From contig NZ_CP043028.1 in assembly GCF_008935055.1 (NCBI RefSeq), positions 757,501 through 821,500 of the forward strand: a stretch of 64,000 bases of DNA, given 5' to 3'. Position numbers and translations under genes: made by a program. This stretch comes from Pseudobutyrivibrio xylanivorans. Its GTDB lineage: Bacteria; Bacillota; Clostridia; Lachnospirales; Lachnospiraceae. The notes under the pieces were generated by a model that was not told the DNA's origin, did not search any database, and saw nothing but the letters and a program-made list of their open reading frames with translations. Of this stretch, positions 1 to 64,000 are shown piece by piece. Within the stretch, counting starts at the first letter, position 1; every line of letters starts with the position of its first letter.

Positions 1-602
1 AAATCATAGTCAGTAAAATCAAACTGGTTCTGACCTGTTGTAAATGGGAAGGTCTCATCTCCCGCCTCGGCAGCTGCTGTAAGCTTAGAAAAAATGCTGC
101 AGCCTCTGTGAGTATTTCCCACGATATAGTAACCACGAAGCCACTGAAGCTTCACGTTGTTTTCCTTACAAATAAGCATGGTAGCCTGACGCAGAGCATT
201 CTTAGCTATGCCATAAAGAGACTGTGGAGCACATGGAGTATCTGATTTGATACAGCCCTCCATAAATCCAATCTCATGCATTGTACCCATGACGCACATC
301 TTACGGATACCTGCCTTACACATCTTATCAATAAACGCATAATGGTTTGGCAAATCCTTCATGTGATTCTCTGATGCGTGACGAAAACCATCTCGCCATG
401 CCAAATGAATAACCACATCTGGCTTTTCAAAATAGCCATATGGATCGTCTAAAGTGAAGAGATCTGCATCGATGCGTCTGGCACGCTCATCCACCTCGTC
501 TGTGTGGAAATCTGTAGCTACTACCTCTGCACCAAGATCCAGCATAGTCTTTACTACACCCTGACCAATATAACCATTTGCACCGGTAACTAAATATTTC
601 AT
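1..602 (-). CDS. NAD-dependent epimerase/dehydratase, 3' part missing
   Basis: An open frame of about 200 codons starts at an ATG behind a GAGG ribosome site and runs off the left edge without a stop, so the C-terminus is not visible. The N-terminus reads KYLVTGANGYIGQG, the GxxGxxG Rossmann motif of extended short-chain dehydrogenases, and a YGIAK segment supplies the catalytic YxxxK. These enzymes epimerise, dehydrate or reduce nucleotide sugars in the cytoplasm. It is the last visible gene of the polysaccharide operon, starting 2 bases after the preceding stop. The exact sugar cannot be told from this fragment. Confidence 0.8.
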   Translation of the reverse strand, partial: MKYLVTGANGYIGQGVVKTMLDLGAEVVATDFHTDEVDERARRIDADLFTLDDPYGYFEKPDVVIHLAWRDGFRHASENHMKDLPNHYAFIDKMCKAGIRKMCVMGTMHEIGFMEGCIKSDTPCAPQSLYGIAKNALRQATMLICKENNVKLQWLRGYYIVGNTHRGCSIFSKLTAAAEAGDETFPFTTGQNQFDFTDYD

Positions 603-604
603 AT

Positions 605-1669
605 TTATACCTCAAATAAATTGTCTATCCATGAATGAATACTATATTTCTTACGAACGTCTTCGTTCTCCGCGTACGGCTGATCCAGCCACTCATCGCC
701 TGGAAGACAGAATGCACTGTAATCACCTGTGCGCTCAGCTTCCTCAGCCTTTGCCGCAAGATTAGAGAGAATTATATCGTTATTATCATTATAAAACTCA
801 TACTCACGTAAATATATGTTGTTTGTAACTAGTTTTCTTTTAATTCCCAAAGTTTCCATTGTGCGCATTGTCAGACCTTGTTGCTTCTCGTGTGCAAGAT
901 CGAGCACTGCTTTGGAATTTTTCACCTTGTCGCGAATTTCAGCTGGTGAAAATGGTTCAAAGCTAATGATATCCATATCCAAATCCTTAACCAGCTTTGG
1001 GTCCTTTAGCTTCTTTCCGCGGTAAACGCTTGGCGCAAGATAAAGCTTTAAGCACATCTTTTTATCAGGATTAGCTTTCTTGAAAGCCTTAAAATACTGA
1101 TATCTGAATGGAAAAAATGCTGATATGCTGACATAATCATAAATCTCATCAGATTTTTCACTTTCAGGAATCTTCTCCGCATCAAACTCATCTGAATAAA
1201 ACAAAGGTAACAGCTTATAATCAAGCTCAGACTCCTTTGCATTTACAGAATCAAAGGTTCCTCTCCAGTCAAAAAGACGTCCCAGTTCTCCCTTATGACG
1301 CATATTCTCAAAGGAATCCCATGCGTAGTAAATCGACTTGCCTGTAGATTTTAACGCCTTGTTTTTAAGCTCATGGATGGTCTGCTCTGTTAGGACATTA
1401 CCTCTTATTACCAGAAGGTAATCATAGCCACCATCTGGCATCTCAGAGAAAATCTGATTCCTAAGCTTTTTATTGAAGCCATCGAACACATTCTTCTTGT
1501 GGAAGATTGCTTCGAGGTTCTTTAAAATTAAGAATTTGGTCTTCTCAGGCTCCTCATCGTAAAAATGAGGATGTGCACCTCTTGCCTCAAAATCTGCCTG
1601 CATCTTAGATTGGTAGGCATAGAATTTTGGCATTATTATTAAAATATTTTTATCTTTTAAATTTCTCAT
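605..1669 (-). CDS. putative polysaccharide biosynthesis protein / glycosyltransferase-like
   Basis: 354 residues, soluble, no signal peptide. The N-terminus (NILIIMPKFYAYQ, then GAHPHFYDEEPEK) resembles capsule-locus proteins with a YDERP-type motif that are related to CgeB-like glycosyltransferases. The C-terminal part (DLAHEKQQGLTMRTMETLG) looks like the nucleotide-sugar side of a GT-B fold. Its ATG overlaps the preceding TGA (ATGA), so it is translationally coupled to the glycosyltransferase upstream. The family assignment is from memory of motif shape; the acceptor and donor are unknown. Confidence 0.5.
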   Translation of the reverse strand: MRNLKDKNILIIMPKFYAYQSKMQADFEARGAHPHFYDEEPEKTKFLILKNLEAIFHKKNVFDGFNKKLRNQIFSEMPDGGYDYLLVIRGNVLTEQTIHELKNKALKSTGKSIYYAWDSFENMRHKGELGRLFDWRGTFDSVNAKESELDYKLLPLFYSDEFDAEKIPESEKSDEIYDYVSISAFFPFRYQYFKAFKKANPDKKMCLKLYLAPSVYRGKKLKDPKLVKDLDMDIISFEPFSPAEIRDKVKNSKAVLDLAHEKQQGLTMRTMETLGIKRKLVTNNIYLREYEFYNDNNDIILSNLAAKAEEAERTGDYSAFCLPGDEWLDQPYAENEDVRKKYSIHSWIDNLFEV

Positions 1670-2826
1670 AGTGTATATATTCTTCTTGATATCACAGCAT
1701 AGTCAAAGTTAAGACGAGCGAAGGAGAAGGACTTAGCCTTTGCCTGCTCAAGTATCTGAACATTTTCCTTGATATCCCTGAATACTTTCTCGATATCCTC
1801 TTCTGTTTCTACAAAGAAGTAATTCTCATGATTGCAGTCTGTGTATGTGTCGTCTGTATAGCTGTCGAATGGATAAGCCATATTTACACAACCACAACAC
1901 ATAGCTGTTTCAAAGGTAGAAGACTGACTTCCTGGCTGGCAGTATAAATCCACACCTGCAAGGAACTCCTCGATTTCTTTGTTTACCTTCCAGCCCATGA
2001 AATGAACACGGCAGTCTGCCTCAAGCAATGGACGAATTGTTGACTCCATATCCTCTGGAATAGAACCAAACACAAACATTGCCATTCTAGGGTCGTCAAC
2101 TCTGCTGAAAGCACGAAGCAGTTCTGCTGTACGCTTAGGTGCAGCAAGCTTTCCAGAGTGAGCCATAATAATAGCATCCTGAGGAAGCCCATACTTTTTG
2201 ATAATCTCCTGACGGGCATTCTTCTGCTGCTCGATTGAGTAGAGCGTACCACCCGGAGCCATAAATTCCTGCTTCTCCTTTGGAATCACGTACAAATCGT
2301 TCATCCAGTTACGCATGTCAGCGCCTATATAAAGGACCTTGTCAATCTCAGGCATTGCCTTGCTGATAAAGTGTCCGTGAATAACCTTGTAGAAAGTTTT
2401 ACTGATTATGTTTCTTGCTGAGTTACTGTAATCCTCATGGCAATCCATGAAAAGAAGGCACTCTGGATGCTCCTTACAATAATCCGCAGCAGTCATAATT
2501 TCATATCCACTCATACCATGGAAAAGAATTGTATCAGGCTTGAATTCCTCAATAAGCCCTCTAACCTTATGACACTTCTGAGTCTTCTCTGTCCAAAGCT
2601 CTGAGCACATAACTCTGTCCAAAGTAAGTCTGATGAGGCGGGCTCCGTTATCCATTATAGTGTCCTCTTCTGGACCCTTAACAAGCTCACCATTTTCATA
2701 ATGCCATCTGTCAGTGATAAGAAGAACCTCATGTCCATCAGCACGCTGACATTCAATCATCTGGTTTTCCTGATACAGCATCCCAATTGTAAAATGGGAT
2801 GCCAATGCTAAATGAAGTATTCTCAT
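1666..2826 (-). CDS. glycosyltransferase, GT4-like
   Basis: 386 residues. The C-terminal half has the GT4 pattern: a beta strand then the donor-site helix (AHSGKLAAPKRTAELLRAFS), followed by FVFGSIPE and a glutamate-containing SSTFETAMCCGC segment in the place of the family's EX7E. The N-terminal half begins MRILHLALASHFTIGM, typical of a GT-B acceptor domain. It should add a sugar to a lipid-linked repeat unit at the inner membrane face. It overlaps the next gene by ATGA. Donor and linkage cannot be inferred. Confidence 0.7.
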   Translation of the reverse strand: MRILHLALASHFTIGMLYQENQMIECQRADGHEVLLITDRWHYENGELVKGPEEDTIMDNGARLIRLTLDRVMCSELWTEKTQKCHKVRGLIEEFKPDTILFHGMSGYEIMTAADYCKEHPECLLFMDCHEDYSNSARNIISKTFYKVIHGHFISKAMPEIDKVLYIGADMRNWMNDLYVIPKEKQEFMAPGGTLYSIEQQKNARQEIIKKYGLPQDAIIMAHSGKLAAPKRTAELLRAFSRVDDPRMAMFVFGSIPEDMESTIRPLLEADCRVHFMGWKVNKEIEEFLAGVDLYCQPGSQSSTFETAMCCGCVNMAYPFDSYTDDTYTDCNHENYFFVETEEDIEKVFRDIKENVQILEQAKAKSFSFARLNFDYAVISRRIYTL

Positions 2827-2835
2827 AATTATTTT

Positions 2836-4209
2836 CTACTCTCCACTCTTATTCTTTTCTGCCTCGATAGATGCCAAAATCTCATCTGCAGAAACAACCT
2901 TGTCAAACCCTTCTGTACTCTCCTTCTTAAAGAGAATTCTGATAGTCATAAGTACAAGCTTAACATCCAAAAGGAAGGTGTAATTTTCAATATACATAAG
3001 ATCAAGCTTAATCTTGTCATAAGCTGATGTATTGTACTTTCCATAAATCTGTGCGAAGCCTGTAAGACCGCCCTTAACCTTGCTACGCAACTCAAACTCA
3101 GGGATAGCTGCTGTGTAAGATTCCACGTGCTCGATTCGCTCTGGACGTGGACCAACAATAGACATATCTCCCTTGATAATATTAAACAACTGTGGGAGCT
3201 CATCTACACGTGTAGCCCTGATTACATGTCCCACCTTTGTAATTCTGTCATCATCATCTGTAGCTGGACGCTGCTCAGCATCCTCCACCATACTTCTGAA
3301 CTTAAGGATGTCAAATACCTTTCCATCCTTTGTGACACGTGCCTGCTTGTAGAACACCGGACCGTGATCCTCAAGCTTGATAGCAAGCGCAATAATAAGC
3401 ATAAGTGGCGATAATACAACTGACGCAATTACGCAAAGAACAATATCGAAAAATCTCTTTACTATCTCCTGTTCAGGTGTAAGACCTGTTGTGTTAATCA
3501 TAACAAGTGGTGTATCAAACTGGTGGATATCCTCACCGCCACCAATGATTACATCTGAAATCTTTGGTGTAATGTATGTCTGAATATCGTGCATGTAGCA
3601 GTATTTTAAAAGATCGTTTCTCTGCTCAGCACTGACATCTGAAATAACAATACCATCATAGTTTTCAAGCTCTTTATAAATACTATCAAAGCCCTCATCA
3701 ACGCTGATAAGCTTCTTAATATTATAACTGTCGTCACGGGTATCCATTTTCAGCTTAAGACCAACCGACTCTTTATTTCCGTACACCATAAGAAGACGGC
3801 TTGCCTCTGAATAATGGTTGTATATTGCAAAAAACGTATATACGAATATTCCCTGAACCACAAAATCAGTAAGTGTAAGCCAAATCATTGGCACTGCATT
3901 TATCATTACGTTAGCCATAAGTGAGAGCTGAAGGTATGTAACGATATTTGCGATAGTCACAGCAATCCACTGTGAGAAAAGTACATCGGCAATCTTTAAG
4001 ATGCCATACTTAAAGCCCTCGCAAAGATGTGTAATAACAAGCACAAGTATGAAGTAAACTCCCATGAGTACGTACTTACCACGACCAACCATAGGCCAGA
4101 AGTATTGCTTGTCAAAAATGAAGTTACGCCATACGTAGTAGTAGATTACTGTAAGTACCAATAATTCAATTATGCTCTCGATTTTTCTGATAGTATTTTT
4201 ATTTTTCAC
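2836..4209 (-). CDS. polyprenyl glycosylphosphotransferase (initiating sugar-phosphate transferase)
   Basis: 457 residues with about four or five N-terminal membrane helices, a Rossmann-like middle (LLMVYGNKESVGLKLK), then the bacterial sugar transferase domain from about residue 255. Hallmarks are KRFFDIVLC, FYKQARVTKDGK, LKFRSM, DELPQLFNIIKGDMS and VGPRPER. Such WbaP/EpsL-type enzymes move a sugar-1-phosphate onto undecaprenyl phosphate to start each repeat unit. The start is GTG, four bases after the preceding stop, with AGGGTG as ribosome site. A paralogue with the same layout lies near 23-24.4 kb, so the locus has two initiating enzymes. Confidence 0.9.
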   Translation of the reverse strand: MKNKNTIRKIESIIELLVLTVIYYYVWRNFIFDKQYFWPMVGRGKYVLMGVYFILVLVITHLCEGFKYGILKIADVLFSQWIAVTIANIVTYLQLSLMANVMINAVPMIWLTLTDFVVQGIFVYTFFAIYNHYSEASRLLMVYGNKESVGLKLKMDTRDDSYNIKKLISVDEGFDSIYKELENYDGIVISDVSAEQRNDLLKYCYMHDIQTYITPKISDVIIGGGEDIHQFDTPLVMINTTGLTPEQEIVKRFFDIVLCVIASVVLSPLMLIIALAIKLEDHGPVFYKQARVTKDGKVFDILKFRSMVEDAEQRPATDDDDRITKVGHVIRATRVDELPQLFNIIKGDMSIVGPRPERIEHVESYTAAIPEFELRSKVKGGLTGFAQIYGKYNTSAYDKIKLDLMYIENYTFLLDVKLVLMTIRILFKKESTEGFDKVVSADEILASIEAEKNKSGE

Positions 4210-4213
4210 TATT

Positions 4214-5491
4214 TCACCCTTTTACAACATTAAATCCCTTGTTCTGTCCCTGTTTCATAAAGAAATATGCTAAGAAATAAGCATAGTATGGAAATAAATA
4301 TTTATAATACATATCAATTCCCAAATCCATAAACAGGAATGAAATCATGATTGAAAATACCATGATTTTAGCAAATTTTCTCGCTTTGATTGTCCTGAAT
4401 AAAACATAAACCGGGAACCAATAATAAAGTACGAACCCAACGATTCCATAAGAGAATAATAACTCTAAAAAGTTCATATGGATCTGAACATTTCTGTAGC
4501 TTACCACTCCATCAACTTTGTATTCCTCAATAGCCGAATAAGCCATTTCCTTGAATGCATAAAAGCCGTGACCAAATAGTGGATACTCTCCAAAATGTTC
4601 CTTGAACAAAGCTATCATAGCCATTCTCTGACCTGTACTTGTGTGCAAATCATATTCTGTAGACGCAACACCTGTGAAAAGCTCTGCTATTCTGTAGCCT
4701 ACAACCTCATAAAGAGGAGGAACTACCATTATTGCCGTGAAGGAAAGAATTGCTCCAACAGCAAGTATAATGAGATTTCTTCTGATAACCTTAATATCAT
4801 CAGAAGCGCCAACTATCATAATGGCAAATACAAAAACAATTGGTAAAACCGAAGACTTTGCTCCTGTCGCTACAATCTGGAAAATACCTATAAGGGTAAT
4901 CCACAAGAATCTCTTAACCTTCTTCTCAACAATAATTCGATAAAGAATAGGAATCAAAAGAAGTAAAATCAGATTTCCTGAATCGATGCATGTACCTGCA
5001 GGAGTCTCGCCTACTCGGGCATAATCACCCTGAGTCCACTTAATCCATCCTTCATCAAAAAACATGCTGGTAATAAGAGTAGTCATAATCACTACGGTTC
5101 CAGCATTGCAAAGAATATCCATAACCTCCTTTGAATTGTAATAAAGAAGTATAAGGATAAAAATCGCAGGTGCAACAGTAAGAATTGCATACATTCTGCT
5201 GTAGTGAATAGAGGAATATCTTATCTGGTAATGTCCATAGATATAAACCAAAATACTAAAAATCAATGCCCATGCTATAGCCGGACTGAAGATTGCATTT
5301 TTGACCGGACGTTTATCCTCTGTAAAAACCACAAGAAGGATGCAATACACGAAAGCCAAAAAGTCGAACAGTAAATTGATTCCTACATAAACGTTTCCAA
5401 AGGCAAGACCCATATTGCATCTTGCAAAAAGTAAACCAATTACCAGAAAAGTAGATATATTCTTTTTATTATTAATCAAGTAGTCTCTCAA
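4214..5491 (-). CDS. O-antigen ligase/polymerase-like membrane protein (Wzy type)
   Basis: 425 residues with ten or more hydrophobic helices and a longer loop near residues 270-320 containing HTSTGQRMAM and FGEYPLFGHGFYAF, the region where Wzy/WaaL proteins carry their periplasmic-side loop. Such proteins join repeat units, or ligate finished chains, outside the membrane. The start is TTG: AGGAG lies seven bases upstream and no ATG is near. It sits just before the second initiating transferase. Sequence divergence in this family makes the specific role (polymerase or ligase) an inference from context. Confidence 0.75.
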   Translation of the reverse strand: MRDYLINNKKNISTFLVIGLLFARCNMGLAFGNVYVGINLLFDFLAFVYCILLVVFTEDKRPVKNAIFSPAIAWALIFSILVYIYGHYQIRYSSIHYSRMYAILTVAPAIFILILLYYNSKEVMDILCNAGTVVIMTTLITSMFFDEGWIKWTQGDYARVGETPAGTCIDSGNLILLLLIPILYRIIVEKKVKRFLWITLIGIFQIVATGAKSSVLPIVFVFAIMIVGASDDIKVIRRNLIILAVGAILSFTAIMVVPPLYEVVGYRIAELFTGVASTEYDLHTSTGQRMAMIALFKEHFGEYPLFGHGFYAFKEMAYSAIEEYKVDGVVSYRNVQIHMNFLELLFSYGIVGFVLYYWFPVYVLFRTIKARKFAKIMVFSIMISFLFMDLGIDMYYKYLFPYYAYFLAYFFMKQGQNKGFNVVKG

Positions 5492-5522
5492 TGTTCAGCT
5501 CCTACAAATCCGTTCCAAAAAA

Positions 5523-7076
5523 TTAAAATCCAAAAACATTTGGTGCGGATTTAAACCAAATTATTCTTGCTCCCAAATCCTTAAGATAAGCTGCCAAAGC
5601 ACCTGCTGTATATTCAGGGCTTGTCATCAGCCAGTCTGGACTGTCAAATACTGCCACCTCCGGTGAAACTGCTTCGTAGAAGCCCGTCTCGGTAGGCATG
5701 CTGTTATTTCCGTGATGACCACACTGAAGAATATCTGAATCCAGCTTATCTCCATAGGTCTTCACTAAATACTCTGCTATATATTTACTGTGAGCATCAG
5801 CACAAATCAACGCGCTTCTGCTGTCTGTCTCTATCTTAAACACCAGGGAATCATTATTTGGAATATCCTCATGTCCCTCTGCATTTAATACTACATCATC
5901 CATAGCATTGAAGAAGGTAATCTTCAAGCCATCGCTGAGGCTCAGCACCTCATCACGACTAACCTTATTGATATTGTCTGCGCCTTCTGTAATTTCCTGA
6001 AACTTTTCAAAGGTATCAACGTCATCCCATTCCTGAAGGTTCAGACTATAGAAAACCTCTGGCTCCAAAGGTGTAACGTAGATATCCTTAATCTTAATCC
6101 CCTGTGGATCCTCATAGATTGCATTGAAGGTATCTATGTGATCCTTGTGGTAATGAGTTAGAATCCATGTATCTACTGTACCACCATTTTCCATGATGAC
6201 ATCTCGCATCTGCTGGTCGTTACCAACATTGCCTCCATCAATTACAACAAGGGTTCCATCATTAAGATTTTTCAAGGTATACGCCAGTCCCTGATTTCCT
6301 GATTTATCTTCATATTCTGTAAGAATCCAGACAGGGTCATTTGGCATAAGCACCGCATAGTAAGGCGTCCTGCCATATAGTGTGAAGCCATAATTCAGAT
6401 ATGCATTTAAAATATCTTCAACGGCGGAAACCACTACATAATCGACATCATTTTCCCGAGCGTACTCCACAATCACCTGTGGATCAGGCTTCTCGTTTGT
6501 AAGCTCATAAGCCTCATCAGGAATATATCTGCTGTAAGGCATGGAAAAACGACTATCCATCTGCCTTAAATAAACTGCTATATCCTGAGGTGCCATAATT
6601 CTTATGGTATCGCCCTCATAATCTGCAAACAAATCGCAGATTGTAACCACATCCTGAGGTACCTTATTCCTGTTCTCAGCCTTTGTAAACCAATCCTGAG
6701 TGTAAATGCAGTTACCAAGCAGTGCTATAATCACACAGGCGCCAATTACTCCAATGAACTTTTTAGTTCCTGTAAACTTCGAAAGTCCAATCGTAAAACC
6801 ATAAGCAATTACAATCATTACCGGTATCAGACTAAAAAATCTCAGGTAATATTGATTGAAGGTAGTAGGTTCTAAAACCTTTCTGCTCACGAACAGTGTC
6901 AATGGATTGTAGATGATAAGCAGTGCGAATCCTGTATACCAAAGAAAAGCATATCGTCGTATCTTTACTTTTTCAAATTTGAAAATAAGTACAAGTGCTA
7001 TTACAAAAAGGGATACATAACCAAAGCTCCCCCAATAGCCTTTCGTACTATTCCAAAAGTAATCAATCCAACTCAT
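5523..7076 (-). CDS. membrane protein with C-terminal metallo-beta-lactamase domain
   Basis: 517 residues from the ATG (a TTG one codon earlier is also possible). Three or four membrane helices fill residues 15-120, a soluble stretch follows, and from about 260 there is a metallo-beta-lactamase fold: VVIDGGNVGND, then LTHYHKDHID (the HxHxDH metal motif), DAHSK and QCGHHGNNS. This resembles the hydrolase half of ComEC more than a drug beta-lactamase. The helices continue the topology of the DUF6077-like gene upstream, whose stop is nine bases away, so the pair may be one split protein. The substrate is unknown. Confidence 0.7.
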   Translation of the reverse strand: MSWIDYFWNSTKGYWGSFGYVSLFVIALVLIFKFEKVKIRRYAFLWYTGFALLIIYNPLTLFVSRKVLEPTTFNQYYLRFFSLIPVMIVIAYGFTIGLSKFTGTKKFIGVIGACVIIALLGNCIYTQDWFTKAENRNKVPQDVVTICDLFADYEGDTIRIMAPQDIAVYLRQMDSRFSMPYSRYIPDEAYELTNEKPDPQVIVEYARENDVDYVVVSAVEDILNAYLNYGFTLYGRTPYYAVLMPNDPVWILTEYEDKSGNQGLAYTLKNLNDGTLVVIDGGNVGNDQQMRDVIMENGGTVDTWILTHYHKDHIDTFNAIYEDPQGIKIKDIYVTPLEPEVFYSLNLQEWDDVDTFEKFQEITEGADNINKVSRDEVLSLSDGLKITFFNAMDDVVLNAEGHEDIPNNDSLVFKIETDSRSALICADAHSKYIAEYLVKTYGDKLDSDILQCGHHGNNSMPTETGFYEAVSPEVAVFDSPDWLMTSPEYTAGALAAYLKDLGARIIWFKSAPNVFGF

Positions 7077-7085
7077 CAATTAAAC

Positions 7086-8237
7086 CTATTTTCCGTATTT
7101 ACGGAATTCAAAATACTTATACTCGTTATTTTTCATATCCTGCTGAAGCATCCATAGCATTGCATAAAAGACGCCTAAAAAGGCAGGACCAACCAGGCTA
7201 GCCAAAAGGTATCTAATACCATAAATTCTTCTGTGATAAACACACATAATAACCCATACTATCAAGCTGCTAATGGCAATAAAAAATGCAGAAAGCAAGG
7301 TGAGTGAACATGCTCCCAAAGAAACAGCAGCTATAGTTAGCATGTATCGAGTCTCCACCCTTTTAGCATAGATTTCTATCAGATATACAACTAAAAACGG
7401 AACCGCAATGGTAGTTAAAACAGCCTTTCCCTGCCATAAAGCTCCCAATAATCTGAAGGTGGCTGAGTAATGAGAATACAGACCAAAAATATATGCCATT
7501 GATATGAGAATCATGGCAATCAGTCTGTTGTCCAGCTCATCAAACAATACACCTACTATGTAGTAAAAATTCAGATATGCAACCATTAATAACAGCACTG
7601 GTAAAATAGTATGGCTAACTGTTGTAACCTCAAAACCAGATACCTTTGACAAAAATGCAATATATGTAACCCACGCTGTAGCTGCTCTCTTTTCAGCAAT
7701 ATTTGGCATGGTGCCGTCAATAAAATTGATATATGTAAGTGTGTCGCTGGACACAGTATCCTTACTGGATACTACATAGTCATAATCATCGTATGACCAC
7801 TCATTTACCTCATATCCAAGGGCAAAATAAAGCTGAGCCGCGAACAATACCGCAAATACGATGGAATAAATAAAAACGAATTTATCCTTCTTTACGGAGC
7901 TTATATATCTTTCAAGCTCAGTTTTAAGGATGTTAACACTCTTTCTTATCGTAGCTCTGTCTAACCATGCCCAGAGCACTATTAGTACTGCTATGACTAT
8001 GAGATACATTCTGCAAAGCTTTGTAAACGCACCAATAACTGGATCCGTATATGTTTTCCATATCTGAGCCCAGTTATAAAATGCAAAAAGGATATAAAAA
8101 ATACCGAGATTTCCAAAGAATCCAACAAGATATTCAGAAATCAGATTTGACTTTGCTCTATATGTAATTAGTCTGCCTACTGCAAATGGAACAACTGTGA
8201 AAAAAAGCAGCAAGGCTATTGCTCTAATTATTATCAA
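7086..8237 (-). CDS. polytopic membrane protein (DUF6077-like)
   Basis: 383 residues, about ten hydrophobic helices, with a charged loop NEWSYDDYDYVV and DTLTYINFIDGTMPN in the position of the large outer loop of lipid-linked glycosyltransferases. It looks like the DUF6077 family found in Firmicutes polysaccharide loci; that name is from memory. The start is TTG with GGGAG eight bases upstream; no ATG is close. It ends nine bases before the membrane/metallo-hydrolase gene, with which it probably works or was once fused. Role possibly transfer or export of a surface glycan. Confidence 0.6.
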   Translation of the reverse strand: MIIIRAIALLLFFTVVPFAVGRLITYRAKSNLISEYLVGFFGNLGIFYILFAFYNWAQIWKTYTDPVIGAFTKLCRMYLIVIAVLIVLWAWLDRATIRKSVNILKTELERYISSVKKDKFVFIYSIVFAVLFAAQLYFALGYEVNEWSYDDYDYVVSSKDTVSSDTLTYINFIDGTMPNIAEKRAATAWVTYIAFLSKVSGFEVTTVSHTILPVLLLMVAYLNFYYIVGVLFDELDNRLIAMILISMAYIFGLYSHYSATFRLLGALWQGKAVLTTIAVPFLVVYLIEIYAKRVETRYMLTIAAVSLGACSLTLLSAFFIAISSLIVWVIMCVYHRRIYGIRYLLASLVGPAFLGVFYAMLWMLQQDMKNNEYKYFEFRKYGK

Positions 8238-8250
8238 AAGACTGTCTCCC

Positions 8251-8333
8251 GCCTGTTACATTCACAAAGAATCCATTCTCTTTCAGTCACTAAATGTTCC
8301 TTTCAGAGAAGAATTACTTTGTGAATTACAGGC
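8251..8333. repeat. GTTACG hairpin repeat, copy 1
   Basis: A long imperfect palindrome fills the gap between the NeuA-like stop and the next gene. Outer arms GCCTGT/ACAGGC, middle arms TTCACAAAG/CTTTGTGAA (9 of 9), inner arms TTCTCT/AGAGAA, loop around GTCACTAAATGTTCC. The left arm is followed by TTACA-N3-ACAAAG, a variant of the GTTACG-N3-ACAAGC signature. There is no U-tract, so it is not an ordinary terminator. Confidence 0.75.
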
Positions 8334-9031
8334 TACTTATAATATTTATTTTCGACCATTAATTTCGCAATCTCGAAATCGATTGGATAATCGATATCCA
8401 CGGAGTCCTCACGTGACATCACGTAGGTTGTGGTGTTATCGCAATAATAGGTTCGCTTTTCCTTCAGGAGATTGTAATCAAGAATATAGATTGCTCCGTT
8501 AGGAATATAGTATGTTGCGTTGGTTTGGCGGTTTGCTATATTAGAGCCTGCAGCACCAAAGCCCGCATTTGAAACTCGTCCATTTTCATCTACCACATGG
8601 TACCATCCTGGTGGCACCTCTGCCTCTGTGAAGGAAATGAGAGTAGTAGACTTGTCCGATTCAAACTTCTCAATTGCCTCGTCAATATGATGCTCGTCTC
8701 TACATGGAACAGTAGCAAGGCACACCATGAATTTATCAAGCTTTTCGCCTGTCTCATTCATAACCCACTCTGCTGCATGAATATAAACATCTACAGCTGA
8801 AGCTGTATCGCTGGCAAGATAATCTGGACGCATAAATGGAACCTCAGCGCCGTACTCTCTTGCTACCCTTGCGATGTCCTCGTCATCTGTAGTGACGATG
8901 ACTCTATCAATGTGCTTTGCCTTCTTGCAGGCCTCTATCGTATATGCGATAAGAGGCTTGCCGCATAAATTTTTGATATTCTTCCCTGGGACACCTTTAG
9001 ATCCCCCACGAGCTGGAATAAATGCTATCAT
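8333..9031 (-). CDS. CMP-nonulosonic acid synthetase (NeuA/LegF type cytidylyltransferase)
   Basis: 232 residues, the usual length. It opens with FIPARGGSKGVPGKNIK, the CTP-binding signature of acylneuraminate cytidylyltransferases, followed by IDRVIVTTDDEDIA and RPDYLASDTAS. The reaction is CTP plus a nonulosonic acid to CMP-nonulosonate and pyrophosphate in the cytoplasm. With the NeuB-like synthase just upstream and LegB- and PtmE-like genes in the same operon, legionaminic acid or a relative is the likeliest substrate, but neuraminate or pseudaminate cannot be excluded. GGAGG sits nine bases before the ATG. Confidence 0.85.
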   Translation of the reverse strand: MIAFIPARGGSKGVPGKNIKNLCGKPLIAYTIEACKKAKHIDRVIVTTDDEDIARVAREYGAEVPFMRPDYLASDTASAVDVYIHAAEWVMNETGEKLDKFMVCLATVPCRDEHHIDEAIEKFESDKSTTLISFTEAEVPPGWYHVVDENGRVSNAGFGAAGSNIANRQTNATYYIPNGAIYILDYNLLKEKRTYYCDNTTTYVMSREDSVDIDYPIDFEIAKLMVENKYYK

Positions 9032-9046
9032 AATTCTAAATCCTCC

Positions 9047-9137
9047 GCTTGTTACGGTGACAATAATATAATTCTATTTTTCTCATCGTTTTCACTATAT
9101 TCTCGAAAAATAGAATATATCATTGTCCCCTACAAGC
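9047..9137. repeat. GTTACG hairpin repeat, copy 2
   Basis: Palindrome in the leader of the NeuA-like gene. Outer arms GCTTGT/ACAAGC, then GACAAT/ATTGTC, then an 11-base perfect inner stem ATTCTATTTTT/AAAAATAGAAT, loop containing TTCACTATATTC. The left side reads GTTACGGTGACAAT, fitting the GTTACG-N3-ACAA signature. Confidence 0.7.
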
Positions 9138-9173
9138 TAGTACATTTCAGTATTATCCACGAAATATCTTCTG

Positions 9174-10223
9174 TTAAAAGTCACCCCAAGTAAATATGTC
9201 ATCATACTTTACGTCGTGCTTAAGCTGACGTCCGATGAGAGCCTCATAATACTTAGGAGAGATTCCTGTACCTGGGCGCTTGTAGTCAAGGTCTTCGAAT
9301 GTAAGAACGTGACCTGCTGGCATATCGTGCTTTGCAACGATTGAGCGCTTGAACTCGTCACGACGGTTCTGATCCTCTACTACTACCTTGTGGTAGTTAC
9401 CAAGCATTGCGTAGCCCTGACGAGCAGCATCACAAATAGCCTTAAGCTCTGCTGGGTCAGCACTAACCTTGTGATCCCATCCTTCCATGTTCTTATCCAT
9501 TGTGAAGTGCTTCTCGATGATGCATACGTTCTTAGCAATACTCATGATTGGTGCAACTGTGCCGATTGTATGATCTGAGTAACCAACTGGATAATCAAAT
9601 ACCATGTTATACATATCAATGTTGTTAAGGTTAACATTCTCATCCTTTGGTGGGTACATAGATACACAGTGAAGGATAACAATCTCGTGACAGCCGCCCT
9701 CTTCAAGAGCCTGAACTGCTGCACAAACATCATCCATACCTGTAAGACCTGTTGAGATAACTACAGGAACACCCTTGCTACCTACGTGTCTAAGGAATGG
9801 AATGTTATCTACATCAAGTGATGCAACCTTAAGATATGGAACGTGAAGCTCATCAACAAGGAAATCTGCACCAGCCATTGAGAATGGTGTAGATACAAAA
9901 TCGATATCAAGCTCCTCGCAGTACTTCTGAAGCATAACGTGCTGCTCCTTTGAAACAGCATATGCCTCCATAACCGACTTTAATGTATAGTCTGTACGGT
10001 TTCTGTAATCATCTCCAAGGAAATAGTTATCCTCATACTTCTTCTTTGAAAAGAGGTCATCTACTGTCCAAGACTGAAGCTTAACGGCGTCAGCACCGCA
10101 CTCCTTTGCTGTCTTGATAAGTGTCTTGGCAAGCTCCATATCACCATTGTGATTAGCACCAAGCTCTGCGATTATATAAGGTCTCTGATTACCTTCTACC
10201 ATTGCCTGATAATTAAATCTCAT
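9174..10223 (-). CDS. N-acetylneuraminate/legionaminate synthase family (NeuB/LegI type)
   Basis: 349 residues from the ATG behind GGAGGACAATT; a longer frame upstream lacks a ribosome site. The NeuB barrel shows YIIAELGANHNGD near the start, DAVKLQSW, TPFSMAGADFL, SDHTIGTV and EKHFTMDK, and ends in a SAF domain (RRDEFKRSIVAKHDM, GTGISPKYY). These enzymes condense phosphoenolpyruvate with a six-carbon amino sugar to a nine-carbon acid. It overlaps the preceding GT2 gene by 11 bases and feeds the CMP-transferase downstream. LegC, LegH and LegG equivalents are not in the window and may lie past the left edge. Confidence 0.88.
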   Translation of the reverse strand: MRFNYQAMVEGNQRPYIIAELGANHNGDMELAKTLIKTAKECGADAVKLQSWTVDDLFSKKKYEDNYFLGDDYRNRTDYTLKSVMEAYAVSKEQHVMLQKYCEELDIDFVSTPFSMAGADFLVDELHVPYLKVASLDVDNIPFLRHVGSKGVPVVISTGLTGMDDVCAAVQALEEGGCHEIVILHCVSMYPPKDENVNLNNIDMYNMVFDYPVGYSDHTIGTVAPIMSIAKNVCIIEKHFTMDKNMEGWDHKVSADPAELKAICDAARQGYAMLGNYHKVVVEDQNRRDEFKRSIVAKHDMPAGHVLTFEDLDYKRPGTGISPKYYEALIGRQLKHDVKYDDIFTWGDF

Positions 10224-11034
10224 AATTGTCCTCCATCTGTATATCACTCCACCAGTATCCCTGGTGATTATTTGAAAGCTTTAGGTCGGATTCTTCCATG
10301 GCCAGAAGCTTAGTTTTCATTTCTTTAAAACAATCATATCTTTCAGAAAGAATACTGTAATGTTTTCTTTTAACATCCAACTCCTTCTTTAAATCTCTGC
10401 TTGTTCCAGCAGTGTTATTCTCATATATACGATAAATTGTTGTAGCATTATCCACCAGCTGTCCTTCGCCTATATCCATTAGAATTCTTGTAAACAGATA
10501 CCAGTCGAAGACAGGTGATTCACACTCATTTAGACTGTCTAAAAACTCATCTGAAATGGCATCCAATCTAATTCCTGTATTTGACAGACCAAGGAAATTT
10601 TGCTGTGATATTAGCTTTACATCCGTCACTGATTCAGGGAGGATTTTGAACACATCTTTGCCATCCTCTGTAACGAATTTATTATAAAAGAATACCTTAG
10701 TTTTGTCTAATTCATAGGCTTTTTTGTACTCTGCAACCCTTGTGGCTGAGCAAGCATCATCTGCATCCACAAGTATTGCCAAATCATATCCCAATTGCTT
10801 GGCTTGCCTAAGCATTTCGATACGAGTACCAACAATCGATAAATGCTTTTCATGGCAATCCACAACAACTGCTGATTCAGGCAAATTTAATTCCTCCAGC
10901 TCATTAGTTGAATAATTATCATTGATTATCAATAAATCAAAGTCTGAGTCGGACTGGTTATCCACAGAGTCTAATAAATCCTGTAGATAAGGCTTAGCTT
11001 GTGTATATATTACTGTTGCTATACATGTTTTCAT
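10213..11034 (-). CDS. glycosyltransferase family 2 (GT-A)
   Basis: 273 residues. The N-terminus TCIATVIYTQAKPYLQDLL and the metal-binding DADD in LAILVDADDACS give the GT-A fold of family 2. The ATG overlaps the TGA of the GT4 gene upstream (ATGA), and its end overlaps the NeuB-like start, so it is tightly coupled within the nonulosonate segment. It probably transfers a sugar to the growing lipid-linked unit; donor unknown. Confidence 0.75.
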   Translation of the reverse strand: MKTCIATVIYTQAKPYLQDLLDSVDNQSDSDFDLLIINDNYSTNELEELNLPESAVVVDCHEKHLSIVGTRIEMLRQAKQLGYDLAILVDADDACSATRVAEYKKAYELDKTKVFFYNKFVTEDGKDVFKILPESVTDVKLISQQNFLGLSNTGIRLDAISDEFLDSLNECESPVFDWYLFTRILMDIGEGQLVDNATTIYRIYENNTAGTSRDLKKELDVKRKHYSILSERYDCFKEMKTKLLAMEESDLKLSNNHQGYWWSDIQMEDNYEI

Positions 11035-12227
11035 CTCATATACTCGTCAATCTCATCCATTAACTTCTTCTTCGAGAAGTGCTCCTTATTGTACGCATAG
11101 GCATTTTCGCCCATCACTCTAAGCTCAGTAGCGGACATATTTCTCATCTTGATAATGTTCATCGCAAGTGCTCTTGCATCACCAATATTTGAGCAAAGTC
11201 CACATTCTGCTTCTCCAATCACTCTAACAGTCTCGCCCTTGGCTGATGCAATAATAGGCATTGCGCAGGCCATATATGACTGAAGCTTTGCTGGAATAGT
11301 CTTTGAAAAAAGGTCGTCATCTGCAAAAGAAAGGAATGCTGCATCACCTGTAGCTAAAATGTCAGGGACCTCTGTCCCCTTCACTCGGCCTGTGAATTCA
11401 AACAAATCCCACACTCCAGCTCTTGTAATACTTTCTTCAAAGGAATGACGTGCACGTCCATCTCCTACAATTGTGAAACGAACATCCTTGATTCCCTCAT
11501 TTCGAATAATAGCTGCTGCCTCAGGTAATATTTCAAGGCCCTGTGCTACACCAATATTTCCTGTAAAAATCACATTGAAGCCCTTGTGGTCCTTCTTTGG
11601 TCTTGGTTCATAGAATTCTTCCGCGTACTGTGCCCAAAAGCTTACCTTATCATGCTCCTCTGTGTCTACGTATTTACGAATTGCCTCCACAAAGCTTGGG
11701 CTACTTCCCCAGATATGAGTACAACCCTTGTAAATCTTTCGAACCATTCTCTCAATCGGCTTAATGATAATAGGATTATGTATTCCTGTTATCATCTCAA
11801 GGTTCTCTGGCCACAGGTCCTGAACATACAAGTAGCATGGCACCTTATGCTTCTTTGCATATGCCACGCCAACCTTGCACTGATGCATCGGAGATGTCTC
11901 AAGCATGAAAACCTCGTCCGCTTCTATTTTTGTGAATAAATTCCAAAAGAAACCAAAGAACGGAAAGCTCAGATAGTTGAGCACAAGTCCAAATTTATTC
12001 TTGCCTCGAGGTATCTCTGGAATGCGATATACCTCAACTCCGTTGATTACTTCTTTTCTCTTCTTAAATAATCCGTAACCAGGATAAACCTTGCCCTCTG
12101 GGTAGTTAGGCAATCCCGTCACTACTGAAACTTTATATCCTCTCTTTACCCATTCAAAAGCAATATCGCTTATGCGAAATGGCTCTGGGTAGAAAAACTG
12201 ACAAACTATTAAAATATGTTTTTTCAT
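11031..12227 (-). CDS. glycosyltransferase GT4, WbuB-like
   Basis: 398 residues from the ATG (a TTG four codons earlier is possible). HILIVCQFFYPEPFRISD at the start, VTGLPNYPEGKVYPGY, YVQDLWPENLE and the C-terminal GNIGVAQGLEILPEAA resemble WbuB, a GT4 enzyme of O-antigen and colanic-type loci that moves acetamido-deoxyhexoses. It has no signal peptide and should act on the cytoplasmic membrane face. It begins nine bases after the DUF2142-like membrane gene's stop. Donor identity is an inference only. Confidence 0.8.
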   Translation of the reverse strand: MKKHILIVCQFFYPEPFRISDIAFEWVKRGYKVSVVTGLPNYPEGKVYPGYGLFKKRKEVINGVEVYRIPEIPRGKNKFGLVLNYLSFPFFGFFWNLFTKIEADEVFMLETSPMHQCKVGVAYAKKHKVPCYLYVQDLWPENLEMITGIHNPIIIKPIERMVRKIYKGCTHIWGSSPSFVEAIRKYVDTEEHDKVSFWAQYAEEFYEPRPKKDHKGFNVIFTGNIGVAQGLEILPEAAAIIRNEGIKDVRFTIVGDGRARHSFEESITRAGVWDLFEFTGRVKGTEVPDILATGDAAFLSFADDDLFSKTIPAKLQSYMACAMPIIASAKGETVRVIGEAECGLCSNIGDARALAMNIIKMRNMSATELRVMGENAYAYNKEHFSKKKLMDEIDEYMR

Positions 12228-12248
12228 ATATTCTCTCAATACTTTTTA

Positions 12249-13910
12249 TTACATTTCAAATGGCATTGGCATTCCATCTCTTAAATGAAGTAAGAAATAG
12301 AGCAGACCACACATTGCATATATCAAAGTGAGGTTTTGTACGTAAATCAATGTCAATGCTAATTTGTTTTCCTTGGCATCTGTGCCAAGAATGATACATA
12401 AAGCCATATATAATGGAATTAAATATCTAAAAGAAATCTGAATTCTCTGGCTTTCGATAGGTGTAAATCTAGTCATGCATCCAACAAAAATACCTACTAG
12501 GCAAATGAATATTCCCAAGCCTAAGAATATGTACTGCCACTTTGTAAGTCTCTTGCCTTTTATGAAAATAATTCCTGCTATCATAATCAAGAGCATCACA
12601 ATTATGCAGGCCATTGGTACCTGTGCATTCAGATTTGTATGACCAATCTCGCTACCAACTACGTGCTTGATATTGAACCAAAAATCTGACTTAATACCAT
12701 CCCACGCAAACTTGAAGGTCTCAAGCTTGTGACCCTTGAAATACTCCCAGCTCCATACCTGTCTGGTTGGATCGACCTCTGATACTGATTCATTGCTTGA
12801 CCAGAAGATAAGGCTGTATACCTTCCAAAAATACTTAACGAATACTTTCTTAAACACTACCGCTGCTCCCGCAATCAGCACTGCCAAAATACCATACTCG
12901 TACCACTTTTTGCTAAGAACTACATCGCTCCACCATTTCTTTACCGGAATAGCAAAAATCCAAATTGCAAATATTACATAAACAGTCTTGTTTGGAATAA
13001 GGAATACTACACAGATTCCAAGAATTATCAAATCCCATGCATGCAACTTCACCTGTGGCTGTCCATAATACAGACACAACGTGAGCAATGCAAGTGAAAA
13101 CAGAATACTCATGTTGTCATAAGAATATGAACTACATAAGTGAATTAATGTTGGGAAAAATGCAAAAGTAAAAAACTGATGACGTCCAACTGGAAGGAGT
13201 TTTAATGCAATCCATCCCGCTATAATCAGAGAGAGTGAATTCATAAAGCGTCCCATAAATATAACGCCAGCAAATCCAAAGCCAAGCAATCTGGCTATAG
13301 TAATTCCAACTGCTGACACTAAATATCTTGATGCCTTTGTTGGGTTAATATGGCACTCCACATTATCCTGCAAATCTTCACCATGCTTAAACCAATTACC
13401 ATTTGCCAAAATAGCATATTCATAAGGGAAGGTCACATCCACATAAGGCATCATATAATAATCCTCAGCCCTCATGTAGAAGAAGGATTCGTCAGTCCAT
13501 ATCATCTGATGATATTTATCCAGACCAAGATTGTGATCCTTCATTCCCATCATGATATTTGAGCAATGATATGCACTGTAATAATGCTGAACCTCATCAA
13601 CTCCAGAGATAGGAGGCATGACGAGCTGCATACAAAATGTCCAAGCAATGGACATGATGACGAATAACCTTGGATAATTCCATTTCTTATCAAGCAAAAG
13701 CTTTCTCAAAACATAAATCGTAATTGCAATCATCACGATGAAAATAATTCCGAAATAAAAGTTTGTTTTCTTTGTTGCTGCACTGTTAAAGCAATTCCTG
13801 AAATAAAAAATCAAGGCGTAAACAATACTAATTGCCCCAGCTAAAACTGCGGCAATTTTCACGGCTTTGTCTCTATTCATATCTGAAAAATACTGTTTTA
13901 TTCTTTCCAT
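12249..13910 (-). CDS. DUF2142-like polytopic membrane protein
   Basis: 553 residues with about a dozen hydrophobic helices. After helix three comes MPPISGVDEVQHYYSAYH, matching the acidic DE-x2-H outer-loop signature of DUF2142 and related GT-C lipid-sugar-dependent transferases. Such proteins may add side sugars from polyprenyl carriers outside the membrane. It lies eight bases after the CBS-nucleotidyltransferase gene. The catalytic role is not proven for this family. Confidence 0.65.
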   Translation of the reverse strand: MERIKQYFSDMNRDKAVKIAAVLAGAISIVYALIFYFRNCFNSAATKKTNFYFGIIFIVMIAITIYVLRKLLLDKKWNYPRLFVIMSIAWTFCMQLVMPPISGVDEVQHYYSAYHCSNIMMGMKDHNLGLDKYHQMIWTDESFFYMRAEDYYMMPYVDVTFPYEYAILANGNWFKHGEDLQDNVECHINPTKASRYLVSAVGITIARLLGFGFAGVIFMGRFMNSLSLIIAGWIALKLLPVGRHQFFTFAFFPTLIHLCSSYSYDNMSILFSLALLTLCLYYGQPQVKLHAWDLIILGICVVFLIPNKTVYVIFAIWIFAIPVKKWWSDVVLSKKWYEYGILAVLIAGAAVVFKKVFVKYFWKVYSLIFWSSNESVSEVDPTRQVWSWEYFKGHKLETFKFAWDGIKSDFWFNIKHVVGSEIGHTNLNAQVPMACIIVMLLIMIAGIIFIKGKRLTKWQYIFLGLGIFICLVGIFVGCMTRFTPIESQRIQISFRYLIPLYMALCIILGTDAKENKLALTLIYVQNLTLIYAMCGLLYFLLHLRDGMPMPFEM

Positions 13911-13918
13911 TATTTTCC

Positions 13919-14959
13919 CTATTTTCCTCTTAGACGACTTTCCATCTTGTTGAGCTCGTCAAGCTGTCCCATATCCATCCACGAATTCTCGTTGATAGGA
14001 TAAACACCAACCTTTTTTCCATCATTCTTGATGCGATTAATAATGTCTGGGAAGCCAATAAACTCGCCATCTTTGATATAGTCGAATACCTCTGGCTCTA
14101 CAATGTAAATACCTGTATTTGTAAAGAAGCTAAACTCTGGCTTCTCCTTCATATCTGTAATATTTCCGTGCTCACCAAACTCTACCACGCCGTAAGCAAC
14201 CTGAAAATTTCTAAGAGAGCACACCATAGTAATTACATTGCCCTCTTTTTTGTGATGCTCATAAATCTTCGAGTAATCATCCTCTATAAGAATGTCACAG
14301 TTTGTAAGGATAAATGTCTCATCAAGCTTCCCACGAAGGAGTGAAAGCCCACCACCTGTTCCAAGTGGTGTATCCTCATCTGCATACTCAATCTCATATG
14401 GCACACTCGCCTCAGAAAAATATGACTTAATCATGTTTTTCTTGTGGTTAACAATCATAATCATTCTGCTGATGCCGTACTCTGCAAATCCATCGAAAAT
14501 AAGCTCTGCAATAGGCTTCTCCCCAACAGGAATAAGTGGCTTTGGCAAAATGCGTGTGTAAGGATAAAGGCGTGTACCTTTTCCGCCAGCCATCATAACA
14601 ACTGGTGTAGTAAGGTTGCTCTGATGTGTTCGCTTTCCGGCGCTCCAGAAAACAGTGTCAATAACAACGCCATTATCATCAACAATAGGAACACCTTCGA
14701 TATTGTGACGGCTAAGGAATTCCTTGGCACCATCTCTATCATCTTCTTTCATTGTGCGAGGATGATAGTTTGCAATCTTGCTGACTACCTCGTTTAAATC
14801 TCCACCTGAAAGAATAAAACGACGCACGTCGCCTTCTGAAAGTGCTGCTATTAGCTTCATGTCTTCATCAACAATGAAGACAGTACGTCTGGCACTCTCA
14901 TCGAAGGTTTTCATAGCCTGTAAAATTGTATCTGTCTCTTTTATAAATACATTTTCCAT
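13919..14959 (-). CDS. CBS-domain nucleotidyltransferase (PtmE-like GlcN-1-P guanylyltransferase)
   Basis: 347 residues from the ATG of MENVFIKE; upstream in-frame ATGs lack good ribosome sites. Residues 1-115 are a pair of CBS domains (FIVDEDMKLIAALSEGDVR, IEGVPIVDDNGVV). Residues 120-345 are a sugar nucleotidyltransferase (MMAGGKGTRLYPYT, ILPKPLIPVGEKP, PLGTGGGL, MDMGQ). The same fusion is found in Campylobacter PtmE, which makes GDP-glucosamine for legionaminic acid. The adjacent LegB-like dehydratase supports this role. Mannose-1-phosphate guanylyltransferase is the alternative. The CBS pair suggests nucleotide control. Confidence 0.75.
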   Translation of the reverse strand: MENVFIKETDTILQAMKTFDESARRTVFIVDEDMKLIAALSEGDVRRFILSGGDLNEVVSKIANYHPRTMKEDDRDGAKEFLSRHNIEGVPIVDDNGVVIDTVFWSAGKRTHQSNLTTPVVMMAGGKGTRLYPYTRILPKPLIPVGEKPIAELIFDGFAEYGISRMIMIVNHKKNMIKSYFSEASVPYEIEYADEDTPLGTGGGLSLLRGKLDETFILTNCDILIEDDYSKIYEHHKKEGNVITMVCSLRNFQVAYGVVEFGEHGNITDMKEKPEFSFFTNTGIYIVEPEVFDYIKDGEFIGFPDIINRIKNDGKKVGVYPINENSWMDMGQLDELNKMESRLRGK

Positions 14960-15003
14960 ATATTTTCTCATATAATACATATTTAAATATATCATAGCCA
15001 TAC

Positions 15004-15093
15004 ATAGACACGCTTTCGCTCTTATTCGCTCATTCCCCTACATAAGATGCTGCTATAGCACCATCTAAGTAGGGATGGCTCATCAAGGTCTAT
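15004..15093. repeat. 84-bp structured repeat, copy 1
   Basis: The core between GACACGC and AAGGTC is 84 bases and matches a second copy near 27.9 kb at 81 positions. Outer arms here are ATAGAC/GTCTAT; inside are CCCTAC/GTAGGG and AGATG-x-TGCTA/TAGCA-x-CATCT. The arms differ from those of the other copy but remain complementary. It lies between the LegB-like and PtmE-like genes. Confidence 0.8.
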
Positions 15094-15135
15094 TGTATTG
15101 GCTATTCTATATTTAAATATTTACTTTCCAAATAA

Positions 15136-16116
15136 TTAAATATTGTAAATATCTACTTTGTATTTATCTAAGTTATTACGAAGGAACTCAATTGTCTCGG
15201 CAAGGCCCTGCTCGAAGGTGTACTGTGGCTTCCAGTCTGTGAGCTGAAGAATCTTCTGGTTAGAACCAAGGAGACGATTAACCTCAGACTTCTCTGGACG
15301 AAGTCTATCCTCATCGCAGATAATCTTTGCATTTGGATTAATCTGACGGATAAGCTCTTCAGCAAGCTGTCCGATAGAGATTTCCTTCTGAGTAGCAATG
15401 TTGATTTCCTGACCGATAGTCTTGTCGCTTTCATACATAGCGATGAAACCAGCAGCTGTATCCTTTACATAATTGAAATCACGTGTTGGTGTAAGTGAAC
15501 CAAGCTTGATTTCTTCCTTACCTGCAAGAAGCTGTGTGATGATTGTAGGAATAACAGCACGAGCTGACTGACGTGGACCGAATGTATTAAATGGACGCAC
15601 AATTGTAACAGGTAAATCGAATGAACGGTAGAATGACTCTGCAAGTCTGTCTGCACCAATCTTTGTAGCAGAGTATGGTGACTGGCCCTGATATGGGTGC
15701 TTCTCATCGATAGGTACATACTGAGCTGTTCCATAAACCTCTGATGTAGATGTAACAAGAACACGCTTTGTACCAAGGTCTCTTGCAGCCTGAAGGATGT
15801 TAAGAGTTCCCTTGATGTTTGTATCTACATATGCATCTGGGCTGTGATATGAGAATGGAATAGCGATAAGTGCTGCAAGATGGAATACTGCATCGCAGCC
15901 CTTCATAGCCTCGCGAACACCGTTAGGGTCACGGACATCACCTGCAAATACCTCTACATGATCCATGATGCTCTTATCAAGAGTATCAAGCCATCCCCAG
16001 TTATTAAACGAATTGTAGTAAACAAAAGCCTTTACTTCATAGCCCTTCTTTACCAACTCCTCTACTAAATGTGAACCAATGAATCCATCAGATCCTGTAA
16101 CTAAAACCTTACTCAT
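15136..16116 (-). CDS. legB: NAD-dependent 4,6-dehydratase, LegB-like
   Basis: 326 residues. Extended SDR fold with KVLVTGSDGFIGSHLVEEL, VFAGDVRDPNGV, TSTSEVYGTA and catalytic SPYSATKIGAD (YxxxK). The middle (FVYYNSFNNWGWLD, ALIAIPFSYHSPDAYVDTN, NTFGPRQSARAVIPT) closely fits the LegB subfamily, which converts GDP- or UDP-GlcNAc to the 4-keto-6-deoxy sugar at the start of legionaminic acid synthesis. GGAGG precedes the ATG. It is next to the PtmE-like gene and a few genes from the NeuB/NeuA pair. Confidence 0.85.
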   Translation of the reverse strand: MSKVLVTGSDGFIGSHLVEELVKKGYEVKAFVYYNSFNNWGWLDTLDKSIMDHVEVFAGDVRDPNGVREAMKGCDAVFHLAALIAIPFSYHSPDAYVDTNIKGTLNILQAARDLGTKRVLVTSTSEVYGTAQYVPIDEKHPYQGQSPYSATKIGADRLAESFYRSFDLPVTIVRPFNTFGPRQSARAVIPTIITQLLAGKEEIKLGSLTPTRDFNYVKDTAAGFIAMYESDKTIGQEINIATQKEISIGQLAEELIRQINPNAKIICDEDRLRPEKSEVNRLLGSNQKILQLTDWKPQYTFEQGLAETIEFLRNNLDKYKVDIYNI

Positions 16117-16139
16117 TCAAAATTCCTCCAAATTACTTC

Positions 16140-16272
16140 AGCAGCATCCTACTATCTCATGCTCCCGCAGGGCACCCCTCGTACCTTCGCTAGGCAACTT
16201 TCCCCTTCGGGGCGTCCTCCTAGCTCGGCATGATACTTCCCTGCTCGCGCTTGCCTAATCTGTGTAGCTGCT
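16140..16272. repeat. nested GC-rich palindrome
   Basis: The gap between the KpsS-like and LegB-like genes holds four nested stems: AGCAGC/GCTGCT, TCATGC/GCATGA, GCTAGG/CCTAGC, and a central CCCC-TTC-GGGG hairpin. No open frame or U-tract. It differs from the GTTACG family and its relation to it is unknown. Confidence 0.6.
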
Positions 16273-16275
16273 TGA

Positions 16276-17703
16276 TTATTCACCCTTTATTTCCTGAAAA
16301 TACTCATACATCGATTTTGCTACCAGCGTAATGTTTTCGTCCTTCAAACGATCTTCGCTCATTACGTAGGTATTACCCTCGCGGGCGCAGCTCATATAGA
16401 CTGCCAAATACTGAATTATTTCCTCACGAGATGGACGCTTGTAGTTTGCAAGTGCGCTCTCGTAATTTCCAAAGACCTCCTCAAGGTGCATAACACCAGG
16501 AGCTCCTGTATAAACAATATCTCCACTCATAAATACTGGGTGGCGAAGAAGCATTGCTTCCTGCCCTGCCGTACCTGTAAGTGTAGCAACACATTCACTC
16601 TTATCTATAAGCTTCAGCGAATCCTCCCATGGGTCAATAAGAACCACGTTTGGATACTGATTAAACTGCTCATAGAAGCTGTTTGGACGAATTCCAAGGA
16701 ATGAATAATGCTCCTTAACATAAAGTACAGTATCTGCAGGTAAAGATTTTACCAAATTATCGATGAAATATAGCTGCTTTTCATACTTTTGTGCACATAC
16801 AATTGTTGTAGCCTCTGGCTGCAGATGAAGTGGGAAGTACACAAACTTCTTTGAATAATCCGCCTTCTTAAAATACTTCTTAGCCTTCTGATATCTGAAA
16901 TACCACTTAATAGGGTCCATTGTAGCTTCATAAGCCTTGTAATAAATATATGAACCCTTGTCCCTTGTATGTGGATTGAAAAATCTCTGTCTGATGTAGA
17001 AAAGTGGCAAAATAAAAAACTTTGCCTTCCATTTTGGCTTTTTCCCCGAGAACTGCATAAATGCTGGCTTAGACTGCTTTTCCTCAAACTTTGTAAGGAA
17101 AGCCTCCGCCTCTGCACGCTGCTCCTCTGTTACAGGGATGTCAGCATAGTTCTTAGGCATATTATAAATCTTTTCAAATGGGTCATTTAAAATATAATGA
17201 TGAGTCAAATCCTTGCCACAAGCTCTCATAAACATAAGAGAATAATAGCCTGTGCCAGTCTTCTTTCCTACCAGATATGCGGCGTAGGTGAGGAAGGTTG
17301 CAATAACCTCATCATAGAAGAAATCCACATTATAGGTTGTAAATACATACTCCCAAAAAGCGATAAGACCAGCTGCTGTATGCACACAATAATCATAATC
17401 GCGATAAATCAAAAATCTGTCAGTGTATATGTATTTCCACATAGGTGCTGCATCATACTTTTTCTCGTACTCTGCCAGCTTTTCAAGAGTAAACTCATCC
17501 CAATGTTCATTCATAAAGGACGACATATCACATACTACAACCTCATCCTTATCGAACTTATCATAGATATATTTTGACTCTTTTTTATCGCAGGTGATAA
17601 ACACTCCGCGAACCTGATCATCGTGGTTTTCTTTTATTTTTTTATATACGGCAGGTGAAAAATCATTAAATGGATGCCTTGCCATAAAACAAATAGTGTA
17701 CAA
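16276..17703 (-). CDS. capsule polysaccharide synthesis protein, KpsS/KpsC-like
   Basis: 475 residues, no signal peptide. The C-terminal half has FVYFPLHLQPEATT, VKEHYSFLG, DSLKLIDKSECVATLTGTAG and EAMLLRHPVF, the pattern of the capsule-synthesis family that includes beta-Kdo transferases KpsS and KpsC. The start codon is TTG with AGGAG eight bases upstream. In this locus it might use a CMP-activated acid such as the predicted CMP-nonulosonate; that is inference. It follows the PIG-L gene after 11 bases. Confidence 0.7.
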   Translation of the reverse strand: MYTICFMARHPFNDFSPAVYKKIKENHDDQVRGVFITCDKKESKYIYDKFDKDEVVVCDMSSFMNEHWDEFTLEKLAEYEKKYDAAPMWKYIYTDRFLIYRDYDYCVHTAAGLIAFWEYVFTTYNVDFFYDEVIATFLTYAAYLVGKKTGTGYYSLMFMRACGKDLTHHYILNDPFEKIYNMPKNYADIPVTEEQRAEAEAFLTKFEEKQSKPAFMQFSGKKPKWKAKFFILPLFYIRQRFFNPHTRDKGSYIYYKAYEATMDPIKWYFRYQKAKKYFKKADYSKKFVYFPLHLQPEATTIVCAQKYEKQLYFIDNLVKSLPADTVLYVKEHYSFLGIRPNSFYEQFNQYPNVVLIDPWEDSLKLIDKSECVATLTGTAGQEAMLLRHPVFMSGDIVYTGAPGVMHLEEVFGNYESALANYKRPSREEIIQYLAVYMSCAREGNTYVMSEDRLKDENITLVAKSMYEYFQEIKGE

Positions 17704-17714
17704 TTTATTATCTC

Positions 17715-18377
17715 CTAATCCATTCGGCTTTTTACCAAATAAAAGCTTTCGGCATATTTATAGTGTGAAGTTGCTCCACGATAGGCAGCCATCCCTCTGA
17801 TTGCATCTTCATTTCTAGGAAATGGTGGCTCATCAATTTCGCTTTTATAAGTCTTCATAATCTCAATTTTCTTGTCGATGTAATCCGTTACATCAAAGAA
17901 AACATTTGGAACAAATCCATTTTCACGGTCTGCCTGATCTGTCTCAGAAATAATCTCCATACATAGCACATTCTTCAGGTATGGAGCCCTGAAGGCCTTT
18001 GTGCAGGAATAAATAGCCTCGTAAATCACACGATGATCCGAATGAACATCATGCTTGTAAGGCACAAATAGTACATCAGGCTTTACCTCTTCCAAAACAT
18101 TCTTAAGAATTGGAATTAGGTCACCCAAATCGTATTTATCAACTCCGGCTGGCTCAAGCTCAAGATTATAAAGTGCCTCAAATCCGTATGCTTTTCTTAC
18201 AATCTCAATTTCAGCATTTCGCTCGGCGACACGCTCTTCGGTGTAGCCATATTCAGTCTTCATATTTGTTATATTAAGCCAAAAAATATGATGGCCCTGA
18301 GCCTTTAACTTTAAAAGTGTTCCACCTGCTCCAAGTGTTTCATCATCTGGATGTGGCGAAATAACAAGTATATTCAT
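17715..18377 (-). CDS. PIG-L/LmbE family deacetylase
   Basis: 220 residues. NILVISPHPDDETLGAGG holds the zinc-binding HPDDE motif, and PYKHDVHSDHRV supplies the second histidine cluster. Family members remove N-acetyl groups from sugar or glycan substrates with zinc. Its ATG overlaps the formyltransferase stop by one base (TAATG), so the two are coupled; deacetylation followed by formylation of the freed amine is an attractive but unproven reading of the pair. Confidence 0.85.
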   Translation of the reverse strand: MNILVISPHPDDETLGAGGTLLKLKAQGHHIFWLNITNMKTEYGYTEERVAERNAEIEIVRKAYGFEALYNLELEPAGVDKYDLGDLIPILKNVLEEVKPDVLFVPYKHDVHSDHRVIYEAIYSCTKAFRAPYLKNVLCMEIISETDQADRENGFVPNVFFDVTDYIDKKIEIMKTYKSEIDEPPFPRNEDAIRGMAAYRGATSHYKYAESFYLVKSRMD

Positions 18378-19264
18378 TAGAGATAATCTCCTTCTTTTAT
18401 ATCCATTGGATCACCATCAAGAACATGAATGGTGCCATCGTAAGCTTTCACAACATAGTCTGTTGGTGAATTAACCTCTAGAACCTTTCCTGGCTCAAGA
18501 TTTGTGAATTCATCGGAAATAATGTACTCACACTTCCAAACCTTCACATCTCTTTCTCCAACTGCAATATGCGCACCAGGATAAGGATGACTAAGACCTC
18601 GAACCAGATTATAAATTGCCTTGCAGGACATTCTAAAATCAATCTGCCCATCTAGTCTACCGCGCTTGCGCCATGTATTTCCGGCATTTAGATCCTGCGG
18701 ATGTCTAACCACTGAATCCTCCGCAAACTGCTTTGTAAATTCGAGAACCTGCACCTTCGCAGTCTCAAGAATTTTATCGTAAAGGCTCTGGGCATCATCA
18801 GTCTCATCAATAATGATTTCCTTCTGACTGATAATATCACCAGTATCGGCTCCCTCATCCATTACAAAGAATGATGAAGCTGTCTTCTCAAGCCCAAGCA
18901 CCAGTGCCCAAATAATTGGATGTCTGCCCTTGTTGAAAGGGATGGCCGCTGGGTGGAATCCAATCACACCATACTTCGGAATACTAAGTAATTCCTTGCC
19001 TATAAGCCTTGACCAACCAAAGCAGTAGATAACCTCTGGTGCCTTGTCACGAACAAAGCCTACAGTTTCTTCATCATTTATATTTTTCGTACAGATACAA
19101 TCAATACCATATTTTTCCGCTAGTGGTACCAGCGACCTGAAATCCGCATTAATTGCCGAGCTTTCCATGGTAATGATTCCGTCCACGATATATCCATTTT
19201 CAAGCATTGCCTCTAGGAGAGTATAAGAACTCTCCACACAGCCTATAAAAATAGTCGATTTCAA
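18377..19264 (-). CDS. formyltransferase, sugar or methionyl-tRNA type
   Basis: 295 residues: an N-terminal formyltransferase domain (GVIGFHPAAIPFNKGRHPI, MDEGADTGDII) and a C-terminal OB-like domain from about 205 (MSCKAIYNLVRGLSHPYPG). The catalytic His and the later Asp are present, but the Asn expected two residues before the His is Gly. Position in a polysaccharide operon beside a deacetylase argues for a sugar N-formyltransferase using N10-formyl-tetrahydrofolate rather than translation initiation. The start is TTG with AGAGG upstream. Confidence 0.75.
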   Translation of the reverse strand: MKSTIFIGCVESSYTLLEAMLENGYIVDGIITMESSAINADFRSLVPLAEKYGIDCICTKNINDEETVGFVRDKAPEVIYCFGWSRLIGKELLSIPKYGVIGFHPAAIPFNKGRHPIIWALVLGLEKTASSFFVMDEGADTGDIISQKEIIIDETDDAQSLYDKILETAKVQVLEFTKQFAEDSVVRHPQDLNAGNTWRKRGRLDGQIDFRMSCKAIYNLVRGLSHPYPGAHIAVGERDVKVWKCEYIISDEFTNLEPGKVLEVNSPTDYVVKAYDGTIHVLDGDPMDIKEGDYL

Positions 19265-19277
19265 TTATATACCTCTT

Positions 19278-20642
19278 CTACATCACTAACAAATAAACCA
19301 AAAGTCCCGGAATTATCAGTCCCATTGCTGGTCCCCAGCTCTTTATAAGCAGCTTTCCAAATGAATATTTAAACCTTCTTGAAAGCTTTACAATCAAAAG
19401 CAACGAATATAAAGCATAGGATAATCCTGTTCCAATAGCAACCATATTGATGCTTTTTTCTACAAACACAACAAGGGCGCTTGAAAAAATAATATTGAAA
19501 ATGCAAAGTGCCACCGAATTGGCTATCAATGATTTATTCAATTTCAAAACACTGAAAATATTACCGTAAATCATTGTAGTGGCATAAATTGCAACGCCAA
19601 TGACAAGTATCTGCGTAGCTACTGTTCCATCTGTATATGCAGGCATGAAGAACCGTACAAAAATTGGCATTACATAGAATACAAACAGACATGCTGCTCC
19701 GGAAATCAAAGCTGTGATGCTGGTGAAATATCCTGCCTTGTCCAATAGTTCCTTCTCATCCTGGTGAGCTCCATACAGATGAGAAATCTTTATATAAAAT
19801 ACCTGGGAAATCGTCTGTGGTACCAATACCATTGTGGTAAAGCCCATAGTTGGAACGGTATAAACTCCCAAGGCATCTGTATCCATAAATGTTAAAATAA
19901 CATGCTTGTCTACATTTTGAACTATGGTCCAAATCAAACTGTTTATAAGTAGAGGAAGTCCGCCAAGAACCATCAGCTTCATATATGAAAAATCAAATTC
20001 AAGCCTTGCCCCCTTCATAGAATCCTTATGAAAAAGGACAATTCCAAGAATTGCTGAAGACATTGTCATAGCATAAAGTCCATAGTAGCCTGCTATGTTG
20101 AGGATTAAAATACCTATTCCAAGAGCTAAAACAGTACGTACAAAACCAATTATGGCTGATTTGTTATATTTACCATTCATTCGCACTGTGGCGTTTGACA
20201 TATCATCGAAGCTTTTCAGTAGAATCATTATTGGGCAAAGGGCATAACCAAACGCATAGTACGTTTTTTCCTGATCAACACCTATTACTCCATGATATCG
20301 GAGCAATACCCATGCCTCAAATACTGTGAATATCAATGCGTAAACCATGAGCATAAAAGTCATGGCTGAATTCTTCATCTTTCTAGCTGCATCAAAATCC
20401 TTGCGGCCCAAAGCCTGTGGATAGTCCCTGTTGTATGCATTAAGCACACCAAACTGCGCATAGTTCATGTATGTTTGGACAATTAGACAGGTGCTGTATA
20501 TACCCATTGGATTTGTCGGCACCTTAGATTTTGAATATACACTAAATATGAATGACATCGCCGAGCAAGCCACTGTAGATAATGTAACAAGTATGAAATC
20601 CGCATTCTTAAGCTTGTTTAGCAGTGTTGTAAATATCCTCAT
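19278..20642 (-). CDS. polysaccharide flippase (Wzx/MATE-like)
   Basis: 454 residues, about twelve to fourteen hydrophobic helices and no large soluble domain, the usual size of Wzx. GLPLLINSLIWTIVQNVDKH in helix seven is typical of the polysaccharide transporter family. It would flip lipid-linked repeat units across the membrane. The start overlaps the end of the glycosyltransferase upstream by 35 bases. Confidence 0.82.
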   Translation of the reverse strand: MRIFTTLLNKLKNADFILVTLSTVACSAMSFIFSVYSKSKVPTNPMGIYSTCLIVQTYMNYAQFGVLNAYNRDYPQALGRKDFDAARKMKNSAMTFMLMVYALIFTVFEAWVLLRYHGVIGVDQEKTYYAFGYALCPIMILLKSFDDMSNATVRMNGKYNKSAIIGFVRTVLALGIGILILNIAGYYGLYAMTMSSAILGIVLFHKDSMKGARLEFDFSYMKLMVLGGLPLLINSLIWTIVQNVDKHVILTFMDTDALGVYTVPTMGFTTMVLVPQTISQVFYIKISHLYGAHQDEKELLDKAGYFTSITALISGAACLFVFYVMPIFVRFFMPAYTDGTVATQILVIGVAIYATTMIYGNIFSVLKLNKSLIANSVALCIFNIIFSSALVVFVEKSINMVAIGTGLSYALYSLLLIVKLSRRFKYSFGKLLIKSWGPAMGLIIPGLLVYLLVM

Positions 20643-21702
20643 AAATTTTAACTACTTCTTCCATGTATGTGTCAAAGTTATTTAATTCCTTGGCACGTCT
20701 TCTCGCCCCTTCGGACTTCATACGATATATCTCGCTGTTATCCAAGAGTTCATTTATATTTGAAATAAAAGCTTCTCTATCGATTGGCTTTTTGTCATTT
20801 CCGCAAATCTTTCCGCAGCCATCATCCACAGTCACATTTAATCCGCCTACTTTGCTGCCAAGCACTGGCTTTCCAAAAGCCATAGCCTCCAGTGCCGCCA
20901 TTCCAAAGCCTTCGAATTTTGATGGAACCACAAGAATCTTAGTCTGATTCATGTAAATATATGGATTATACTGCATTCCAACCATTTTGATATTGTTGGT
21001 CAAATCCAACTTTCCTATAAGTTTCAAGCACTCACTGCCTAAATCACCGCCTCCAACCATTATTGCTTTGATATCTGGGCGATTTTTCTTAATCTCGGCC
21101 ACTAGCTTGATAAACTCGTAAGGATTCTTATCATCCTTCAGATAGCCGACAAATAATAAGTCTGATTTAAAGCCGTTAAGCTTTTCTTTAGTCATTTCAG
21201 TTCCGGCAACGTACCCTTTTTCAAATACGCTGACCGCATTAAATGGTATTCCAAGGACAACTGTTTTGCCCTCCATTTTGTCCTTAAACCATGCTTTTTC
21301 CTCGACATTTTTGTCAGGAATGATGATTTTGACAAAATTCTTGCATGCTCCGCCGTAAATGACGGATTTTGGTCCTATTTTTCTGACCCAATTCGGAATC
21401 GAGTAAAGATGACTGATAATTGGAATCTCATCAGTAACTTTTGTACACATTAAGCTACAATCATACTCATAGGCATGGATGATATCTGGCTTCACCTGGT
21501 CGATAACTTCCTTGATGGCCTTCTCATCAACCTTTTCCATACCGATGTATTCGATGTTCTGCTCCAGTAGTTTCGTTTCCACTGAACCAGTTGCTGTGAG
21601 GTAAACACAGCGAATTTCATCCGGCATAGATTTCATAATGTTGATAGCAACATTTTCCATACCAGAATATGTATTAGACTTTGATACATGTAGGACTACC
21701 AT
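20608..21702 (-). CDS. glycosyltransferase GT4
   Basis: 364 residues from the ATG of MVVLHVSKSNTYSG, which has GGAGAG just upstream; a longer frame upstream runs into a repeat hairpin and is not needed. The C-terminal half has LLFVGYLKDDKNPYEFIKL, IMVGGGDLG and SKFEGFGMAALEAMAFGKP (EX7E). It is a paralogue of the plus-strand transferase at 39.7 kb, with the same start pattern. It extends a lipid-linked oligosaccharide; donor unknown. Confidence 0.82.
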   Translation of the reverse strand: MVVLHVSKSNTYSGMENVAINIMKSMPDEIRCVYLTATGSVETKLLEQNIEYIGMEKVDEKAIKEVIDQVKPDIIHAYEYDCSLMCTKVTDEIPIISHLYSIPNWVRKIGPKSVIYGGACKNFVKIIIPDKNVEEKAWFKDKMEGKTVVLGIPFNAVSVFEKGYVAGTEMTKEKLNGFKSDLLFVGYLKDDKNPYEFIKLVAEIKKNRPDIKAIMVGGGDLGSECLKLIGKLDLTNNIKMVGMQYNPYIYMNQTKILVVPSKFEGFGMAALEAMAFGKPVLGSKVGGLNVTVDDGCGKICGNDKKPIDREAFISNINELLDNSEIYRMKSEGARRRAKELNNFDTYMEEVVKIYEDIYNTAKQA

Positions 21703-21716
21703 ATGCTCTCCAGTCC

Positions 21717-21805
21717 GCAATATGTTACGTTCACAAGCCATATGCTCTCTTCTAGCCACTAAATGTTCCTTACAGAGAGATATGAGCTTTTGAACTACAT
21801 CTTGC
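21717..21805. repeat. GTTACG hairpin repeat, copy 3
   Basis: Palindrome in the leader of the GT4 gene. Outer arms GCAATATGT/ACATCTTGC (8 of 9), middle GTTCACAAGC/GCTTTTGAAC (9 of 10), inner CATATGCTCTCT/AGAGAGATATG, loop with GCCACTAAATGTTCC. Contains GTTACG-TTC-ACAAGC. Confidence 0.75.
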
Positions 21806-21816
21806 TCATCTAAATA

Positions 21817-23019
21817 CTAAACCTTACTGTAAATGTCCTTCATTACCTCGTTTACGCGGGATTTGTCGAAGCCTTTCATTGTTTCAACATTTATAGCTCC
21901 CATTTCTGCTCGTCGGCCTGCATTGTCAGCAAGTGCTTTTCTTAAAGCTGTAACAAGAGACGAAGCATCCTTGGAGTCAAAGAAATATCCTCCAACACCT
22001 TCCTCAATCAAATCCACATTTCCGCGGATTCGGCTACAGACAACAGGCATTCCAACAGACATTGCCTCCATAAGTGCCACAGGCAAGCCCTCCTGATGAG
22101 AAGGAAATACGTAGATATCGCTGGCTGCGAGGATGTTTGCTACATCATTTCTGAATCCTAACATCTCCACGTAATCATTAAGGCCAAGAGCATCAATCAT
22201 ATCTTCTAAATCAGCTCTCATCTTACCACGACCAGCCACAAGATATTTTAGCTTGTACTTCGGCTGAACACGTTCATCACTATCAGGAGATGCAAGTATT
22301 CCATTGTCCTTCATCATTTTAAGAGCTTTAAATACCTCTTCATGATTCTTTCTTGGAATAAGCTCACCAACAGATAGTAGCACGATAGTATCTTCGTCTA
22401 TCTCTAGCTCCTCTCTGATTCGTTCTCTGGCATCGTGGCTAGCTACAAACTTGTGGGTATCTACACCTGCACCTGGAACGTAAGCAACATCCTTGGCTTT
22501 CAACCGTTTTCCATTTTCATAATCTTCTTTGTTGATAGTTATCAACAGGTCGGTATACTTGCTACAGAACTTTTCCGCTGTGTAAAAGAATATCCAGTTG
22601 AAACGAGACGCTCCCTTAAAAAAGTGAAAACCATGAGCTGCGTAGATAACCCTTGTTCCGTATATCTTTCTTGCCTTACGACAAGCCAGTCGACAGATAA
22701 CGCCTCCGATAGGTGACTGAGTATGAACTATCTCATATCTGTTGGTTTCTACTACATTCTTAAGCTGGTGATATGCTGTCACCAACTCGGGTAAATTCAA
22801 AATCTTTCGGAGACTGGCAGTCTCAAATATCCCACAACCTAAGCCATCCAACTGCTTTCTTCGCTGAAGCAGTGCCTCAGGACTTACCGCACTATCATCA
22901 TCCTGCCAACAACATGCTACATCTACAACATAGCCAAGACTTTGAAGAATTCTGATATTGTCCATATTAAATTGTGTGACCATATATGCAGTATGGGCAT
23001 GTATTAAAGCTTTTTTCAT
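21817..23019 (-). CDS. glycosyltransferase GT4 (EpsD/CapM-like)
   Basis: 400 residues. N-terminal KKALIHAHTAYMVTQFN and HTQSPIGGVICRLACRK, C-terminal LLSVGELIPRKNHEEVFKAL, MLGFRNDVANILAASD and SHQEGLPVALMEAMSVGMP (EX7E). This is the second-step transferase pattern often placed next to the initiating phosphotransferase, as here, where that gene ends 27 bases upstream. It acts in the cytoplasm on the undecaprenyl-linked sugar. Specific donor not inferable. Confidence 0.85.
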   Translation of the reverse strand: MKKALIHAHTAYMVTQFNMDNIRILQSLGYVVDVACCWQDDDSAVSPEALLQRRKQLDGLGCGIFETASLRKILNLPELVTAYHQLKNVVETNRYEIVHTQSPIGGVICRLACRKARKIYGTRVIYAAHGFHFFKGASRFNWIFFYTAEKFCSKYTDLLITINKEDYENGKRLKAKDVAYVPGAGVDTHKFVASHDARERIREELEIDEDTIVLLSVGELIPRKNHEEVFKALKMMKDNGILASPDSDERVQPKYKLKYLVAGRGKMRADLEDMIDALGLNDYVEMLGFRNDVANILAASDIYVFPSHQEGLPVALMEAMSVGMPVVCSRIRGNVDLIEEGVGGYFFDSKDASSLVTALRKALADNAGRRAEMGAINVETMKGFDKSRVNEVMKDIYSKV

Positions 23020-23046
23020 AGCAATTCTTCTCCGGCTGTTGCACAG

Positions 23047-24435
23047 CTATTTATTATGTACATTAGCATTGATGGCGCCTTCTTCGACACCCTCTGTTGC
23101 ATCCCTTGTAAAAATAACTCTTAGAGTCATAAGTATTAGTTGAATATCAAGAAGTACAGAACACTTCTCACAATATATCATATCCAGCTTAAGCTTGTCA
23201 TAGCTTGTTGTATTGTACTTTCCGTATACCTGAGCGTAACCTGTAAGACCTGCCTTCACGTGGGTACGGAAAGCAAACTCTGGAACTTCCTTTACATACT
23301 CAGCAATAATCTCTGGACGCTCTGGACGTGGACCGACAATTGACATATCGCCTTTGAGAATGTTGAAGAACTGTGGAAGCTCGTCAATTCTTGTCGCTCT
23401 GATAAAATGACCAATAGGTGTAATTCTATCATCATTCTGGCTGGCAAGACGCGCCTTACCATCCTTCTCTGCGTCCTGAATCATAGAGCGGAACTTCATG
23501 ATTTTATAATCTTTTCCGCCGATTGTACAACGTGTCTGTTTATAAAGTGCTGGTCCGCCATCATATGCGTGGATAAGTATAGCTGTCACAATCATAATAG
23601 GAGATGTGAGAATGATTCCGATTCCTGAAAACAAAATATCTCCAGCACGTTTGATTGCAGAAGAAATACCATCCATTCCGACATTCTTGCACAGGTAAAG
23701 AGGTGTATCAAAAAGATTAACCTCCTCAGACCCCTTAATAAGAATATCCGAAATCTTTGGTGTAAAATAAACTCGCTTATCAGTTGCAAAGCAAGCCTTT
23801 ACAATATCATTTCGAATTTCTGATGGTACATCGTTGATAAGAACTGCATCGTAATTCTCAAGCTCTTTTGTAATCTTTTCAAGTGGCTCTCTGCAGCTCA
23901 TCTCTCCAGTAATACGATACTTGTCTGCACGACGATTCATCTTGATAACAAGATCATTTTCATATTGACCAAAAATATTCAGTATTGTGAATGGAGGGAA
24001 AATCATTCGGTATACCTTGGTACTTATGAAGGTTACCGCAAGTACCGCAACACAATCCACAACTGTAAGCACAATGATGTAGGCAAGTGTCATCCACATC
24101 AATGACTTAATTCTTGTCATCAAAATTACTATGAAGAATTCCATTGCATTAACCAGTCCCATGGCAATGGCCTGTGACATGGTCAGGATAGAAATTCTAC
24201 CACTTCCAATCGCAAATCCTTTGAATGTATTGATTACAAGAATTGTAAGCACAGCATACAATCCAATCATCAAATAGTTACCAATGCTTAAGAAACGCTG
24301 TGTCATCAGCATCTGCAATCGCATATACCACATAACGCCAAATAGCGCGGCCAGTACAGCGACTAAAACCACGCTACTAAAAAAGCGAAATATTTTTTTA
24401 TTAGTTTCTACGTTATTTGTATTTTTCTTATCCAT
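23047..24435 (-). CDS. polyprenyl glycosylphosphotransferase, paralogue 2
   Basis: 462 residues with N-terminal helices, a middle Rossmann-like domain, and the sugar transferase domain from about residue 260: AIKRAGDILFSGIGI, YKQTRCTIGGKDYKIMKFRSM, DELPQFFNILKGDMS, VGPRPERPEI, YGKYNTTSYDKLK. It should load a sugar-1-phosphate onto undecaprenyl phosphate. It resembles the enzyme at 2.8-4.2 kb along its whole length. Two such enzymes in one locus suggest either two glycans or a duplicated start gene. Confidence 0.9.
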   Translation of the reverse strand: MDKKNTNNVETNKKIFRFFSSVVLVAVLAALFGVMWYMRLQMLMTQRFLSIGNYLMIGLYAVLTILVINTFKGFAIGSGRISILTMSQAIAMGLVNAMEFFIVILMTRIKSLMWMTLAYIIVLTVVDCVAVLAVTFISTKVYRMIFPPFTILNIFGQYENDLVIKMNRRADKYRITGEMSCREPLEKITKELENYDAVLINDVPSEIRNDIVKACFATDKRVYFTPKISDILIKGSEEVNLFDTPLYLCKNVGMDGISSAIKRAGDILFSGIGIILTSPIMIVTAILIHAYDGGPALYKQTRCTIGGKDYKIMKFRSMIQDAEKDGKARLASQNDDRITPIGHFIRATRIDELPQFFNILKGDMSIVGPRPERPEIIAEYVKEVPEFAFRTHVKAGLTGYAQVYGKYNTTSYDKLKLDMIYCEKCSVLLDIQLILMTLRVIFTRDATEGVEEGAINANVHNK

Positions 24436-24445
24436 AGTTTCTGTT

Positions 24446-24531
24446 CAAGTGTTACGCTAACAAGCAATCCACTCTCCTACGGTCACTACATGTGAGCCTC
24501 TGGAGAGGAATTAGCTTGTTATCTACACTTG
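24446..24531. repeat. GTTACG hairpin repeat, copy 4
   Basis: Outer arms CAAGTGT/ACACTTG, middle TAACAAGC/GCTTGTTA (8 of 8), inner TCTCC/GGAGA, loop CGGTCACTACATGTGAGCC. Contains GTTACG-CTA-ACAAGC exactly. This copy joins the two loop types (CTAAATG and CTACATG) seen in the other copies. Confidence 0.8.
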
Positions 24532-24570
24532 TTCTTTACTTAATATAAATTATCGGTTTTCAGTCAAACG

Positions 24571-27216
24571 CTAGAAGTACGACTTATTCATATCTACGTT
24601 CCCTTTTATACCTGGTACGGAACCCTTGCTTGAATATTGCCACATTGTATATTTGCCAGTGTAAGTGCAGCTTGTATTATACTGAGCAATCCAAATGTAG
24701 CAGCTACCGCTAATTGAACCTGCATCCATTCGCTTTGTCATCCAGTTCTTGCTGCAGTATAAACCTGCTTTGTAGCCAGATGACTGAACTGTTGATACAA
24801 ATGCATTTACGATAGCAACTCGCTGAGCATTTGAAAGGTTGTGCTGGCCTCTGGTTGTGTCCTCCATATCGATGTAAATTGGATAAGCACATCCTCCTGC
24901 TTTGTTCGCCATAGCAACAGCCATTGAAGCTTCCTGAACAGCCTCAGCTTCATTTAATGCTCTTGAGAAAATGTAAATACCTGTTGCAACTCCTGCAGCC
25001 TTTGCGCCCTTCATATTCTTGTAGAAATATGGATCCTCATGGAGCTGTCCATCATTCTGTCCACGGTAACCACAGCGAATAATCGCGAAGCTGACTGCCG
25101 ACTTAGCAGCATTCCAATCAATATTTCCCTGATATTTTGAAACATCAATACCATTTCCCTTTACAAGGAGCGCTCCGTCTGGGCCAAAATTGTATTTTAC
25201 ACCCTGGATAACCTGCTCACCAGTAACCTTGTTACCATTCTTGTCAAAGTAATAGCTTGCTCCATCAAGTGTCTGCCATCCATAATATGCAAAGGTTGAA
25301 CTTCTGTAGTAATATTTCTTATCCTTGCCATAGTCAGCAACTGTAGCTGGCTTTGTCAATCCCTCATCAAGGAATAATGCATTTCCTTCCTTGTCTTTGA
25401 GCTGGTCTGTTGATGCCGAACCATAACCAGACACTGTATAAACTACAACAAGTCCACCATCCTGATATCCATCAGAGAAGGTTGCAAGACCTGTAAGCTT
25501 GTAATCTCCATCCTTTGTAGCTGTGAAAGTTCCCTTTCCACCGCTAATTGCAACATCAGTACCATTTACCTTAACAGCACTTACATTCTCGCTTGCACTG
25601 ATTGTAAATGTTCCACCTGAGTAGCTCATATCCAAAGTAGCTTTCTCGGTGTTTGTTGTAGCTGCAGCATATTTCTTAATCCTTGCAGCAACAAACTGAA
25701 TGCTGGTGTTAACAGCATGACCACCTCTGCCCTTAAGCTTTGCAGAATCACCCTCACCTGGTGTAGGTGTTGGCTCATCTGTAGGAGTCGGAGTAGGTGT
25801 TGGAGTAGCAGTTGGCTCTGGAGTAGGTGTTGGCTCCGGAGTGGCTTCTGGAGTTGGAGTAGCACTTGGAGATGGTGAAGGGCTAGGAGTTGGCTTGTTT
25901 TTCTCTTCCTCCGCCTTCTTCTTTTCCTCTTCTTCCTGCTTTTTCTTCTCCTCTTCTGCCTTCTTTTCAGCCGCTGTCTTTACCTTTTTATATTTAAAGA
26001 CTACTTCGATATCTTTATCTGCAACAGTTCCCTTTTCATTGATCTTTTCAATGCATTCATATCCATCAATGGTTTGTGGAGCATATTCATAGGCAACTCC
26101 AACAGCCTTCACTTCTGAAGATCTTGTTTCCTCTTTTGTAACTGAAGTTGCAGCCTCATCATAGTAAATATCTTTTACAGTGATTTTATGTTCCTTGGCA
26201 GCTACCTTAACCTCATGAGTTACAGATGTCTTTGCGCCATCTTTCTTCGTTGCCTTGCTTGCACTTGCCGTGCTCTTTGGAGCTGTGATATCTGCACCAG
26301 AAATAGATTTTACAGCACTTCCATTTTCTGCTTTGCTTGAAGGAACGTACTCCTGAGTGTCCTTCAGAGTCTCCTCAACTGGAGTAACCTCCTTAGGCTG
26401 ATTGTCCTCTGCGGCAACGTCCTTCTTAATTTGCTTTGTAATTTCCTTCTGAACCTTGTACTCAACCTTCTTTTTAACATTTACCTGAGTAGCCAGGCTT
26501 GTAGAATCATAAAGCGGCTGATTGTCGAAATCATACATTACACAGGCAACGTAATCACCAGGCTCAAGCTCCTTCTCAGCAATAATGCCATCCTCGTCAT
26601 CATCTGTGTAAACTTTACCATCCGCATCCTTAAGAGCCATTCCAAATGACTGGATTGCCTCTTCCTTATCAAGATACAGCTGATAAAGAGGATCATCCTT
26701 TATTTTGCTCTTCTGCTTCTCAACAACTTCGCCATTTTCGTCAGTTACTGTAATATCAACATTTCTATTTTGAAGAGTTTCTAACAGTGTTCCCTGCTGA
26801 GCTGACTCGCCAGACATCTCTGAAATCTCTGTGTTGATTTCATCAATCTTATCAATATAGCTTTGAAGATCCTTCGCCTTCTCTTCGGACAAAAGCTTTA
26901 CTGAAAAAGGTACGCCAGTAATGGCATTATCTTCCTCATCTGAAATGTAGATTGTTAAATCCTTTTCAAGGGATTCACTTGTGAGCACAATCTTTTTGAA
27001 TTCTGGTATATACACATCCTCAGCTGCGGCTTCCTCTTCCACCTCAACCTCTTCAACTACAACCTCTTCCTCCTGTGGAATATCGTCGTGCATCAATGTG
27101 TAAATACCTGCACCTGCTGCGCCAAGTGTAGCAGTCCCAAGTACTCCTGCTGCAACAATTCTTACAGCAGTATGTTTGCGCCAAAGAAACTTTAGGCCTG
27201 CAAAAAATCCTCTCAT
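24571..27216 (-). CDS. membrane-anchored GH25 lysozyme-like protein
   Basis: 881 residues from the ATG behind GGGAG. One N-terminal membrane segment (residues 15-40) is followed by an acidic stretch, a SpaA-like region, a MucBP-like module (near 355-415), a Lys/Glu coiled tract, and a Pro/Thr/Ser linker of PTP repeats (about 430-480). A further beta-rich region and a cell-wall-binding repeat (ASYYFDKNGNKVTG) lead to a C-terminal GH25 domain (GIDVSKYQGNIDW, YIDMED, AGLYCSKNWMT). GH25 enzymes cut peptidoglycan. Position inside the polysaccharide operon suggests a wall-remodelling or anchoring role during export. Confidence 0.85.
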   Translation of the reverse strand: MRGFFAGLKFLWRKHTAVRIVAAGVLGTATLGAAGAGIYTLMHDDIPQEEEVVVEEVEVEEEAAAEDVYIPEFKKIVLTSESLEKDLTIYISDEEDNAITGVPFSVKLLSEEKAKDLQSYIDKIDEINTEISEMSGESAQQGTLLETLQNRNVDITVTDENGEVVEKQKSKIKDDPLYQLYLDKEEAIQSFGMALKDADGKVYTDDDEDGIIAEKELEPGDYVACVMYDFDNQPLYDSTSLATQVNVKKKVEYKVQKEITKQIKKDVAAEDNQPKEVTPVEETLKDTQEYVPSSKAENGSAVKSISGADITAPKSTASASKATKKDGAKTSVTHEVKVAAKEHKITVKDIYYDEAATSVTKEETRSSEVKAVGVAYEYAPQTIDGYECIEKINEKGTVADKDIEVVFKYKKVKTAAEKKAEEEKKKQEEEEKKKAEEEKNKPTPSPSPSPSATPTPEATPEPTPTPEPTATPTPTPTPTDEPTPTPGEGDSAKLKGRGGHAVNTSIQFVAARIKKYAAATTNTEKATLDMSYSGGTFTISASENVSAVKVNGTDVAISGGKGTFTATKDGDYKLTGLATFSDGYQDGGLVVVYTVSGYGSASTDQLKDKEGNALFLDEGLTKPATVADYGKDKKYYYRSSTFAYYGWQTLDGASYYFDKNGNKVTGEQVIQGVKYNFGPDGALLVKGNGIDVSKYQGNIDWNAAKSAVSFAIIRCGYRGQNDGQLHEDPYFYKNMKGAKAAGVATGIYIFSRALNEAEAVQEASMAVAMANKAGGCAYPIYIDMEDTTRGQHNLSNAQRVAIVNAFVSTVQSSGYKAGLYCSKNWMTKRMDAGSISGSCYIWIAQYNTSCTYTGKYTMWQYSSKGSVPGIKGNVDMNKSYF

Positions 27217-27257
27217 ATCATCATCTCCCAAAAACTAAACTAGTAAAAGAATTCAAG

Positions 27258-27833
27258 TTAAATACCGTGTTCCTCGCAATATGCCTTAAAGCTTGCGTTT
27301 ACCTTATCCTTATCAGAAAGAATCAAATCTTCCTTTGTCATTCCCTCTGGAATTGGCCACTGAACATTGATATCTGGGTCATCAAATGCAAGACCACCCT
27401 CATCATTTGGATGATAGAAATCAGTAACCTTGTAGCAGAACTCAGCATATTCGCTGACTACTAAGAAACCATGAGCAAATCCCTTTGGAATCATGAACTG
27501 CTTCTTGTTCTCCTCTGAAAGAAGAATTCCATAGTGCTTACCAAAAGTCTTTGAACCTTCACGAAGGTCAACAGCCACGTCATAAACCTCGCCCTTGATT
27601 ACACGAACGAGCTTATCCTGTGGAAAATTCTTCTGGAAATGAAGGCCACGAAGTACGCCCTTCTTGCTTGCAGACTGATTATCCTGAACAAATACATAGT
27701 CCAATCCCTCTGCCTTCATATCATTCTCATTATAAGTTTCCATGAAGTAACCTCTGTCATCACCAAATACCTTTGGAGTGATGACGCAAAGGCCTTCAAT
27801 ACCATTAACATTTTTTTCAACTGTAATTGCCAT
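27258..27833 (-). CDS. rfbC: dTDP-4-dehydrorhamnose 3,5-epimerase
   Basis: 191 residues, the family length. FGDDRGYFMETYNE, DNQSASKKGVLRGLHFQ, DLREGSKTFGKHYG and PKGFAHGFLVVSE are the RmlC cupin signatures, including the catalytic His in GLHFQ. It epimerises dTDP-4-keto-6-deoxyglucose at C3 and C5 on the way to dTDP-L-rhamnose. It follows rfbA in the operon after a gap holding a long repeat. Confidence 0.95.
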   Translation of the reverse strand: MAITVEKNVNGIEGLCVITPKVFGDDRGYFMETYNENDMKAEGLDYVFVQDNQSASKKGVLRGLHFQKNFPQDKLVRVIKGEVYDVAVDLREGSKTFGKHYGILLSEENKKQFMIPKGFAHGFLVVSEYAEFCYKVTDFYHPNDEGGLAFDDPDINVQWPIPEGMTKEDLILSDKDKVNASFKAYCEEHGI

Positions 27834-27844
27834 AAAATAATCCC

Positions 27845-27997
27845 AAGCCTTTCAATCATCTAGCCCTATTAAATCACTGACACGCTTGCGCTCTTATTCG
27901 CTCATTGCCCTACATAAGATGCTGCTAAAGCACCATCTAAGTAGGGATGGCTCATCAAGGTCAGTTGCCTTTAATAGTGCTATCTGATTTCAGGCTT
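27845..27997. repeat. 84-bp structured repeat, copy 2, with extended arms
   Basis: The core matches copy 1 (15.0 kb) at 81 of 84 positions in the same orientation. Here the complementary arms reach further: ACTGAC/GTCAGT, CTATTAAA/TTTAATAG and AAGCCT/AGGCTT. It fills the gap between rfbA and rfbC. No open frame. Confidence 0.8.
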
Positions 27998-28016
27998 TCT
28001 CTCCTTACTTCAAAAA

Positions 28017-28895
28017 TTATAATCCGTTAGATACGTCTACGAGATACTGTCCGTACGCAGTCTTCATGAGTGGCTCAGCAAGCTTGAGGAGCTGGTCCTT
28101 GTTGATGAAACCACGCTTGTATGCGATTTCTTCGATGCATGAGATGTACATACCCTGTCTCTTTTGGAATGTACTTACAAACTCTGCTGCCTGAAGAAGC
28201 ATATCATGGTTTCCTGTGTCAAGCCATGCAAATCCACGGCCAAGTGTCTCTACATGGAGATTTCCACGGTTGAGATACTCATTATTTACTGCTGTGATTT
28301 CAAGCTCTCCACGTGCTGAAGGCTTGATTGTCTTTGCAATTTCTACAACTGAGTTGTCATAGAAGTAAAGTCCTGGAACAGCATAGTTGCTCTTTGGCTC
28401 AGCAGGCTTCTCCTCGATAGAGATTGCTACGCCATTCTCGTCGAATTCTACTACGCCATACTCTCTTGGGTCGCGAACATAGTAACCGAAGATTGTTGCA
28501 CCTGGTTCAGATTCTGTTCTTGTAGCTGCTGAAAGAAGCACCTTTGAGAATGACTGGCCATAGAAAATGTTATCGCCAAGCACGAGAGCTACAGCATCGC
28601 TTCCGATGAAATCTGCACCGATAATAAATGCCTCAGCAAGTCCGTTTGGATGCTCCTGAACTGCATACTGAATATCCATACCAAGCTGTGAACCATCTCC
28701 GAGGAGCTCCTCGAATACTGGAAGATCTCTTGGTGTAGAGATGATAAGCACCTCTCTGATACCTGCCAACATAAGTGTAGACAATGGATAGTAAATCATT
28801 GGCTTGTCATAGATTGGCATAATCTGCTTGCTAATAGCTTTTGTTAATGGGTAAAGTCTTGTGCCGGAACCTCCAGCAAGTATAATACCTTTCAT
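28017..28895 (-). CDS. rfbA: glucose-1-phosphate thymidylyltransferase
   Basis: 292 residues, typical RmlA length. [20 protein letters not shown] is the nucleotide-binding signature, followed by [28 protein letters not shown] and [14 protein letters not shown]. It makes dTDP-glucose from glucose-1-phosphate and dTTP. It lies between rfbD and rfbC; rfbB, the dehydratase, is not in the window. Confidence 0.96.
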
Positions 28896-28905
28896 TTTTT
28901 TCTCC

Positions 28906-29766
28906 TTATGCTAAATATTCTTTTAATGCATCTTTCCAATCAGCCATCTTATAGCCGCTTGTGAGACGAAGCATGTAATTATCCAAAATTGAATAGTGTG
29001 GTCTGTCAGCGCTAGCTGGATTCATCTTCTTGTACTCCTCGCTAGTCACATGATTAACCTTTACATTGATTCCCATGAGCTTGAAAATCTCTTCTGTGAA
29101 ATCAGCCCAGTTTGTATCTCCCTCACATGTTCCATGGAAAATACCATAGTTCTCTGTAGGCTCAAGATGATGAATCATGCGAGCAAGCTCTGCTGCTGAA
29201 GTTGGTGAACCAAGCTGATCACATACAACTGAAAGTTCATCGTGATTCTCAGCTAAGCTAAGCATTGTCTTAACGAAGTTCTTTCCATCGCCATAAAGCC
29301 ATGCTGTGCGAACGATGAACCACTTATCAGCAAACTGCTGAACAAACTTCTCACCCTCATACTTTGTCTTGCCATAAGCACTGATTGGTGCTGGCTGGTC
29401 AAACTCTGTGATAGGCTTTGTCGCATTGCCTGGGAATACATAATCTGTACTAACATGCACAAGCTTTGCGCCAACCTTTGTAGCTGCAATAGCAAGGTTT
29501 CTAGGACCAAGTGCATTAAGCTTATATGCAAAATCCCAATCCTTCTCGCAGCCATCTACATTAGTAGCTGCAGCACAGTTAATGATAACATCTGGCTTCT
29601 TAGCCTCAACAAAACTAAGTACCTCATCTAAATCCATGATGTTAAGTGGAGAAATCATCTCCCCCTCAACTACGTCTGTCAAGATAAACTCGACCTCGTT
29701 GCCATACTCCTTTTGAATTGCACGACCAAGCTGGCCATTGCATCCAGTTACTAGTATCTTTCTCAT
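28906..29766 (-). CDS. rfbD: dTDP-4-dehydrorhamnose reductase
   Basis: 286 residues. [17 protein letters not shown] is the NADPH-binding start, with [24 protein letters not shown] and catalytic [11 protein letters not shown] (YxxxK). It reduces the 4-keto group to give dTDP-L-rhamnose. It is the first gene of the polysaccharide unit, with a candidate sigma-A promoter about 20 bases upstream of the ATG. Confidence 0.95.
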
Positions 29767-29784
29767 TCTTTCCTATACCTCGTT

Positions 29785-29813
29785 TTTATATAATCAGCCA
29801 AAAATATATTCAA
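29785..29813 (-). promoter_or_regulatory. candidate sigma-A promoter of the rfbD polysaccharide operon
   Basis: Read on the minus strand: TTGAAT, a 17-base spacer, TATAAA, ending about 18 bases before the rfbD start. It overlaps a small palindrome (GCCAAA..ATTCAA / TTGAAT..TTTGGC) behind leuA. Hexamer match only. Confidence 0.45.
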
Positions 29814-29846
29814 GATTAACTTCTAAAATTGAATGTTTGGCATCAT

Positions 29847-31535
29847 TTACACATAATCCTTAGCTTTAGCTATTAGTCTGTTATATGCAGAGAACAGGCT
29901 TCGGATAGACGCACGTGTAATATTTGAGCTTACGCCAACGCCGAAAGTGGTATTGCCGTGGCGCTCATCACGCATTTCAATATATGCCGCAGCCTTAGCA
30001 CCAGAACCCTGAGCCTGAGCAAGTGTATGCTCTGTGTAGTCGATGAGTGTAAACTCAAGCTCTGGAACACACTGCTTGATAGCAAGCTTAACGGCATCAA
30101 TAGGTCCATTTCCTTCAGCTTCTGAATGGAACTTCTCTCCATGATAGCTGAAATCAAGCACAGCAACTGTATCGTCTGTTTCTTTGCTGTCCTGGATAAC
30201 CACATACTCCAGTGTAAGTGGCTCCTTGTTCTCTAAATACTGAGACTTGAAAGCCTCCATAATGCGCTGTGGTGTAACCTCTCCACCCTGCTTTTCAGAA
30301 ATGTACTGAACAACATCTGCAAACTCTCTTTGCATCTTCTTTGGAAGCTTGAAGCCATAAACTGTATCCATAACAAAGGCAACGCCGCCCTTGCCAGACT
30401 GGCTGTTGATACGAACCACTGGCTCATACTTTCTGCCGATATCTGCCGGATCGATTGGAAGATATGGAACCTCCCAATACATGTTTTGGCGTTCGCGCAT
30501 TGCTTTAACGCCTTTATTTATTGCATCCTGGTGTGAACCAGAGAATGCTGTAAACACAAGCTCACCAGCGTATGGATGTCTTGCGTCTGTTGGCATTTTT
30601 GTAACTCTCTCACAAATTTCCACAATTTCCTTGATATCATCCAAATTAAGTTCTGGATTGACACCCTGTGAAAACATATTGTAAGCAATTGTAAGAATAT
30701 CTACGTTTCCAGTGCGCTCACCGTTTCCAAGGAGTGTTCCCTCTACACGGTCTGCACCTGCAAGAAGTCCAAGCTCTGTGATAGCCACGCCTGTTCCTCT
30801 GTCGTTATGTGGATGAATAGAAAGGATAATATTATCTCTGTCCTTAAAATGTGTGCTCATCCACTCAATCTGGTCTGCGTAAACATTTGGTGTATTCATC
30901 TCGACTGTTGCAGGAAGGTTAAAAATGATAGGAGCATCTGTTGCGTGATCCCATGTTTCCTGAACAGCTGTACAAATATCAAGTGAAAATTCCACCTCAG
31001 TGCCAGTAAAAGACTCTGGCGAATATTCAAGCTGAAGGTTTCCATCATATTTGCAAAGACGGTCCTTCACCATTTGTGTACCCTTCTTTGCAATCTCGAT
31101 AATCTCATCCTTTTCAGCGTTGAAAACAACGTCTCGCTGAAGAGTAGATGTTGAATTGTAAATATGGAAAATAACATTCTTAATACCTTGAATAGCTTCA
31201 AAGGTACGATCTATCAATTCCTCACGGCACTGCGAAAGCACCTGCACTTTTACATCATCTGGAATTTTATTTTCAGCAACTAACTGTCTTAAAAAATCGA
31301 ATTCAATTTGAGATGCTGCAGGAAATCCAATCTCAATTTCTTTAAAGCCTAGCTTAATTAGGAGGTCAAATAGTTCCATCTTTTCGTCGACATTCATTGG
31401 TTCGACGAGGGCCTGGTTGCCATCTCGTAGATCAACTGAGCACCAAATTGGGGCTTTAGTAATCTGCTTGTTCGGCCAGGTACGTTCTGGGAACTGTAAC
31501 ACAGGGTTTGCTTTGTAACGCTTGTAGTTCAACAT
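29847..31535 (-). CDS. leuA: 2-isopropylmalate synthase
   Basis: 562 residues, the longer LeuA form. WCSVDLRDGNQALVEPMN is the catalytic loop, SIHPHNDRGTG the metal HxH motif, and LLGNGERTGNVD the third signature; the C-terminal 130 residues form the regulatory domain (SNITRASIRSLFSAYNR). It condenses acetyl-CoA and 2-ketoisovalerate, committing carbon to leucine. AGGAGG precedes the ATG. No T-box leader is present in the gap upstream, so control may be by leucine feedback. Confidence 0.96.
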   Translation of the reverse strand: MLNYKRYKANPVLQFPERTWPNKQITKAPIWCSVDLRDGNQALVEPMNVDEKMELFDLLIKLGFKEIEIGFPAASQIEFDFLRQLVAENKIPDDVKVQVLSQCREELIDRTFEAIQGIKNVIFHIYNSTSTLQRDVVFNAEKDEIIEIAKKGTQMVKDRLCKYDGNLQLEYSPESFTGTEVEFSLDICTAVQETWDHATDAPIIFNLPATVEMNTPNVYADQIEWMSTHFKDRDNIILSIHPHNDRGTGVAITELGLLAGADRVEGTLLGNGERTGNVDILTIAYNMFSQGVNPELNLDDIKEIVEICERVTKMPTDARHPYAGELVFTAFSGSHQDAINKGVKAMRERQNMYWEVPYLPIDPADIGRKYEPVVRINSQSGKGGVAFVMDTVYGFKLPKKMQREFADVVQYISEKQGGEVTPQRIMEAFKSQYLENKEPLTLEYVVIQDSKETDDTVAVLDFSYHGEKFHSEAEGNGPIDAVKLAIKQCVPELEFTLIDYTEHTLAQAQGSGAKAAAYIEMRDERHGNTTFGVGVSSNITRASIRSLFSAYNRLIAKAKDYV

Positions 31536-31570
31536 TATTCTGTCCTCCTAAAACATGTAGATTATATCTC

Positions 31571-31652
31571 GCCTGTTCCGGCTACAAGCCTAAGGCCTCT
31601 CTGCTCGACTACATGTCTCACTAAGAGACCTTAGAGCTTGATGCCTACAGGC
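31571..31652. repeat. GTTACG hairpin repeat, copy 5
   Basis: Between the HPr gene and leuA. Outer arms GCCTGT/ACAGGC, then CAAGC/GCTTG, then CTAAGG/CCTTAG and TCTCT/AGAGA, loop CTCGACTACATGTCTCA. Left signature GTTCCGGCTACAAGC, right GCTTGATGCCTAC. Confidence 0.8.
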
Positions 31653-31660
31653 TATTTAAA

Positions 31661-31927
31661 CTATTCTCCTAATCCTGCTTCAATAGAATTTACGATGTCG
31701 TCGAGAGCTTCAGTCTCGTCTATGCCATCGCAAAATACTTCGATTTCCTCTCCTGTCTTTACGCAGGCGCCTAGTACGCTAAGTACTGATTTTGCATTCG
31801 CCTCGTAGTTATTGTCAGTGTGAAAGGTCACCTTGCTGCTATACTTCATTGAAATTTCGCATAGAAGTCCCGCTGGGCGCAAGTGCAACCCTGTCGCATT
31901 CTTTATCTTCACTTTTTTAGAAACCAT
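31661..31927 (-). CDS. ptsH: HPr-family phosphocarrier protein
   Basis: 88 residues, the family length. NATGLHLRPAG carries the phospho-accepting histidine and NAKSVLSVLGA the regulatory serine of Gram-positive HPr, so both PTS transfer and HPr-kinase control are possible. It stands alone, without ptsI beside it. A catabolite-only Crh form is unlikely because the active-site histidine is kept. Confidence 0.92.
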   Translation of the reverse strand: MVSKKVKIKNATGLHLRPAGLLCEISMKYSSKVTFHTDNNYEANAKSVLSVLGACVKTGEEIEVFCDGIDETEALDDIVNSIEAGLGE

Positions 31928-31950
31928 AACTCAATATCCTACTCTATGAA

Positions 31951-32037
31951 CAGTGTTTTACGTTAACAATAAATATGTTTTCTTTTAGTCACTAAATGTT
32001 CCTTTCAGCAAAATATTATATTGTTAACTAAGCACTG
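31951..32037. repeat. GTTACG hairpin repeat, copy 6
   Basis: Between glmM and the HPr gene. Outer arms CAGTG/CACTG, middle GTTAACAAT/ATTGTTAAC (9 of 9), an AT-rich inner stem, and loop AGTCACTAAATGTTCC. Left signature TTTACG-TTA-ACAAT. Confidence 0.7.
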
Positions 32038-32040
32038 GAT

Positions 32041-33390
32041 CTATAATATCGTTTTCGTGATTAATTCTGCTAACGCTTTTGCGTCAGCCTCAATTTCTGC
32101 CTGATCCTTTCCTTCTATCATGACACGAACCAGTGGCTCTGTGCCAGATGGACGGATGAGAACTCGGCCTTCGCCAGCGAACTTCTCCCCAAGTTTTTCG
32201 ATTGCTGTAGCAATCTCAGGATACTCCATGTAGCTCTCTTTCTTGTGATTTGGAACCTTTGCATTCACAAGAGCCTGTGGAAGTACCTCCATAATAGATG
32301 CAAGCTCTGAAAGTGGCTTGCCTGTCTCAACCATTACACGAAGAAGGTGAAGTGCGGAAAGCAATCCATCACCAGTGGTATTGTCATCAAGGAAGATAAC
32401 ATGTCCACTCTGCTCGCCTCCGATATTATATCCATTAGCAAGCATATTTTCTAAAACATATCTATCGCCAACCTTTGTAGACTCTACATTTATGCCCTGT
32501 TCTTTAGCCATGAGTGTGAATCCAAGGTTTGTCATTACAGTAACAACGCAGGTATCCTTCTTAAGAGTACCCTTATCCTTCATATGCTTTGCGCAGATTG
32601 CCATAATCTGGTCGCCATCAACAAGACGCCCCTTCTCATCTACTGCAAGCATTCTATCAGCATCACCATCAAATGCAAGTCCAACCTGTGCATTTTCAGC
32701 AACAACACGGGCTTTAAGCTCATCCATGTGAGTTGAGCCACAGTTGCTGTTGATGTTTGTTCCATCTGGATTGTTGTGGATTGTGATAAGCTCTGCTCCC
32801 ATCTCTGAAAGGCATGCAACGCTTGTACGATAAGAAGCTCCCTCTGCACAGTCAATAACAATCTTAAGACCTGATAAATCAAGTGGCACTGTGTGCTTAA
32901 GGAAATCAACGTACTCGCGACCTAAATCAAAACGATAATCAATCTTTCCGATTTCAGCACCAGTTGGGAGATTAATACCCTTCATACCACTTTCAATAAG
33001 GGCCTGAATCTCATCCTCGAGCTCGTCTGAAAGCTTGAATCCATCACCATTGAAGAACTTAATTCCATTAAATTCCATTGGGTTATGACTTGCTGAAATA
33101 ACAACACCTGCATCGACCTTGTGCTTGCGTGTAAGATAAGCAATTGCTGGTGTTGGAAGCACACCAACATATACGGCGTTTGCACCAACTGAGCAAATAC
33201 CACTCATAAGTGCTGAAGCAAGCATAGTACCTGAGATACGAGTGTCACAGCCAACAATAATTGTAGGCTGATGACTAGCCTCTTTTGTAAGCACATAAGC
33301 ACCTGCCTGACCAAGTGAACGAGCCAAATCTATAGTAAGTTCTGAGCCTGCTACTCCTCTGACTCCGTCTGTACCAAATAATCTTCCCAT
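32041..33390 (-). CDS. glmM: phosphoglucosamine mutase
   Basis: 449 residues. [13 protein letters not shown] at the start, [13 protein letters not shown] with the phosphoserine, [14 protein letters not shown] for magnesium and [13 protein letters not shown] for phosphate binding. It converts glucosamine-6-phosphate to the 1-phosphate for UDP-GlcNAc and so for peptidoglycan and the sugars of the neighbouring locus. It follows cdaR by 5 bases in the conserved cdaA-cdaR-glmM operon, where GlmM is known to bind and restrain CdaA in other Firmicutes. Confidence 0.97.
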
Positions 33391-33395
33391 ATTAA

Positions 33396-34688
33396 TTAAT
33401 CCTCTTTCGTTTCATCACTTTCTGTCGCACTATCCTCTTCTGTTGCATTTGGATCTGCGATTACTGAAACCGTGACTGATGTATTTTGAATAGTTACTCC
33501 ATCAACATTCTCGAACTGCAATACTGCATTCTGTCCCTCGCCCTCTCCGAGAGCTGTACAGTCGATATATCCCTTTACTGAATCTGCTTTCAGTGAAGCC
33601 AATGCCTGCTCGCTTCCGAATACATTCACCGTAACGGTCTTTGAGTCAAGGGCGGCTGCCAATCCTCGCGGAACATTCTTCAGCTCAATATTCTCAGCTG
33701 GAACATCTACTGTTGAGGCAGTCTCGCCAGCCATTGTAACATAAATTGCAACCTTGGAAGATGTTCCCTCTGAAAGCTGAACACCATCTGGCAGGTAAGA
33801 ACTAATATCAACTGAAGTTGTAAATGAACCTGTAAGGTTCGATAAATTAATAACTGTATCTGGAATAGTGATGTTGCTAACATCGTTAAGTGCACTAGCT
33901 TCACCTATAATCATAACTGACGATGGGTCAGTCTTGATTGAACCCAGTGTCAATTCCGGTGAAAGCGTACCGCTAGTCTTAACCACAATATCAACTGCCT
34001 TTGTATTTACGAATGCTACACTAACGCTGACAGTAGATACTGACAAATTGAAGTTTGATGTATCAACAGTCTCGCCATCCTTATCGTAAAACTTCGGGAT
34101 AACATTCTCAGTAAAGTTGCTGCTAACACCTGTGATATTGGCCGTAGCCACAACACTTGCAATCTTTTCCACCTCTTCCTGTGGGCCTGTCACAGTTATG
34201 ACTGTTGGACTACAGGTAACCTCCTCCACTGCAAGCTCTGGCTCCAGTGTTCCAGAGGTCTGGGCACTTATAACAAAACGCTCTGTGGTCAAATCCTTCA
34301 AAATAACATACAAATAATTCTGTCTGCTAGAAATGGTTACATAGTTTGCATAAGATTTTGCAGCGATAGTAACCGGTATTCTCTCAGCGTTTTCCAGATT
34401 ATTCATATCTGCTATCGCAGAAAAATCTGATGGTGAGAGTTTTTCAATAATGGATCGCTTTGCTGTAACACGGAAGCTTACTGTATTAACTCCATCCTTT
34501 ATCTCGTAAAGCTTTCCAGCCTGTGTCAAAACATCTGCATTTGTAACTGTAACTACAGATGTGAATGTCCTTGTCTGCTTTGGATCATCAATATTTACAA
34601 CAACCAACCAAAGGAAAAATGAAAAGATAATTGCAAGTATCTTTAATCCGATATCCTTTGTGAGGGCATTTATAATCTTCTGCTTCAT
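33396..34688 (-). CDS. cdaR: CdaR / YbbR-domain regulator of c-di-AMP synthase
   Basis: 430 residues: one N-terminal membrane anchor ([15 protein letters not shown]) then about four YbbR repeats, visible as recurring V-TGP / T-SGTLSPEL blocks, and an acidic tail. It sits outside the membrane and adjusts CdaA. Its ATG overlaps the cdaA stop (ATGA) and glmM follows, the standard gene order. Confidence 0.93.
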
Positions 34689-35554
34689 GCTCTGCCCTCC
34701 TTTTCTGCTGCTTCTGTTTTGCTTGTTTCTTCATCAGGATTCTGAAGCCTTCTAAGCTCTGCAATAAGCTCATCTTCCTTCACATCGCGAACGATACGAC
34801 CTTCCCTTGCATAGGAAACTGTACCTGTCTCCTCTGAAACAACAATTGTAAGTGAATCAGAAACCTCACTGATACCAACAGCTGCACGATGTCTTGTTCC
34901 CAAATCCTTTGAGAGCGCCATGTTATCAGAAAGTGGCAGATAGCAGGTAGCAGAAACTACCCTGTCTCCTCTAACAATTACTGCGCCATCGTGAAGCGGA
35001 GTGTTTTTTTCAAAAATATTAATAAGCAGCTGGCGGCTGACAACCGCATCAATACCAATACCGGTTCTCTCAAATTCGGTCAGCTGCATGTCATTTTCAA
35101 CAACAATAAGCGCACCTGTCTTTACTGCGCCCATTTCGTAGCAGGCTGTAACAAGGCCTACGATAGTAGAATCATCAAACTTCTTTGCGCCAGTTTTAAG
35201 TATGTTCCACGAAAATAGCGAGGTGATTTTCCTTCGACCAATCTGCTCCAAAGCTCTACGCAGCTCCGGCTGGAACACGACAATAAGCACCGTCACTGCT
35301 ACCGATACCAGCTTCTCGCCCAACCAAAGGATTGTGTTCATCTGGAAAATAGCCGCAACTAAGAAGAAAAGCATGATGATAAGCACGCCTCTAATTAGCA
35401 TCCACACCCTGCTGTTTTTCACCCAAACAAGCAGGTGGTACATGAAATATGCAATTATGATAACCTCGATTGCGTCTGTGATGGAAACATCGGGAATATT
35501 TACATTGAAATAATCATCGATGAAGGCATCCATTGCATTGACAAAATCTACCAC
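34685..35554 (-). CDS. cdaA: diadenylate cyclase CdaA
   Basis: 289 residues: three membrane helices in the first 80-90 residues, then the DAC domain with NTPLHDGAVIV (DGA motif) and LGTRHRAAVGISE (RHR motif). It makes cyclic di-AMP from two ATP, controlling potassium, osmolyte and wall homeostasis. The frame starts at a GTG with AAGGAAG upstream; an ATG seven codons later is the alternative start. Confidence 0.95.
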   Translation of the reverse strand: MVDFVNAMDAFIDDYFNVNIPDVSITDAIEVIIIAYFMYHLLVWVKNSRVWMLIRGVLIIMLFFLVAAIFQMNTILWLGEKLVSVAVTVLIVVFQPELRRALEQIGRRKITSLFSWNILKTGAKKFDDSTIVGLVTACYEMGAVKTGALIVVENDMQLTEFERTGIGIDAVVSRQLLINIFEKNTPLHDGAVIVRGDRVVSATCYLPLSDNMALSKDLGTRHRAAVGISEVSDSLTIVVSEETGTVSYAREGRIVRDVKEDELIAELRRLQNPDEETSKTEAAEKEGRA

Positions 35555-35613
35555 CGATTCACTTCCTTACTACCCCTATCAGGGATTGTTTTTATAAGTT
35601 AAATCTTCTATTT

Positions 35614-36525
35614 TTATATCTTCTTAATTTCTTTATCTTCTTCAGCAATGCGGATTTTAGGAACTGCTGTGACGTAATAATAATAATCGTCATCCTCGAA
35701 CTGAACTTTCTCAATTCGTGAGTAATCCAAATCCATAACAAAGTAATTCAAAATCACACCAACTAGTAAAACAATGATATTCCCAAGAATGAGTCCTGGA
35801 ATCTCGCCCTTTTGACTTGTAAGCAAAAGTCCTGCAAGCATAATGATAAATTCAACTGCTACGCCTGCTACATTTGCAATTATCCATGACATATTGATGC
35901 TGGCCTGTCTAAGAAGGTAAACAACTAAAAACATTGCCACCATTGCAATGATAAAGAACCAAAACATTCGGTTTCCGATCATCTGCTCCTGAACCAGTGT
36001 CACTACATTGACCTCAGAAGTCTCATCAACGATAGCAGTTGTGTTGTCCTTTATTACGTGAAGATAAAATGCAACAACAGAGCCACATACAATAGATGTA
36101 AGCTCGTTGATATTAGACATAAGCCCAGCTCCGAGAGCCATAACATATGGTGAGTTAAACGAATAACAAATTGGAACCGTAACCATATTGTACGTATTCT
36201 TGCTTCTGAAATATGCACAAACCAAGTAACCCACAACCATTAATCCTAGTGCAACGATTGCAACCTGTGGGCTGAGTGATACCAAATCAATCAATAAAAC
36301 AATAGCGAGAATCATCGAAACGCCCTGAATAGGGAAAAACGCACAAACAATTGCAATGATTATGGAAACCCACATCTGACTTAGCTGCTTGTTGTGTCCA
36401 AAGTTAGATCGTATACACATAAGTCCAACAAAAGCTACCAGGGCACTCCATATTTTTAAGAAAAGTATTTCTCGCGAAAGCACAAATCTTCGTATGTCAT
36501 CTCGTAATCTAATAAAAGCGTTCAT
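35614..36525 (-). CDS. conserved polytopic membrane protein, unknown function
   Basis: 303 residues with about eight hydrophobic helices and a hydrophilic tail rich in Asp and Tyr (FEDDDYYYYVTAVPKIRI). I do not recognise the family. It starts two bases after the small membrane gene upstream and ends 59 bases before cdaA, so it may be part of the c-di-AMP operon. Transport or envelope roles are guesses only. Confidence 0.6.
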   Translation of the reverse strand: MNAFIRLRDDIRRFVLSREILFLKIWSALVAFVGLMCIRSNFGHNKQLSQMWVSIIIAIVCAFFPIQGVSMILAIVLLIDLVSLSPQVAIVALGLMVVGYLVCAYFRSKNTYNMVTVPICYSFNSPYVMALGAGLMSNINELTSIVCGSVVAFYLHVIKDNTTAIVDETSEVNVVTLVQEQMIGNRMFWFFIIAMVAMFLVVYLLRQASINMSWIIANVAGVAVEFIIMLAGLLLTSQKGEIPGLILGNIIVLLVGVILNYFVMDLDYSRIEKVQFEDDDYYYYVTAVPKIRIAEEDKEIKKI

Positions 36526-36526
36526 T

Positions 36527-36955
36527 CTAGAAATCCTCTCTAGCTAGCAGTGGTTTTGTCTGTTGTACCTCGGCTTCATACATGTGACTAAGCTTCGTGT
36601 ATTTAGCTCCAAGCTCCTTAATAAGGCGCTTGCCACGCTTGTACCGTCTGGCAGCCCTCAGTCTTGAGCCGTGAACATGAATAATAATGTAAAATGCATA
36701 AGCTACAAGACCCACCAAGGCAATTATTAAAAAGTACATGGTAGTAATATTCTCTATGACATTGCTAACCAGATATATCACTATTCCTGCATAAATCGCA
36801 CCAAAGAAAATCGTGCCAGCCAAAAAGCCGCCCCAACCGTGTAGTGCAATATATTCTTTCTTTGAATAGCGAAGCATCGGCTGATACTCCGGGCCCATTT
36901 CTTTCTCGAAAATAGCCATGGAAGTCATATGCCTAACGCGTTCTTCGTTAATCAT
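36527..36955 (-). CDS. small membrane protein, unknown function
   Basis: 142 residues with two membrane helices (about 50-70 and 75-95) between a short cytoplasmic start and a basic arginine-rich helix (HVHGSRLRAARRYKRGKRL). No family recognised. It is the first gene after the yvyF terminator, so it begins a new transcription unit leading to cdaA-cdaR-glmM. Confidence 0.55.
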   Translation of the reverse strand: MINEERVRHMTSMAIFEKEMGPEYQPMLRYSKKEYIALHGWGGFLAGTIFFGAIYAGIVIYLVSNVIENITTMYFLIIALVGLVAYAFYIIIHVHGSRLRAARRYKRGKRLIKELGAKYTKLSHMYEAEVQQTKPLLAREDF

Positions 36956-37026
36956 ACATTATCCTCTTAAGTGATTTTTATAAAAATGCATAGTAAATCA
37001 GAATCAGTATAGCATAAACAGTTTCT

Positions 37027-37058
37027 AAAAAAAACACCTACCGGAAGAACCGGTAGGT
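37027..37058 (-). terminator. intrinsic terminator of comFC-yvyF
   Basis: On the minus strand ACCTACCGG-TTCTT-CCGGTAGGT is followed by a run of eight T. A nine-pair stem just past the yvyF stop. Confidence 0.9.
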
Positions 37059-37083
37059 CTTTAGAATTCTTTAGTATTGTATT

Positions 37084-37491
37084 TTACTTCTGGATGAAGC
37101 GCATCTTGTTTTCTTTCTTTGGTTTCTCCTTAGGTCGTTCTGGTGCCTGTGGCTTTTCAATAGACTTTGCGAGAGCATTAGCTGTATTGTTCTTGCAATT
37201 ATCACAATACTTACCTGTCTTAATTGTTGCACCACAAATCTCGCACTCAATTCCTATTGGAGAATCATCAGAGAACTGCAGGCGCTCCTCACGAATCCAC
37301 TGACGAAGCTGATTTGTAGAAACTTCATTAGCATCTGATATTTCCTGAATGGAAGCTCGTGGATTTTCTCGGATATACTCCTTTACATTCTGGAACTTCT
37401 TTTCAGTTTCATCGCGGCAGGCTTGGCAGATATTTGGTCCCCCAAGATAATTGAATAATCTTCCACAAGTTCTACAGTTACGAACATCCAT
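37084..37491 (-). CDS. yvyF: flagellar operon protein YvyF/TIGR03826-like
   Basis: 135 residues. Two zinc ribbons (CRTCGRLFNYLGG..CQAC at 6-24, CEICGATIKTGKYCDNC at about 82-98) flank a small helix-turn-helix-like segment (SIQEISDANEVSTNQLRQWI). The same layout is seen in YvyF beside comF and flgM in Bacillus. Here comFC is upstream, while flgM is 23 kb away. Likely a flagellar regulator. Confidence 0.8.
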   Translation of the reverse strand: MDVRNCRTCGRLFNYLGGPNICQACRDETEKKFQNVKEYIRENPRASIQEISDANEVSTNQLRQWIREERLQFSDDSPIGIECEICGATIKTGKYCDNCKNNTANALAKSIEKPQAPERPKEKPKKENKMRFIQK

Positions 37492-37507
37492 AAATGATAC
37501 CTCCTGA

Positions 37508-38242
37508 TTATTGGGTTTCTCCTATGCATACGCACATGCCATATACTTCTTGAACTCCGCCGCTTCTAAGTATCTTGGCTACTTCATCCATTGTTGTCCC
37601 TGTTGTGTAAATATCATCTACTATAAGCACTTTTTTAAATTGTACATCATTTTTTGCCAAACTAAAAGCTTTTAACAGATTTTTCTTTCTTTTTAGACTA
37701 TTTAGTTGTTTCATGGCTACAGTATCACCATTTCGTCTGACTATTTTTGAATTAACGGGAATACCACTTACATCACTAAGTGCCTTTGCAAAAATCTCTG
37801 CCTGATTGTACCCACGCTTCCTCTCCTTTTTCTGGTACATTGGAACAGGAATTATTGCTTCTATGTTATTTTGCTGTAGCCATTTTCCATAGCTTTTTAC
37901 TGCATATTTGGCAAACACCTTGCCATAACACCGTTTATTACTATATTTAAATCTATACATGGCATTTTTCATATCACCTGAGTATCTGAAAACTGCTTTA
38001 TTTTGTGTATAAACATGGCTGGCATTCTTACAGCTTGTGCAAAACTCCGCCTGTGGATTGTTAACTGGCGCACCACATTTCAGACAATAGTCTTTTCCAA
38101 CAAGCCTGATTTTCTTTTGACAAGACTGACAAAAACCTGCTTCTTTTTCTATTTTCAATAAAACATTATCGCAAGCCACACAACGTTTTGGATACAATAA
38201 TCCCAAACTTACGTCTATAATATATCTTAGGTAGGAATTCAT
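37508..38242 (-). CDS. comFC: ComF family phosphoribosyltransferase-like protein
   Basis: 244 residues. Zinc-binding cysteines at the start (CVACDNVLL..FCQSC, CLKCG..FCTSC) and VLIVDDIYTTGTTMDE, the PRPP-binding loop, define ComFC. In competent bacteria it helps DNA uptake or recombination with ComFA; no other competence gene is visible. It heads a two-gene unit with yvyF and is divergent from the lipoprotein gene. Confidence 0.9.
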   Translation of the reverse strand: MNSYLRYIIDVSLGLLYPKRCVACDNVLLKIEKEAGFCQSCQKKIRLVGKDYCLKCGAPVNNPQAEFCTSCKNASHVYTQNKAVFRYSGDMKNAMYRFKYSNKRCYGKVFAKYAVKSYGKWLQQNNIEAIIPVPMYQKKERKRGYNQAEIFAKALSDVSGIPVNSKIVRRNGDTVAMKQLNSLKRKKNLLKAFSLAKNDVQFKKVLIVDDIYTTGTTMDEVAKILRSGGVQEVYGMCVCIGETQ

Positions 38243-38338
38243 ATTTCTCCTTATAATTGACTTATTTAGGTTTTGTCATTAAAATTGACTCACCTATTTT
38301 ATAAATTTGATTTAGTTTAAAAGGATTTACATATTAAT

Positions 38339-39715
38339 ATGAAAAAAAGATTATTAAGTTTGATTTTGGCAGCAACAATGACATTTTCCCTAGTTGGATG
38401 TGGAAAAAAATCTGCTGACACACCAAAAGATGAGGTAAACGAAGAATCTGAAAGCGATTCATATTCGTATAATATAACAGCACTTTTATCAGAAGACAAT
38501 ACTTATAATAGGGTTCTTCTTCAGGGCTTCACTGATTGCCTCACGGATTATCTAGGCAATGAGCATTTTTCAATCAGCACCTCCGTTGTGAACGAGGATC
38601 AGACTAGTGATCAGCTTGCAGCAAATGCTATCACCAAGTCACCAGATATGATTTTTACTGCTGGTAAATCAACTCTTTTATCAGCAAAGAATGCTACCGA
38701 TATTATTCCAATCGTAGCTACAGGTATTGTTGATTTCAAGGGTACACTTCGTATCGCAAGCCTTAACGGTAAGAGCTGGGATAATACTACCAACACAAAT
38801 ATCACTGGCGTAAGCTCAAAGCCTAGCATTGTTGATCAGGTTTCACTTATGATAGAAGCAACCGATGATTTACAGACTGTAGGCATCCTCTTCTCCCCTG
38901 AGGATACTGATGCTATCTATCAAAACGAGATTTTTGAGGCTTATTTAGACCAGGCTGGAATCCCTTGGAAGGAATATCTGATTCCTGCATCTGATACAGC
39001 AACATCAATTGGTGAGCAGGAGGAGCAAAACTCCACCGCGTTGACTCCTAGCAAGTACGTGGCATCCTCTGCTAAGCAAGGTATGGATAATGATGTTATC
39101 GCTTTGGGAGAAGATACAATCCTTGGTCTTAACTCTACCTCTTCCACCCGTGTTGCCCTTGTTTCACAGTTTTGGACCAGTGGAAAGGTTGTTCCAGAGA
39201 CAGAGGTAGTCGAAGAATCTTCCGATGAAGAAGATACTGAGAACACTGTTTCAAAAACAGATTCCAAGAACAACGAGGAAGAGCCTGAAGAAATCACACT
39301 TGAAAGTCTAATTCAGGAAGCCTGCTCAGAATGCTCTGCAATTTATATTCCATTCGGCAGCATTCTTTCTGACCAGATGGAAACCATCGGAAACATTGCC
39401 ACCGAGAACGGCGTTACAATCGTGGCAGGTGACACTACAATCGGTGAGCATGCCCTTGTTACACTTTTCTCAGATCCATACGCTCTAGGCTATGCTGCTG
39501 GAAAGAAGGCCGTAAAGGTCTTCAATGAAGGCGATATTAGTACAATCAAAATCGGAAGCGTTGATTCCGATAATTCTGTTAAGCTTTACAACGGTACAAT
39601 TGCCGAACAGCTCGGCAAGGAATTTCCAAAATCTTTCAAGGAGCTCACTGAATTCCTTGAAACTTACGAGTATGGCAGTACAACTACTCGATACACTGCC
39701 TCAGGAGAAGAATAA
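38339..39715 (+). CDS. ABC-type substrate-binding lipoprotein
   Basis: 458 residues. Lipobox signal: KKRLL, hydrophobic core, SLVGCGKK with the lipidated Cys at 21. The mature part (VLLQGFTDCLTDYL, LAANAITKSPDMIFTAG, PIVATGIVDF, VGILFSPEDTDAIYQ, YAAGKKAVKVF) fits the TrpX/YtfQ-like substrate-binding family (PF04392 type). An acidic insert near 285-325 is unusual. No permease or ATPase genes adjoin it; instead a glycosyltransferase starts five bases later. Ligand unknown, possibly an amino acid or sugar. Confidence 0.8.
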   Translation: MKKRLLSLILAATMTFSLVGCGKKSADTPKDEVNEESESDSYSYNITALLSEDNTYNRVLLQGFTDCLTDYLGNEHFSISTSVVNEDQTSDQLAANAITKSPDMIFTAGKSTLLSAKNATDIIPIVATGIVDFKGTLRIASLNGKSWDNTTNTNITGVSSKPSIVDQVSLMIEATDDLQTVGILFSPEDTDAIYQNEIFEAYLDQAGIPWKEYLIPASDTATSIGEQEEQNSTALTPSKYVASSAKQGMDNDVIALGEDTILGLNSTSSTRVALVSQFWTSGKVVPETEVVEESSDEEDTENTVSKTDSKNNEEEPEEITLESLIQEACSECSAIYIPFGSILSDQMETIGNIATENGVTIVAGDTTIGEHALVTLFSDPYALGYAAGKKAVKVFNEGDISTIKIGSVDSDNSVKLYNGTIAEQLGKEFPKSFKELTEFLETYEYGSTTTRYTASGEE

Positions 39716-39720
39716 AGCTT

Positions 39721-40752
39721 ATGATACTTCACGTAATCAAATCCAACATCTATTCTGGTGCAGAAAATGTAGTGTGCCAGATTATCAAAGGTCTTTCAGG
39801 TCATGAGGAGTTCATTTATATGGCTCCTCACGGACCAATTGAAGACAAATTAAAATCTATTGGTCTTTATGATTGCTATCGCGGCATCGACGCTCTCACT
39901 ATTTCTGAAATTAAAAAGGCTGTGGATGAACTACAACCGACTGTTGTTCAGGCCCACGATTTTACTGCAAGTGTGCTTTGTGGCTTTGCTCTAAAAGGAC
40001 GCGTTCCAGTGATTTCGCACATCCACTGCAATCCACTTTGGTTGAAAAATCCATTACACCCTAATTCAATTTCATATATGATAGCCAGCAGATGGTTCAG
40101 CCAGATAATTGCTGTTTCCGATGCTGTGGCAAATGAATATGTGTACAGCGGAGCGTTGAAGTGTCCAATCACAACACTTGGAAATCCTTTTTCTGTAAAA
40201 CAGGTTCTTGAAGCCGGCGAGACTGCATCGGCTGGCAGTTCAGATATCCTATATGTTGGTCGTTTCAACGAAGCCAAAAACCCACTTGGCGCTATAAAGA
40301 TTTTTGAAGCTATTCCATACCATGATGATCTTACATTTAGAATGGTTGGAAATGGAGAGCTTTTAGATGAGTGTCAGGCTTACGCAACAAGCCAAGGCCT
40401 TAATGTTCACTTCGAGGGCTTTCAGGATAATGTCTACAAATATATGAAAACCGCAAAGCTTCTGCTAATGCCTTCAATCTTTGAAGGTTTTGGTCTTGTT
40501 GCCCTAGAAGCTATGTCTCTTGGCAAGCCAGTAGTATGCTCTGGTGTAGGAGGCCTCTCAGATATTATCAACGACTCCTGCGGATATATCTGTTGCGACA
40601 CCACCGCCTACGTAAATAGCATAGACGAATTACTATCAGACTCTGGCGTTTACGAAGCCAAATCCCGTACTGCAAAGCTTCGCGCTGCGTCCTTCGACAA
40701 TCTTGATACGTATTGCAAGAACATACTCGCTATTTACAAATCATTCAGCTAA
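39721..40752 (+). CDS. glycosyltransferase GT4, paralogue of the 20.6-kb gene
   Basis: 343 residues. MILHVIKSNIYSGAENVV at the start, LYVGRFNEAKNPLGAIKIFE, FRMVGNGELLDECQ and SIFEGFGLVALEAMSLGKP (EX7E) mark a GT4. The start motif and spacing are shared with the minus-strand enzyme at 20.6-21.7 kb. It follows the lipoprotein stop by five bases in a two-gene unit on the opposite strand to the other glycan genes. Whether it acts on flagellin or the polysaccharide is unknown. Confidence 0.82.
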   Translation: MILHVIKSNIYSGAENVVCQIIKGLSGHEEFIYMAPHGPIEDKLKSIGLYDCYRGIDALTISEIKKAVDELQPTVVQAHDFTASVLCGFALKGRVPVISHIHCNPLWLKNPLHPNSISYMIASRWFSQIIAVSDAVANEYVYSGALKCPITTLGNPFSVKQVLEAGETASAGSSDILYVGRFNEAKNPLGAIKIFEAIPYHDDLTFRMVGNGELLDECQAYATSQGLNVHFEGFQDNVYKYMKTAKLLLMPSIFEGFGLVALEAMSLGKPVVCSGVGGLSDIINDSCGYICCDTTAYVNSIDELLSDSGVYEAKSRTAKLRAASFDNLDTYCKNILAIYKSFS

Positions 40753-40775
40753 CCTATATGAATTTCTCAACATAA

Positions 40776-40856
40776 GCTAGTAGTTAACAAAGCCTATACC
40801 TCCTTAGGAGCCAATCTCGCGACGTGAAGGTATAGGCTTTTGTTGACGTAACTAGC
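40776..40856. repeat. GTTACG hairpin repeat, copy 7 (inverted)
   Basis: Outer arms GCTAGT/ACTAGC, then GTTAACAAAGCCTATACCT paired with AGGTATAGGCTTTTGTTGAC with few interruptions. On the minus strand it reads GTTACG-TCA-ACAAAAGC and ends GCTTTGTTAACTAC, matching the family. The loop is different from other copies. Confidence 0.7.
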
Positions 40857-40867
40857 GTGGGCGAAGG

Positions 40868-40921
40868 AACCCACTAGGTTTGGTAAATTATCTGAATATA
40901 TTACAAAATCTAGTGGGTTTT
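40868..40921 (+). terminator. long-loop hairpin, probable terminator of the glycosyltransferase unit
   Basis: AACCCACTAG pairs with CTAGTGGGTT (10 of 10) across a 32-base AT-rich loop that can pair further, followed by TTTTC. The rest of the 311-base gap (to 41063) holds repeat copy 7, weak sigma-A-like boxes (TTTTCA-N17-TATTAT) and the leader of the FliD-like gene. Confidence 0.5.
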
Positions 40922-41000
40922 CAAACTATTTAACTTGTGGTATTATGATAGTAGCTATAAGTATAATTATAGCTAGAAGTGAATACATTTTTCTAAGTAA

Positions 41001-41058
41001 GTCCCAGAGTAGACAAAGGAGTGTCGAAGGCAACACATTCATGGAAGAAAGGAGGGAC
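41001..41058 (+). promoter_or_regulatory. structured leader around the ribosome site of the FliD-like gene
   Basis: GTCCC can pair with GGGAC inside AAAGGAGGGACG, hiding part of the Shine-Dalgarno. Between them is a GTGT/ACAC hairpin. AAAGGAGTGT and ATGGAAG supply extra GGA triplets. Fold inferred by eye. Confidence 0.4.
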
Positions 41059-41063
41059 GTCTT

Positions 41064-42341
41064 ATGGCACGCATCGATTCAGCGTACAACTATTTCATGT
41101 CGACCTATGGCGATAGCATAGGCTCACGCTATGAATCCCACAAAAAAAGCGAACTGCGCGATACATACAACAAAATAGTCAAGGCCAATAAGGACTCTCC
41201 TCTCTACAAGATTAAGGACACCGAGGACATGGGGCAATTTGCTATCGATATTAAGGAGCATGCGAATTCGATGTCTATCTCTGTTTCTAATTTGACCTCT
41301 AATGGCGAAGATATAGAATCTATTCTCAGCAAACGAATTGCCTCATCTTCGGATCCAAATACCATCGAGGCTGCTTATGTAGGTGATGAGGAGACTGGTT
41401 CCACTGAGGAATTCACAATAGAGGTCGACTCCTTGGCCAAGCCTCAGATTAATACAGGAAACTTCCTGGCTCCGCAGGACATGAACTTCAAGCCTGGCCA
41501 ATATACCTTCGACTTAGACATTAAGAATCATTCTTACGAGTTCCAGTTCAACGTAAATCCAGGAGAGGACAATCTGGCAATCCAAAACAAGATTGTACGC
41601 CTTATCAATACTTCAGATGTTGGCTTGAATGCCCAGCTGATTACTAATCGAATCGCATCAAATGCCATTCAGGTTTCTTCTAAAGCAACAGGAATTGGGG
41701 AAGACGAGACCCGACTGTTCAACATTTCATCAACTATTTCCCGAGACGAGCTAGATATACTTGGAATTTCAAGAGTCACGCAAGAGCCAAGCAACTCTGA
41801 CTTTAAACTAAATGGAACTGAACACCAGTCCCTTTCAAATGTGTTCACTGTAAACAAAGCCTACGAGTTATATTTGAAAGCTCCGACAAACGGTGAAGTT
41901 ACAATTGGACTAAAGAATGATACTGAAGCACTCACTGATGGTGTAAATCAGATGCTTGACAGCTACAATGGAATGATAGATGTTGGACTTAGATATACAG
42001 GCGCGCATCAGAATCGTACCCTGTTTAACGAGATTTCATCTATTGCCAGGGGAATGACTGAAAGTCTTGCTTTTGTTGGAATTACAGCTGATGAAAATGG
42101 ACATCTTAGCTTGGACAGTGAAAGACTTGCAGATGTAATCAACAGTGATGACAAGGCTTCCGCATTCTCAACACTTAATGAATTAAAATCAGCTGTTAGA
42201 TCTGCGGCATCTAAGGCGTCGATAAATCCAATGGCTTATGTGGATAAAGCTGTTGTGGAATACAAGAATCCGGGTAAAACTCTCACTGCACCTTATGCGA
42301 CTAGTCAGTACTCAGGAATGATGGTGAATTACGGTCTGTAA
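41064..42341 (+). CDS. FliD/flagellin-related protein of unknown role
   Basis: 425 residues, no signal peptide. The middle (EEFTIEVDSLAKPQINTG, FDLDIKNHSYEFQFNVN, AIQNKIVRLIN) and C-terminal helix (GVNQMLDSYNGMIDVGL, DENGHLSLDSERLADVI) look like the domains of FliD-type cap proteins, but the usual N-terminal SGLTSGLDTE is replaced by SAYNYFMSTYGD. A normal fliD is present at 49.5 kb. AAAGGAGGG precedes the ATG. It may be a secondary cap or filament-associated protein; confidence in family is moderate. Confidence 0.55.
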   Translation: MARIDSAYNYFMSTYGDSIGSRYESHKKSELRDTYNKIVKANKDSPLYKIKDTEDMGQFAIDIKEHANSMSISVSNLTSNGEDIESILSKRIASSSDPNTIEAAYVGDEETGSTEEFTIEVDSLAKPQINTGNFLAPQDMNFKPGQYTFDLDIKNHSYEFQFNVNPGEDNLAIQNKIVRLINTSDVGLNAQLITNRIASNAIQVSSKATGIGEDETRLFNISSTISRDELDILGISRVTQEPSNSDFKLNGTEHQSLSNVFTVNKAYELYLKAPTNGEVTIGLKNDTEALTDGVNQMLDSYNGMIDVGLRYTGAHQNRTLFNEISSIARGMTESLAFVGITADENGHLSLDSERLADVINSDDKASAFSTLNELKSAVRSAASKASINPMAYVDKAVVEYKNPGKTLTAPYATSQYSGMMVNYGL

Positions 42342-42449
42342 ATAAATCTTACGCTCTTGTTACACTCTCAAGCCTTAGTGTTACTCTGTTCGACTACATG
42401 TCTCACTGAGTAACACTAAGAGCTTGATAGTTACAAGAGCTTATTTATT
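42341..42449. repeat. GTTACG hairpin repeat, copy 8, between convergent genes
   Basis: Outer arms AATAAAT/ATTTATT and GCTCTTGT/ACAAGAGC, then a 13-base perfect inner stem CTTAGTGTTACTC/GAGTAACACTAAG, loop TTCGACTACATGTCTCA. Left signature GTTACACTCTCAAGC, right GCTTGATAGTTAC. The arms start in one stop codon and run into the last codons of the convergent gene. Confidence 0.8.
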
Positions 42450-43591
42450 ATCTCCTTCAACCTCATTTCATACGAACAATTCTCACGCACGTGCTCATAT
42501 CCACAACGCGCGATGCGATTACGCTCGGTGTCATGGTGGAGGTAGTAGTCTACTTTTTCGTAGAGGTCCTGCTGGTTGTAGTACCAGACCATGTGCTTTT
42601 CATTTTCAAAAAACATTGGTAGTTCTGCTTGGAAATTAGTGATACAAAAACCTCCAGCCCCAAGAATATCGTAAATACGAAGTGGAACTCCGCTTTTTAT
42701 ATTTGGTATCGTAATATTTAAATTAACTTTTGAACCTCTAAATACCTTTGGCATCTCGCCCCAATAATCCACACTGCCTTTATAATTCACACGAATCAAA
42801 TCAGCCACATTTGAGTTTGTATAGATACTAACATCATGATGCTTTGAAAGCTCAATTAAAATACTACGTCTCTGCTTCTCGGCAATTTTAAATCCCAGCG
42901 TTGTTACTGAAAAAATCAAGTTCAAATCCGAGAGCGAATCCTCTGATTTTTCCAATTCAAAATAGTTTTCAAGCTCCACCAGAATCTCTGGTGTCAGCAT
43001 CCTGTCGATAATGTTCACACCCTGCAAATCCTTTTGAGCCTCCATTGTTGCCTCAAAATATCCACGCAAATAATCTGGCAATGTGAACTCCATCTTATCG
43101 TAGGAATTTTTTTCATACAGAGAACCAACAAAGCTTATTTCATTCTTATACATGTCCAAATCATTAGAATTTGTAAAGAGATAATCTAATCTGTTGGTAT
43201 CCACTGCAAGTGGCAAATGGTAAATATGCTCCGCCCCCATACCTTTGAATTCTTCTACATTTGTTAAATCAAATAGAAAGATTCTGTTTACGCTATTGAA
43301 AACTGACTTATGATAAAGGGATATCAGTGGATTATCGCAGCTCCAGCAAACATAAAGAAGCCCCATTTCTTCGCAGACGTTTGAAATCAGTGGGAAATAA
43401 TTGACTGTAAAAAAGAACTCATACGCGCTCTCCCTTATTATACCTCTGAGTTTTTCTGCAAAAACTTCATCCACATCATAATTGAGGAGGTCCTGGTAGA
43501 CCTCCTCCACTTCGTAGCCTAGCTTCTCAAAAGTGAATTTTATATCCTTGTAGTTATAGGCTTTCCACCTATACATCAAAATCTTTCTCAT
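42431..43591 (-). CDS. CgeB-like glycosyltransferase (probable flagellin modification)
   Basis: 386 residues. The N-terminal domain (RKILMYRWKAYNYKDI, FFFTVNYFPLISNVCE, WSCDNPLISLYH) is the DUF3880 type and the C-terminal domain (VNLNITIPNIKSGVPLRIYD, GAGGFCITNFQAELP) is the Glyco_trans_1_2 type seen in CgeB and in flagellin glycosylation loci. It is followed on the same side by the GT2-TPR gene and flagellin, which suggests O-glycosylation of the filament. No experimental link here. Confidence 0.7.
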   Translation of the reverse strand: MRKILMYRWKAYNYKDIKFTFEKLGYEVEEVYQDLLNYDVDEVFAEKLRGIIRESAYEFFFTVNYFPLISNVCEEMGLLYVCWSCDNPLISLYHKSVFNSVNRIFLFDLTNVEEFKGMGAEHIYHLPLAVDTNRLDYLFTNSNDLDMYKNEISFVGSLYEKNSYDKMEFTLPDYLRGYFEATMEAQKDLQGVNIIDRMLTPEILVELENYFELEKSEDSLSDLNLIFSVTTLGFKIAEKQRRSILIELSKHHDVSIYTNSNVADLIRVNYKGSVDYWGEMPKVFRGSKVNLNITIPNIKSGVPLRIYDILGAGGFCITNFQAELPMFFENEKHMVWYYNQQDLYEKVDYYLHHDTERNRIARCGYEHVRENCSYEMRLKEIINKLL

Positions 43592-43602
43592 ATCTTTAAT
43601 CC

Positions 43603-43685
43603 GTCAGTTACGGCTACAAGCCTTAGAGTCTCTTCCTTCGGCTACATGCCTCATCCAGAGACCTAAGAGCTTGATGCCTACTGAC
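43603..43685. repeat. GTTACG hairpin repeat, copy 9
   Basis: Outer arms GTCAGT/ACTGAC, CAAG/CTTG, CTTAG/CTAAG and GTCTCT/AGAGAC, loop TTCGGCTACATGCCTCATC. Left signature GTTACGGCTACAAGC, right GCTTGATGCCTAC, both exact family consensus. Confidence 0.85.
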
Positions 43686-43742
43686 TCATCTAAACATATT
43701 CTCACAATAAATACATACTCTTCAAATTATCTTTTTTCCCTA

Positions 43743-45608
43743 CTATACATGCAATGAATCTACCCCGTACGTACTACGGATAATCTCGACCAGCTGCGTG
43801 TAGGTTGCTACTGCCTCATCTGATTTTCCTGCTGCATCCAAATCCGCTATTTGCTGAAGCAACGCTTCCTCTAGCTTATACATTTCCTCGAACTTTGCAG
43901 TATCTTTTTCTTTAGCCATGAGGACCTTTACTCTATCACTGTATAGCTTGGAAAATTTAACCAGAAAACCATTCATCTGCCAGCGAACATCAAACAGATT
44001 CTTAAAACAGTTCAAAGAGGTCACTCTGTCAGTATCTGCCAACTCCAAAAACTGCTCAAGGCCATTTCCAAGAAGTGTAGTCTTAGCTAATATTACTTCA
44101 TCTGATTCTTCTCTAAGCCATGAATCATGTACCTTCTGCCATTCTATTGCAAGCTTCGAGTATCGGTCCAGAATATCCGTCGCAGCACCATAATCTGTAA
44201 CATCCTCAACATCTTTTAGTTGTCTCTCTATCAACCTGATATCCAAAAATAATCCAAGTTCTTTTTCGCCTTGGGTTCCTGAATATGCAGCTTTAAGATT
44301 CTTAAGCTCCTGTTCTGTCAGCTCGTATGCTACATCATCAATTTCATCTTCCATAAGGTTTCTGAATCCACCATTGGTGAAAAACTTATTTAGCACAGCT
44401 GAAATCTCTTTCTTCTTTCCGTACTCAGACGCCTTTTGAAGCAACGTAACTACAAAGCCTCTGCTGATTCTTACTATCTCAGTATTCCACTTTACCTTCC
44501 TGTAGTAATGGGTCAGAACACTGAAATCATTTTCTCGCATTCCCAAAACCATCAGGTAACAATAAATCATGTTTCGATTGCTTTGGTTAAAGGTATCGTT
44601 TATAAATAAACCACCTTGAAGAAATTGCATCCCCTTATCATCGCCAATTTCATTGCAGATTTTCAGGTAGTATTCGCAAGCCTGCTTACATTCCTTATCC
44701 TGCTTCCTTTGACAATATATACCTGCTGCTTTCATTGCAAGATTTGCTAATGGCATTTCCATAACATCAGGCTTTGCTGCCTCTTTCTCATATATTTCAA
44801 CGACCTTATCATGGTCATCCAAATTAAAATTTGCTTCAGCCAATCCGCAAATAAAACTGCCCCTATACCTGAGATGCTCATTATCCTCTACAGCGCATGC
44901 TTTCTCATAGCCTTCCTTACATATATCTCGATAATCTTTATCATAATGAATAGCTCTATACTCCTGAGCTATCTGATATGGCCATCTAAGATTATCTGGT
45001 TGCTCCTCCGCCATCTCCTTCAAAAGAGGAAGATTTCTCATGGAATGCTTAATATTGTCCTCGATTGTTTCATATATATATCCAAAGTGGCCTGCTGCTG
45101 CATCCATTATTATGGTATTTCCTTCGATAGGCATTATATACTCATGAACCTTGCCCTCAAAATGTGTTTCAGGTGTAACCTTACACATACGTATTACTTC
45201 AAAATCCTGATACTCTTTTCCATCATAATCCAGATAATTTCTCTGATAATAACCACCTAGATTATATTTTTCCACATCATCATTTTTAAAGAAATCAAGG
45301 ATATTTCTTACATCAAGGAAAAATTCATCATCATCAATGTATAAAAACATTTTTCCATTTGCCTGATCAAGCTGAAAGTTTCTTGCAGCTGCAAAATCTT
45401 TCACCCAGGTAAATTCGAATATTTCGTCTGCATATTTTTCTATTACCGCTCGTGTTTCCTTATCACATCCAGTGTCTATAACTTGAAGTTCGGAATCAAT
45501 CGCCTCACGAATAGGCATCAAAGATTTTAGGCAGCGCTCGGTTGTATCCGGCCTGCCACAACATAACAAACTGATTGTTAAAAGTTTTGTCTTTGGCTTA
45601 TTGTTCAT
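43743..45608 (-). CDS. family 2 glycosyltransferase with helical-repeat C-terminus
   Basis: 621 residues. The first 230 form a GT-A domain: LLTISLLCCGRPDTTERCLK, WVKDFAAARNFQL, FLYIDDDEF (the DxD), and HFEGKVHEYI. The remaining 390 residues are mostly helical with TPR-like pairs. Similar enzymes often lie next to flagellin genes and glycosylate the filament. It is 73 bases from the small unknown gene behind flagellin. TPR assignment is by helix pattern only. Confidence 0.75.
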   Translation of the reverse strand: MNNKPKTKLLTISLLCCGRPDTTERCLKSLMPIREAIDSELQVIDTGCDKETRAVIEKYADEIFEFTWVKDFAAARNFQLDQANGKMFLYIDDDEFFLDVRNILDFFKNDDVEKYNLGGYYQRNYLDYDGKEYQDFEVIRMCKVTPETHFEGKVHEYIMPIEGNTIIMDAAAGHFGYIYETIEDNIKHSMRNLPLLKEMAEEQPDNLRWPYQIAQEYRAIHYDKDYRDICKEGYEKACAVEDNEHLRYRGSFICGLAEANFNLDDHDKVVEIYEKEAAKPDVMEMPLANLAMKAAGIYCQRKQDKECKQACEYYLKICNEIGDDKGMQFLQGGLFINDTFNQSNRNMIYCYLMVLGMRENDFSVLTHYYRKVKWNTEIVRISRGFVVTLLQKASEYGKKKEISAVLNKFFTNGGFRNLMEDEIDDVAYELTEQELKNLKAAYSGTQGEKELGLFLDIRLIERQLKDVEDVTDYGAATDILDRYSKLAIEWQKVHDSWLREESDEVILAKTTLLGNGLEQFLELADTDRVTSLNCFKNLFDVRWQMNGFLVKFSKLYSDRVKVLMAKEKDTAKFEEMYKLEEALLQQIADLDAAGKSDEAVATYTQLVEIIRSTYGVDSLHV

Positions 45609-45648
45609 AGCTTCCCCTATTTCTCCACCTCATCCATAGAAATGGTTA

Positions 45649-45672
45649 AAGGCTCGTCATCTGACGAGCCTT
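45649..45672 (-). terminator. hairpin, probable terminator behind the 166-residue gene
   Basis: AAGGCTCGTCA pairs with TGACGAGCCTT, eleven complementary bases around a tiny loop, nine bases past the stop. T-tract is weak on the minus strand, so it may act in either direction or stabilise the 3' end. Confidence 0.5.
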
Positions 45673-45681
45673 ACTATTTGT

Positions 45682-46182
45682 TTATTCATAAGTTCCAACT
45701 ATAAGTGGTCTGTACATTTCCTCTCCTTCGGTAAGTCCTTCGACCTTGCCTAGGCAATCATCAATCAAGCGATTTATCTCTCCGCTTACGATTGCCTTTT
45801 CTCCTGGTGCTGTTACAAGTCCTCTAAAGTCGTAAATATCTATGTTTCTAATTTCTACTATTCTGTTTTCAATGTCTTGTAATATTTCACTTAAAGCCCA
45901 CTGGATTTTCTCTGTGTTGTCGATTACGAGTACTGTGTCCTTTAAGTTCTCACTTATATCGTAAATCAAATTGCAGTACTTTTCAAACTTTTCTACGATA
46001 TCGGTGTAATCCATCCCTTGAGATTCAAGGTATTCGCCTAATACTAAAGCTTTCTGCTGGCATCCGATGAGGACCTTTAAATCCTCTGCATCATCGCCTG
46101 TGCTGCCTGATTCAAATCTGTGACTTGCTGTGTAAAGCTCTAAAACCATTGTTAACATCTTGTTTCTTGTAAAATATGCCAT
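45682..46182 (-). CDS. uncharacterised helical protein near flagellin
   Basis: 166 residues, no signal or membrane segment, predicted mainly helical with acidic patches. It starts MAYFTRNKMLTMVLELYTA and ends in EGEEMYRPLIVGTYE. I do not recognise it. AGAGGTAAGG lies ahead of the ATG. It sits between flagellin and the GT2 gene, and could be a chaperone or a glycosylation partner; this is context only. Confidence 0.6.
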   Translation of the reverse strand: MAYFTRNKMLTMVLELYTASHRFESGSTGDDAEDLKVLIGCQQKALVLGEYLESQGMDYTDIVEKFEKYCNLIYDISENLKDTVLVIDNTEKIQWALSEILQDIENRIVEIRNIDIYDFRGLVTAPGEKAIVSGEINRLIDDCLGKVEGLTEGEEMYRPLIVGTYE

Positions 46183-46262
46183 AAGCCTTACCTCTTTCTT
46201 ATATGAAAATCCGTCTCCGGAATTATTATCATTGTTAAAATTTTATTTAGTTCTTCTTTTTA

Positions 46263-46293
46263 GTAAAACCCCCACCTCTTATTCGAGGTGGGG
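46263..46293 (-). terminator. flagellin terminator
   Basis: CCCCACCTC-GAATAA-GAGGTGGGG followed by GTTTTAC on the minus strand, about 29 bases past the flagellin stop. Strong GC stem, short T-run. Confidence 0.88.
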
Positions 46294-46321
46294 ATGATAT
46301 TTGATTTAGTGCTGATTAGTA

Positions 46322-47899
46322 TTACTGTAAGAGGTTCATAACACCCTGTGTAGCCTGATTAGCCTGAGCCAGCATTGACTGTCCTGCCTGCTGTAAGATG
46401 TTGTTCTTGCTGTACTCAACCATTGTGTCGGCCATATCTGTATCACGGATTCGAGATTCAGCTGCCTCTGTGTTCTCTACTACGTTATCCAGGTTCTTGA
46501 TAGAGTGCTCTAATCTGTTCTGTACGGCACCAAGTTCAGCTCTCTGTGCTGATACTCTCTGGATTGCATCTGCGATAGCATCGATTGCGTAGGTTGCTGC
46601 CTTACCAGTTGCATCTGATACGTTGAGTCCGTTGATACCAATTGACTTAGCATTCATTGCTTCAAGCTTAACGTTCAACTTGTTTGTCATGGCTGCGTCT
46701 GCACCAACGTGAAGGTTAAGTGTAAGTGCGTTCTGTACGTTTACGTAGCCCTTGCTAAGTGAGAATGCGATGGTAGTTGTTGTCTGGGTGTTAGCACCGA
46801 TAACTTGAGTTGTTGTTGTAGTCTTCCAGAAGTAGTTTCCTGATGACTCCCAAGCATTACCATTTGCTGCTGTAGCATGCATTCCAACTGTTGACTTCTT
46901 AGCTGTTTCTGCTGCTGTTATATCTGACTGGTTAGCCCACTTATCAACATCTGCCGAACCGTCTGTTGCGCCTACTGAAGATGCTGCCTTAAGCTCGATT
47001 GCTACCATTCTGTATGCCGCTGTTGCAGTTACGAGTGTTGCGTTTGACTTATCAACACCACTTACTGTATCGAGCTCTGCGAATAATGTTACTTCGTTAC
47101 CATTATACTTAAGAGTTGATCCACCAACGATAAGGTTGTTGAGGTATCCGTTTGTAACCTTTGCGTTAGCAACATCACTACTTGCTGTATTTACGATTGT
47201 GTAAGTCTTACCATCGATTGAAATTGTATCACCAGCTGTAAGGTTCCAGTTTGTCTCTCCTAATGTAGCCTTTGTTGTCTCTTTGAAAGTATCATCAAGG
47301 TGAAGGGCCTCTGCAGCTTCCTTCATTGTTCTGGCACCAATTGTATAGATTGTTCCACCGATTGTGTACTTCTCACCAGCTTCAAGAGACTCCATTGTAA
47401 ATGTTGCTCTGGTAGTATTCTGAACGAGTGTACCGTCAAGACCAGCATCATGTGCATTTACGTACATCTTCTTTAATCCGATGTCGCCCTTAAGAAGGTA
47501 TGTCTCGTTGAACTTTGTTGTAGAAGCGATTCGGTCGATTTCCTGTGTAAGCTGTGAAATTTCATTCTGGATATCATCACGGTCTGACTCTGAGTTTGTT
47601 CCGTTAGCTGCCTGAACTGCCAACTCATTCATTCTCTGGAGCATGTCGTGAACTTCTGTGAGGGCACCTTCAGCTGTCTGTACTGAAGAAACACCGTCAG
47701 ATGCGTTTGTAGAAGCCTGGGTCAAACCACGAATCTGCTTTCTCATCTTCTCAGAAATTGAAAGTCCTGCTGCATCATCAGCTGCTCTATTGATTCTAAA
47801 TCCTGATGAAAGCTTTTCAGTACTCTTTGACTGAGAATCTGTCGTAATGTTCAAAGTTCTTGAAGCATTAGCTGCCTGCATGTTATGCTGTACTACCAT
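46322..47899 (-). CDS. hag: flagellin
   Basis: 525 residues from the ATG behind GGAGG; five codons of open frame precede it. The N-terminal D0/D1 helices (VVQHNMQAANASRTLNI, LSSGFRINRAADDAAGLS, LQRMNELAVQAANGTNS) and C-terminal ones (AELGAVQNRLEHSI, NILQQAGQSMLAQANQ) are canonical; residues 150-440 are a large threonine- and alanine-rich outer region suited to O-glycosylation. It has its own sigma-28 promoter, a long GGA-rich leader and a terminator, so it is a single-gene unit. Confidence 0.97.
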   Translation of the reverse strand: MVVQHNMQAANASRTLNITTDSQSKSTEKLSSGFRINRAADDAAGLSISEKMRKQIRGLTQASTNASDGVSSVQTAEGALTEVHDMLQRMNELAVQAANGTNSESDRDDIQNEISQLTQEIDRIASTTKFNETYLLKGDIGLKKMYVNAHDAGLDGTLVQNTTRATFTMESLEAGEKYTIGGTIYTIGARTMKEAAEALHLDDTFKETTKATLGETNWNLTAGDTISIDGKTYTIVNTASSDVANAKVTNGYLNNLIVGGSTLKYNGNEVTLFAELDTVSGVDKSNATLVTATAAYRMVAIELKAASSVGATDGSADVDKWANQSDITAAETAKKSTVGMHATAANGNAWESSGNYFWKTTTTTQVIGANTQTTTTIAFSLSKGYVNVQNALTLNLHVGADAAMTNKLNVKLEAMNAKSIGINGLNVSDATGKAATYAIDAIADAIQRVSAQRAELGAVQNRLEHSIKNLDNVVENTEAAESRIRDTDMADTMVEYSKNNILQQAGQSMLAQANQATQGVMNLLQ

Positions 47900-48063
47900 A
47901 ATAAATTCCTCCATGAGATTCTGCTAAATCCTTTTAGCATTTAAATCCGTTTTTTTGATAGCCCAACATCCGTGTCTGGCCTTGGTTATTAAATTGATTT
48001 TTTAAGATTCGAATTCGATTTTGTAAGGTAATTTCCTTGTGCTAAATGTTCCTTACACCTTAT
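47900..48063 (-). promoter_or_regulatory. flagellin 5' leader with CsrA-type GGA sites
   Basis: About 160 bases of untranslated leader with seven GGA triplets: GTAAGGAAC, CAAGGAAAT, CACGGATG, AACGGATT, AAAGGATT and ATGGAGGAAT over the ribosome site. At 47966-47975 ACACGGATGT fits ACANGGANGU and can fold as CCAGACA-CGGA-UGUUGG with GGA in the loop. A GTAAGG/CCTTAC hairpin near the promoter shares the AACATTTAG loop of the GTTACG repeats. Confidence 0.65.
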
Positions 48064-48090
48064 TTATCGAATCTAAGCCTAGAAACTTTA
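48064..48090 (-). promoter_or_regulatory. sigma-28 promoter of flagellin
   Basis: Minus strand: TAAAGTTT, 11 bases, TTCGATAA. Agrees with the FliA/SigD consensus TAAAGTTT-N11-GCCGATAA at all but two positions. Confidence 0.88.
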
Positions 48091-48147
48091 CCCCTTTTTT
48101 TAAAAAAAGTTAAATTGTCTAATAATTCTCACTATATTTTGCATGGA

Positions 48148-48187
48148 ACAAAAAAACCGCAAACCCTTGAAAATACTAGGTTTGCGG
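48148..48187 (-). terminator. terminator of the flaG-fliD-fliS-fliT-like unit
   Basis: CCGCAAACC and GGTTTGCGG pair (9 of 9), followed on the minus strand by seven T. The rest of the 397-base gap carries the flagellin leader, its promoter and a GC-rich repeat near 48240-48290. Confidence 0.88.
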
Positions 48188-48244
48188 AATTCGTATATGC
48201 GGTAAAAAAAGTTATAAAATTTAATTAAATTTTTCTGCAAAATT

Positions 48245-48291
48245 GCCCTCATCCACCCCTTCGGGGCACCTTCTCCCAGTGGGGGAAGGCT
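48245..48291. repeat. GC-rich CCTCATCC-type palindromic repeat
   Basis: GCCCTCATCCACCCCTTCGG followed by GGCACCTTCTCCCAGTGGGGGAAGGC: a CCCC-TTC-GGGG hairpin and a CCTTCTCCC/GGGGGAAGG hairpin in tandem. From memory, similar short repeats are common between genes of gut clostridia. Confidence 0.55.
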
Positions 48292-48296
48292 ATCTT

Positions 48297-48779
48297 TCAT
48301 TTTTTCTTATCCAAAAATGCAGGATCCTCTACCTTATTATGGCTCATCATATTCTTATAATATGATGTTACAACATCATTAGATTTTTTTACCTCTCGTA
48401 TTTCTTTTTTTATGTTTGCAAAGCGAGTCTTTGCATATTCCCTATTTCTATATTCGCTTGCCTCTACATCAGCTGTAAGATCAGTAACCTCTCGAATCAA
48501 ATCCTGCATCAGGCGGATTTCATCTGCATAGGTTTCTCTGTCCTCATCTAAAATAGCCTTCACTCGATTAAATAGCTGCTCAAAGCCATTATCCAACATA
48601 ATGATTCTATCAATAAGCTCAGACTTCATATTCATATTTTTCTCCAAATCATCTGGAGAAGAGTTTGGGTCCTGCAAAATTGCAGCCTGCTCTTTATTTC
48701 TTATAGTAAGTACCCTTAATATGTCAGCCTTCTTCTCTAAAGACTCTCTCAACATTACAACATAATCCATATTTTCCAT
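48297..48779 (-). CDS. FliT-like flagellar chaperone candidate
   Basis: 160 residues from the ATG of MENMDYVV behind GGGAGGG; an earlier in-frame ATG lacks a ribosome site. Fully helical, charged, with SLEKKADILRVLTIRNKEQ and a basic tail FLDKKK. Position directly after fliS is where FliT or a FliT-like protein sits in many clostridial operons. Sequence similarity to FliT is not evident by eye, so the name is from context. Confidence 0.5.
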   Translation of the reverse strand: MENMDYVVMLRESLEKKADILRVLTIRNKEQAAILQDPNSSPDDLEKNMNMKSELIDRIIMLDNGFEQLFNRVKAILDEDRETYADEIRLMQDLIREVTDLTADVEASEYRNREYAKTRFANIKKEIREVKKSNDVVTSYYKNMMSHNKVEDPAFLDKKK

Positions 48780-48860
48780 CTCGTCCCTCCCGTGGGTAAA
48801 CAAACACCTCATCAGTCAGCTTTTTCCCCGTCCCCTAATAAGGGGCAACTTTCTGTACAT

Positions 48861-48947
48861 GGTGGTAGCAGACAAGCTCTTGGTGTTACTGAAAGGCACA
48901 TTCTAAAGTGCCTGGAAGTAATACCAAGGCTTGTATGCGTAACCACC
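48861..48947. repeat. GTTACG hairpin repeat, copy 10 (inverted), in a composite palindrome
   Basis: Outer arms GGTGGT/ACCACC, ACAAGC/GCTTGT, TTGGT-x-TTACT/AGTAA-x-ACCAA, inner GGCAC/GTGCC. The minus strand reads GTTACG-CAT-ACAAGC, exact consensus. Hairpins CCCCTAATAAGGGG (left) and AGCCCCTC-AAA-GAGGGGCT (right) frame it, so the whole 48813-49009 gap is structured. Confidence 0.8.
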
Positions 48948-49009
48948 TCTCAACATAAATTCAGCCCCTCAAAGAGGGGCTGTCATTAACTACTGTTTTG
49001 CCTGTCATG

Positions 49010-49420
49010 CTATCCTGCTATATTTGCTTGCCCATCCAACTTCTTTCCGTTGGCGGTAAGCCTCATTACATCCTTCCAGGTATCTCGCATGGTTCTTAGG
49101 TGCTTCAGCACCTCCTGCAAGGTCTCTGGGTTCTTATCTATCATAGCATGTCTCAAACAGCTCCTAAGATAAGAATATACTGCATGGAAATCCTTTGCAA
49201 CAGGATATTTATCATCCAAAGTAATTTCAAACTCTTCAATAATTCGGTCTACCTTACGAATATTGTTGTGAGCTTTCTCGATATCGTGGTTCTCGCAAGC
49301 CACAATAGCAATGTTGCAAAACTTAATCGCACCTTCATATAACATTAATGTTAGTTCAGCCGGTGACGCTGTAAGTATCTTATTTTTTGCGTAAGCATCG
49401 TATCCATTCATTGGTGTCAT
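49010..49420 (-). CDS. fliS: flagellin export chaperone FliS
   Basis: 136 residues. GYDAYAKNKILTASPAELTLMLYEGAIKF is spread over positions 6-34 in the family pattern, followed by IRKVDRIIEEFEITLDD and the helix YLRSCLRHAMID. FliS caps the flagellin C-terminus before export. It follows fliD by 43 bases in the same unit. Confidence 0.95.
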   Translation of the reverse strand: MTPMNGYDAYAKNKILTASPAELTLMLYEGAIKFCNIAIVACENHDIEKAHNNIRKVDRIIEEFEITLDDKYPVAKDFHAVYSYLRSCLRHAMIDKNPETLQEVLKHLRTMRDTWKDVMRLTANGKKLDGQANIAG

Positions 49421-49463
49421 AAAAATCGCCTCCTGTAACTCCTTTTACATCTGCCTCTTATAA

Positions 49464-51680
49464 TCAACCGCCTAACATCGATGTTAATGAAGATGAATTA
49501 TTCTGCAGCTTGGCAAGTGCAGACTCCATCTTAGAAAACTTCTTATAGTAAGCGTCCTCTTGATCTTTGATTCTGTCTGTCCACTGTTTAATCAGACTTG
49601 AGTAATTTGAATACTCAGAAGCCATTTCCTTATCGTTGTATACCGTATATACGGACTTAACAGCGGTAGACTTCATCTTCTTATCAAGATTTGAATACAA
49701 ATCACTTGTAAGTGCCTTCATGAAATCTATGACTTCATCTGGATTTGCAGCAATAGCAGCTCTCAGTTTATCCTCTGCACCAGAGGTATAGCTATCCTCG
49801 CTATCACCATTGATATGATAAGCATAGTTTTCATTCTTCTCAGCTTTAAGTGTTCCTAATGTGACGATTCCGTAGGTAGACAAGGCAACCTTCTTACCAT
49901 TTACCTCATAGGTTTTAAGCATAGAGGTTGTCATAGTGGAAATCAGTCCACTTAAAGTTGTATCACGACGAAGCAGCGAATCCTTGATTTTCTGCTCCCA
50001 TTTTTCAATTTCAGTCTCATTCATCTGACTCTTTTCATCGTCAGTAAGAGGCTCGTAATCTTTTGCAGAATCGGCGTTATATAGTTTCTGCATTTCGTTT
50101 ACTAAATTATTATATGAAGTAAGGAAGTCTTTAATTTTGTCATATAATGCATCTGTATCGTTCTGAACAGTTACATTAATCGCCTGTGTTGTCTCGGCCA
50201 TGGCCTCAATTGTAAGACCATTTACAGTGATTGAATTCGTATTATTGGTGTATTCAACTTCATTCAGAATAATCTTTGCATCCTGACCATCAATCTTTTT
50301 TGCCTTAAGTGAATCATCAATCTCAAGAGCCTGATTGTTAACTGCCACATTAGATGCCAAATCAACTCTGTAAAATACACTATCAACTAATTCCTTATTG
50401 TCCGACTGCGTCCAGAAATTGCTATAGCTCTCATCTGTTTCGCTGTTCTTTGAACCAAAATTAGCCTCAATATAATCAGCCCATTTCTTGTTGTTTGAAT
50501 CTGCCAATACTTTATTGAGTGCAGCCTGAGCCTCAGCTATATCTGTATCAGTAGTGGCCTTTCCAAGATTAACGTATGCATCTCTAATAGCATTTACTGC
50601 AGTATTAATCTCATCTTCTGTAGCTGACTGAGCTCTTGAATCATATGAGCCAGCATCATAAAGAGTCTTTCCAAGTGCAGTAATCTCATCTGCAGTTATT
50701 GTATCCCAATCAACACCATGATTTGTTTCTAAATCTGTAACAAAATCAGCATAAGTGTTTAACAATTCATTTGCAGTTTCGTATGCACGCGCTGCTGCTT
50801 CACCAGCTGCCTCTCTTGCTGCCGCTTGCTCTTCTGTCTCAGTAGATGGATCTTCAGGAGCTGCATAATCATCTGCATTATAATTTTTTACTGTATCTTT
50901 CGCTGTCTTTAAATTAGATACTAAACCTGCAAAACCTTCTGCATAGTAAGTTATTGACTTCGCACCATCTTTATAGGTATAGGTTCTCTGAGACATCTCA
51001 GAGCCCGCAGTTTCCCCCTTAATGGAATCAATTTCCTTATCAGAAAGAAGCCCTAATGTAATAAGTGTGCTAAGACCTGCAGTGTTGTTTGCTGAAATTT
51101 CAAAGTTTCCTTCGGCACCAGATGTCTGGGCACTAATAAAGAATCTATGATTTTTCTCATCAAAGTTTGCCTGTACACCAGCCTCATTAAATTTGCTAAT
51201 GAGCTGATCTATCTTTGTAGAACCATCAACCTCTATGTTCTTTGTTCCAGTGCTGGTTCTTACCTGAATGCTTGCTTTTTCACTTGTACCAGAAACAGCT
51301 CCAAGAGATGAAAGCGTTGCATCTCCTGTTGCTGCCGCCTCAATGTAACCACCTGTAATATAAGCGGTCTTGGCAAGCTGCTTAATCTCCAAAGTCTGCG
51401 TGCCATTAATGGCCTGTCCACTAGCTGTAGCAGTAGCCTTCGATGTATCGCTGACTGTAGTCTTCTTGGCAGAGTAATTTGAAGAATAGCGCATATTACC
51501 AACAGATGTATAGAGGTTATACACCTTGGTGTTTAAGCTCTTCCAAGCATCCTGTTTCCAGGTAAGCTTTGTCTGAGCCTTGGTATACTTATCCTTTTTA
51601 AAGCTGTAGGCTGATACAAGGGCCCCTACAATAGCCTCAGTATCTAGGCCAGATGTTAAGCCCGAAAGTCTAATAGGCAT
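49464..51680 (-). CDS. fliD: flagellar filament cap protein FliD
   Basis: 738 residues, on the long side for FliD. N-terminus IRLSGLTSGLDTEAIVGALV is diagnostic; VYNLYTSVGNMRYSS and TLEIKQLAKTAYITGGY mark the FliD_N domain, and the C-terminal FliD_C shows DKIKDFLTSYNNLVNEM and MESALAKLQNNSSSLTSML. A variable, acidic middle (270-430) accounts for the length. It caps the growing filament. AGGAGGG lies before the ATG; flaG ends 11 bases upstream. Confidence 0.95.
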   Translation of the reverse strand: MPIRLSGLTSGLDTEAIVGALVSAYSFKKDKYTKAQTKLTWKQDAWKSLNTKVYNLYTSVGNMRYSSNYSAKKTTVSDTSKATATASGQAINGTQTLEIKQLAKTAYITGGYIEAAATGDATLSSLGAVSGTSEKASIQVRTSTGTKNIEVDGSTKIDQLISKFNEAGVQANFDEKNHRFFISAQTSGAEGNFEISANNTAGLSTLITLGLLSDKEIDSIKGETAGSEMSQRTYTYKDGAKSITYYAEGFAGLVSNLKTAKDTVKNYNADDYAAPEDPSTETEEQAAAREAAGEAAARAYETANELLNTYADFVTDLETNHGVDWDTITADEITALGKTLYDAGSYDSRAQSATEDEINTAVNAIRDAYVNLGKATTDTDIAEAQAALNKVLADSNNKKWADYIEANFGSKNSETDESYSNFWTQSDNKELVDSVFYRVDLASNVAVNNQALEIDDSLKAKKIDGQDAKIILNEVEYTNNTNSITVNGLTIEAMAETTQAINVTVQNDTDALYDKIKDFLTSYNNLVNEMQKLYNADSAKDYEPLTDDEKSQMNETEIEKWEQKIKDSLLRRDTTLSGLISTMTTSMLKTYEVNGKKVALSTYGIVTLGTLKAEKNENYAYHINGDSEDSYTSGAEDKLRAAIAANPDEVIDFMKALTSDLYSNLDKKMKSTAVKSVYTVYNDKEMASEYSNYSSLIKQWTDRIKDQEDAYYKKFSKMESALAKLQNNSSSLTSMLGG

Positions 51681-51691
51681 AGAAAACCCTC

Positions 51692-52120
51692 CTATCTCTT
51701 TTCATCAACCATAATTCCTGCCAACTCCCATGCCTTTGCAATAAGGTCAAGGGTCTGCTCAGCTGGAAATTCCTTAATTACTTTTTTGGTCTCTTTATCG
51801 ACCATCTTAATCATCACGCGGTTTGTACCCTCATGGATACCAAATACCGCTTCCGCATTACCTTGAGCAGAATTAATCTTGCTGATTGCCTCTTTGAGGG
51901 ACGATGTTGCCTGCCCTGCAGTAGTCTCCTCTTCCTTTTCCTTCTGCTCTTCCTTTGACTTAGGGTTTATATCTTCAGACTCGCTGGCGCGAATTTCCTT
52001 TGCTGCTGTTGCAAAGTCCACTGGGGAACTCTGCCTTGTCTCCTGTACTGGCGCCGTCTTTGCTGAACTTCCCTGTCCCTGGTAGCTGCTCACTGCACTA
52101 CTTACTTCGCCGATTTTCAT
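51692..52120 (-). CDS. flaG: FlaG family protein
   Basis: 142 residues. A low-complexity Ser/Glu/Lys first half, then FGIHEGTNRVMIKMVDKET and IKEFPAEQTLDLIAKAWEL, the FlaG core. FlaG affects filament length in other bacteria. It heads the flaG-fliD-fliS unit, with AGGAGG five bases from the ATG and a CsrA-type hairpin three bases before that. Confidence 0.9.
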   Translation of the reverse strand: MKIGEVSSAVSSYQGQGSSAKTAPVQETRQSSPVDFATAAKEIRASESEDINPKSKEEQKEKEEETTAGQATSSLKEAISKINSAQGNAEAVFGIHEGTNRVMIKMVDKETKKVIKEFPAEQTLDLIAKAWELAGIMVDEKR

Positions 52121-52297
52121 TTCTTCCTCCTTCTATACATCCCTGTATCCGTGGAAATATTTGCGACTTCTTGTGTGCTACTTATGGAAAAGCACACAAG
52201 AACCCTGCCTTGCAGGGCAATATTTTCTTTCAGAAAATATTGGTCCAGTTCCGGTTCTTGTTTTTCTGATGAAAAACAAAAACCTATAGTTTTCTAA
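52121..52297 (-). promoter_or_regulatory. structured 5' leader of flaG-fliD
   Basis: About 177 bases with perfect stems in order of transcription: TTGTTTTTC/GAAAAACAA, AATATTTTC/GAAAATATT, CCCTG/CAGGG, and CTTGTGTGCT/AGCACACAAG. A competing eight-base pairing CAAGAACC/GGTTCTTG would enclose the middle two and shares four bases with the last stem. A CsrA-type hairpin and the ribosome site follow. Confidence 0.65.
52135..52148 (-). promoter_or_regulatory. predicted CsrA-binding hairpin before flaG
   Basis: The RNA reads AUACAGGGAUGUAU: a five-pair stem AUACA/UGUAU with GGGA in the loop. It contains RUACARGGAUGU, the in vitro selected CsrA consensus, at every position, and lies three bases before AGGAGG. 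Confidence 0.8.
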
Positions 52298-52302
52298 TCA
52301 TT

Positions 52303-52330
52303 ATATCGGTCCCTCGTCTGCGTTTGTTTA
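52303..52330 (-). promoter_or_regulatory. sigma-28 promoter of flaG-fliD
   Basis: Minus strand TAAA, 16 bases, ACCGATAT. The TAAA to CCGATA spacing equals that of the flgM promoter and is one base longer than for flagellin. Confidence 0.65.
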
Positions 52331-52352
52331 TATCAAAAAATAATTTTTTTTC

Positions 52353-52388
52353 AAAAAAATAAAGCTAGTCTATTATTAGACTAACTTT
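52353..52388 (-). terminator. terminator of fliW-csrA
   Basis: AAAGTTAGTC/GACTAGCTTT stem (with a loop of eight) followed by ATTTTTTT on the minus strand. It ends the csrA transcript before the flaG promoter. Confidence 0.85.
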
Positions 52389-52400
52389 ATGATTAAGTGA

Positions 52401-52483
52401 GCTGGTAGGCATCAAGCTCTTAGGTCTCTGTATGAGGCATGTAGCCGAATGAAGAGACCCTAAGGCTTGTAGCCGTAACCAGC
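52401..52483. repeat. GTTACG hairpin repeat, copy 11 (inverted)
   Basis: Between csrA and its terminator. Outer arms GCTGGT/ACCAGC, inner CTTAGGTCTCT/AGAGACCCTAAG, loop TGAGGCATGTAGCCGAA. The minus strand reads GTTACGGCTACAAGC and GCTTGATGCCTAC, identical to copy 9 at both signatures. Being upstream of the terminator it is probably part of the csrA mRNA. Confidence 0.85.
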
Positions 52484-52494
52484 GGATTATATTC

Positions 52495-52716
52495 TTAGAG
52501 TAAATTCTTGAGAGCTTCAACATCATCCATATTGATTTGCTGAGCAGCCTCATTTTCTTTCTGAATCTCAAGGTAAACTTCCTTGCGATAAATTGATATA
52601 TCTTTAGGTGCTGAAATTCCTATTTTGACCTGATCACCGCGAACCTCAAGGACTGTAATCTCGATGTTGTTGTTGATCATAATCGCGTCGCCCGTTTTTC
52701 TAGTTAATGCCAACAT
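52495..52716 (-). CDS. csrA: carbon storage / translational regulator CsrA
   Basis: 73 residues, typical. MLALTRKTGDAIMINNNIEI opens the RNA-binding beta sheet, GDQVKIGISAPKDI and IYRKEVYLEI complete it, with the conserved Arg in YRKEV. CsrA blocks ribosome access at GGA sites and in Firmicutes is held in check by FliW. It starts two bases after the fliW stop. Confidence 0.97.
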   Translation of the reverse strand: MLALTRKTGDAIMINNNIEITVLEVRGDQVKIGISAPKDISIYRKEVYLEIQKENEAAQQINMDDVEALKNLL

Positions 52717-52718
52717 CG

Positions 52719-53171
52719 CTACTCACCATCCTTTCCATGTATTGCATCATGAATAAGGTATCTAACTGGTTCATTTCCATCGATGATTATTTGGTCTCCT
52801 ACATTTGTGTCAGTATTGATAATGATAGGAGCCTTTAAGTTAATAGAGGCTTCCTTTGGATTCTTTGGAACTCTGACTGTAACAAGTACATAAGTATTCT
52901 CAGGATTTAAATCCCCAAGCTGCTCGAGAGAATCCTCGTTAAGTGCTGGATTATAATCCGGCTTTACAACATTAGGAAGCATAACTGGCATTGCAAAATC
53001 TGTCTCGTCCAGAGATTGCAGCCACATGATATTGCCCTTGTTCTTTTTTTCTTCGTCGAAAATGAGAGTATATCTCTTCATGTCTGGAAAACCTATAAGC
53101 CCATGAATAAGATTGATGACTTTTTCATCGGAAATTTCAATTTCGCCGAACAGTCTAGTTTTTACGCGCAT
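52719..53171 (-). CDS. fliW: flagellar assembly factor FliW
   Basis: 150 residues. RVKTRLFGEIEISDEKVI and LIHGLIGFPDMKRYTLI with WLQSLDETDFAMPV are FliW signatures. FliW binds CsrA and flagellin alternately, so flagellin build-up frees CsrA to shut down more synthesis. GGAGAAAG precedes the ATG. In relatives flgL usually precedes fliW directly; here an IS110 element lies between. Confidence 0.96.
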   Translation of the reverse strand: MRVKTRLFGEIEISDEKVINLIHGLIGFPDMKRYTLIFDEEKKNKGNIMWLQSLDETDFAMPVMLPNVVKPDYNPALNEDSLEQLGDLNPENTYVLVTVRVPKNPKEASINLKAPIIINTDTNVGDQIIIDGNEPVRYLIHDAIHGKDGE

Positions 53172-53249
53172 TATCCCTTTCTCCTACTATTAGTATTAGT
53201 CATAGTCATTCTTTACCTTTTCTATAGGTTCGACTATGCTGTTTAAGAT

Positions 53250-53431
53250 ACTGTGGATTGGTTTCATTCTCCTACCGCATAGACGGTTTTCGAAAGGCTC
53301 CAACCACAGTCTCTTTGTTTATTTGTTAATCAGTTAGTTACCGCATGACGGTTTATCAAGAAGTAGGTTACGATTGCAAGGAGCCCTGTGGATTTGAAAC
53401 AGTATCAATACTATTATTAGGGAGGTCCTAT
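53250..53431 (+). ncRNA. candidate bridge (seek) RNA region of the IS110 element
   Basis: Non-coding segment before the transposase. An 11-pair stem ACTGTGG-x-TTGG/CCAA-CCACAGT encloses an ACCG-CATAGA-CGGT hairpin. TACCGCATAGACGGTTT at 53273 recurs as TACCGCATGACGGTTT at 53339. IS110 recombinases use an RNA of this kind from their non-coding end; the fold here is by eye. Confidence 0.45.
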
Positions 53432-54607
53432 ATGATCTATGTAGGAATTGATGTCGCTAAAGACAAACACGATTGCATTATCAAAAACACTGTTGGGGAA
53501 GTTGTTTTCAAAACATTCACCATCAAAAACAATCTTGATGGGTTCAATGATCTTTATCAGAGAATAGAATCCGTAATGGAAGATGTATCAAAAGTAAAAG
53601 TAGGACTAGAAGCCACCGGACACTATAGTTACAATCTTCTTGGATATCTCTTTGATAAAGGTTTGCCCACCTTCGTTATCAATCCGTTACATACCAATCT
53701 GTACAGAAAAAGTCTAAGCCTTAGACAGACGAAAACGGATAAAGTAGATGCCAGTACGATTGCTTCTATGCTTATGTCAGATGTGAACTTAAAGTCCTAC
53801 TCTGACACATCGTACCACAACGAAGAACTCAAGTCACTAACCCGCTATCGCTTTGATAAAGTAAAAGAACGGGCAAAGCTTAAAACTTCCATATCTCGTC
53901 TGGTCTGTATTCTTTTTCCTGAATTAGAAAAGCTTGTTCCTACTCTGCATATGAATTCTGTTTATTCATTGCTATACGAATTTCCAGGTGCCAAGCAAGT
54001 AGCAAGCGCTCATCTCACAAGACTTTCAAATCTACTGGCAGAAGCTTCTAACGGCCATTACGACAAGGATGTTGCCATAACATTTCGAGAAGCAGCAAGG
54101 GCCTCTATCGGTTCAACTATGCCAGCTAAATCCCTTGAATTAAAGCACACCATCAAACTGATACGTGAGCTTGATTCCGAGATTAATGAAATCGAAGAAG
54201 AAATTAAAGCTATCATGAATACCATCAATTCTCCAATTCTTAGCATTCCTGGAATAAGCTATCGTATGGGAGCTATGATCATAGCAGAGATTGGTGATTT
54301 TGACAGATTTGATTCTGCAGATAAAATTCTGGCATATGCTGGTTTATCACCATCGACATATCAATCCGGGCAATTAGATAACTGCCATCCTCGAATGGAA
54401 AAGCGAGGCTCCAGATATCTACGATATGCTCTGTTTAACGCCACTATCTTTGTCTGCCATTGGGATCCGACGTTCAATGCTTACCTTGCCAGAAAGCGTG
54501 CTGAAGGAAAGCATTATTATGTTGCCGTATCTCATGCCACGAAGAAGCTCGTGCGACTGATATATCAGCTTGAGAAAACTCGTCAGTCATACAACAAAGC
54601 CGTTTAA
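53432..54607 (+). CDS. IS110 family transposase/recombinase
   Basis: 391 residues from the ATG behind GGAGG; a longer frame upstream reads through the non-coding end. The RuvC-like N-terminal domain shows GIDVAKDKHD, GLEATGHYSY and KTDKVDASTIA (the DEDD acids). The C-terminal Tnp_20 domain has LSIPGISYRMGAMIIAEIG and LAYAGLSPSTYQSGQ with the family's conserved serine region. It looks complete. It lies opposite to the flagellar genes. Confidence 0.95.
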   Translation: MIYVGIDVAKDKHDCIIKNTVGEVVFKTFTIKNNLDGFNDLYQRIESVMEDVSKVKVGLEATGHYSYNLLGYLFDKGLPTFVINPLHTNLYRKSLSLRQTKTDKVDASTIASMLMSDVNLKSYSDTSYHNEELKSLTRYRFDKVKERAKLKTSISRLVCILFPELEKLVPTLHMNSVYSLLYEFPGAKQVASAHLTRLSNLLAEASNGHYDKDVAITFREAARASIGSTMPAKSLELKHTIKLIRELDSEINEIEEEIKAIMNTINSPILSIPGISYRMGAMIIAEIGDFDRFDSADKILAYAGLSPSTYQSGQLDNCHPRMEKRGSRYLRYALFNATIFVCHWDPTFNAYLARKRAEGKHYYVAVSHATKKLVRLIYQLEKTRQSYNKAV

Positions 54608-54633
54608 CTAATTCCATACAAATCTTTTTTAAT

Positions 54634-54653
54634 GAGCATCTCAGATGATGCTC
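54634..54653 (+). terminator. hairpin behind the transposase
   Basis: GAGCATC/GATGCTC with a six-base loop, then CTATTTGT, 27 bases past the transposase stop. Weak T-tract. Confidence 0.45.
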
Positions 54654-54775
54654 TATTTGTCATGCAGTTTTCAAGGTACTGATTACGATGAAAAGCCATC
54701 GTCGCTTTATTTAAAACATTTCTGTTTCAAATCATTTTTTATTGACAATCTTTAATAGTTAGTCTTTTGGTATAT

Positions 54776-56329
54776 TTATAGGTAGTTCAAAAGTGTCGAC
54801 TCGCCCAGCTTTCCAGCGGCTGTAAGCGAGGCCTGATATGCGGTGTAAGCGGCTGTATAATCGATGATAATCTGGGATAAATCTAAATCATCGTTGTATG
54901 ATTGAAGATCCTGCACAGTTTCTCTCTGATCCCCAACTCGTGTCTTTGTGAGGTTAAGAGAATCCTTCTTACATCCCAAATCAGTAATTCCTAAATATAT
55001 TGTAGCATAATATGTATCCATTTTGCCTACTTCTGTGTCAAAAAGTTTGCGAAGATTGTTGTCATAGAAGTCACATTCCTTCTGAATTGCTTCCTTCCAC
55101 TCTGCAAGCCACTCCTGGTCCTGGTCAGATGCAAACTTTGTCTCACGTGCAAGCTTATCTATCTCATCCAACTTTTTGTGAGCATTGATACTATTTTTGC
55201 AGGCATCAATCATCTCTGTCATATCTCTTTGGATATCACTATTAAAGATATCTGATGCCTCTGTATTTATGACAATTGTCTGATTTGCTGCCACTGTATA
55301 TTCGATATCGAAATGGATTGTATCCCCATTACTTTCAAACTTGGTGTAGGTTACAGGAAGCTTTACATCTCCAGGATCAGAAGATGCTGTCTTTACGCAA
55401 TCATAATAGTACTCTGGACGAAGCTCACCTTCCTTGAAGCCTGTCTTGGTATAGGTAACAGTAAGAGTTGCGTCATTAGCCTTAAGTGTTGCTGCCAAAT
55501 CATTCGCAAGAATCAAATCTCCTGTTTCCTTTATCAATATCATTGTATTGTCTGGAACTGTTTTTCCGCCCTGACTTGCAGCCCAATCTGTTTCATTTTC
55601 ATAGGTTATTACCATTCCACTGCTATTATTTCCAGGATATTTTACTTTTATTTCTTCTGAAAGACCATCAATCTTATCATAGTTAAGACGAATTCTATAA
55701 TAATTGGTCTGAGTCATATCATTTAATGCCTGATAATTTGTATCTGTAGTATCCAAAAATGGTTTCTTTAACTCATCTTCTGTGGTAGGAACACTATTTA
55801 CACCATTGTAATATCTGTGCTCTTCCATATTCTTTTCAATGGTGAAAACCTGAGTAATGTTATACTGTGTTTCTTTCTCATCCTTTAAGAATGTCAGATT
55901 GCAATTAGTTCTATATCCAGTGAATACAGTTCTATTTGCATAATCTGCATTGCCCTCTGCAAAAACCTGCTTCTGCAAAGCCTCTAGCTGAGTAATCATC
56001 GTATTTCTATCTTCTTCATTGTAAGTGTCAGTAGCACCTTTAGTTGCTATAGTCTTACAATCCTTTACAAGATTTGCAATATTAATGAGAGCTGTTTCTG
56101 TAACATCAAGCCAGCTTGTTGCGTCAGGAATATTCTTTGAATAATACTGTGTAACCTGAGAGAGAGTTGTTGACAATCTGAGGGAACGAACTGCAATTAC
56201 AGGGTCATCCGATGGACGGTCAATCTTCTTCTGACTAGTCATTTGTTTGTTACGTGTGTTGACAGTCTCCTTTGCACTATTGATGTTGGAAGCTGCATTG
56301 TTCATTATCATTTTGTTTGTAACTCTCAT
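54776..56329 (-). CDS. flgL: flagellar hook-filament junction protein FlgL
   Basis: 517 residues, well above the roughly 300 of enteric FlgL, the excess lying in a variable middle (170-370). N-terminus RVTNKMIMNNAASNINSAKE and KKIDRPSDDPVIAVRSLRL, C-terminus DLDLSQIIIDYTAAYTAYQA are flagellin-like D0/D1 helices. It joins FlgK to the filament. It follows flgK by 17 bases; the IS110 element lies just downstream and does not reach into it. Confidence 0.94.
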   Translation of the reverse strand: MRVTNKMIMNNAASNINSAKETVNTRNKQMTSQKKIDRPSDDPVIAVRSLRLSTTLSQVTQYYSKNIPDATSWLDVTETALINIANLVKDCKTIATKGATDTYNEEDRNTMITQLEALQKQVFAEGNADYANRTVFTGYRTNCNLTFLKDEKETQYNITQVFTIEKNMEEHRYYNGVNSVPTTEDELKKPFLDTTDTNYQALNDMTQTNYYRIRLNYDKIDGLSEEIKVKYPGNNSSGMVITYENETDWAASQGGKTVPDNTMILIKETGDLILANDLAATLKANDATLTVTYTKTGFKEGELRPEYYYDCVKTASSDPGDVKLPVTYTKFESNGDTIHFDIEYTVAANQTIVINTEASDIFNSDIQRDMTEMIDACKNSINAHKKLDEIDKLARETKFASDQDQEWLAEWKEAIQKECDFYDNNLRKLFDTEVGKMDTYYATIYLGITDLGCKKDSLNLTKTRVGDQRETVQDLQSYNDDLDLSQIIIDYTAAYTAYQASLTAAGKLGESTLLNYL

Positions 56330-56346
56330 AGTACTACCTCATTAAT

Positions 56347-58248
56347 TTAGACACCTGTGTTAAGTATCAACCTATCATATATTTCGGCGAAAACCGAGAT
56401 ACATTTAGAAGCCAGATTATAGGCGTTCTGGAACTTTATAAGATCCAAAGCCTCCTCATCCTCATCAACACCAGATACTGACGTTCGCTGCTCTGTGATC
56501 TGTGTCTGGATGTTGGTGAAGTTGGCTGTGAATATCTTGCACTCCTGAGTATCTACAGTAACATCAGAATACATACACTGAAGAAAAGCATCTCCACCGC
56601 CGCCTCTGAAAAGCTCTGTCTTACTCTGAAGTTCCTGAAGCTTAACCACCAAATCTGCTGCATCCACACCAGCTGTATAATTTCCCAATGTAGTTGTTGC
56701 AAAAAGTGCTGCATCCTTATCGGTCTTTGCTGCTATTCCTACATTCTTTGCTGTAAGAAGATAGTAGCTGTCGTAGTCACCAGTATTTCCTGCTGCATCC
56801 TCAATATCCTTGCCACTATAAATCGTGTTATTTGCGGTTCCCGATACAAGCTGGAATTCATGCTTCAAATCCTGCTGATCTCTGGCGATAAAGAATGAAT
56901 TCATTGGATCACCATTTCTGTCAACACCACGATTTGCATCTGTATCGTCATCTGCCCCTCGCTCAATATTGTTGAAGGCTTCGCAGAAATTCCTCAGGAA
57001 CAGATTCATTTGATTGTGATAGTATGGAATACCCATGTAAGCAATGTCATCACCAACCTGAAATTCCTTTGCAACTACATTGTTCTGCTCCTCAACAGTG
57101 AGTGTCTCCTGTATATTGAAGGTCACCTCTGTGATTACTCCGTCAGCGTCCGTTTTAAATGAAAAGCCATCGTAAGTATAGTTCGTATTGTTTGTCTGAA
57201 CAGAGCCCTTGTCAGGCATATTCAACTCGTTTATATCAGTGATGCTCAGGTTGCTGATTGTGATATGATGATCGTCAGCATCCTGAACTGTTCCATGCAT
57301 ATTTTCATTATTATTACCATCACGTACCTCATACATGGCCTTTAGCATTCCGCCGTTTGAACTAGGTGTTGGATTGAAAGCATTTCCATCTGGATACCAG
57401 ACGATATCATAAAGTCCATCAATATCCGACTGATTGTGAGTCTCATCCACATCTCTTGCCTTTACAGCCAGGGTATTGTAGTCGTAGGTATCAACCAGAA
57501 GCTGTCCGTTAATATACACCGTGTAGTATGTGGCACCAGTATGCATATCAGGATAGTTTGTGTTCTTTACATCAACCTCTGAAACTGATACGTCACAAAT
57601 CTGCGACAGCTTATCTATAAGATTCGCGCGCTGGTCTCTAAGCTCGTTGGCACGGCCACCGCCCTGCTCAATTACGTTAATCTGCTTATTTAAAATTGCG
57701 ACCTTTTCTGAAATAGAATTAATGTCGTCAACCGCTGTTTTAATTTCATCATTAATAGCATTCTGTAGCTCATCAAGCTTTGTAGCCAGCTGATTGAAGT
57801 ACTCTGTAAGCTGCTTCGCATTAGAAATAAACTGCTTTCTTACGGTCATATCACCAGGGCTACCCTGCATTGTGCTCATGGCGTTAAACATCTTTGCATA
57901 AATAGTTGAGAATCCGGTATTTGAAACATTCTCATTGTAATAATTCTCAATCTGGTTCATGTAATACTGCATCTTCTCATAGAAGCCAAGTGCTGAAGAA
58001 TTATTCCAATATTTCTCGTCGTAGTACATATCGCGGCGCTGTGTAACTCCTGTTGTCTCAACACCAGTACCAGTTGTGCCCCAGCTTTGATAGCAGCGCA
58101 ATGCTGATGCAGACTGTGTGTTTACATACTGGCGACTGTAGCCCGTTGTATTTACATTTGAAATATTGTTTGCAGTTGTGTTAATTTGCGCCTGAGCTGT
58201 GTTAAGACCAGATGCTGCAATTGTTAATCCAAAGAATGTAGATGACAT
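56347..58248 (-). CDS. flgK: flagellar hook-associated protein FlgK, second copy in operon
   Basis: 633 residues. FGLTIAASGLNTAQAQINTT and NNISNVNTTGYSRQ are the rod/hook N-terminal signature; GGGRANELRDQRANLIDKLS and the C-terminal EDEEALDLIKFQNAYNLASK complete FlgK. It makes the first hook-filament junction ring. It is preceded by another FlgK-like gene, 36 bases upstream. Confidence 0.93.
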   Translation of the reverse strand: MSSTFFGLTIAASGLNTAQAQINTTANNISNVNTTGYSRQYVNTQSASALRCYQSWGTTGTGVETTGVTQRRDMYYDEKYWNNSSALGFYEKMQYYMNQIENYYNENVSNTGFSTIYAKMFNAMSTMQGSPGDMTVRKQFISNAKQLTEYFNQLATKLDELQNAINDEIKTAVDDINSISEKVAILNKQINVIEQGGGRANELRDQRANLIDKLSQICDVSVSEVDVKNTNYPDMHTGATYYTVYINGQLLVDTYDYNTLAVKARDVDETHNQSDIDGLYDIVWYPDGNAFNPTPSSNGGMLKAMYEVRDGNNNENMHGTVQDADDHHITISNLSITDINELNMPDKGSVQTNNTNYTYDGFSFKTDADGVITEVTFNIQETLTVEEQNNVVAKEFQVGDDIAYMGIPYYHNQMNLFLRNFCEAFNNIERGADDDTDANRGVDRNGDPMNSFFIARDQQDLKHEFQLVSGTANNTIYSGKDIEDAAGNTGDYDSYYLLTAKNVGIAAKTDKDAALFATTTLGNYTAGVDAADLVVKLQELQSKTELFRGGGGDAFLQCMYSDVTVDTQECKIFTANFTNIQTQITEQRTSVSGVDEDEEALDLIKFQNAYNLASKCISVFAEIYDRLILNTGV

Positions 58249-58284
58249 ACGCTATTCCTTTCTGCCATTTGCATCTCAGGGAAC

Positions 58285-60108
58285 TTACATATTTCCGAGG
58301 GATGTTACCACATGCTCTATCATTTCATTTACTACATTTATATATCGGCTGGCTGCGTTATAAGCTGACTGATACTTGATCATAATGGTCAGTTCTTCAT
58401 CAGAAGATACGCCGATTACGCCCTGACGGCTAAATTCAATTTCTTCCTTGGTGCCTTCAAGTGCCTTAGCTGTGCTCTTGTACACGTTTCCAACGTTTCC
58501 AACCTCACCAATCCACTTTACATAAAATGCATTATAGCCGCATGGTGTTGTATCACTTGGGTTCAGGTTGAAATCCGTTTTGTTCCAAATCTTACTGAGA
58601 TTTACACCAAGCTCGTAATCAACTGCCCAGCTATTTTCCTGATACTTCAAATGTGGAAGATATGCTTCCTGTTTAATCAGATCTGTATTAATTGAAAGGC
58701 TCTTCAATGTATAGCAAGTTGCTGTGTCTGTTATATCCTCTTCATTGTAAAGATATACAAAGATTTCATTTCCATCTGCATCTAAAAGAGGATTTCCTGC
58801 ATCATCCTGAAGAGTGGTCTTTGTAAATCTTTCACACCCTACTCTAACAAACAGCTCCTTCGGTGGCATTTTCTTATCACTACCAACCGAACAGTTATCC
58901 TCATCCAACACTCTCAATTCGCTAACATCTACCGTATGCAGTCCATCTGCATCTGTATAAGAGACTGTGGTCAATCCCTGTAGCTTACTAAGATTTGAAG
59001 CCTCCGTTGTTGGTGCAAATATTTCATTAATATCTGTTACCAGCTGATGAATAAGTGTATCAAGCTCTGCCTCTGAATTCATCATGATAGAGGTTGCTAT
59101 GCCTGACTCGTAATCATCAGAAGATATAGGATTTCCAAATTCATCAAGGAATCCAAGGTAGTTAGTCCATCCTGTTCCTCTCGCCATCAACATAGCCTTA
59201 ATTTCACCAATATCTGAATTCTTTTCCGAGCTTACATTTGTAGTATCAAAAATTGGATAATAATAATTCTGAGATTCATCTACCTCATCAACTATCTCTG
59301 AAAGATGTGGCCAGTAAGGTGTTACATAGCCTGTCCTCTTATCCACCTGAGAAGCTACAGGATGATATTGAACCTCGTCGATAAACTCAACGCCTTCAAT
59401 CTCAACATGAACGATTCCTGTGGAATCTTCTCTATAGCTCATTCGAACCAGTCCTGAGAGCTCATCTAATAGTAAGTCTCTCTTATCACGAAGCTCCATA
59501 GCCTGCTCAACCTTACCTGATTCGATTGTCTGTATTCTCTTATTGTAATCGACGATTTCTGCACCTATCTTGTTGATTCGCTCAAGCTTTTCCTTAATCT
59601 TTGAATTGATAATCGTCTGATAATCTTCAAATCCATCCTGGATAGTTTTTGCTCTATCCAAAAAAAGGCTAGCCTTCTGCAATACAAGGTTCTGGTTAAC
59701 AGTATCTGAAGGATTCTTGGCAAATTCTTCAAAGGCCTCCTCGAAATTTTCGATTGCCCTTTTGAATTCTTCTCCATCGAGTTCCTGCAGATGTGTGATA
59801 ACCTCCTGCACTGCCTCTGAGCTAGCGTCATAAAAAGAATGTCGCCCATTCTCCTGTCGATATGCTTTGTCTAAAAACATATCGCGAGCATGGACGATTG
59901 TTCCTACCTGCACACCGAGTCCACGTTGCTGGATACTAACGGCGGCTTCACCTATTTTCTGATAATTTTTATCTTCATAAACAACCTGCTCACGAACATA
60001 ACCTTCAACGTTTATGTTCGAAAGGTTGTTAGCTGTTGTATTTAAACCATGTGATGCTGACTGTAGGCCAGATGCTCCAACATATAAGCTTCCAAAACTA
60101 TTAGCCAT
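58285..60108 (-). CDS. flgK: FlgK-like hook-associated protein, first copy in operon
   Basis: 607 residues. LYVGASGLQSASHGLNTTAN and NNLSNINVEGYVREQ at the start, VEQAMELRDKRDLLLDELS in the middle and SSDEELTIMIKYQSAYNAAS at the end fit FlgK throughout. It differs a good deal from the second copy, so the duplication is old. Whether both enter the junction is not known. AGGAGG lies near the ATG. Confidence 0.92.
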   Translation of the reverse strand: MANSFGSLYVGASGLQSASHGLNTTANNLSNINVEGYVREQVVYEDKNYQKIGEAAVSIQQRGLGVQVGTIVHARDMFLDKAYRQENGRHSFYDASSEAVQEVITHLQELDGEEFKRAIENFEEAFEEFAKNPSDTVNQNLVLQKASLFLDRAKTIQDGFEDYQTIINSKIKEKLERINKIGAEIVDYNKRIQTIESGKVEQAMELRDKRDLLLDELSGLVRMSYREDSTGIVHVEIEGVEFIDEVQYHPVASQVDKRTGYVTPYWPHLSEIVDEVDESQNYYYPIFDTTNVSSEKNSDIGEIKAMLMARGTGWTNYLGFLDEFGNPISSDDYESGIATSIMMNSEAELDTLIHQLVTDINEIFAPTTEASNLSKLQGLTTVSYTDADGLHTVDVSELRVLDEDNCSVGSDKKMPPKELFVRVGCERFTKTTLQDDAGNPLLDADGNEIFVYLYNEEDITDTATCYTLKSLSINTDLIKQEAYLPHLKYQENSWAVDYELGVNLSKIWNKTDFNLNPSDTTPCGYNAFYVKWIGEVGNVGNVYKSTAKALEGTKEEIEFSRQGVIGVSSDEELTIMIKYQSAYNAASRYINVVNEMIEHVVTSLGNM

Positions 60109-60150
60109 AGGTCCTCCTTAAAGCCTGCTAACTTTAAGGACATCCGTTTC

Positions 60151-60663
60151 CTACTGTTTAGCATCAAATCCTGATCTACCTAGTATATCGCCTGTAGTTT
60201 CTGCATCCCTGCCATAATTGGCGGTCTGTGGAGCCTGTCTCACACTCTTTAAAAGAGTGATATCGAATTCCACCATTTCTATTGCCTGACGCAATAAAGT
60301 TTGGGTCTGAGAATTAAGCATCTGCACATCGTCAGCTGCCTTTTTCAGCTTGCCCCTTGCAGTTCGCAACTGCTCCTGCTCTACAGGTTGGTTCGCCAAA
60401 TTATCGATCATCCATGATACGGTAATCTGCTCCCCGTCGTGCCCCATTACTGCCGCAATGCTGTTAAGTAATGATGCACGCCTTTTCTCCAGCTCCAATA
60501 AGGAGTCTGCGATGGCCTGCTCCTGGGCGGTAATAGCTTCCAGTACGTCAAGCTTCTTGTGGATAATAGAATCCTTCTTTTCTCCACTAAGATCAATTAA
60601 CTTTTCGTATTGCGACCTTTCACCTTCCATGGTTAAGAGCAATTCATCCATTAAACTAGCCAC
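60151..60663 (-). CDS. flgN: flagellar chaperone FlgN
   Basis: 170 residues, helical. LMDELLLTMEGERSQYEKLI, ALDVLEAITAQEQAI-like helix pair and LRTARGKLKKAADDVQMLNS fit the FlgN family, which escorts FlgK and FlgL to the export gate. The start is GTG with AGAGGA upstream; an ATG four codons later is possible. It lies between flgM and the flgK pair. Confidence 0.85.
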   Translation of the reverse strand: MASLMDELLLTMEGERSQYEKLIDLSGEKKDSIIHKKLDVLEAITAQEQAIADSLLELEKRRASLLNSIAAVMGHDGEQITVSWMIDNLANQPVEQEQLRTARGKLKKAADDVQMLNSQTQTLLRQAIEMVEFDITLLKSVRQAPQTANYGRDAETTGDILGRSGFDAKQ

Positions 60664-60681
60664 GCAATCGTCCTCTCAAAA

Positions 60682-60963
60682 CTAAAGAATGTTTCCATAC
60701 TGATTGAGCAACTTCTCAGCGAAGTCATCTGTACTCACATCATAAGTACCAGCCTTTATTCTGGCTTTGATGTCAGCAACCTTGTCTTCTCTGATGTCCG
60801 CCGCCTCAGAGACTGCTGCCTTTGCAACATGGTAATCTTTACCGGTTGACGAAATCTGAACCTGATCACGGCCCATTCCGTTTGCCTTTGCAGTCTGTGT
60901 AGTGTTTTTAGTGTTTGATGATTGATAGAGCTGAGCTACCTGGTTGTAAGCCTCTATACGCAT
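60682..60963 (-). CDS. flgM: anti-sigma-28 factor FlgM
   Basis: 93 residues from the ATG of MRIEAYNQVAQLYQSS; the upstream open frame covers the promoter and is not coding. The C-terminal REDKVADIKARIKAGTYDV and DFAEKLLNQY form the sigma-binding helices. FlgM holds sigma-28 until the hook is complete and it is exported. It heads the flgM-flgN-flgK-flgK-flgL unit, itself under a sigma-28 promoter. Confidence 0.94.
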   Translation of the reverse strand: MRIEAYNQVAQLYQSSNTKNTTQTAKANGMGRDQVQISSTGKDYHVAKAAVSEAADIREDKVADIKARIKAGTYDVSTDDFAEKLLNQYGNIL

Positions 60964-61018
60964 ATCGCCACACTCCTTTCCTCCCTTTTTCAAGTAAACA
61001 TTTTTCTTTACAACTAGT

Positions 61019-61046
61019 TTATCGGAACTTACTATAAAAAACTTTA
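61019..61046 (-). promoter_or_regulatory. sigma-28 promoter of flgM operon
   Basis: Minus strand TAAAGTTT, 12 bases, TCCGATAA, about 55 bases before the flgM start. One base more spacing than the classical N11. Confidence 0.85.
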
Positions 61047-61109
61047 TAGCTCTCCGAAAAAAAATTAACAAAAATTTCAAAGTTTTTCTAGTCATAATGA
61101 ATATCGGAT

Positions 61110-61141
61110 AAAAATGCCCCAGGGTTGAGAGGTCCCTGGGG
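61110..61141 (-). terminator. terminator of the ABC exporter unit
   Basis: CCCCAGGG/CCCTGGGG stem with CATTTTTATCC after it on the minus strand, lying between the permease stop and the flgM promoter. Confidence 0.88.
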
Positions 61142-61178
61142 TCTTTGAGAATTTATAGAGAATTGAGAAGTAAGCATT

Positions 61179-63203
61179 TTAGTAGTAATCATCCACACCG
61201 CCGTCTAATCCGTCATAGGGCTCATCTTCAAGTCCCATTATCTTATTAAACTCACCGTAGGTAATTACTTCGTCGTCACTCTCATAGAAGCCTGCCTCCT
61301 TGAGAGCATTAAGTGTATCAATACAATCTTTTGTAAGAGCAACCCAAATTGTCTGCTCATATCTAGGATATTTCTGGAAATAGTCTCCATAATCCCAGAA
61401 GGTTTCTTCATCTGAGAAATATGGTGTTTTCTTATCTTCTATTGTGAAGCTAAAGTCATTGTAAAGTGTATACTGTTGGCTATCTTCATAGCTGTAGTCT
61501 CCACCGCTGAAGCTCTGAACAAATACCTTTCCAGCATCAATATCCTTAAGAAGTGCCTTATATACGTTTCCAAACTTTTCTTTCTTTTCCTTGCTGCTAA
61601 GTTCATCGAAGGTATTATTATTCCAGTCAAAATCCTCTCGCTGACTGTTATACTTCATGGCTGTGAAGCTCATGTCTGAAATCTCACCTGTGTTCCAAAT
61701 ATTTCCAATGATATGTTCCTTTATACGGCCAGGATCATTGATGAAATCAAGAATTGGCTGAGTAGCTGCCACATACTCTGCACTTACTTCCTTTGCCTTT
61801 GTATCAACTACACTGTAGTTTCGGATGATGATATTTCCATTATTCAGCTTATATCTGATAGTGTAAGTAGTTCCGCTTGTTTCAGGATAAATAATATTTA
61901 CATCTCTAAGTTCCTTCTTGTCTGCTAGGAAATTCTGGTGAAGCTCTCGAACAGTCTCAATCTCATCTGCATCTGTAAAGACCATTGTGTAGCGGTTATT
62001 AATTCCCGCCCATTTTATATCATTGACATCTGGAACTTTATCCTCGATATTTACAACATCAAATCTCATGCAAAACAATACTGTTACAGCAGCAATACTA
62101 TAGATGCATGCGTAAATAAGCTTCTTTGCAGTAAACACTCTAAGAGTTTTTTCTATCAGCATCTTTGTTGCAAAATAGATAATTACGCCAATTACGATTG
62201 CAGAAGCAATAGCAATAGTGTATTTTACGTTGTAGCTGAGAGGTCTAACTGCTTCAATCATACCTGCTACAAATGCACCAGCTACCATGGAAATGAAAAA
62301 TGACATTCCAACTGAGAATACAGGCTTCATGAATGGAACTGCAATAAAATCCTGCACTGTCTCAAGCTTCTTTTTCTTATATAGAACATAGCTTATCAAA
62401 ATGATAACAACTGCAACTACTGCATAGATTGCCAAATACGTTGCTCCTTCAAAGGTATGCTCAAAAGAAATTACACGACTTGACATATCATCAGTCTCAA
62501 TACTTGAATAGATACGAGTATTTACTGGTATGAAGTATAGTGGGGTCAACATATTGAAGTTGATTCCATTCATAGCCTCACTCATACCAAACATCAAAAG
62601 GCTTGCAGTCATTCTGAAGGCAACCTCCATCAAAAGGTAGAGCACATTAAATATTCCGTAGAATACTATAGCAGTCACAATCTGCCCTGATGTCATGATT
62701 GCAAACAAAGCTATTGATATAAATAGTACTGTGGTAACCATTATTATCAATGCCCAATACCATATACAGCTTACATTTCCAGCTCCTTTTGCCAATGCTG
62801 CGATTGACATTATTATCGATGTAACCAGCACTGGTGTCAATGAAACAGTAAGGCTTGATAATAGTCCCGTAAAATACAGACTCTTTCTTCCAACTGGAAA
62901 TGCATGCATCATATAGTTATCACGCTTGTTGAATAGATACCAGAAAGTAATCGCTGCTACAACAATCGACATCACCACGGTTAGATATGTAGTCGGCATC
63001 ATTGACATATGCTCATAGAGACGCATCTCACCTGTGTAGCCCATCTTATCGTACCATTCAGCATTGCTTCCTGAAGTACTTATAATGTACGCAACCGGAA
63101 GTAATAAAAGAAGAAGGATGAAATATAGCAGTCCAGCTATCCAAGTTCTACTAATATTCTTTTTAAATAAAGCCTTATTAAAAAATGATGTCTTTGACTG
63201 CAT
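61179..63203 (-). CDS. ABC-2 type transporter permease
   Basis: 674 residues from the ATG behind AGGAGGTGA; a GTG three codons earlier is less likely. About ten membrane helices occupy residues 20-390, followed by a soluble, acidic domain of some 280 residues ending GLDGGVDDYY. The layout resembles DUF6449-type permeases paired with a single ATPase. It overlaps the ATPase gene by 26 bases. Substrate unknown; an envelope or peptide role is possible. Confidence 0.75.
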   Translation of the reverse strand: MQSKTSFFNKALFKKNISRTWIAGLLYFILLLLLLPVAYIISTSGSNAEWYDKMGYTGEMRLYEHMSMMPTTYLTVVMSIVVAAITFWYLFNKRDNYMMHAFPVGRKSLYFTGLLSSLTVSLTPVLVTSIIMSIAALAKGAGNVSCIWYWALIIMVTTVLFISIALFAIMTSGQIVTAIVFYGIFNVLYLLMEVAFRMTASLLMFGMSEAMNGINFNMLTPLYFIPVNTRIYSSIETDDMSSRVISFEHTFEGATYLAIYAVVAVVIILISYVLYKKKKLETVQDFIAVPFMKPVFSVGMSFFISMVAGAFVAGMIEAVRPLSYNVKYTIAIASAIVIGVIIYFATKMLIEKTLRVFTAKKLIYACIYSIAAVTVLFCMRFDVVNIEDKVPDVNDIKWAGINNRYTMVFTDADEIETVRELHQNFLADKKELRDVNIIYPETSGTTYTIRYKLNNGNIIIRNYSVVDTKAKEVSAEYVAATQPILDFINDPGRIKEHIIGNIWNTGEISDMSFTAMKYNSQREDFDWNNNTFDELSSKEKKEKFGNVYKALLKDIDAGKVFVQSFSGGDYSYEDSQQYTLYNDFSFTIEDKKTPYFSDEETFWDYGDYFQKYPRYEQTIWVALTKDCIDTLNALKEAGFYESDDEVITYGEFNKIMGLEDEPYDGLDGGVDDYY

Positions 63204-64000
63204 AATTCTCACCTCCTAACTCATAAATAAAGATTTCTTCAAGGGTGAGTGGAAGTACGTCCATAAGAAGTGGATTCATTCTATTAATTGCCTGTTCCGC
63301 TGCTCTTGGCTCTCCCTTTACAATAAGTGTATGCACACGACCGTTTGTAATCTTTTTCAAAACAGTAATCTCTGGTGGAAGTGCAGGCATATCTCCTTCA
63401 AATGCTATCTGCACCTTTGTTATCGAGGTCTGCAACTCATCCAATGAACGTTCGATGAGAATCTTTCCATTATTCATAATTCCCACATGGTCACATACAT
63501 CTTCAAGCTCTCTAAGATTGTGAGAACTAACAAGAACTGTCAATCCATTCTCGGCCACATCAGACATAATCAGACTCCAAATCTGACGACGCATTACTGG
63601 GTCAAGGCCATCTACAGGCTCGTCCAAGATCATAAGCTCTGGTCTTGCCGCAATAGAAAGCATGAACGCCACCTGCTTTTGCATGCCCTTTGAAAGACTT
63701 CGTACCATCTTCTTTGGGTTGATTGCAGGGAAGCAATTCATTATCTTCTTAAAAAGCGCCTCGTCAAACTTTGGATACATATTCTTGTAGAACTTCATCA
63801 TATCCAGTGTGTTTGCCTGGGTGAAGTAAAATATGTCATCTGGAATAACAGCATAGCGCTGCTTTAAAGCCTCATTTTCGTATACAGGCTCTCCATCAAT
63901 AAGCACCTGTCCAGCATCCTGTTTGTATACGCCGCAAAGATGACGGATAATGGTAGACTTTCCGGCACCATTTGGACCCACCAAACCATATATAGCGCCT
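63178..64000 (-). CDS. ABC transporter ATP-binding protein, 5' end missing
   Basis: About 274 residues visible, open to the right edge. GLVGPNGAGKSTIIRHLCG is Walker A, SLSKGMQKQ the signature loop (with Lys for the usual second Gly), LMILDEPVDGLDP Walker B, and SSHNLRELED the switch histidine. It powers the permease encoded next. The frame reads through GAIY before the Walker loop, so the true start lies beyond the window. Confidence 0.92.
   Translation of the reverse strand, partial: GAIYGLVGPNGAGKSTIIRHLCGVYKQDAGQVLIDGEPVYENEALKQRYAVIPDDIFYFTQANTLDMMKFYKNMYPKFDEALFKKIMNCFPAINPKKMVRSLSKGMQKQVAFMLSIAARPELMILDEPVDGLDPVMRRQIWSLIMSDVAENGLTVLVSSHNLRELEDVCDHVGIMNNGKILIERSLDELQTSITKVQIAFEGDMPALPPEITVLKKITNGRVHTLIVKGEPRAAEQAINRMNPLLMDVLPLTLEEIFIYELGGENYAVKDIIF

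Follow-up and report, generated by a model that had tools for sequence, protein, structure and literature searches.

The stretch analysed here (the window) comprises 64,000 nucleotides of Pseudobutyrivibrio xylanivorans DNA (contig NZ_CP043028.1, positions 757,501 to 821,500) and carries eleven hairpin elements. Their existence was the subject of the original prediction and is borne out: all eleven are present at the coordinates given here and fold as had been described, on a best-folding strand, usually the gene-sense one, that is the complement of the strand first chosen. The strand given with each element is the one that folds with G-U pairs. Copy 1 (8251..8333, -) is gene-sense, lies between 8333-9031(-) and 7086-8237(-), and has GGGAG adjoining its stem; copy 2 (9047..9137, -), which has a divergent apical loop, bears GGAGG directly after the stem, the start codon of 8333-9031(-) following 15 nt beyond. 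Copy 3 (21717..21805, -) has a 9-bp outer arm with one mismatch and overlaps the start of ORF 20608-21759(-) as predicted mechanically; the true start of this gene is probably further downstream. Copy 4 (24446..24532, -) separates 24571-27231(-) from 23047-24435(-). The HPr gene 31661-31927(-) is bordered on both sides, by copy 5 (31571..31652, -) in the gap shared with leuA (29847-31535, -), where copies occur in 14 further genomes of the genus, and by copy 6 (31951..32037, -) in the gap shared with a phosphomannomutase-family gene (32041-33390, -), with aligned copies in 9 further genus genomes. Copy 7 (40776..40857, +), divergent in sequence, lies between two plus-strand genes, 23 nt after 39721-40752. 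Copy 8 (42341..42450, -), between the convergent genes 41064-42341(+) and 42431-43591(-), consists of two layers, an 84-nt element (42355-42438) being enclosed in an extra outer arm. Copy 9 (43603..43687, -) is found 11 nt upstream of ORF 42431-43591(-); its core scores 0.97-0.99 identical to the copies at genome positions 225730 and 1783078, and its arms differ from theirs. The folding strand is antisense to both neighbours in copy 10 (48861..48947, +), next to fliS (49010-49420, -) and 48297-48812(-), and in copy 11 (52401..52483, +), next to a flaG-like gene (51692-52120, -) and a fliW-like gene (52719-53171, -).

With up to two mismatches allowed, the window contains 15 instances of the half-site GTTACGNNNACAAGC, where 2.9 would be expected; none of 100 shuffles gives as many as 15. 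When the complement of the first-chosen strand is folded as RNA, each of the eleven elements outperforms 200 of 200 dinucleotide shuffles, with z from -3.85 to -9.96. The repeating unit, a core about 71 nt long, has constant ends (GU-A(G/A)..GUA-AC) and is set inside an outer stem; it contains a 1x3 internal loop (A versus GUA), an almost constant CAA/UUG step and a bulged U, and its apical part consists of an internal loop and a hairpin. Double changes are found at 24 of 27 pairs (99 distinct rows), and the covariation score, in an alignment fitted to the model, reaches 0.538, against 0.141 when shuffled and at most 0.077 when slid. Over the 140 copies of the genome, the folding strand holds 151 G-U versus 23 A-C pairs, with pairs taken from RNAalifold on that same strand; pairs from an opposite-strand model give a bias in the same direction (62 versus 13), and the inner stem on the folding strand gives 137 versus 21, all these counts being made per cell over related copies. 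Inner-stem covariation with one-strand G-U pairing supports selection on a single-strand fold, that of the complement of the first-chosen strand. Strand bias is no proof of RNA, because DNA, too, is less disturbed by G-T than by A-C. An explanation confined to the DNA level, suggested by the scarcity of G-U pairs on the first-chosen strand, was dropped in view of the 151 and 23 pairs on its complement. The outer arms had been said always to match their partners; a perfect 6-bp outer arm is present in 115 of the 140 copies, and mismatches occur within the window in the elements at 21717 and 31951.

The element is abundant in its own genome. A covariance model built from the eleven window elements (R1), which refinds 11 of 11 in the window by construction, places it at a minimum of 140 sites at E ≤ 1, and a later model (R2) at no fewer than 147; both figures are lower bounds because just 150 candidates were scored. 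Within Pseudobutyrivibrio it is present in 24 of 25 genomes examined. None of 16 genomes from other families of the order contains it, and in a family-wide search with 11 candidates scored per genome a single genus of 334 was positive, with R1 and with R2, other Lachnospiraceae genera giving no copies at that depth. Since few candidates were scored per genome (150, 111 or 11, according to the search) and filters are stricter in many-genome mode, absence outside the genus means absence at the depth used, at which the family is genus-specific. Among 80 named leuA loci the element occurs at 4, exactly those titled Pseudobutyrivibrio. That no named family fits holds for Rfam 15, in which no match in the window reaches the gathering threshold and none of three weak matches (to E 5) overlaps an element. 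Phages and plasmids gave no match to window copy 9, the single copy tried. Two viral-contig loci matched one search pattern and none a second; one of them (L464) has no model match, and the other (L465) is a chromosomal-type gene pair, encoding UDP-galactopyranose mutase and a member of the sugar-nucleotide dehydratase family, that carries two elements.

Orientation is linked to the genes, as seen in contexts derived from an in-house longest-ORF caller. Downstream of a same-strand gene lie 122 of the 140 copies, and between divergent genes just 2; co-directional gaps contain 90 sense and 16 antisense copies, the latter antisense to both neighbours, and convergent gaps contain 32. Co-directional sense copies follow the regional gene strand in 87 of 90 cases. 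Convergent copies divide 16 and 16 with respect to that strand (odds 3.8e-6 under the 90:16 bias), whether it is defined by the elements' own majority (partly circular, 138 of 140 copies) or, as done subsequently, by the ORFs of the fetched loci. Replication direction as the cause of orientation is not favoured, given this even division by regional coding strand. The original prediction also held that no copy has a U-tract. For the window this is right in that no T run directly follows any stem, although on the sense strand of copy 8251 TTTT appears at nt 12-15 past the stem. Across the genome, TTTT lies no more than 16 nt beyond the stem, again on the sense strand, in 34 of 140 copies. By context, these are 4 of the 51 near-start copies (next start codon at most 40 nt away), 16 of the 41 whose next start is farther off, 14 of the 32 in convergent gaps and none of the 16 antisense ones, which for far-start and convergent copies together gives 30 of 73 versus 4 of 51 near a start (Fisher p 3e-5). 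An extra stem of 4-6 bp is present in 15 of 32 convergent versus 7 of 90 co-directional sense copies. Where transcription units end, the outer stem often appears to belong to an intrinsic terminator, lengthened by additional base pairs and accompanied by a U-tract. Within operons it stands between the stop codon of one gene and the start codon of the next, in the frame YTARRTGA-stem-GGA in about one-quarter of copies and ATA-stem-GAG in a few; pairing between the flanks of the operon frame shows no convincing covariation in 32 copies, and a scan of the fetched DNA for this frame and outer arm lacking the core returned one 36-nt match (L219), devoid of element motifs. A 440-kb sample of genus DNA includes 7 convergent gaps with a single element among them, a density of 0.44 per kb, compared with 1.6 per kb for co-directional gaps; the terminators of convergent genes are therefore no hot spot in the sampled DNA.

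Core and arms are separable. Arms differ in 84 of 93 pairs of copies with near-identical cores, 71 of these 84 having perfect arms on both copies; the 93 pairs are not independent because they involve 56 copies in 12 clusters. Two pairs of copies at unlinked sites have identical cores and different complementary arms, and the outermost four base pairs vary freely. The ilvC terminator was read at 26 of 27 loci (L443, cut by the contig, was left out), and 14 of the 26 genomes have a common GCCAC..GGTGG stem. This stem encloses a plain loop without trace of the element in two species, a sense element in three, a reversed one in two and shortened forms in seven, five of the latter called by eye and not found by R2. 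Because near-identical cores carry different arms, and because the ilvC stem is common to empty, filled and reverse-filled species, the outer arms are largely those of the host hairpin. Of the two causes that had been offered for the paired change, fold selection and repeated insertion into palindromes, each seems to apply to a different part of the element: the inner stem would reflect fold selection on the complement strand, and the outer arms would owe much of their change to the host hairpin. In some nested copies (L010, L011 and L013), flanks and arms seem to have come along with the inner unit, so that arms are not always host sequence. Repeated insertion at ilvC could be mimicked if the element was lost and the vacated stem used again, or if the palindromic core flipped in place.

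Occupancy changes between species. Of 27 leuA gaps read, 15 have the element, 10 lack it, 1 has another insert and 1 is cut; two genomes with partial genes, G009 and G439, were absent from the first reading of this gap. Mixed occupancy is also seen at each of the seven ortholog gaps, compared in 12-21 genomes each, in which at least one genome has the element. The copies at leuA and in front of the HPr gene are retained across species, which suits a useful fixed part better than a passing insertion. Scars are visible in genomes G019 and G021. Nested copies and copies bearing an additional module also occur, the module having no Rfam match at gathering score in ten loci scanned; shortened forms, scars, nesting and module position were all judged by eye.

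How such a family arose can be weighed against several mechanisms. A vertically inherited mRNA element, i.e. a genus-wide intercistronic or 3′-end hairpin that a protein binds or cuts (RNase III-like processing or 3′-end protection), multiplied by ordinary duplication and altered by compensatory arm changes, would explain the gene-sense orientation, the near-absence from divergent gaps, the stop-to-start placement, the TTTT found mainly where transcription should end, the G-U bias and the orthologous-site copies with paired changes. It is nevertheless rather unlikely: identical cores with different complementary arms at two pairs of unlinked sites are unexpected from point-by-point compensation, and the species-dependent occupancy of all seven gaps and the 16 copies antisense to both neighbours also speak against it. 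Those same-core, different-arm pairs, together with both orientations at one terminator, are predicted if gene conversion swaps cores among hairpins already present, or if recombination between the arms flips them in place, with little true transposition; the even orientation of convergent copies agrees with this. Conversion or inversion alone leaves filled versus empty gaps, nested units and the two trace-free ilvC terminators unexplained, and is likewise considered rather unlikely. An ordinary MITE, moved by DDE transposase cut-and-paste and recognizable by terminal inverted repeats and target-site duplications, would likewise be a short imperfect palindrome with many copies and no ORF. Its involvement is very improbable, as direct repeats of 2, 3, 4 and 5-8 nt at the arm edge number 12, 0, 4 and 0 of 140 (expected 6.9, 1.9, 0.45 and <0.1) and 6, 0, 0 and 0 after trimming of the stem extension, which leaves no target-site duplication; the outermost bases vary where terminal repeats should be constant, and the G-U bias concerns one strand. 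Six perfect half-sites lie outside the 140 copies: three belong to long-form elements, one is beside a listed copy, and for the remaining two (L261 and L263) the 4 kb read around each showed neither a second half-site nor a parent transposon. NEMIS and ERIC are also transcribed intergenic hairpins, processable in mRNA, but NEMIS has constant terminal repeats and a TA-type duplication, neither of which was found here.

REP, BIME and REPIN sequences are palindromic repeats of Enterobacteriaceae and Pseudomonas. The element resembles them as a small folded intergenic repeat of transcribed non-coding DNA, of the kind counted in hundreds of copies, and differs in being longer, gene-oriented, nested and partly terminator-embedded, with a site-specific outer arm and no consistent Y1 transposase in the genus. 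Movement by a RAYT (Y1 tyrosine transposase), as for REP/BIME-type repeats, would suit hairpins in transcribed intergenic places and the GTA(G/A) motif at the 5′ arm of the folding strand. A Y1 domain does exist in the genome, in three copies, and the element-rich genomes G000, G002, G013 and G015 have matches, but it does not track the element across the genus: Y1_Tnp (PF01797) is matched in just 10 of 29 genus genomes, and G012, G011, G016, G018, G021 and G007 hold 60-97 elements with no match. The link is disfavoured on these phyletic grounds, and the three Y1 copies, equal in score and with identical stretches of 377 and 685 nt, look like an ordinary insertion sequence, making this mechanism extremely improbable. 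In REP/RAYT systems the tetranucleotide GTAG/GGAG lies outside the stem, at the hairpin's 5′ foot; the GUA(G/A) of the element is conserved, but its GU tops the outer stem in alignment A3 (88 rows, from 92 chosen, three seemingly most divergent and one more being omitted). The integron attC core site is GTTRRRY, which the usual half-site here, GTTAC(G/A), does not fit because of its C at position 5. A further parallel is offered by the bcr-type repeats of the Bacillus cereus group (bcr1, about 155 nt), which by description are also group-restricted mobile repeats with a fold conserved by compensatory change; the element shares with them many dispersed copies, occupancy differing between relatives and a compensatory fold. 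Unlike the element, bcr1 is not known to be tied to terminator loops. Other mobile elements target hairpins, such as IS1397 in REP loops, the IS1111 group in attC sites and group IIC introns at terminators; their target, too, is a stem-loop, often a terminator or repeat palindrome, but they carry their own protein, whereas the present unit is non-coding and has about 71 nt.

On balance, the element is probably a genus-specific non-coding mobile repeat, resident in terminator and operon hairpins, with a core fold kept by one-strand selection. This reading is built on the copy number, the genus restriction at the depth used, the fold, the one-strand G-U bias and the gene-linked orientation, and on gap occupancy differing by species, the separability of core and arms and a terminator stem seen with and without the element; against it stand the failure to identify a transposase or other carrier, the missing target-site duplication, the low density of elements in convergent gaps and their persistence at leuA and in front of the HPr gene. 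New copies would arise by movement of the core into hairpin-forming sites, sometimes with flanks and sometimes as a nested unit, presumably by an enzyme acting in trans; the core would enter hairpins that were already there, as opposed to an exchange or a flip in place. Once there, the element may work as a terminator or intercistronic mRNA hairpin, its inner fold being kept between moves by one-strand selection, acting on RNA or on single-stranded DNA during movement, and decay would remove the apical part to leave mini-hairpins or one arm. An unlikely but more specific form of the mobile-repeat reading is hairpin-into-hairpin transposition, in which the moving form, folded and single-stranded, either RNA that is then copied back or DNA, would enter hairpin loops in transcribed gaps, borrow its outer stem from the host terminator, follow transcription in orientation and accept a second, two-hairpin module in its apical loop.

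The element constitutes a searchable family absent from Rfam 15. If the mobile-repeat reading is true, the transcript ends and operon gaps of a rumen genus have been remodelled by a small folded repeat, which would provide more than 100 natural experiments in one genome and a direct test of how a non-coding hairpin spreads without a recognizable transposase. It would also serve as a warning that outer-stem covariation can reflect residence in different host palindromes, and not only selection on RNA.

The eleven hairpins of the original prediction are real elements, near-palindromes of 82–110 nt each, in which a core of ∼71 nt is enclosed by outer arms that form an outer stem. Their half-sites occur 15 times in the window against 2.9 expected, and RNA folding of every copy is better than that of all 200 of its own shuffles. 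Further copies in the genome are abundant. A covariance model built from the eleven copies (R1) found at least 140 places genome-wide at E ≤ 1, a lower bound given that 150 candidates were scored; the 140 matches are all full length relative to the model and 81–91 nt long. A later model of the complement strand, built from 88 sequences (R2), gave at least 147 matches in the same genome (147 of 150 scored). The true copy number is higher, because long forms and some further copies were found outside this list. The family is both real and large.

The strand with an excess of G-U pairs is the complement of the orientation first chosen for folding. Counted at consensus pairs over 99 distinct rows, the original orientation has 13 G-T pairs versus 62 A-C mismatches, while the complement strand of the 140 own-genome copies has 3208 Watson-Crick, 151 G-U, 23 A-C and 114 other combinations. 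Most of this bias lies in the inner stem (137 G-U versus 21 A-C), with 14 versus 2 in the outer six pairs. In the 16 copies antisense to genes the sign of the bias is unchanged (10 versus 1), and it therefore belongs to the strand of the element and not to local transcription. Selection seems to act on a single strand in its folded form; between RNA and ssDNA the bias does not decide, because G-T is milder than A-C in DNA too.

On the folding strand, an alignment of 88 sequences has 28 predicted pairs, 25 of them with double changes. The outer stem is 6 bp long (NNNNGU/ACNNNN). A single A opposite GUA makes the 1x3 internal loop that follows, and beyond it come three variable pairs and a partly open step. 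A nearly constant CAA/UUG, then GC/GC and a bulged U form the middle of the fold, above which lie two blocks with eleven variable pairs in all; an apical internal loop and then a small hairpin at the tip complete the structure. The anticipated covariation is present in another alignment, on the other strand (0.538 versus 0.141 shuffled and at most 0.077 slid), although the shuffle control is not a strict test because the rows are related and were aligned by fitting to the model.

The most unusual trait of the element is that one hairpin sits within another, the outer stem being specific to the site. Own copies with cores at least 90% identical form 93 pairs (56 copies, 12 clusters). The outer arms differ in 84 of these pairs, and in 71 of the 84 they are perfectly complementary on both copies; in two pairs the cores are identical and the arms different. 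Point mutation followed by compensation explains the arms poorly, because the core is unchanged between such copies. The 3′ end of ilvC suggests a reason for arms that differ around near-identical cores. Its downstream terminator has the stem GCCAC..GGTGG in 14 of the 26 genomes read (designated G, with G000 the own genome), and the other 12 are without it. The stem carries a plain loop in G002 and G021, an element in gene sense in G000, G014 and G001, and a reversed element in G004 and G013. Shorter forms are weakly matched by R2 in G016 and G012 and were called by eye in G017, G022, G023, G007 and G015. The host stem can therefore be empty or filled, and the element in it can point either way. 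Such a pattern may come from several independent insertions, or from a single one that was later flipped and lost in some genomes.

Nesting extends to the elements themselves. Complete elements replace the apical part of other elements at five fetched loci (L010, L011, L013, L014 and L015), and three own copies (L163, L174 and L180) share a two-layer design. At L009 (G000:C1:1287250-1287550), one side of a single hairpin consists of four tandem half-sites of 35–36 nt separated by A-runs (T-runs on the other strand), for which alternative terminator strands and slippage are candidate readings. A two-hairpin module of ∼65 nt (sense strand: AAAAGGAUGAUUGC..GCAAUCAACUUUU followed by GUAAGC..GCUUAC) was seen in 18 own copies; in 15 of them it occupies one and the same apical site within the element (L258, L259, L262, L267, L271, L273, L298 and L303-L310), and in 3 it lies inside other hairpins. 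It has 25 own matches at E ≤ 1 and 18 at E ≤ 1e-8, is found at the latter threshold in 10 of 29 genus genomes, and has no Rfam match at gathering score. A third folded intergenic element, larger (∼240 nt by eye) and of GACACGC.. with CCCTAC.TAGATGGT..GTAGGG types, also carries this module (L275, L276, L278, L280, L282 and L311). In L022 (1005-1161), an element holds a different two-hairpin insert in its apical loop, with hairpins GATTTGC..GCAAATC and GCCCATTGC..GCATGGGC. In L273, ∼1.2 kb away from a long-form element, there is a tmRNA-like match (1-257; E 6e-9, below gathering score) that is truncated where the locus ends.

According to gene contexts from our own ORF caller, the 140 own copies comprise 90 co-directional sense, 32 convergent, 16 antisense and 2 divergent, with a median of 26.5–28 nt from the upstream stop codon to the stem start. 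Measured against the coding strand of the region, convergent copies split 16:16, versus 90 sense to 16 antisense for co-directional ones; orientation therefore follows transcription and not region. A 440-kb sample of DNA from the genus gave 47 elements in 176 co-directional gaps, 1 in 7 convergent gaps and 0 in 22 divergent gaps, with 8 of 56 elements not assignable to a gap type. TTTT follows the stem in 4 of the 51 operon copies, defined by a next start no more than 40 nt away, versus 30 of 73 far-start or convergent copies, and GGA directly after the stem in 22 of 51 versus 15 of 73. The stem is extended by at least 3 bp in 31 of the 73 versus 2 of the 51, and an RTGA-stem-GGA frame is common to 37 of the 140 copies. 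Four of the eleven window elements lie at 41064-53171, among genes resembling flagellin, fliS, fliD, flaG and fliW and a glycosyltransferase with weak similarity to SunS, most of these matches being below curated cut-offs.

Occupancy of gene gaps varies between genomes. Upstream of leuA, 27 genomes gave an element in 15, a short gap in 10, another insert in 1 and a contig cut in 1; in this region, the seven ortholog gaps that are filled in at least one genome hold the element in 1 to 10 of the 12–21 genomes read for each. Scars were recognized by eye in G019 (one 5′ half kept) and G021 (a mini-hairpin that retains just the arms and the internal loop). Thirteen leuA copies, and ten before the HPr gene (identified by Pfam), can be aligned across species with paired arm changes, and some sites have therefore long been kept; G-U versus A-C in these sets alone (10:4 and 4:4) is too sparse for a strand bias. 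A different repeat, of the form CTTCCCC..GGGGAAG or CTTCTCCC..GGGAGAAG and often accompanied by GCTGTCAGC..GCTGACTGATGAGG, occurs in gene gaps (L315, L316, L320 and L322; G013, G436, G007 and G021), some of which are gaps where other species hold the element.

Counting the own genome, 24 of the 25 genus genomes contain the element, with 2 to 107 matches each; the 16 genomes searched in the order's other families have none. Matches number 0 in G020, 2 in G006 and 7 in G003, and exceed 100 in G002, G000 and G013. Elsewhere in Lachnospiraceae, where further copies were to be sought, each model matched only the two same-genus genomes among 397 (334 genera; 11 candidates scored per genome). Of 80 named genome records searched around leuA, only the four with Pseudobutyrivibrio in their title (P. 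ruminis CF1b, P. xylanivorans MZ8 and two MAGs) gave matches at E < 0.01, and the best match in the remaining 76 has E 0.8. Phage and plasmid records gave no match to the one copy compared. A contig listed as viral (L465, IMGVR_UViG_3300036470_000069) has two sugar-nucleotide genes and two elements, resembles the same gene gap in G012 and is probably chromosomal rather than viral. The view that no named family fits agrees with Rfam 15, which has no match to the element; novelty is stated relative to Rfam and the repeat families compared below. At the depth searched, the family is restricted to one genus.

The suggested link to a REP-type transposase was not borne out: PF01797 is present in 10 of 29 genus genomes, with three own copies, and six element-rich genomes are without it. 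The three own Y1 transposase genes (G000:C1:587618, 2118809 and 2219133; L074-L076), same-scoring 194-aa frames with long identical stretches in common, probably represent a single insertion sequence that has no relation to the repeats. No target-site duplication was found at the elements, nor any carrier for them. REP/RAYT and classical MITE membership were both considered, and the element fails tests for each; in place and distribution it is like REP, bcr and NEMIS-type repeats. Taken together, these folded non-coding repeats behave like mobile elements and are associated with terminators and with the gaps inside operons.
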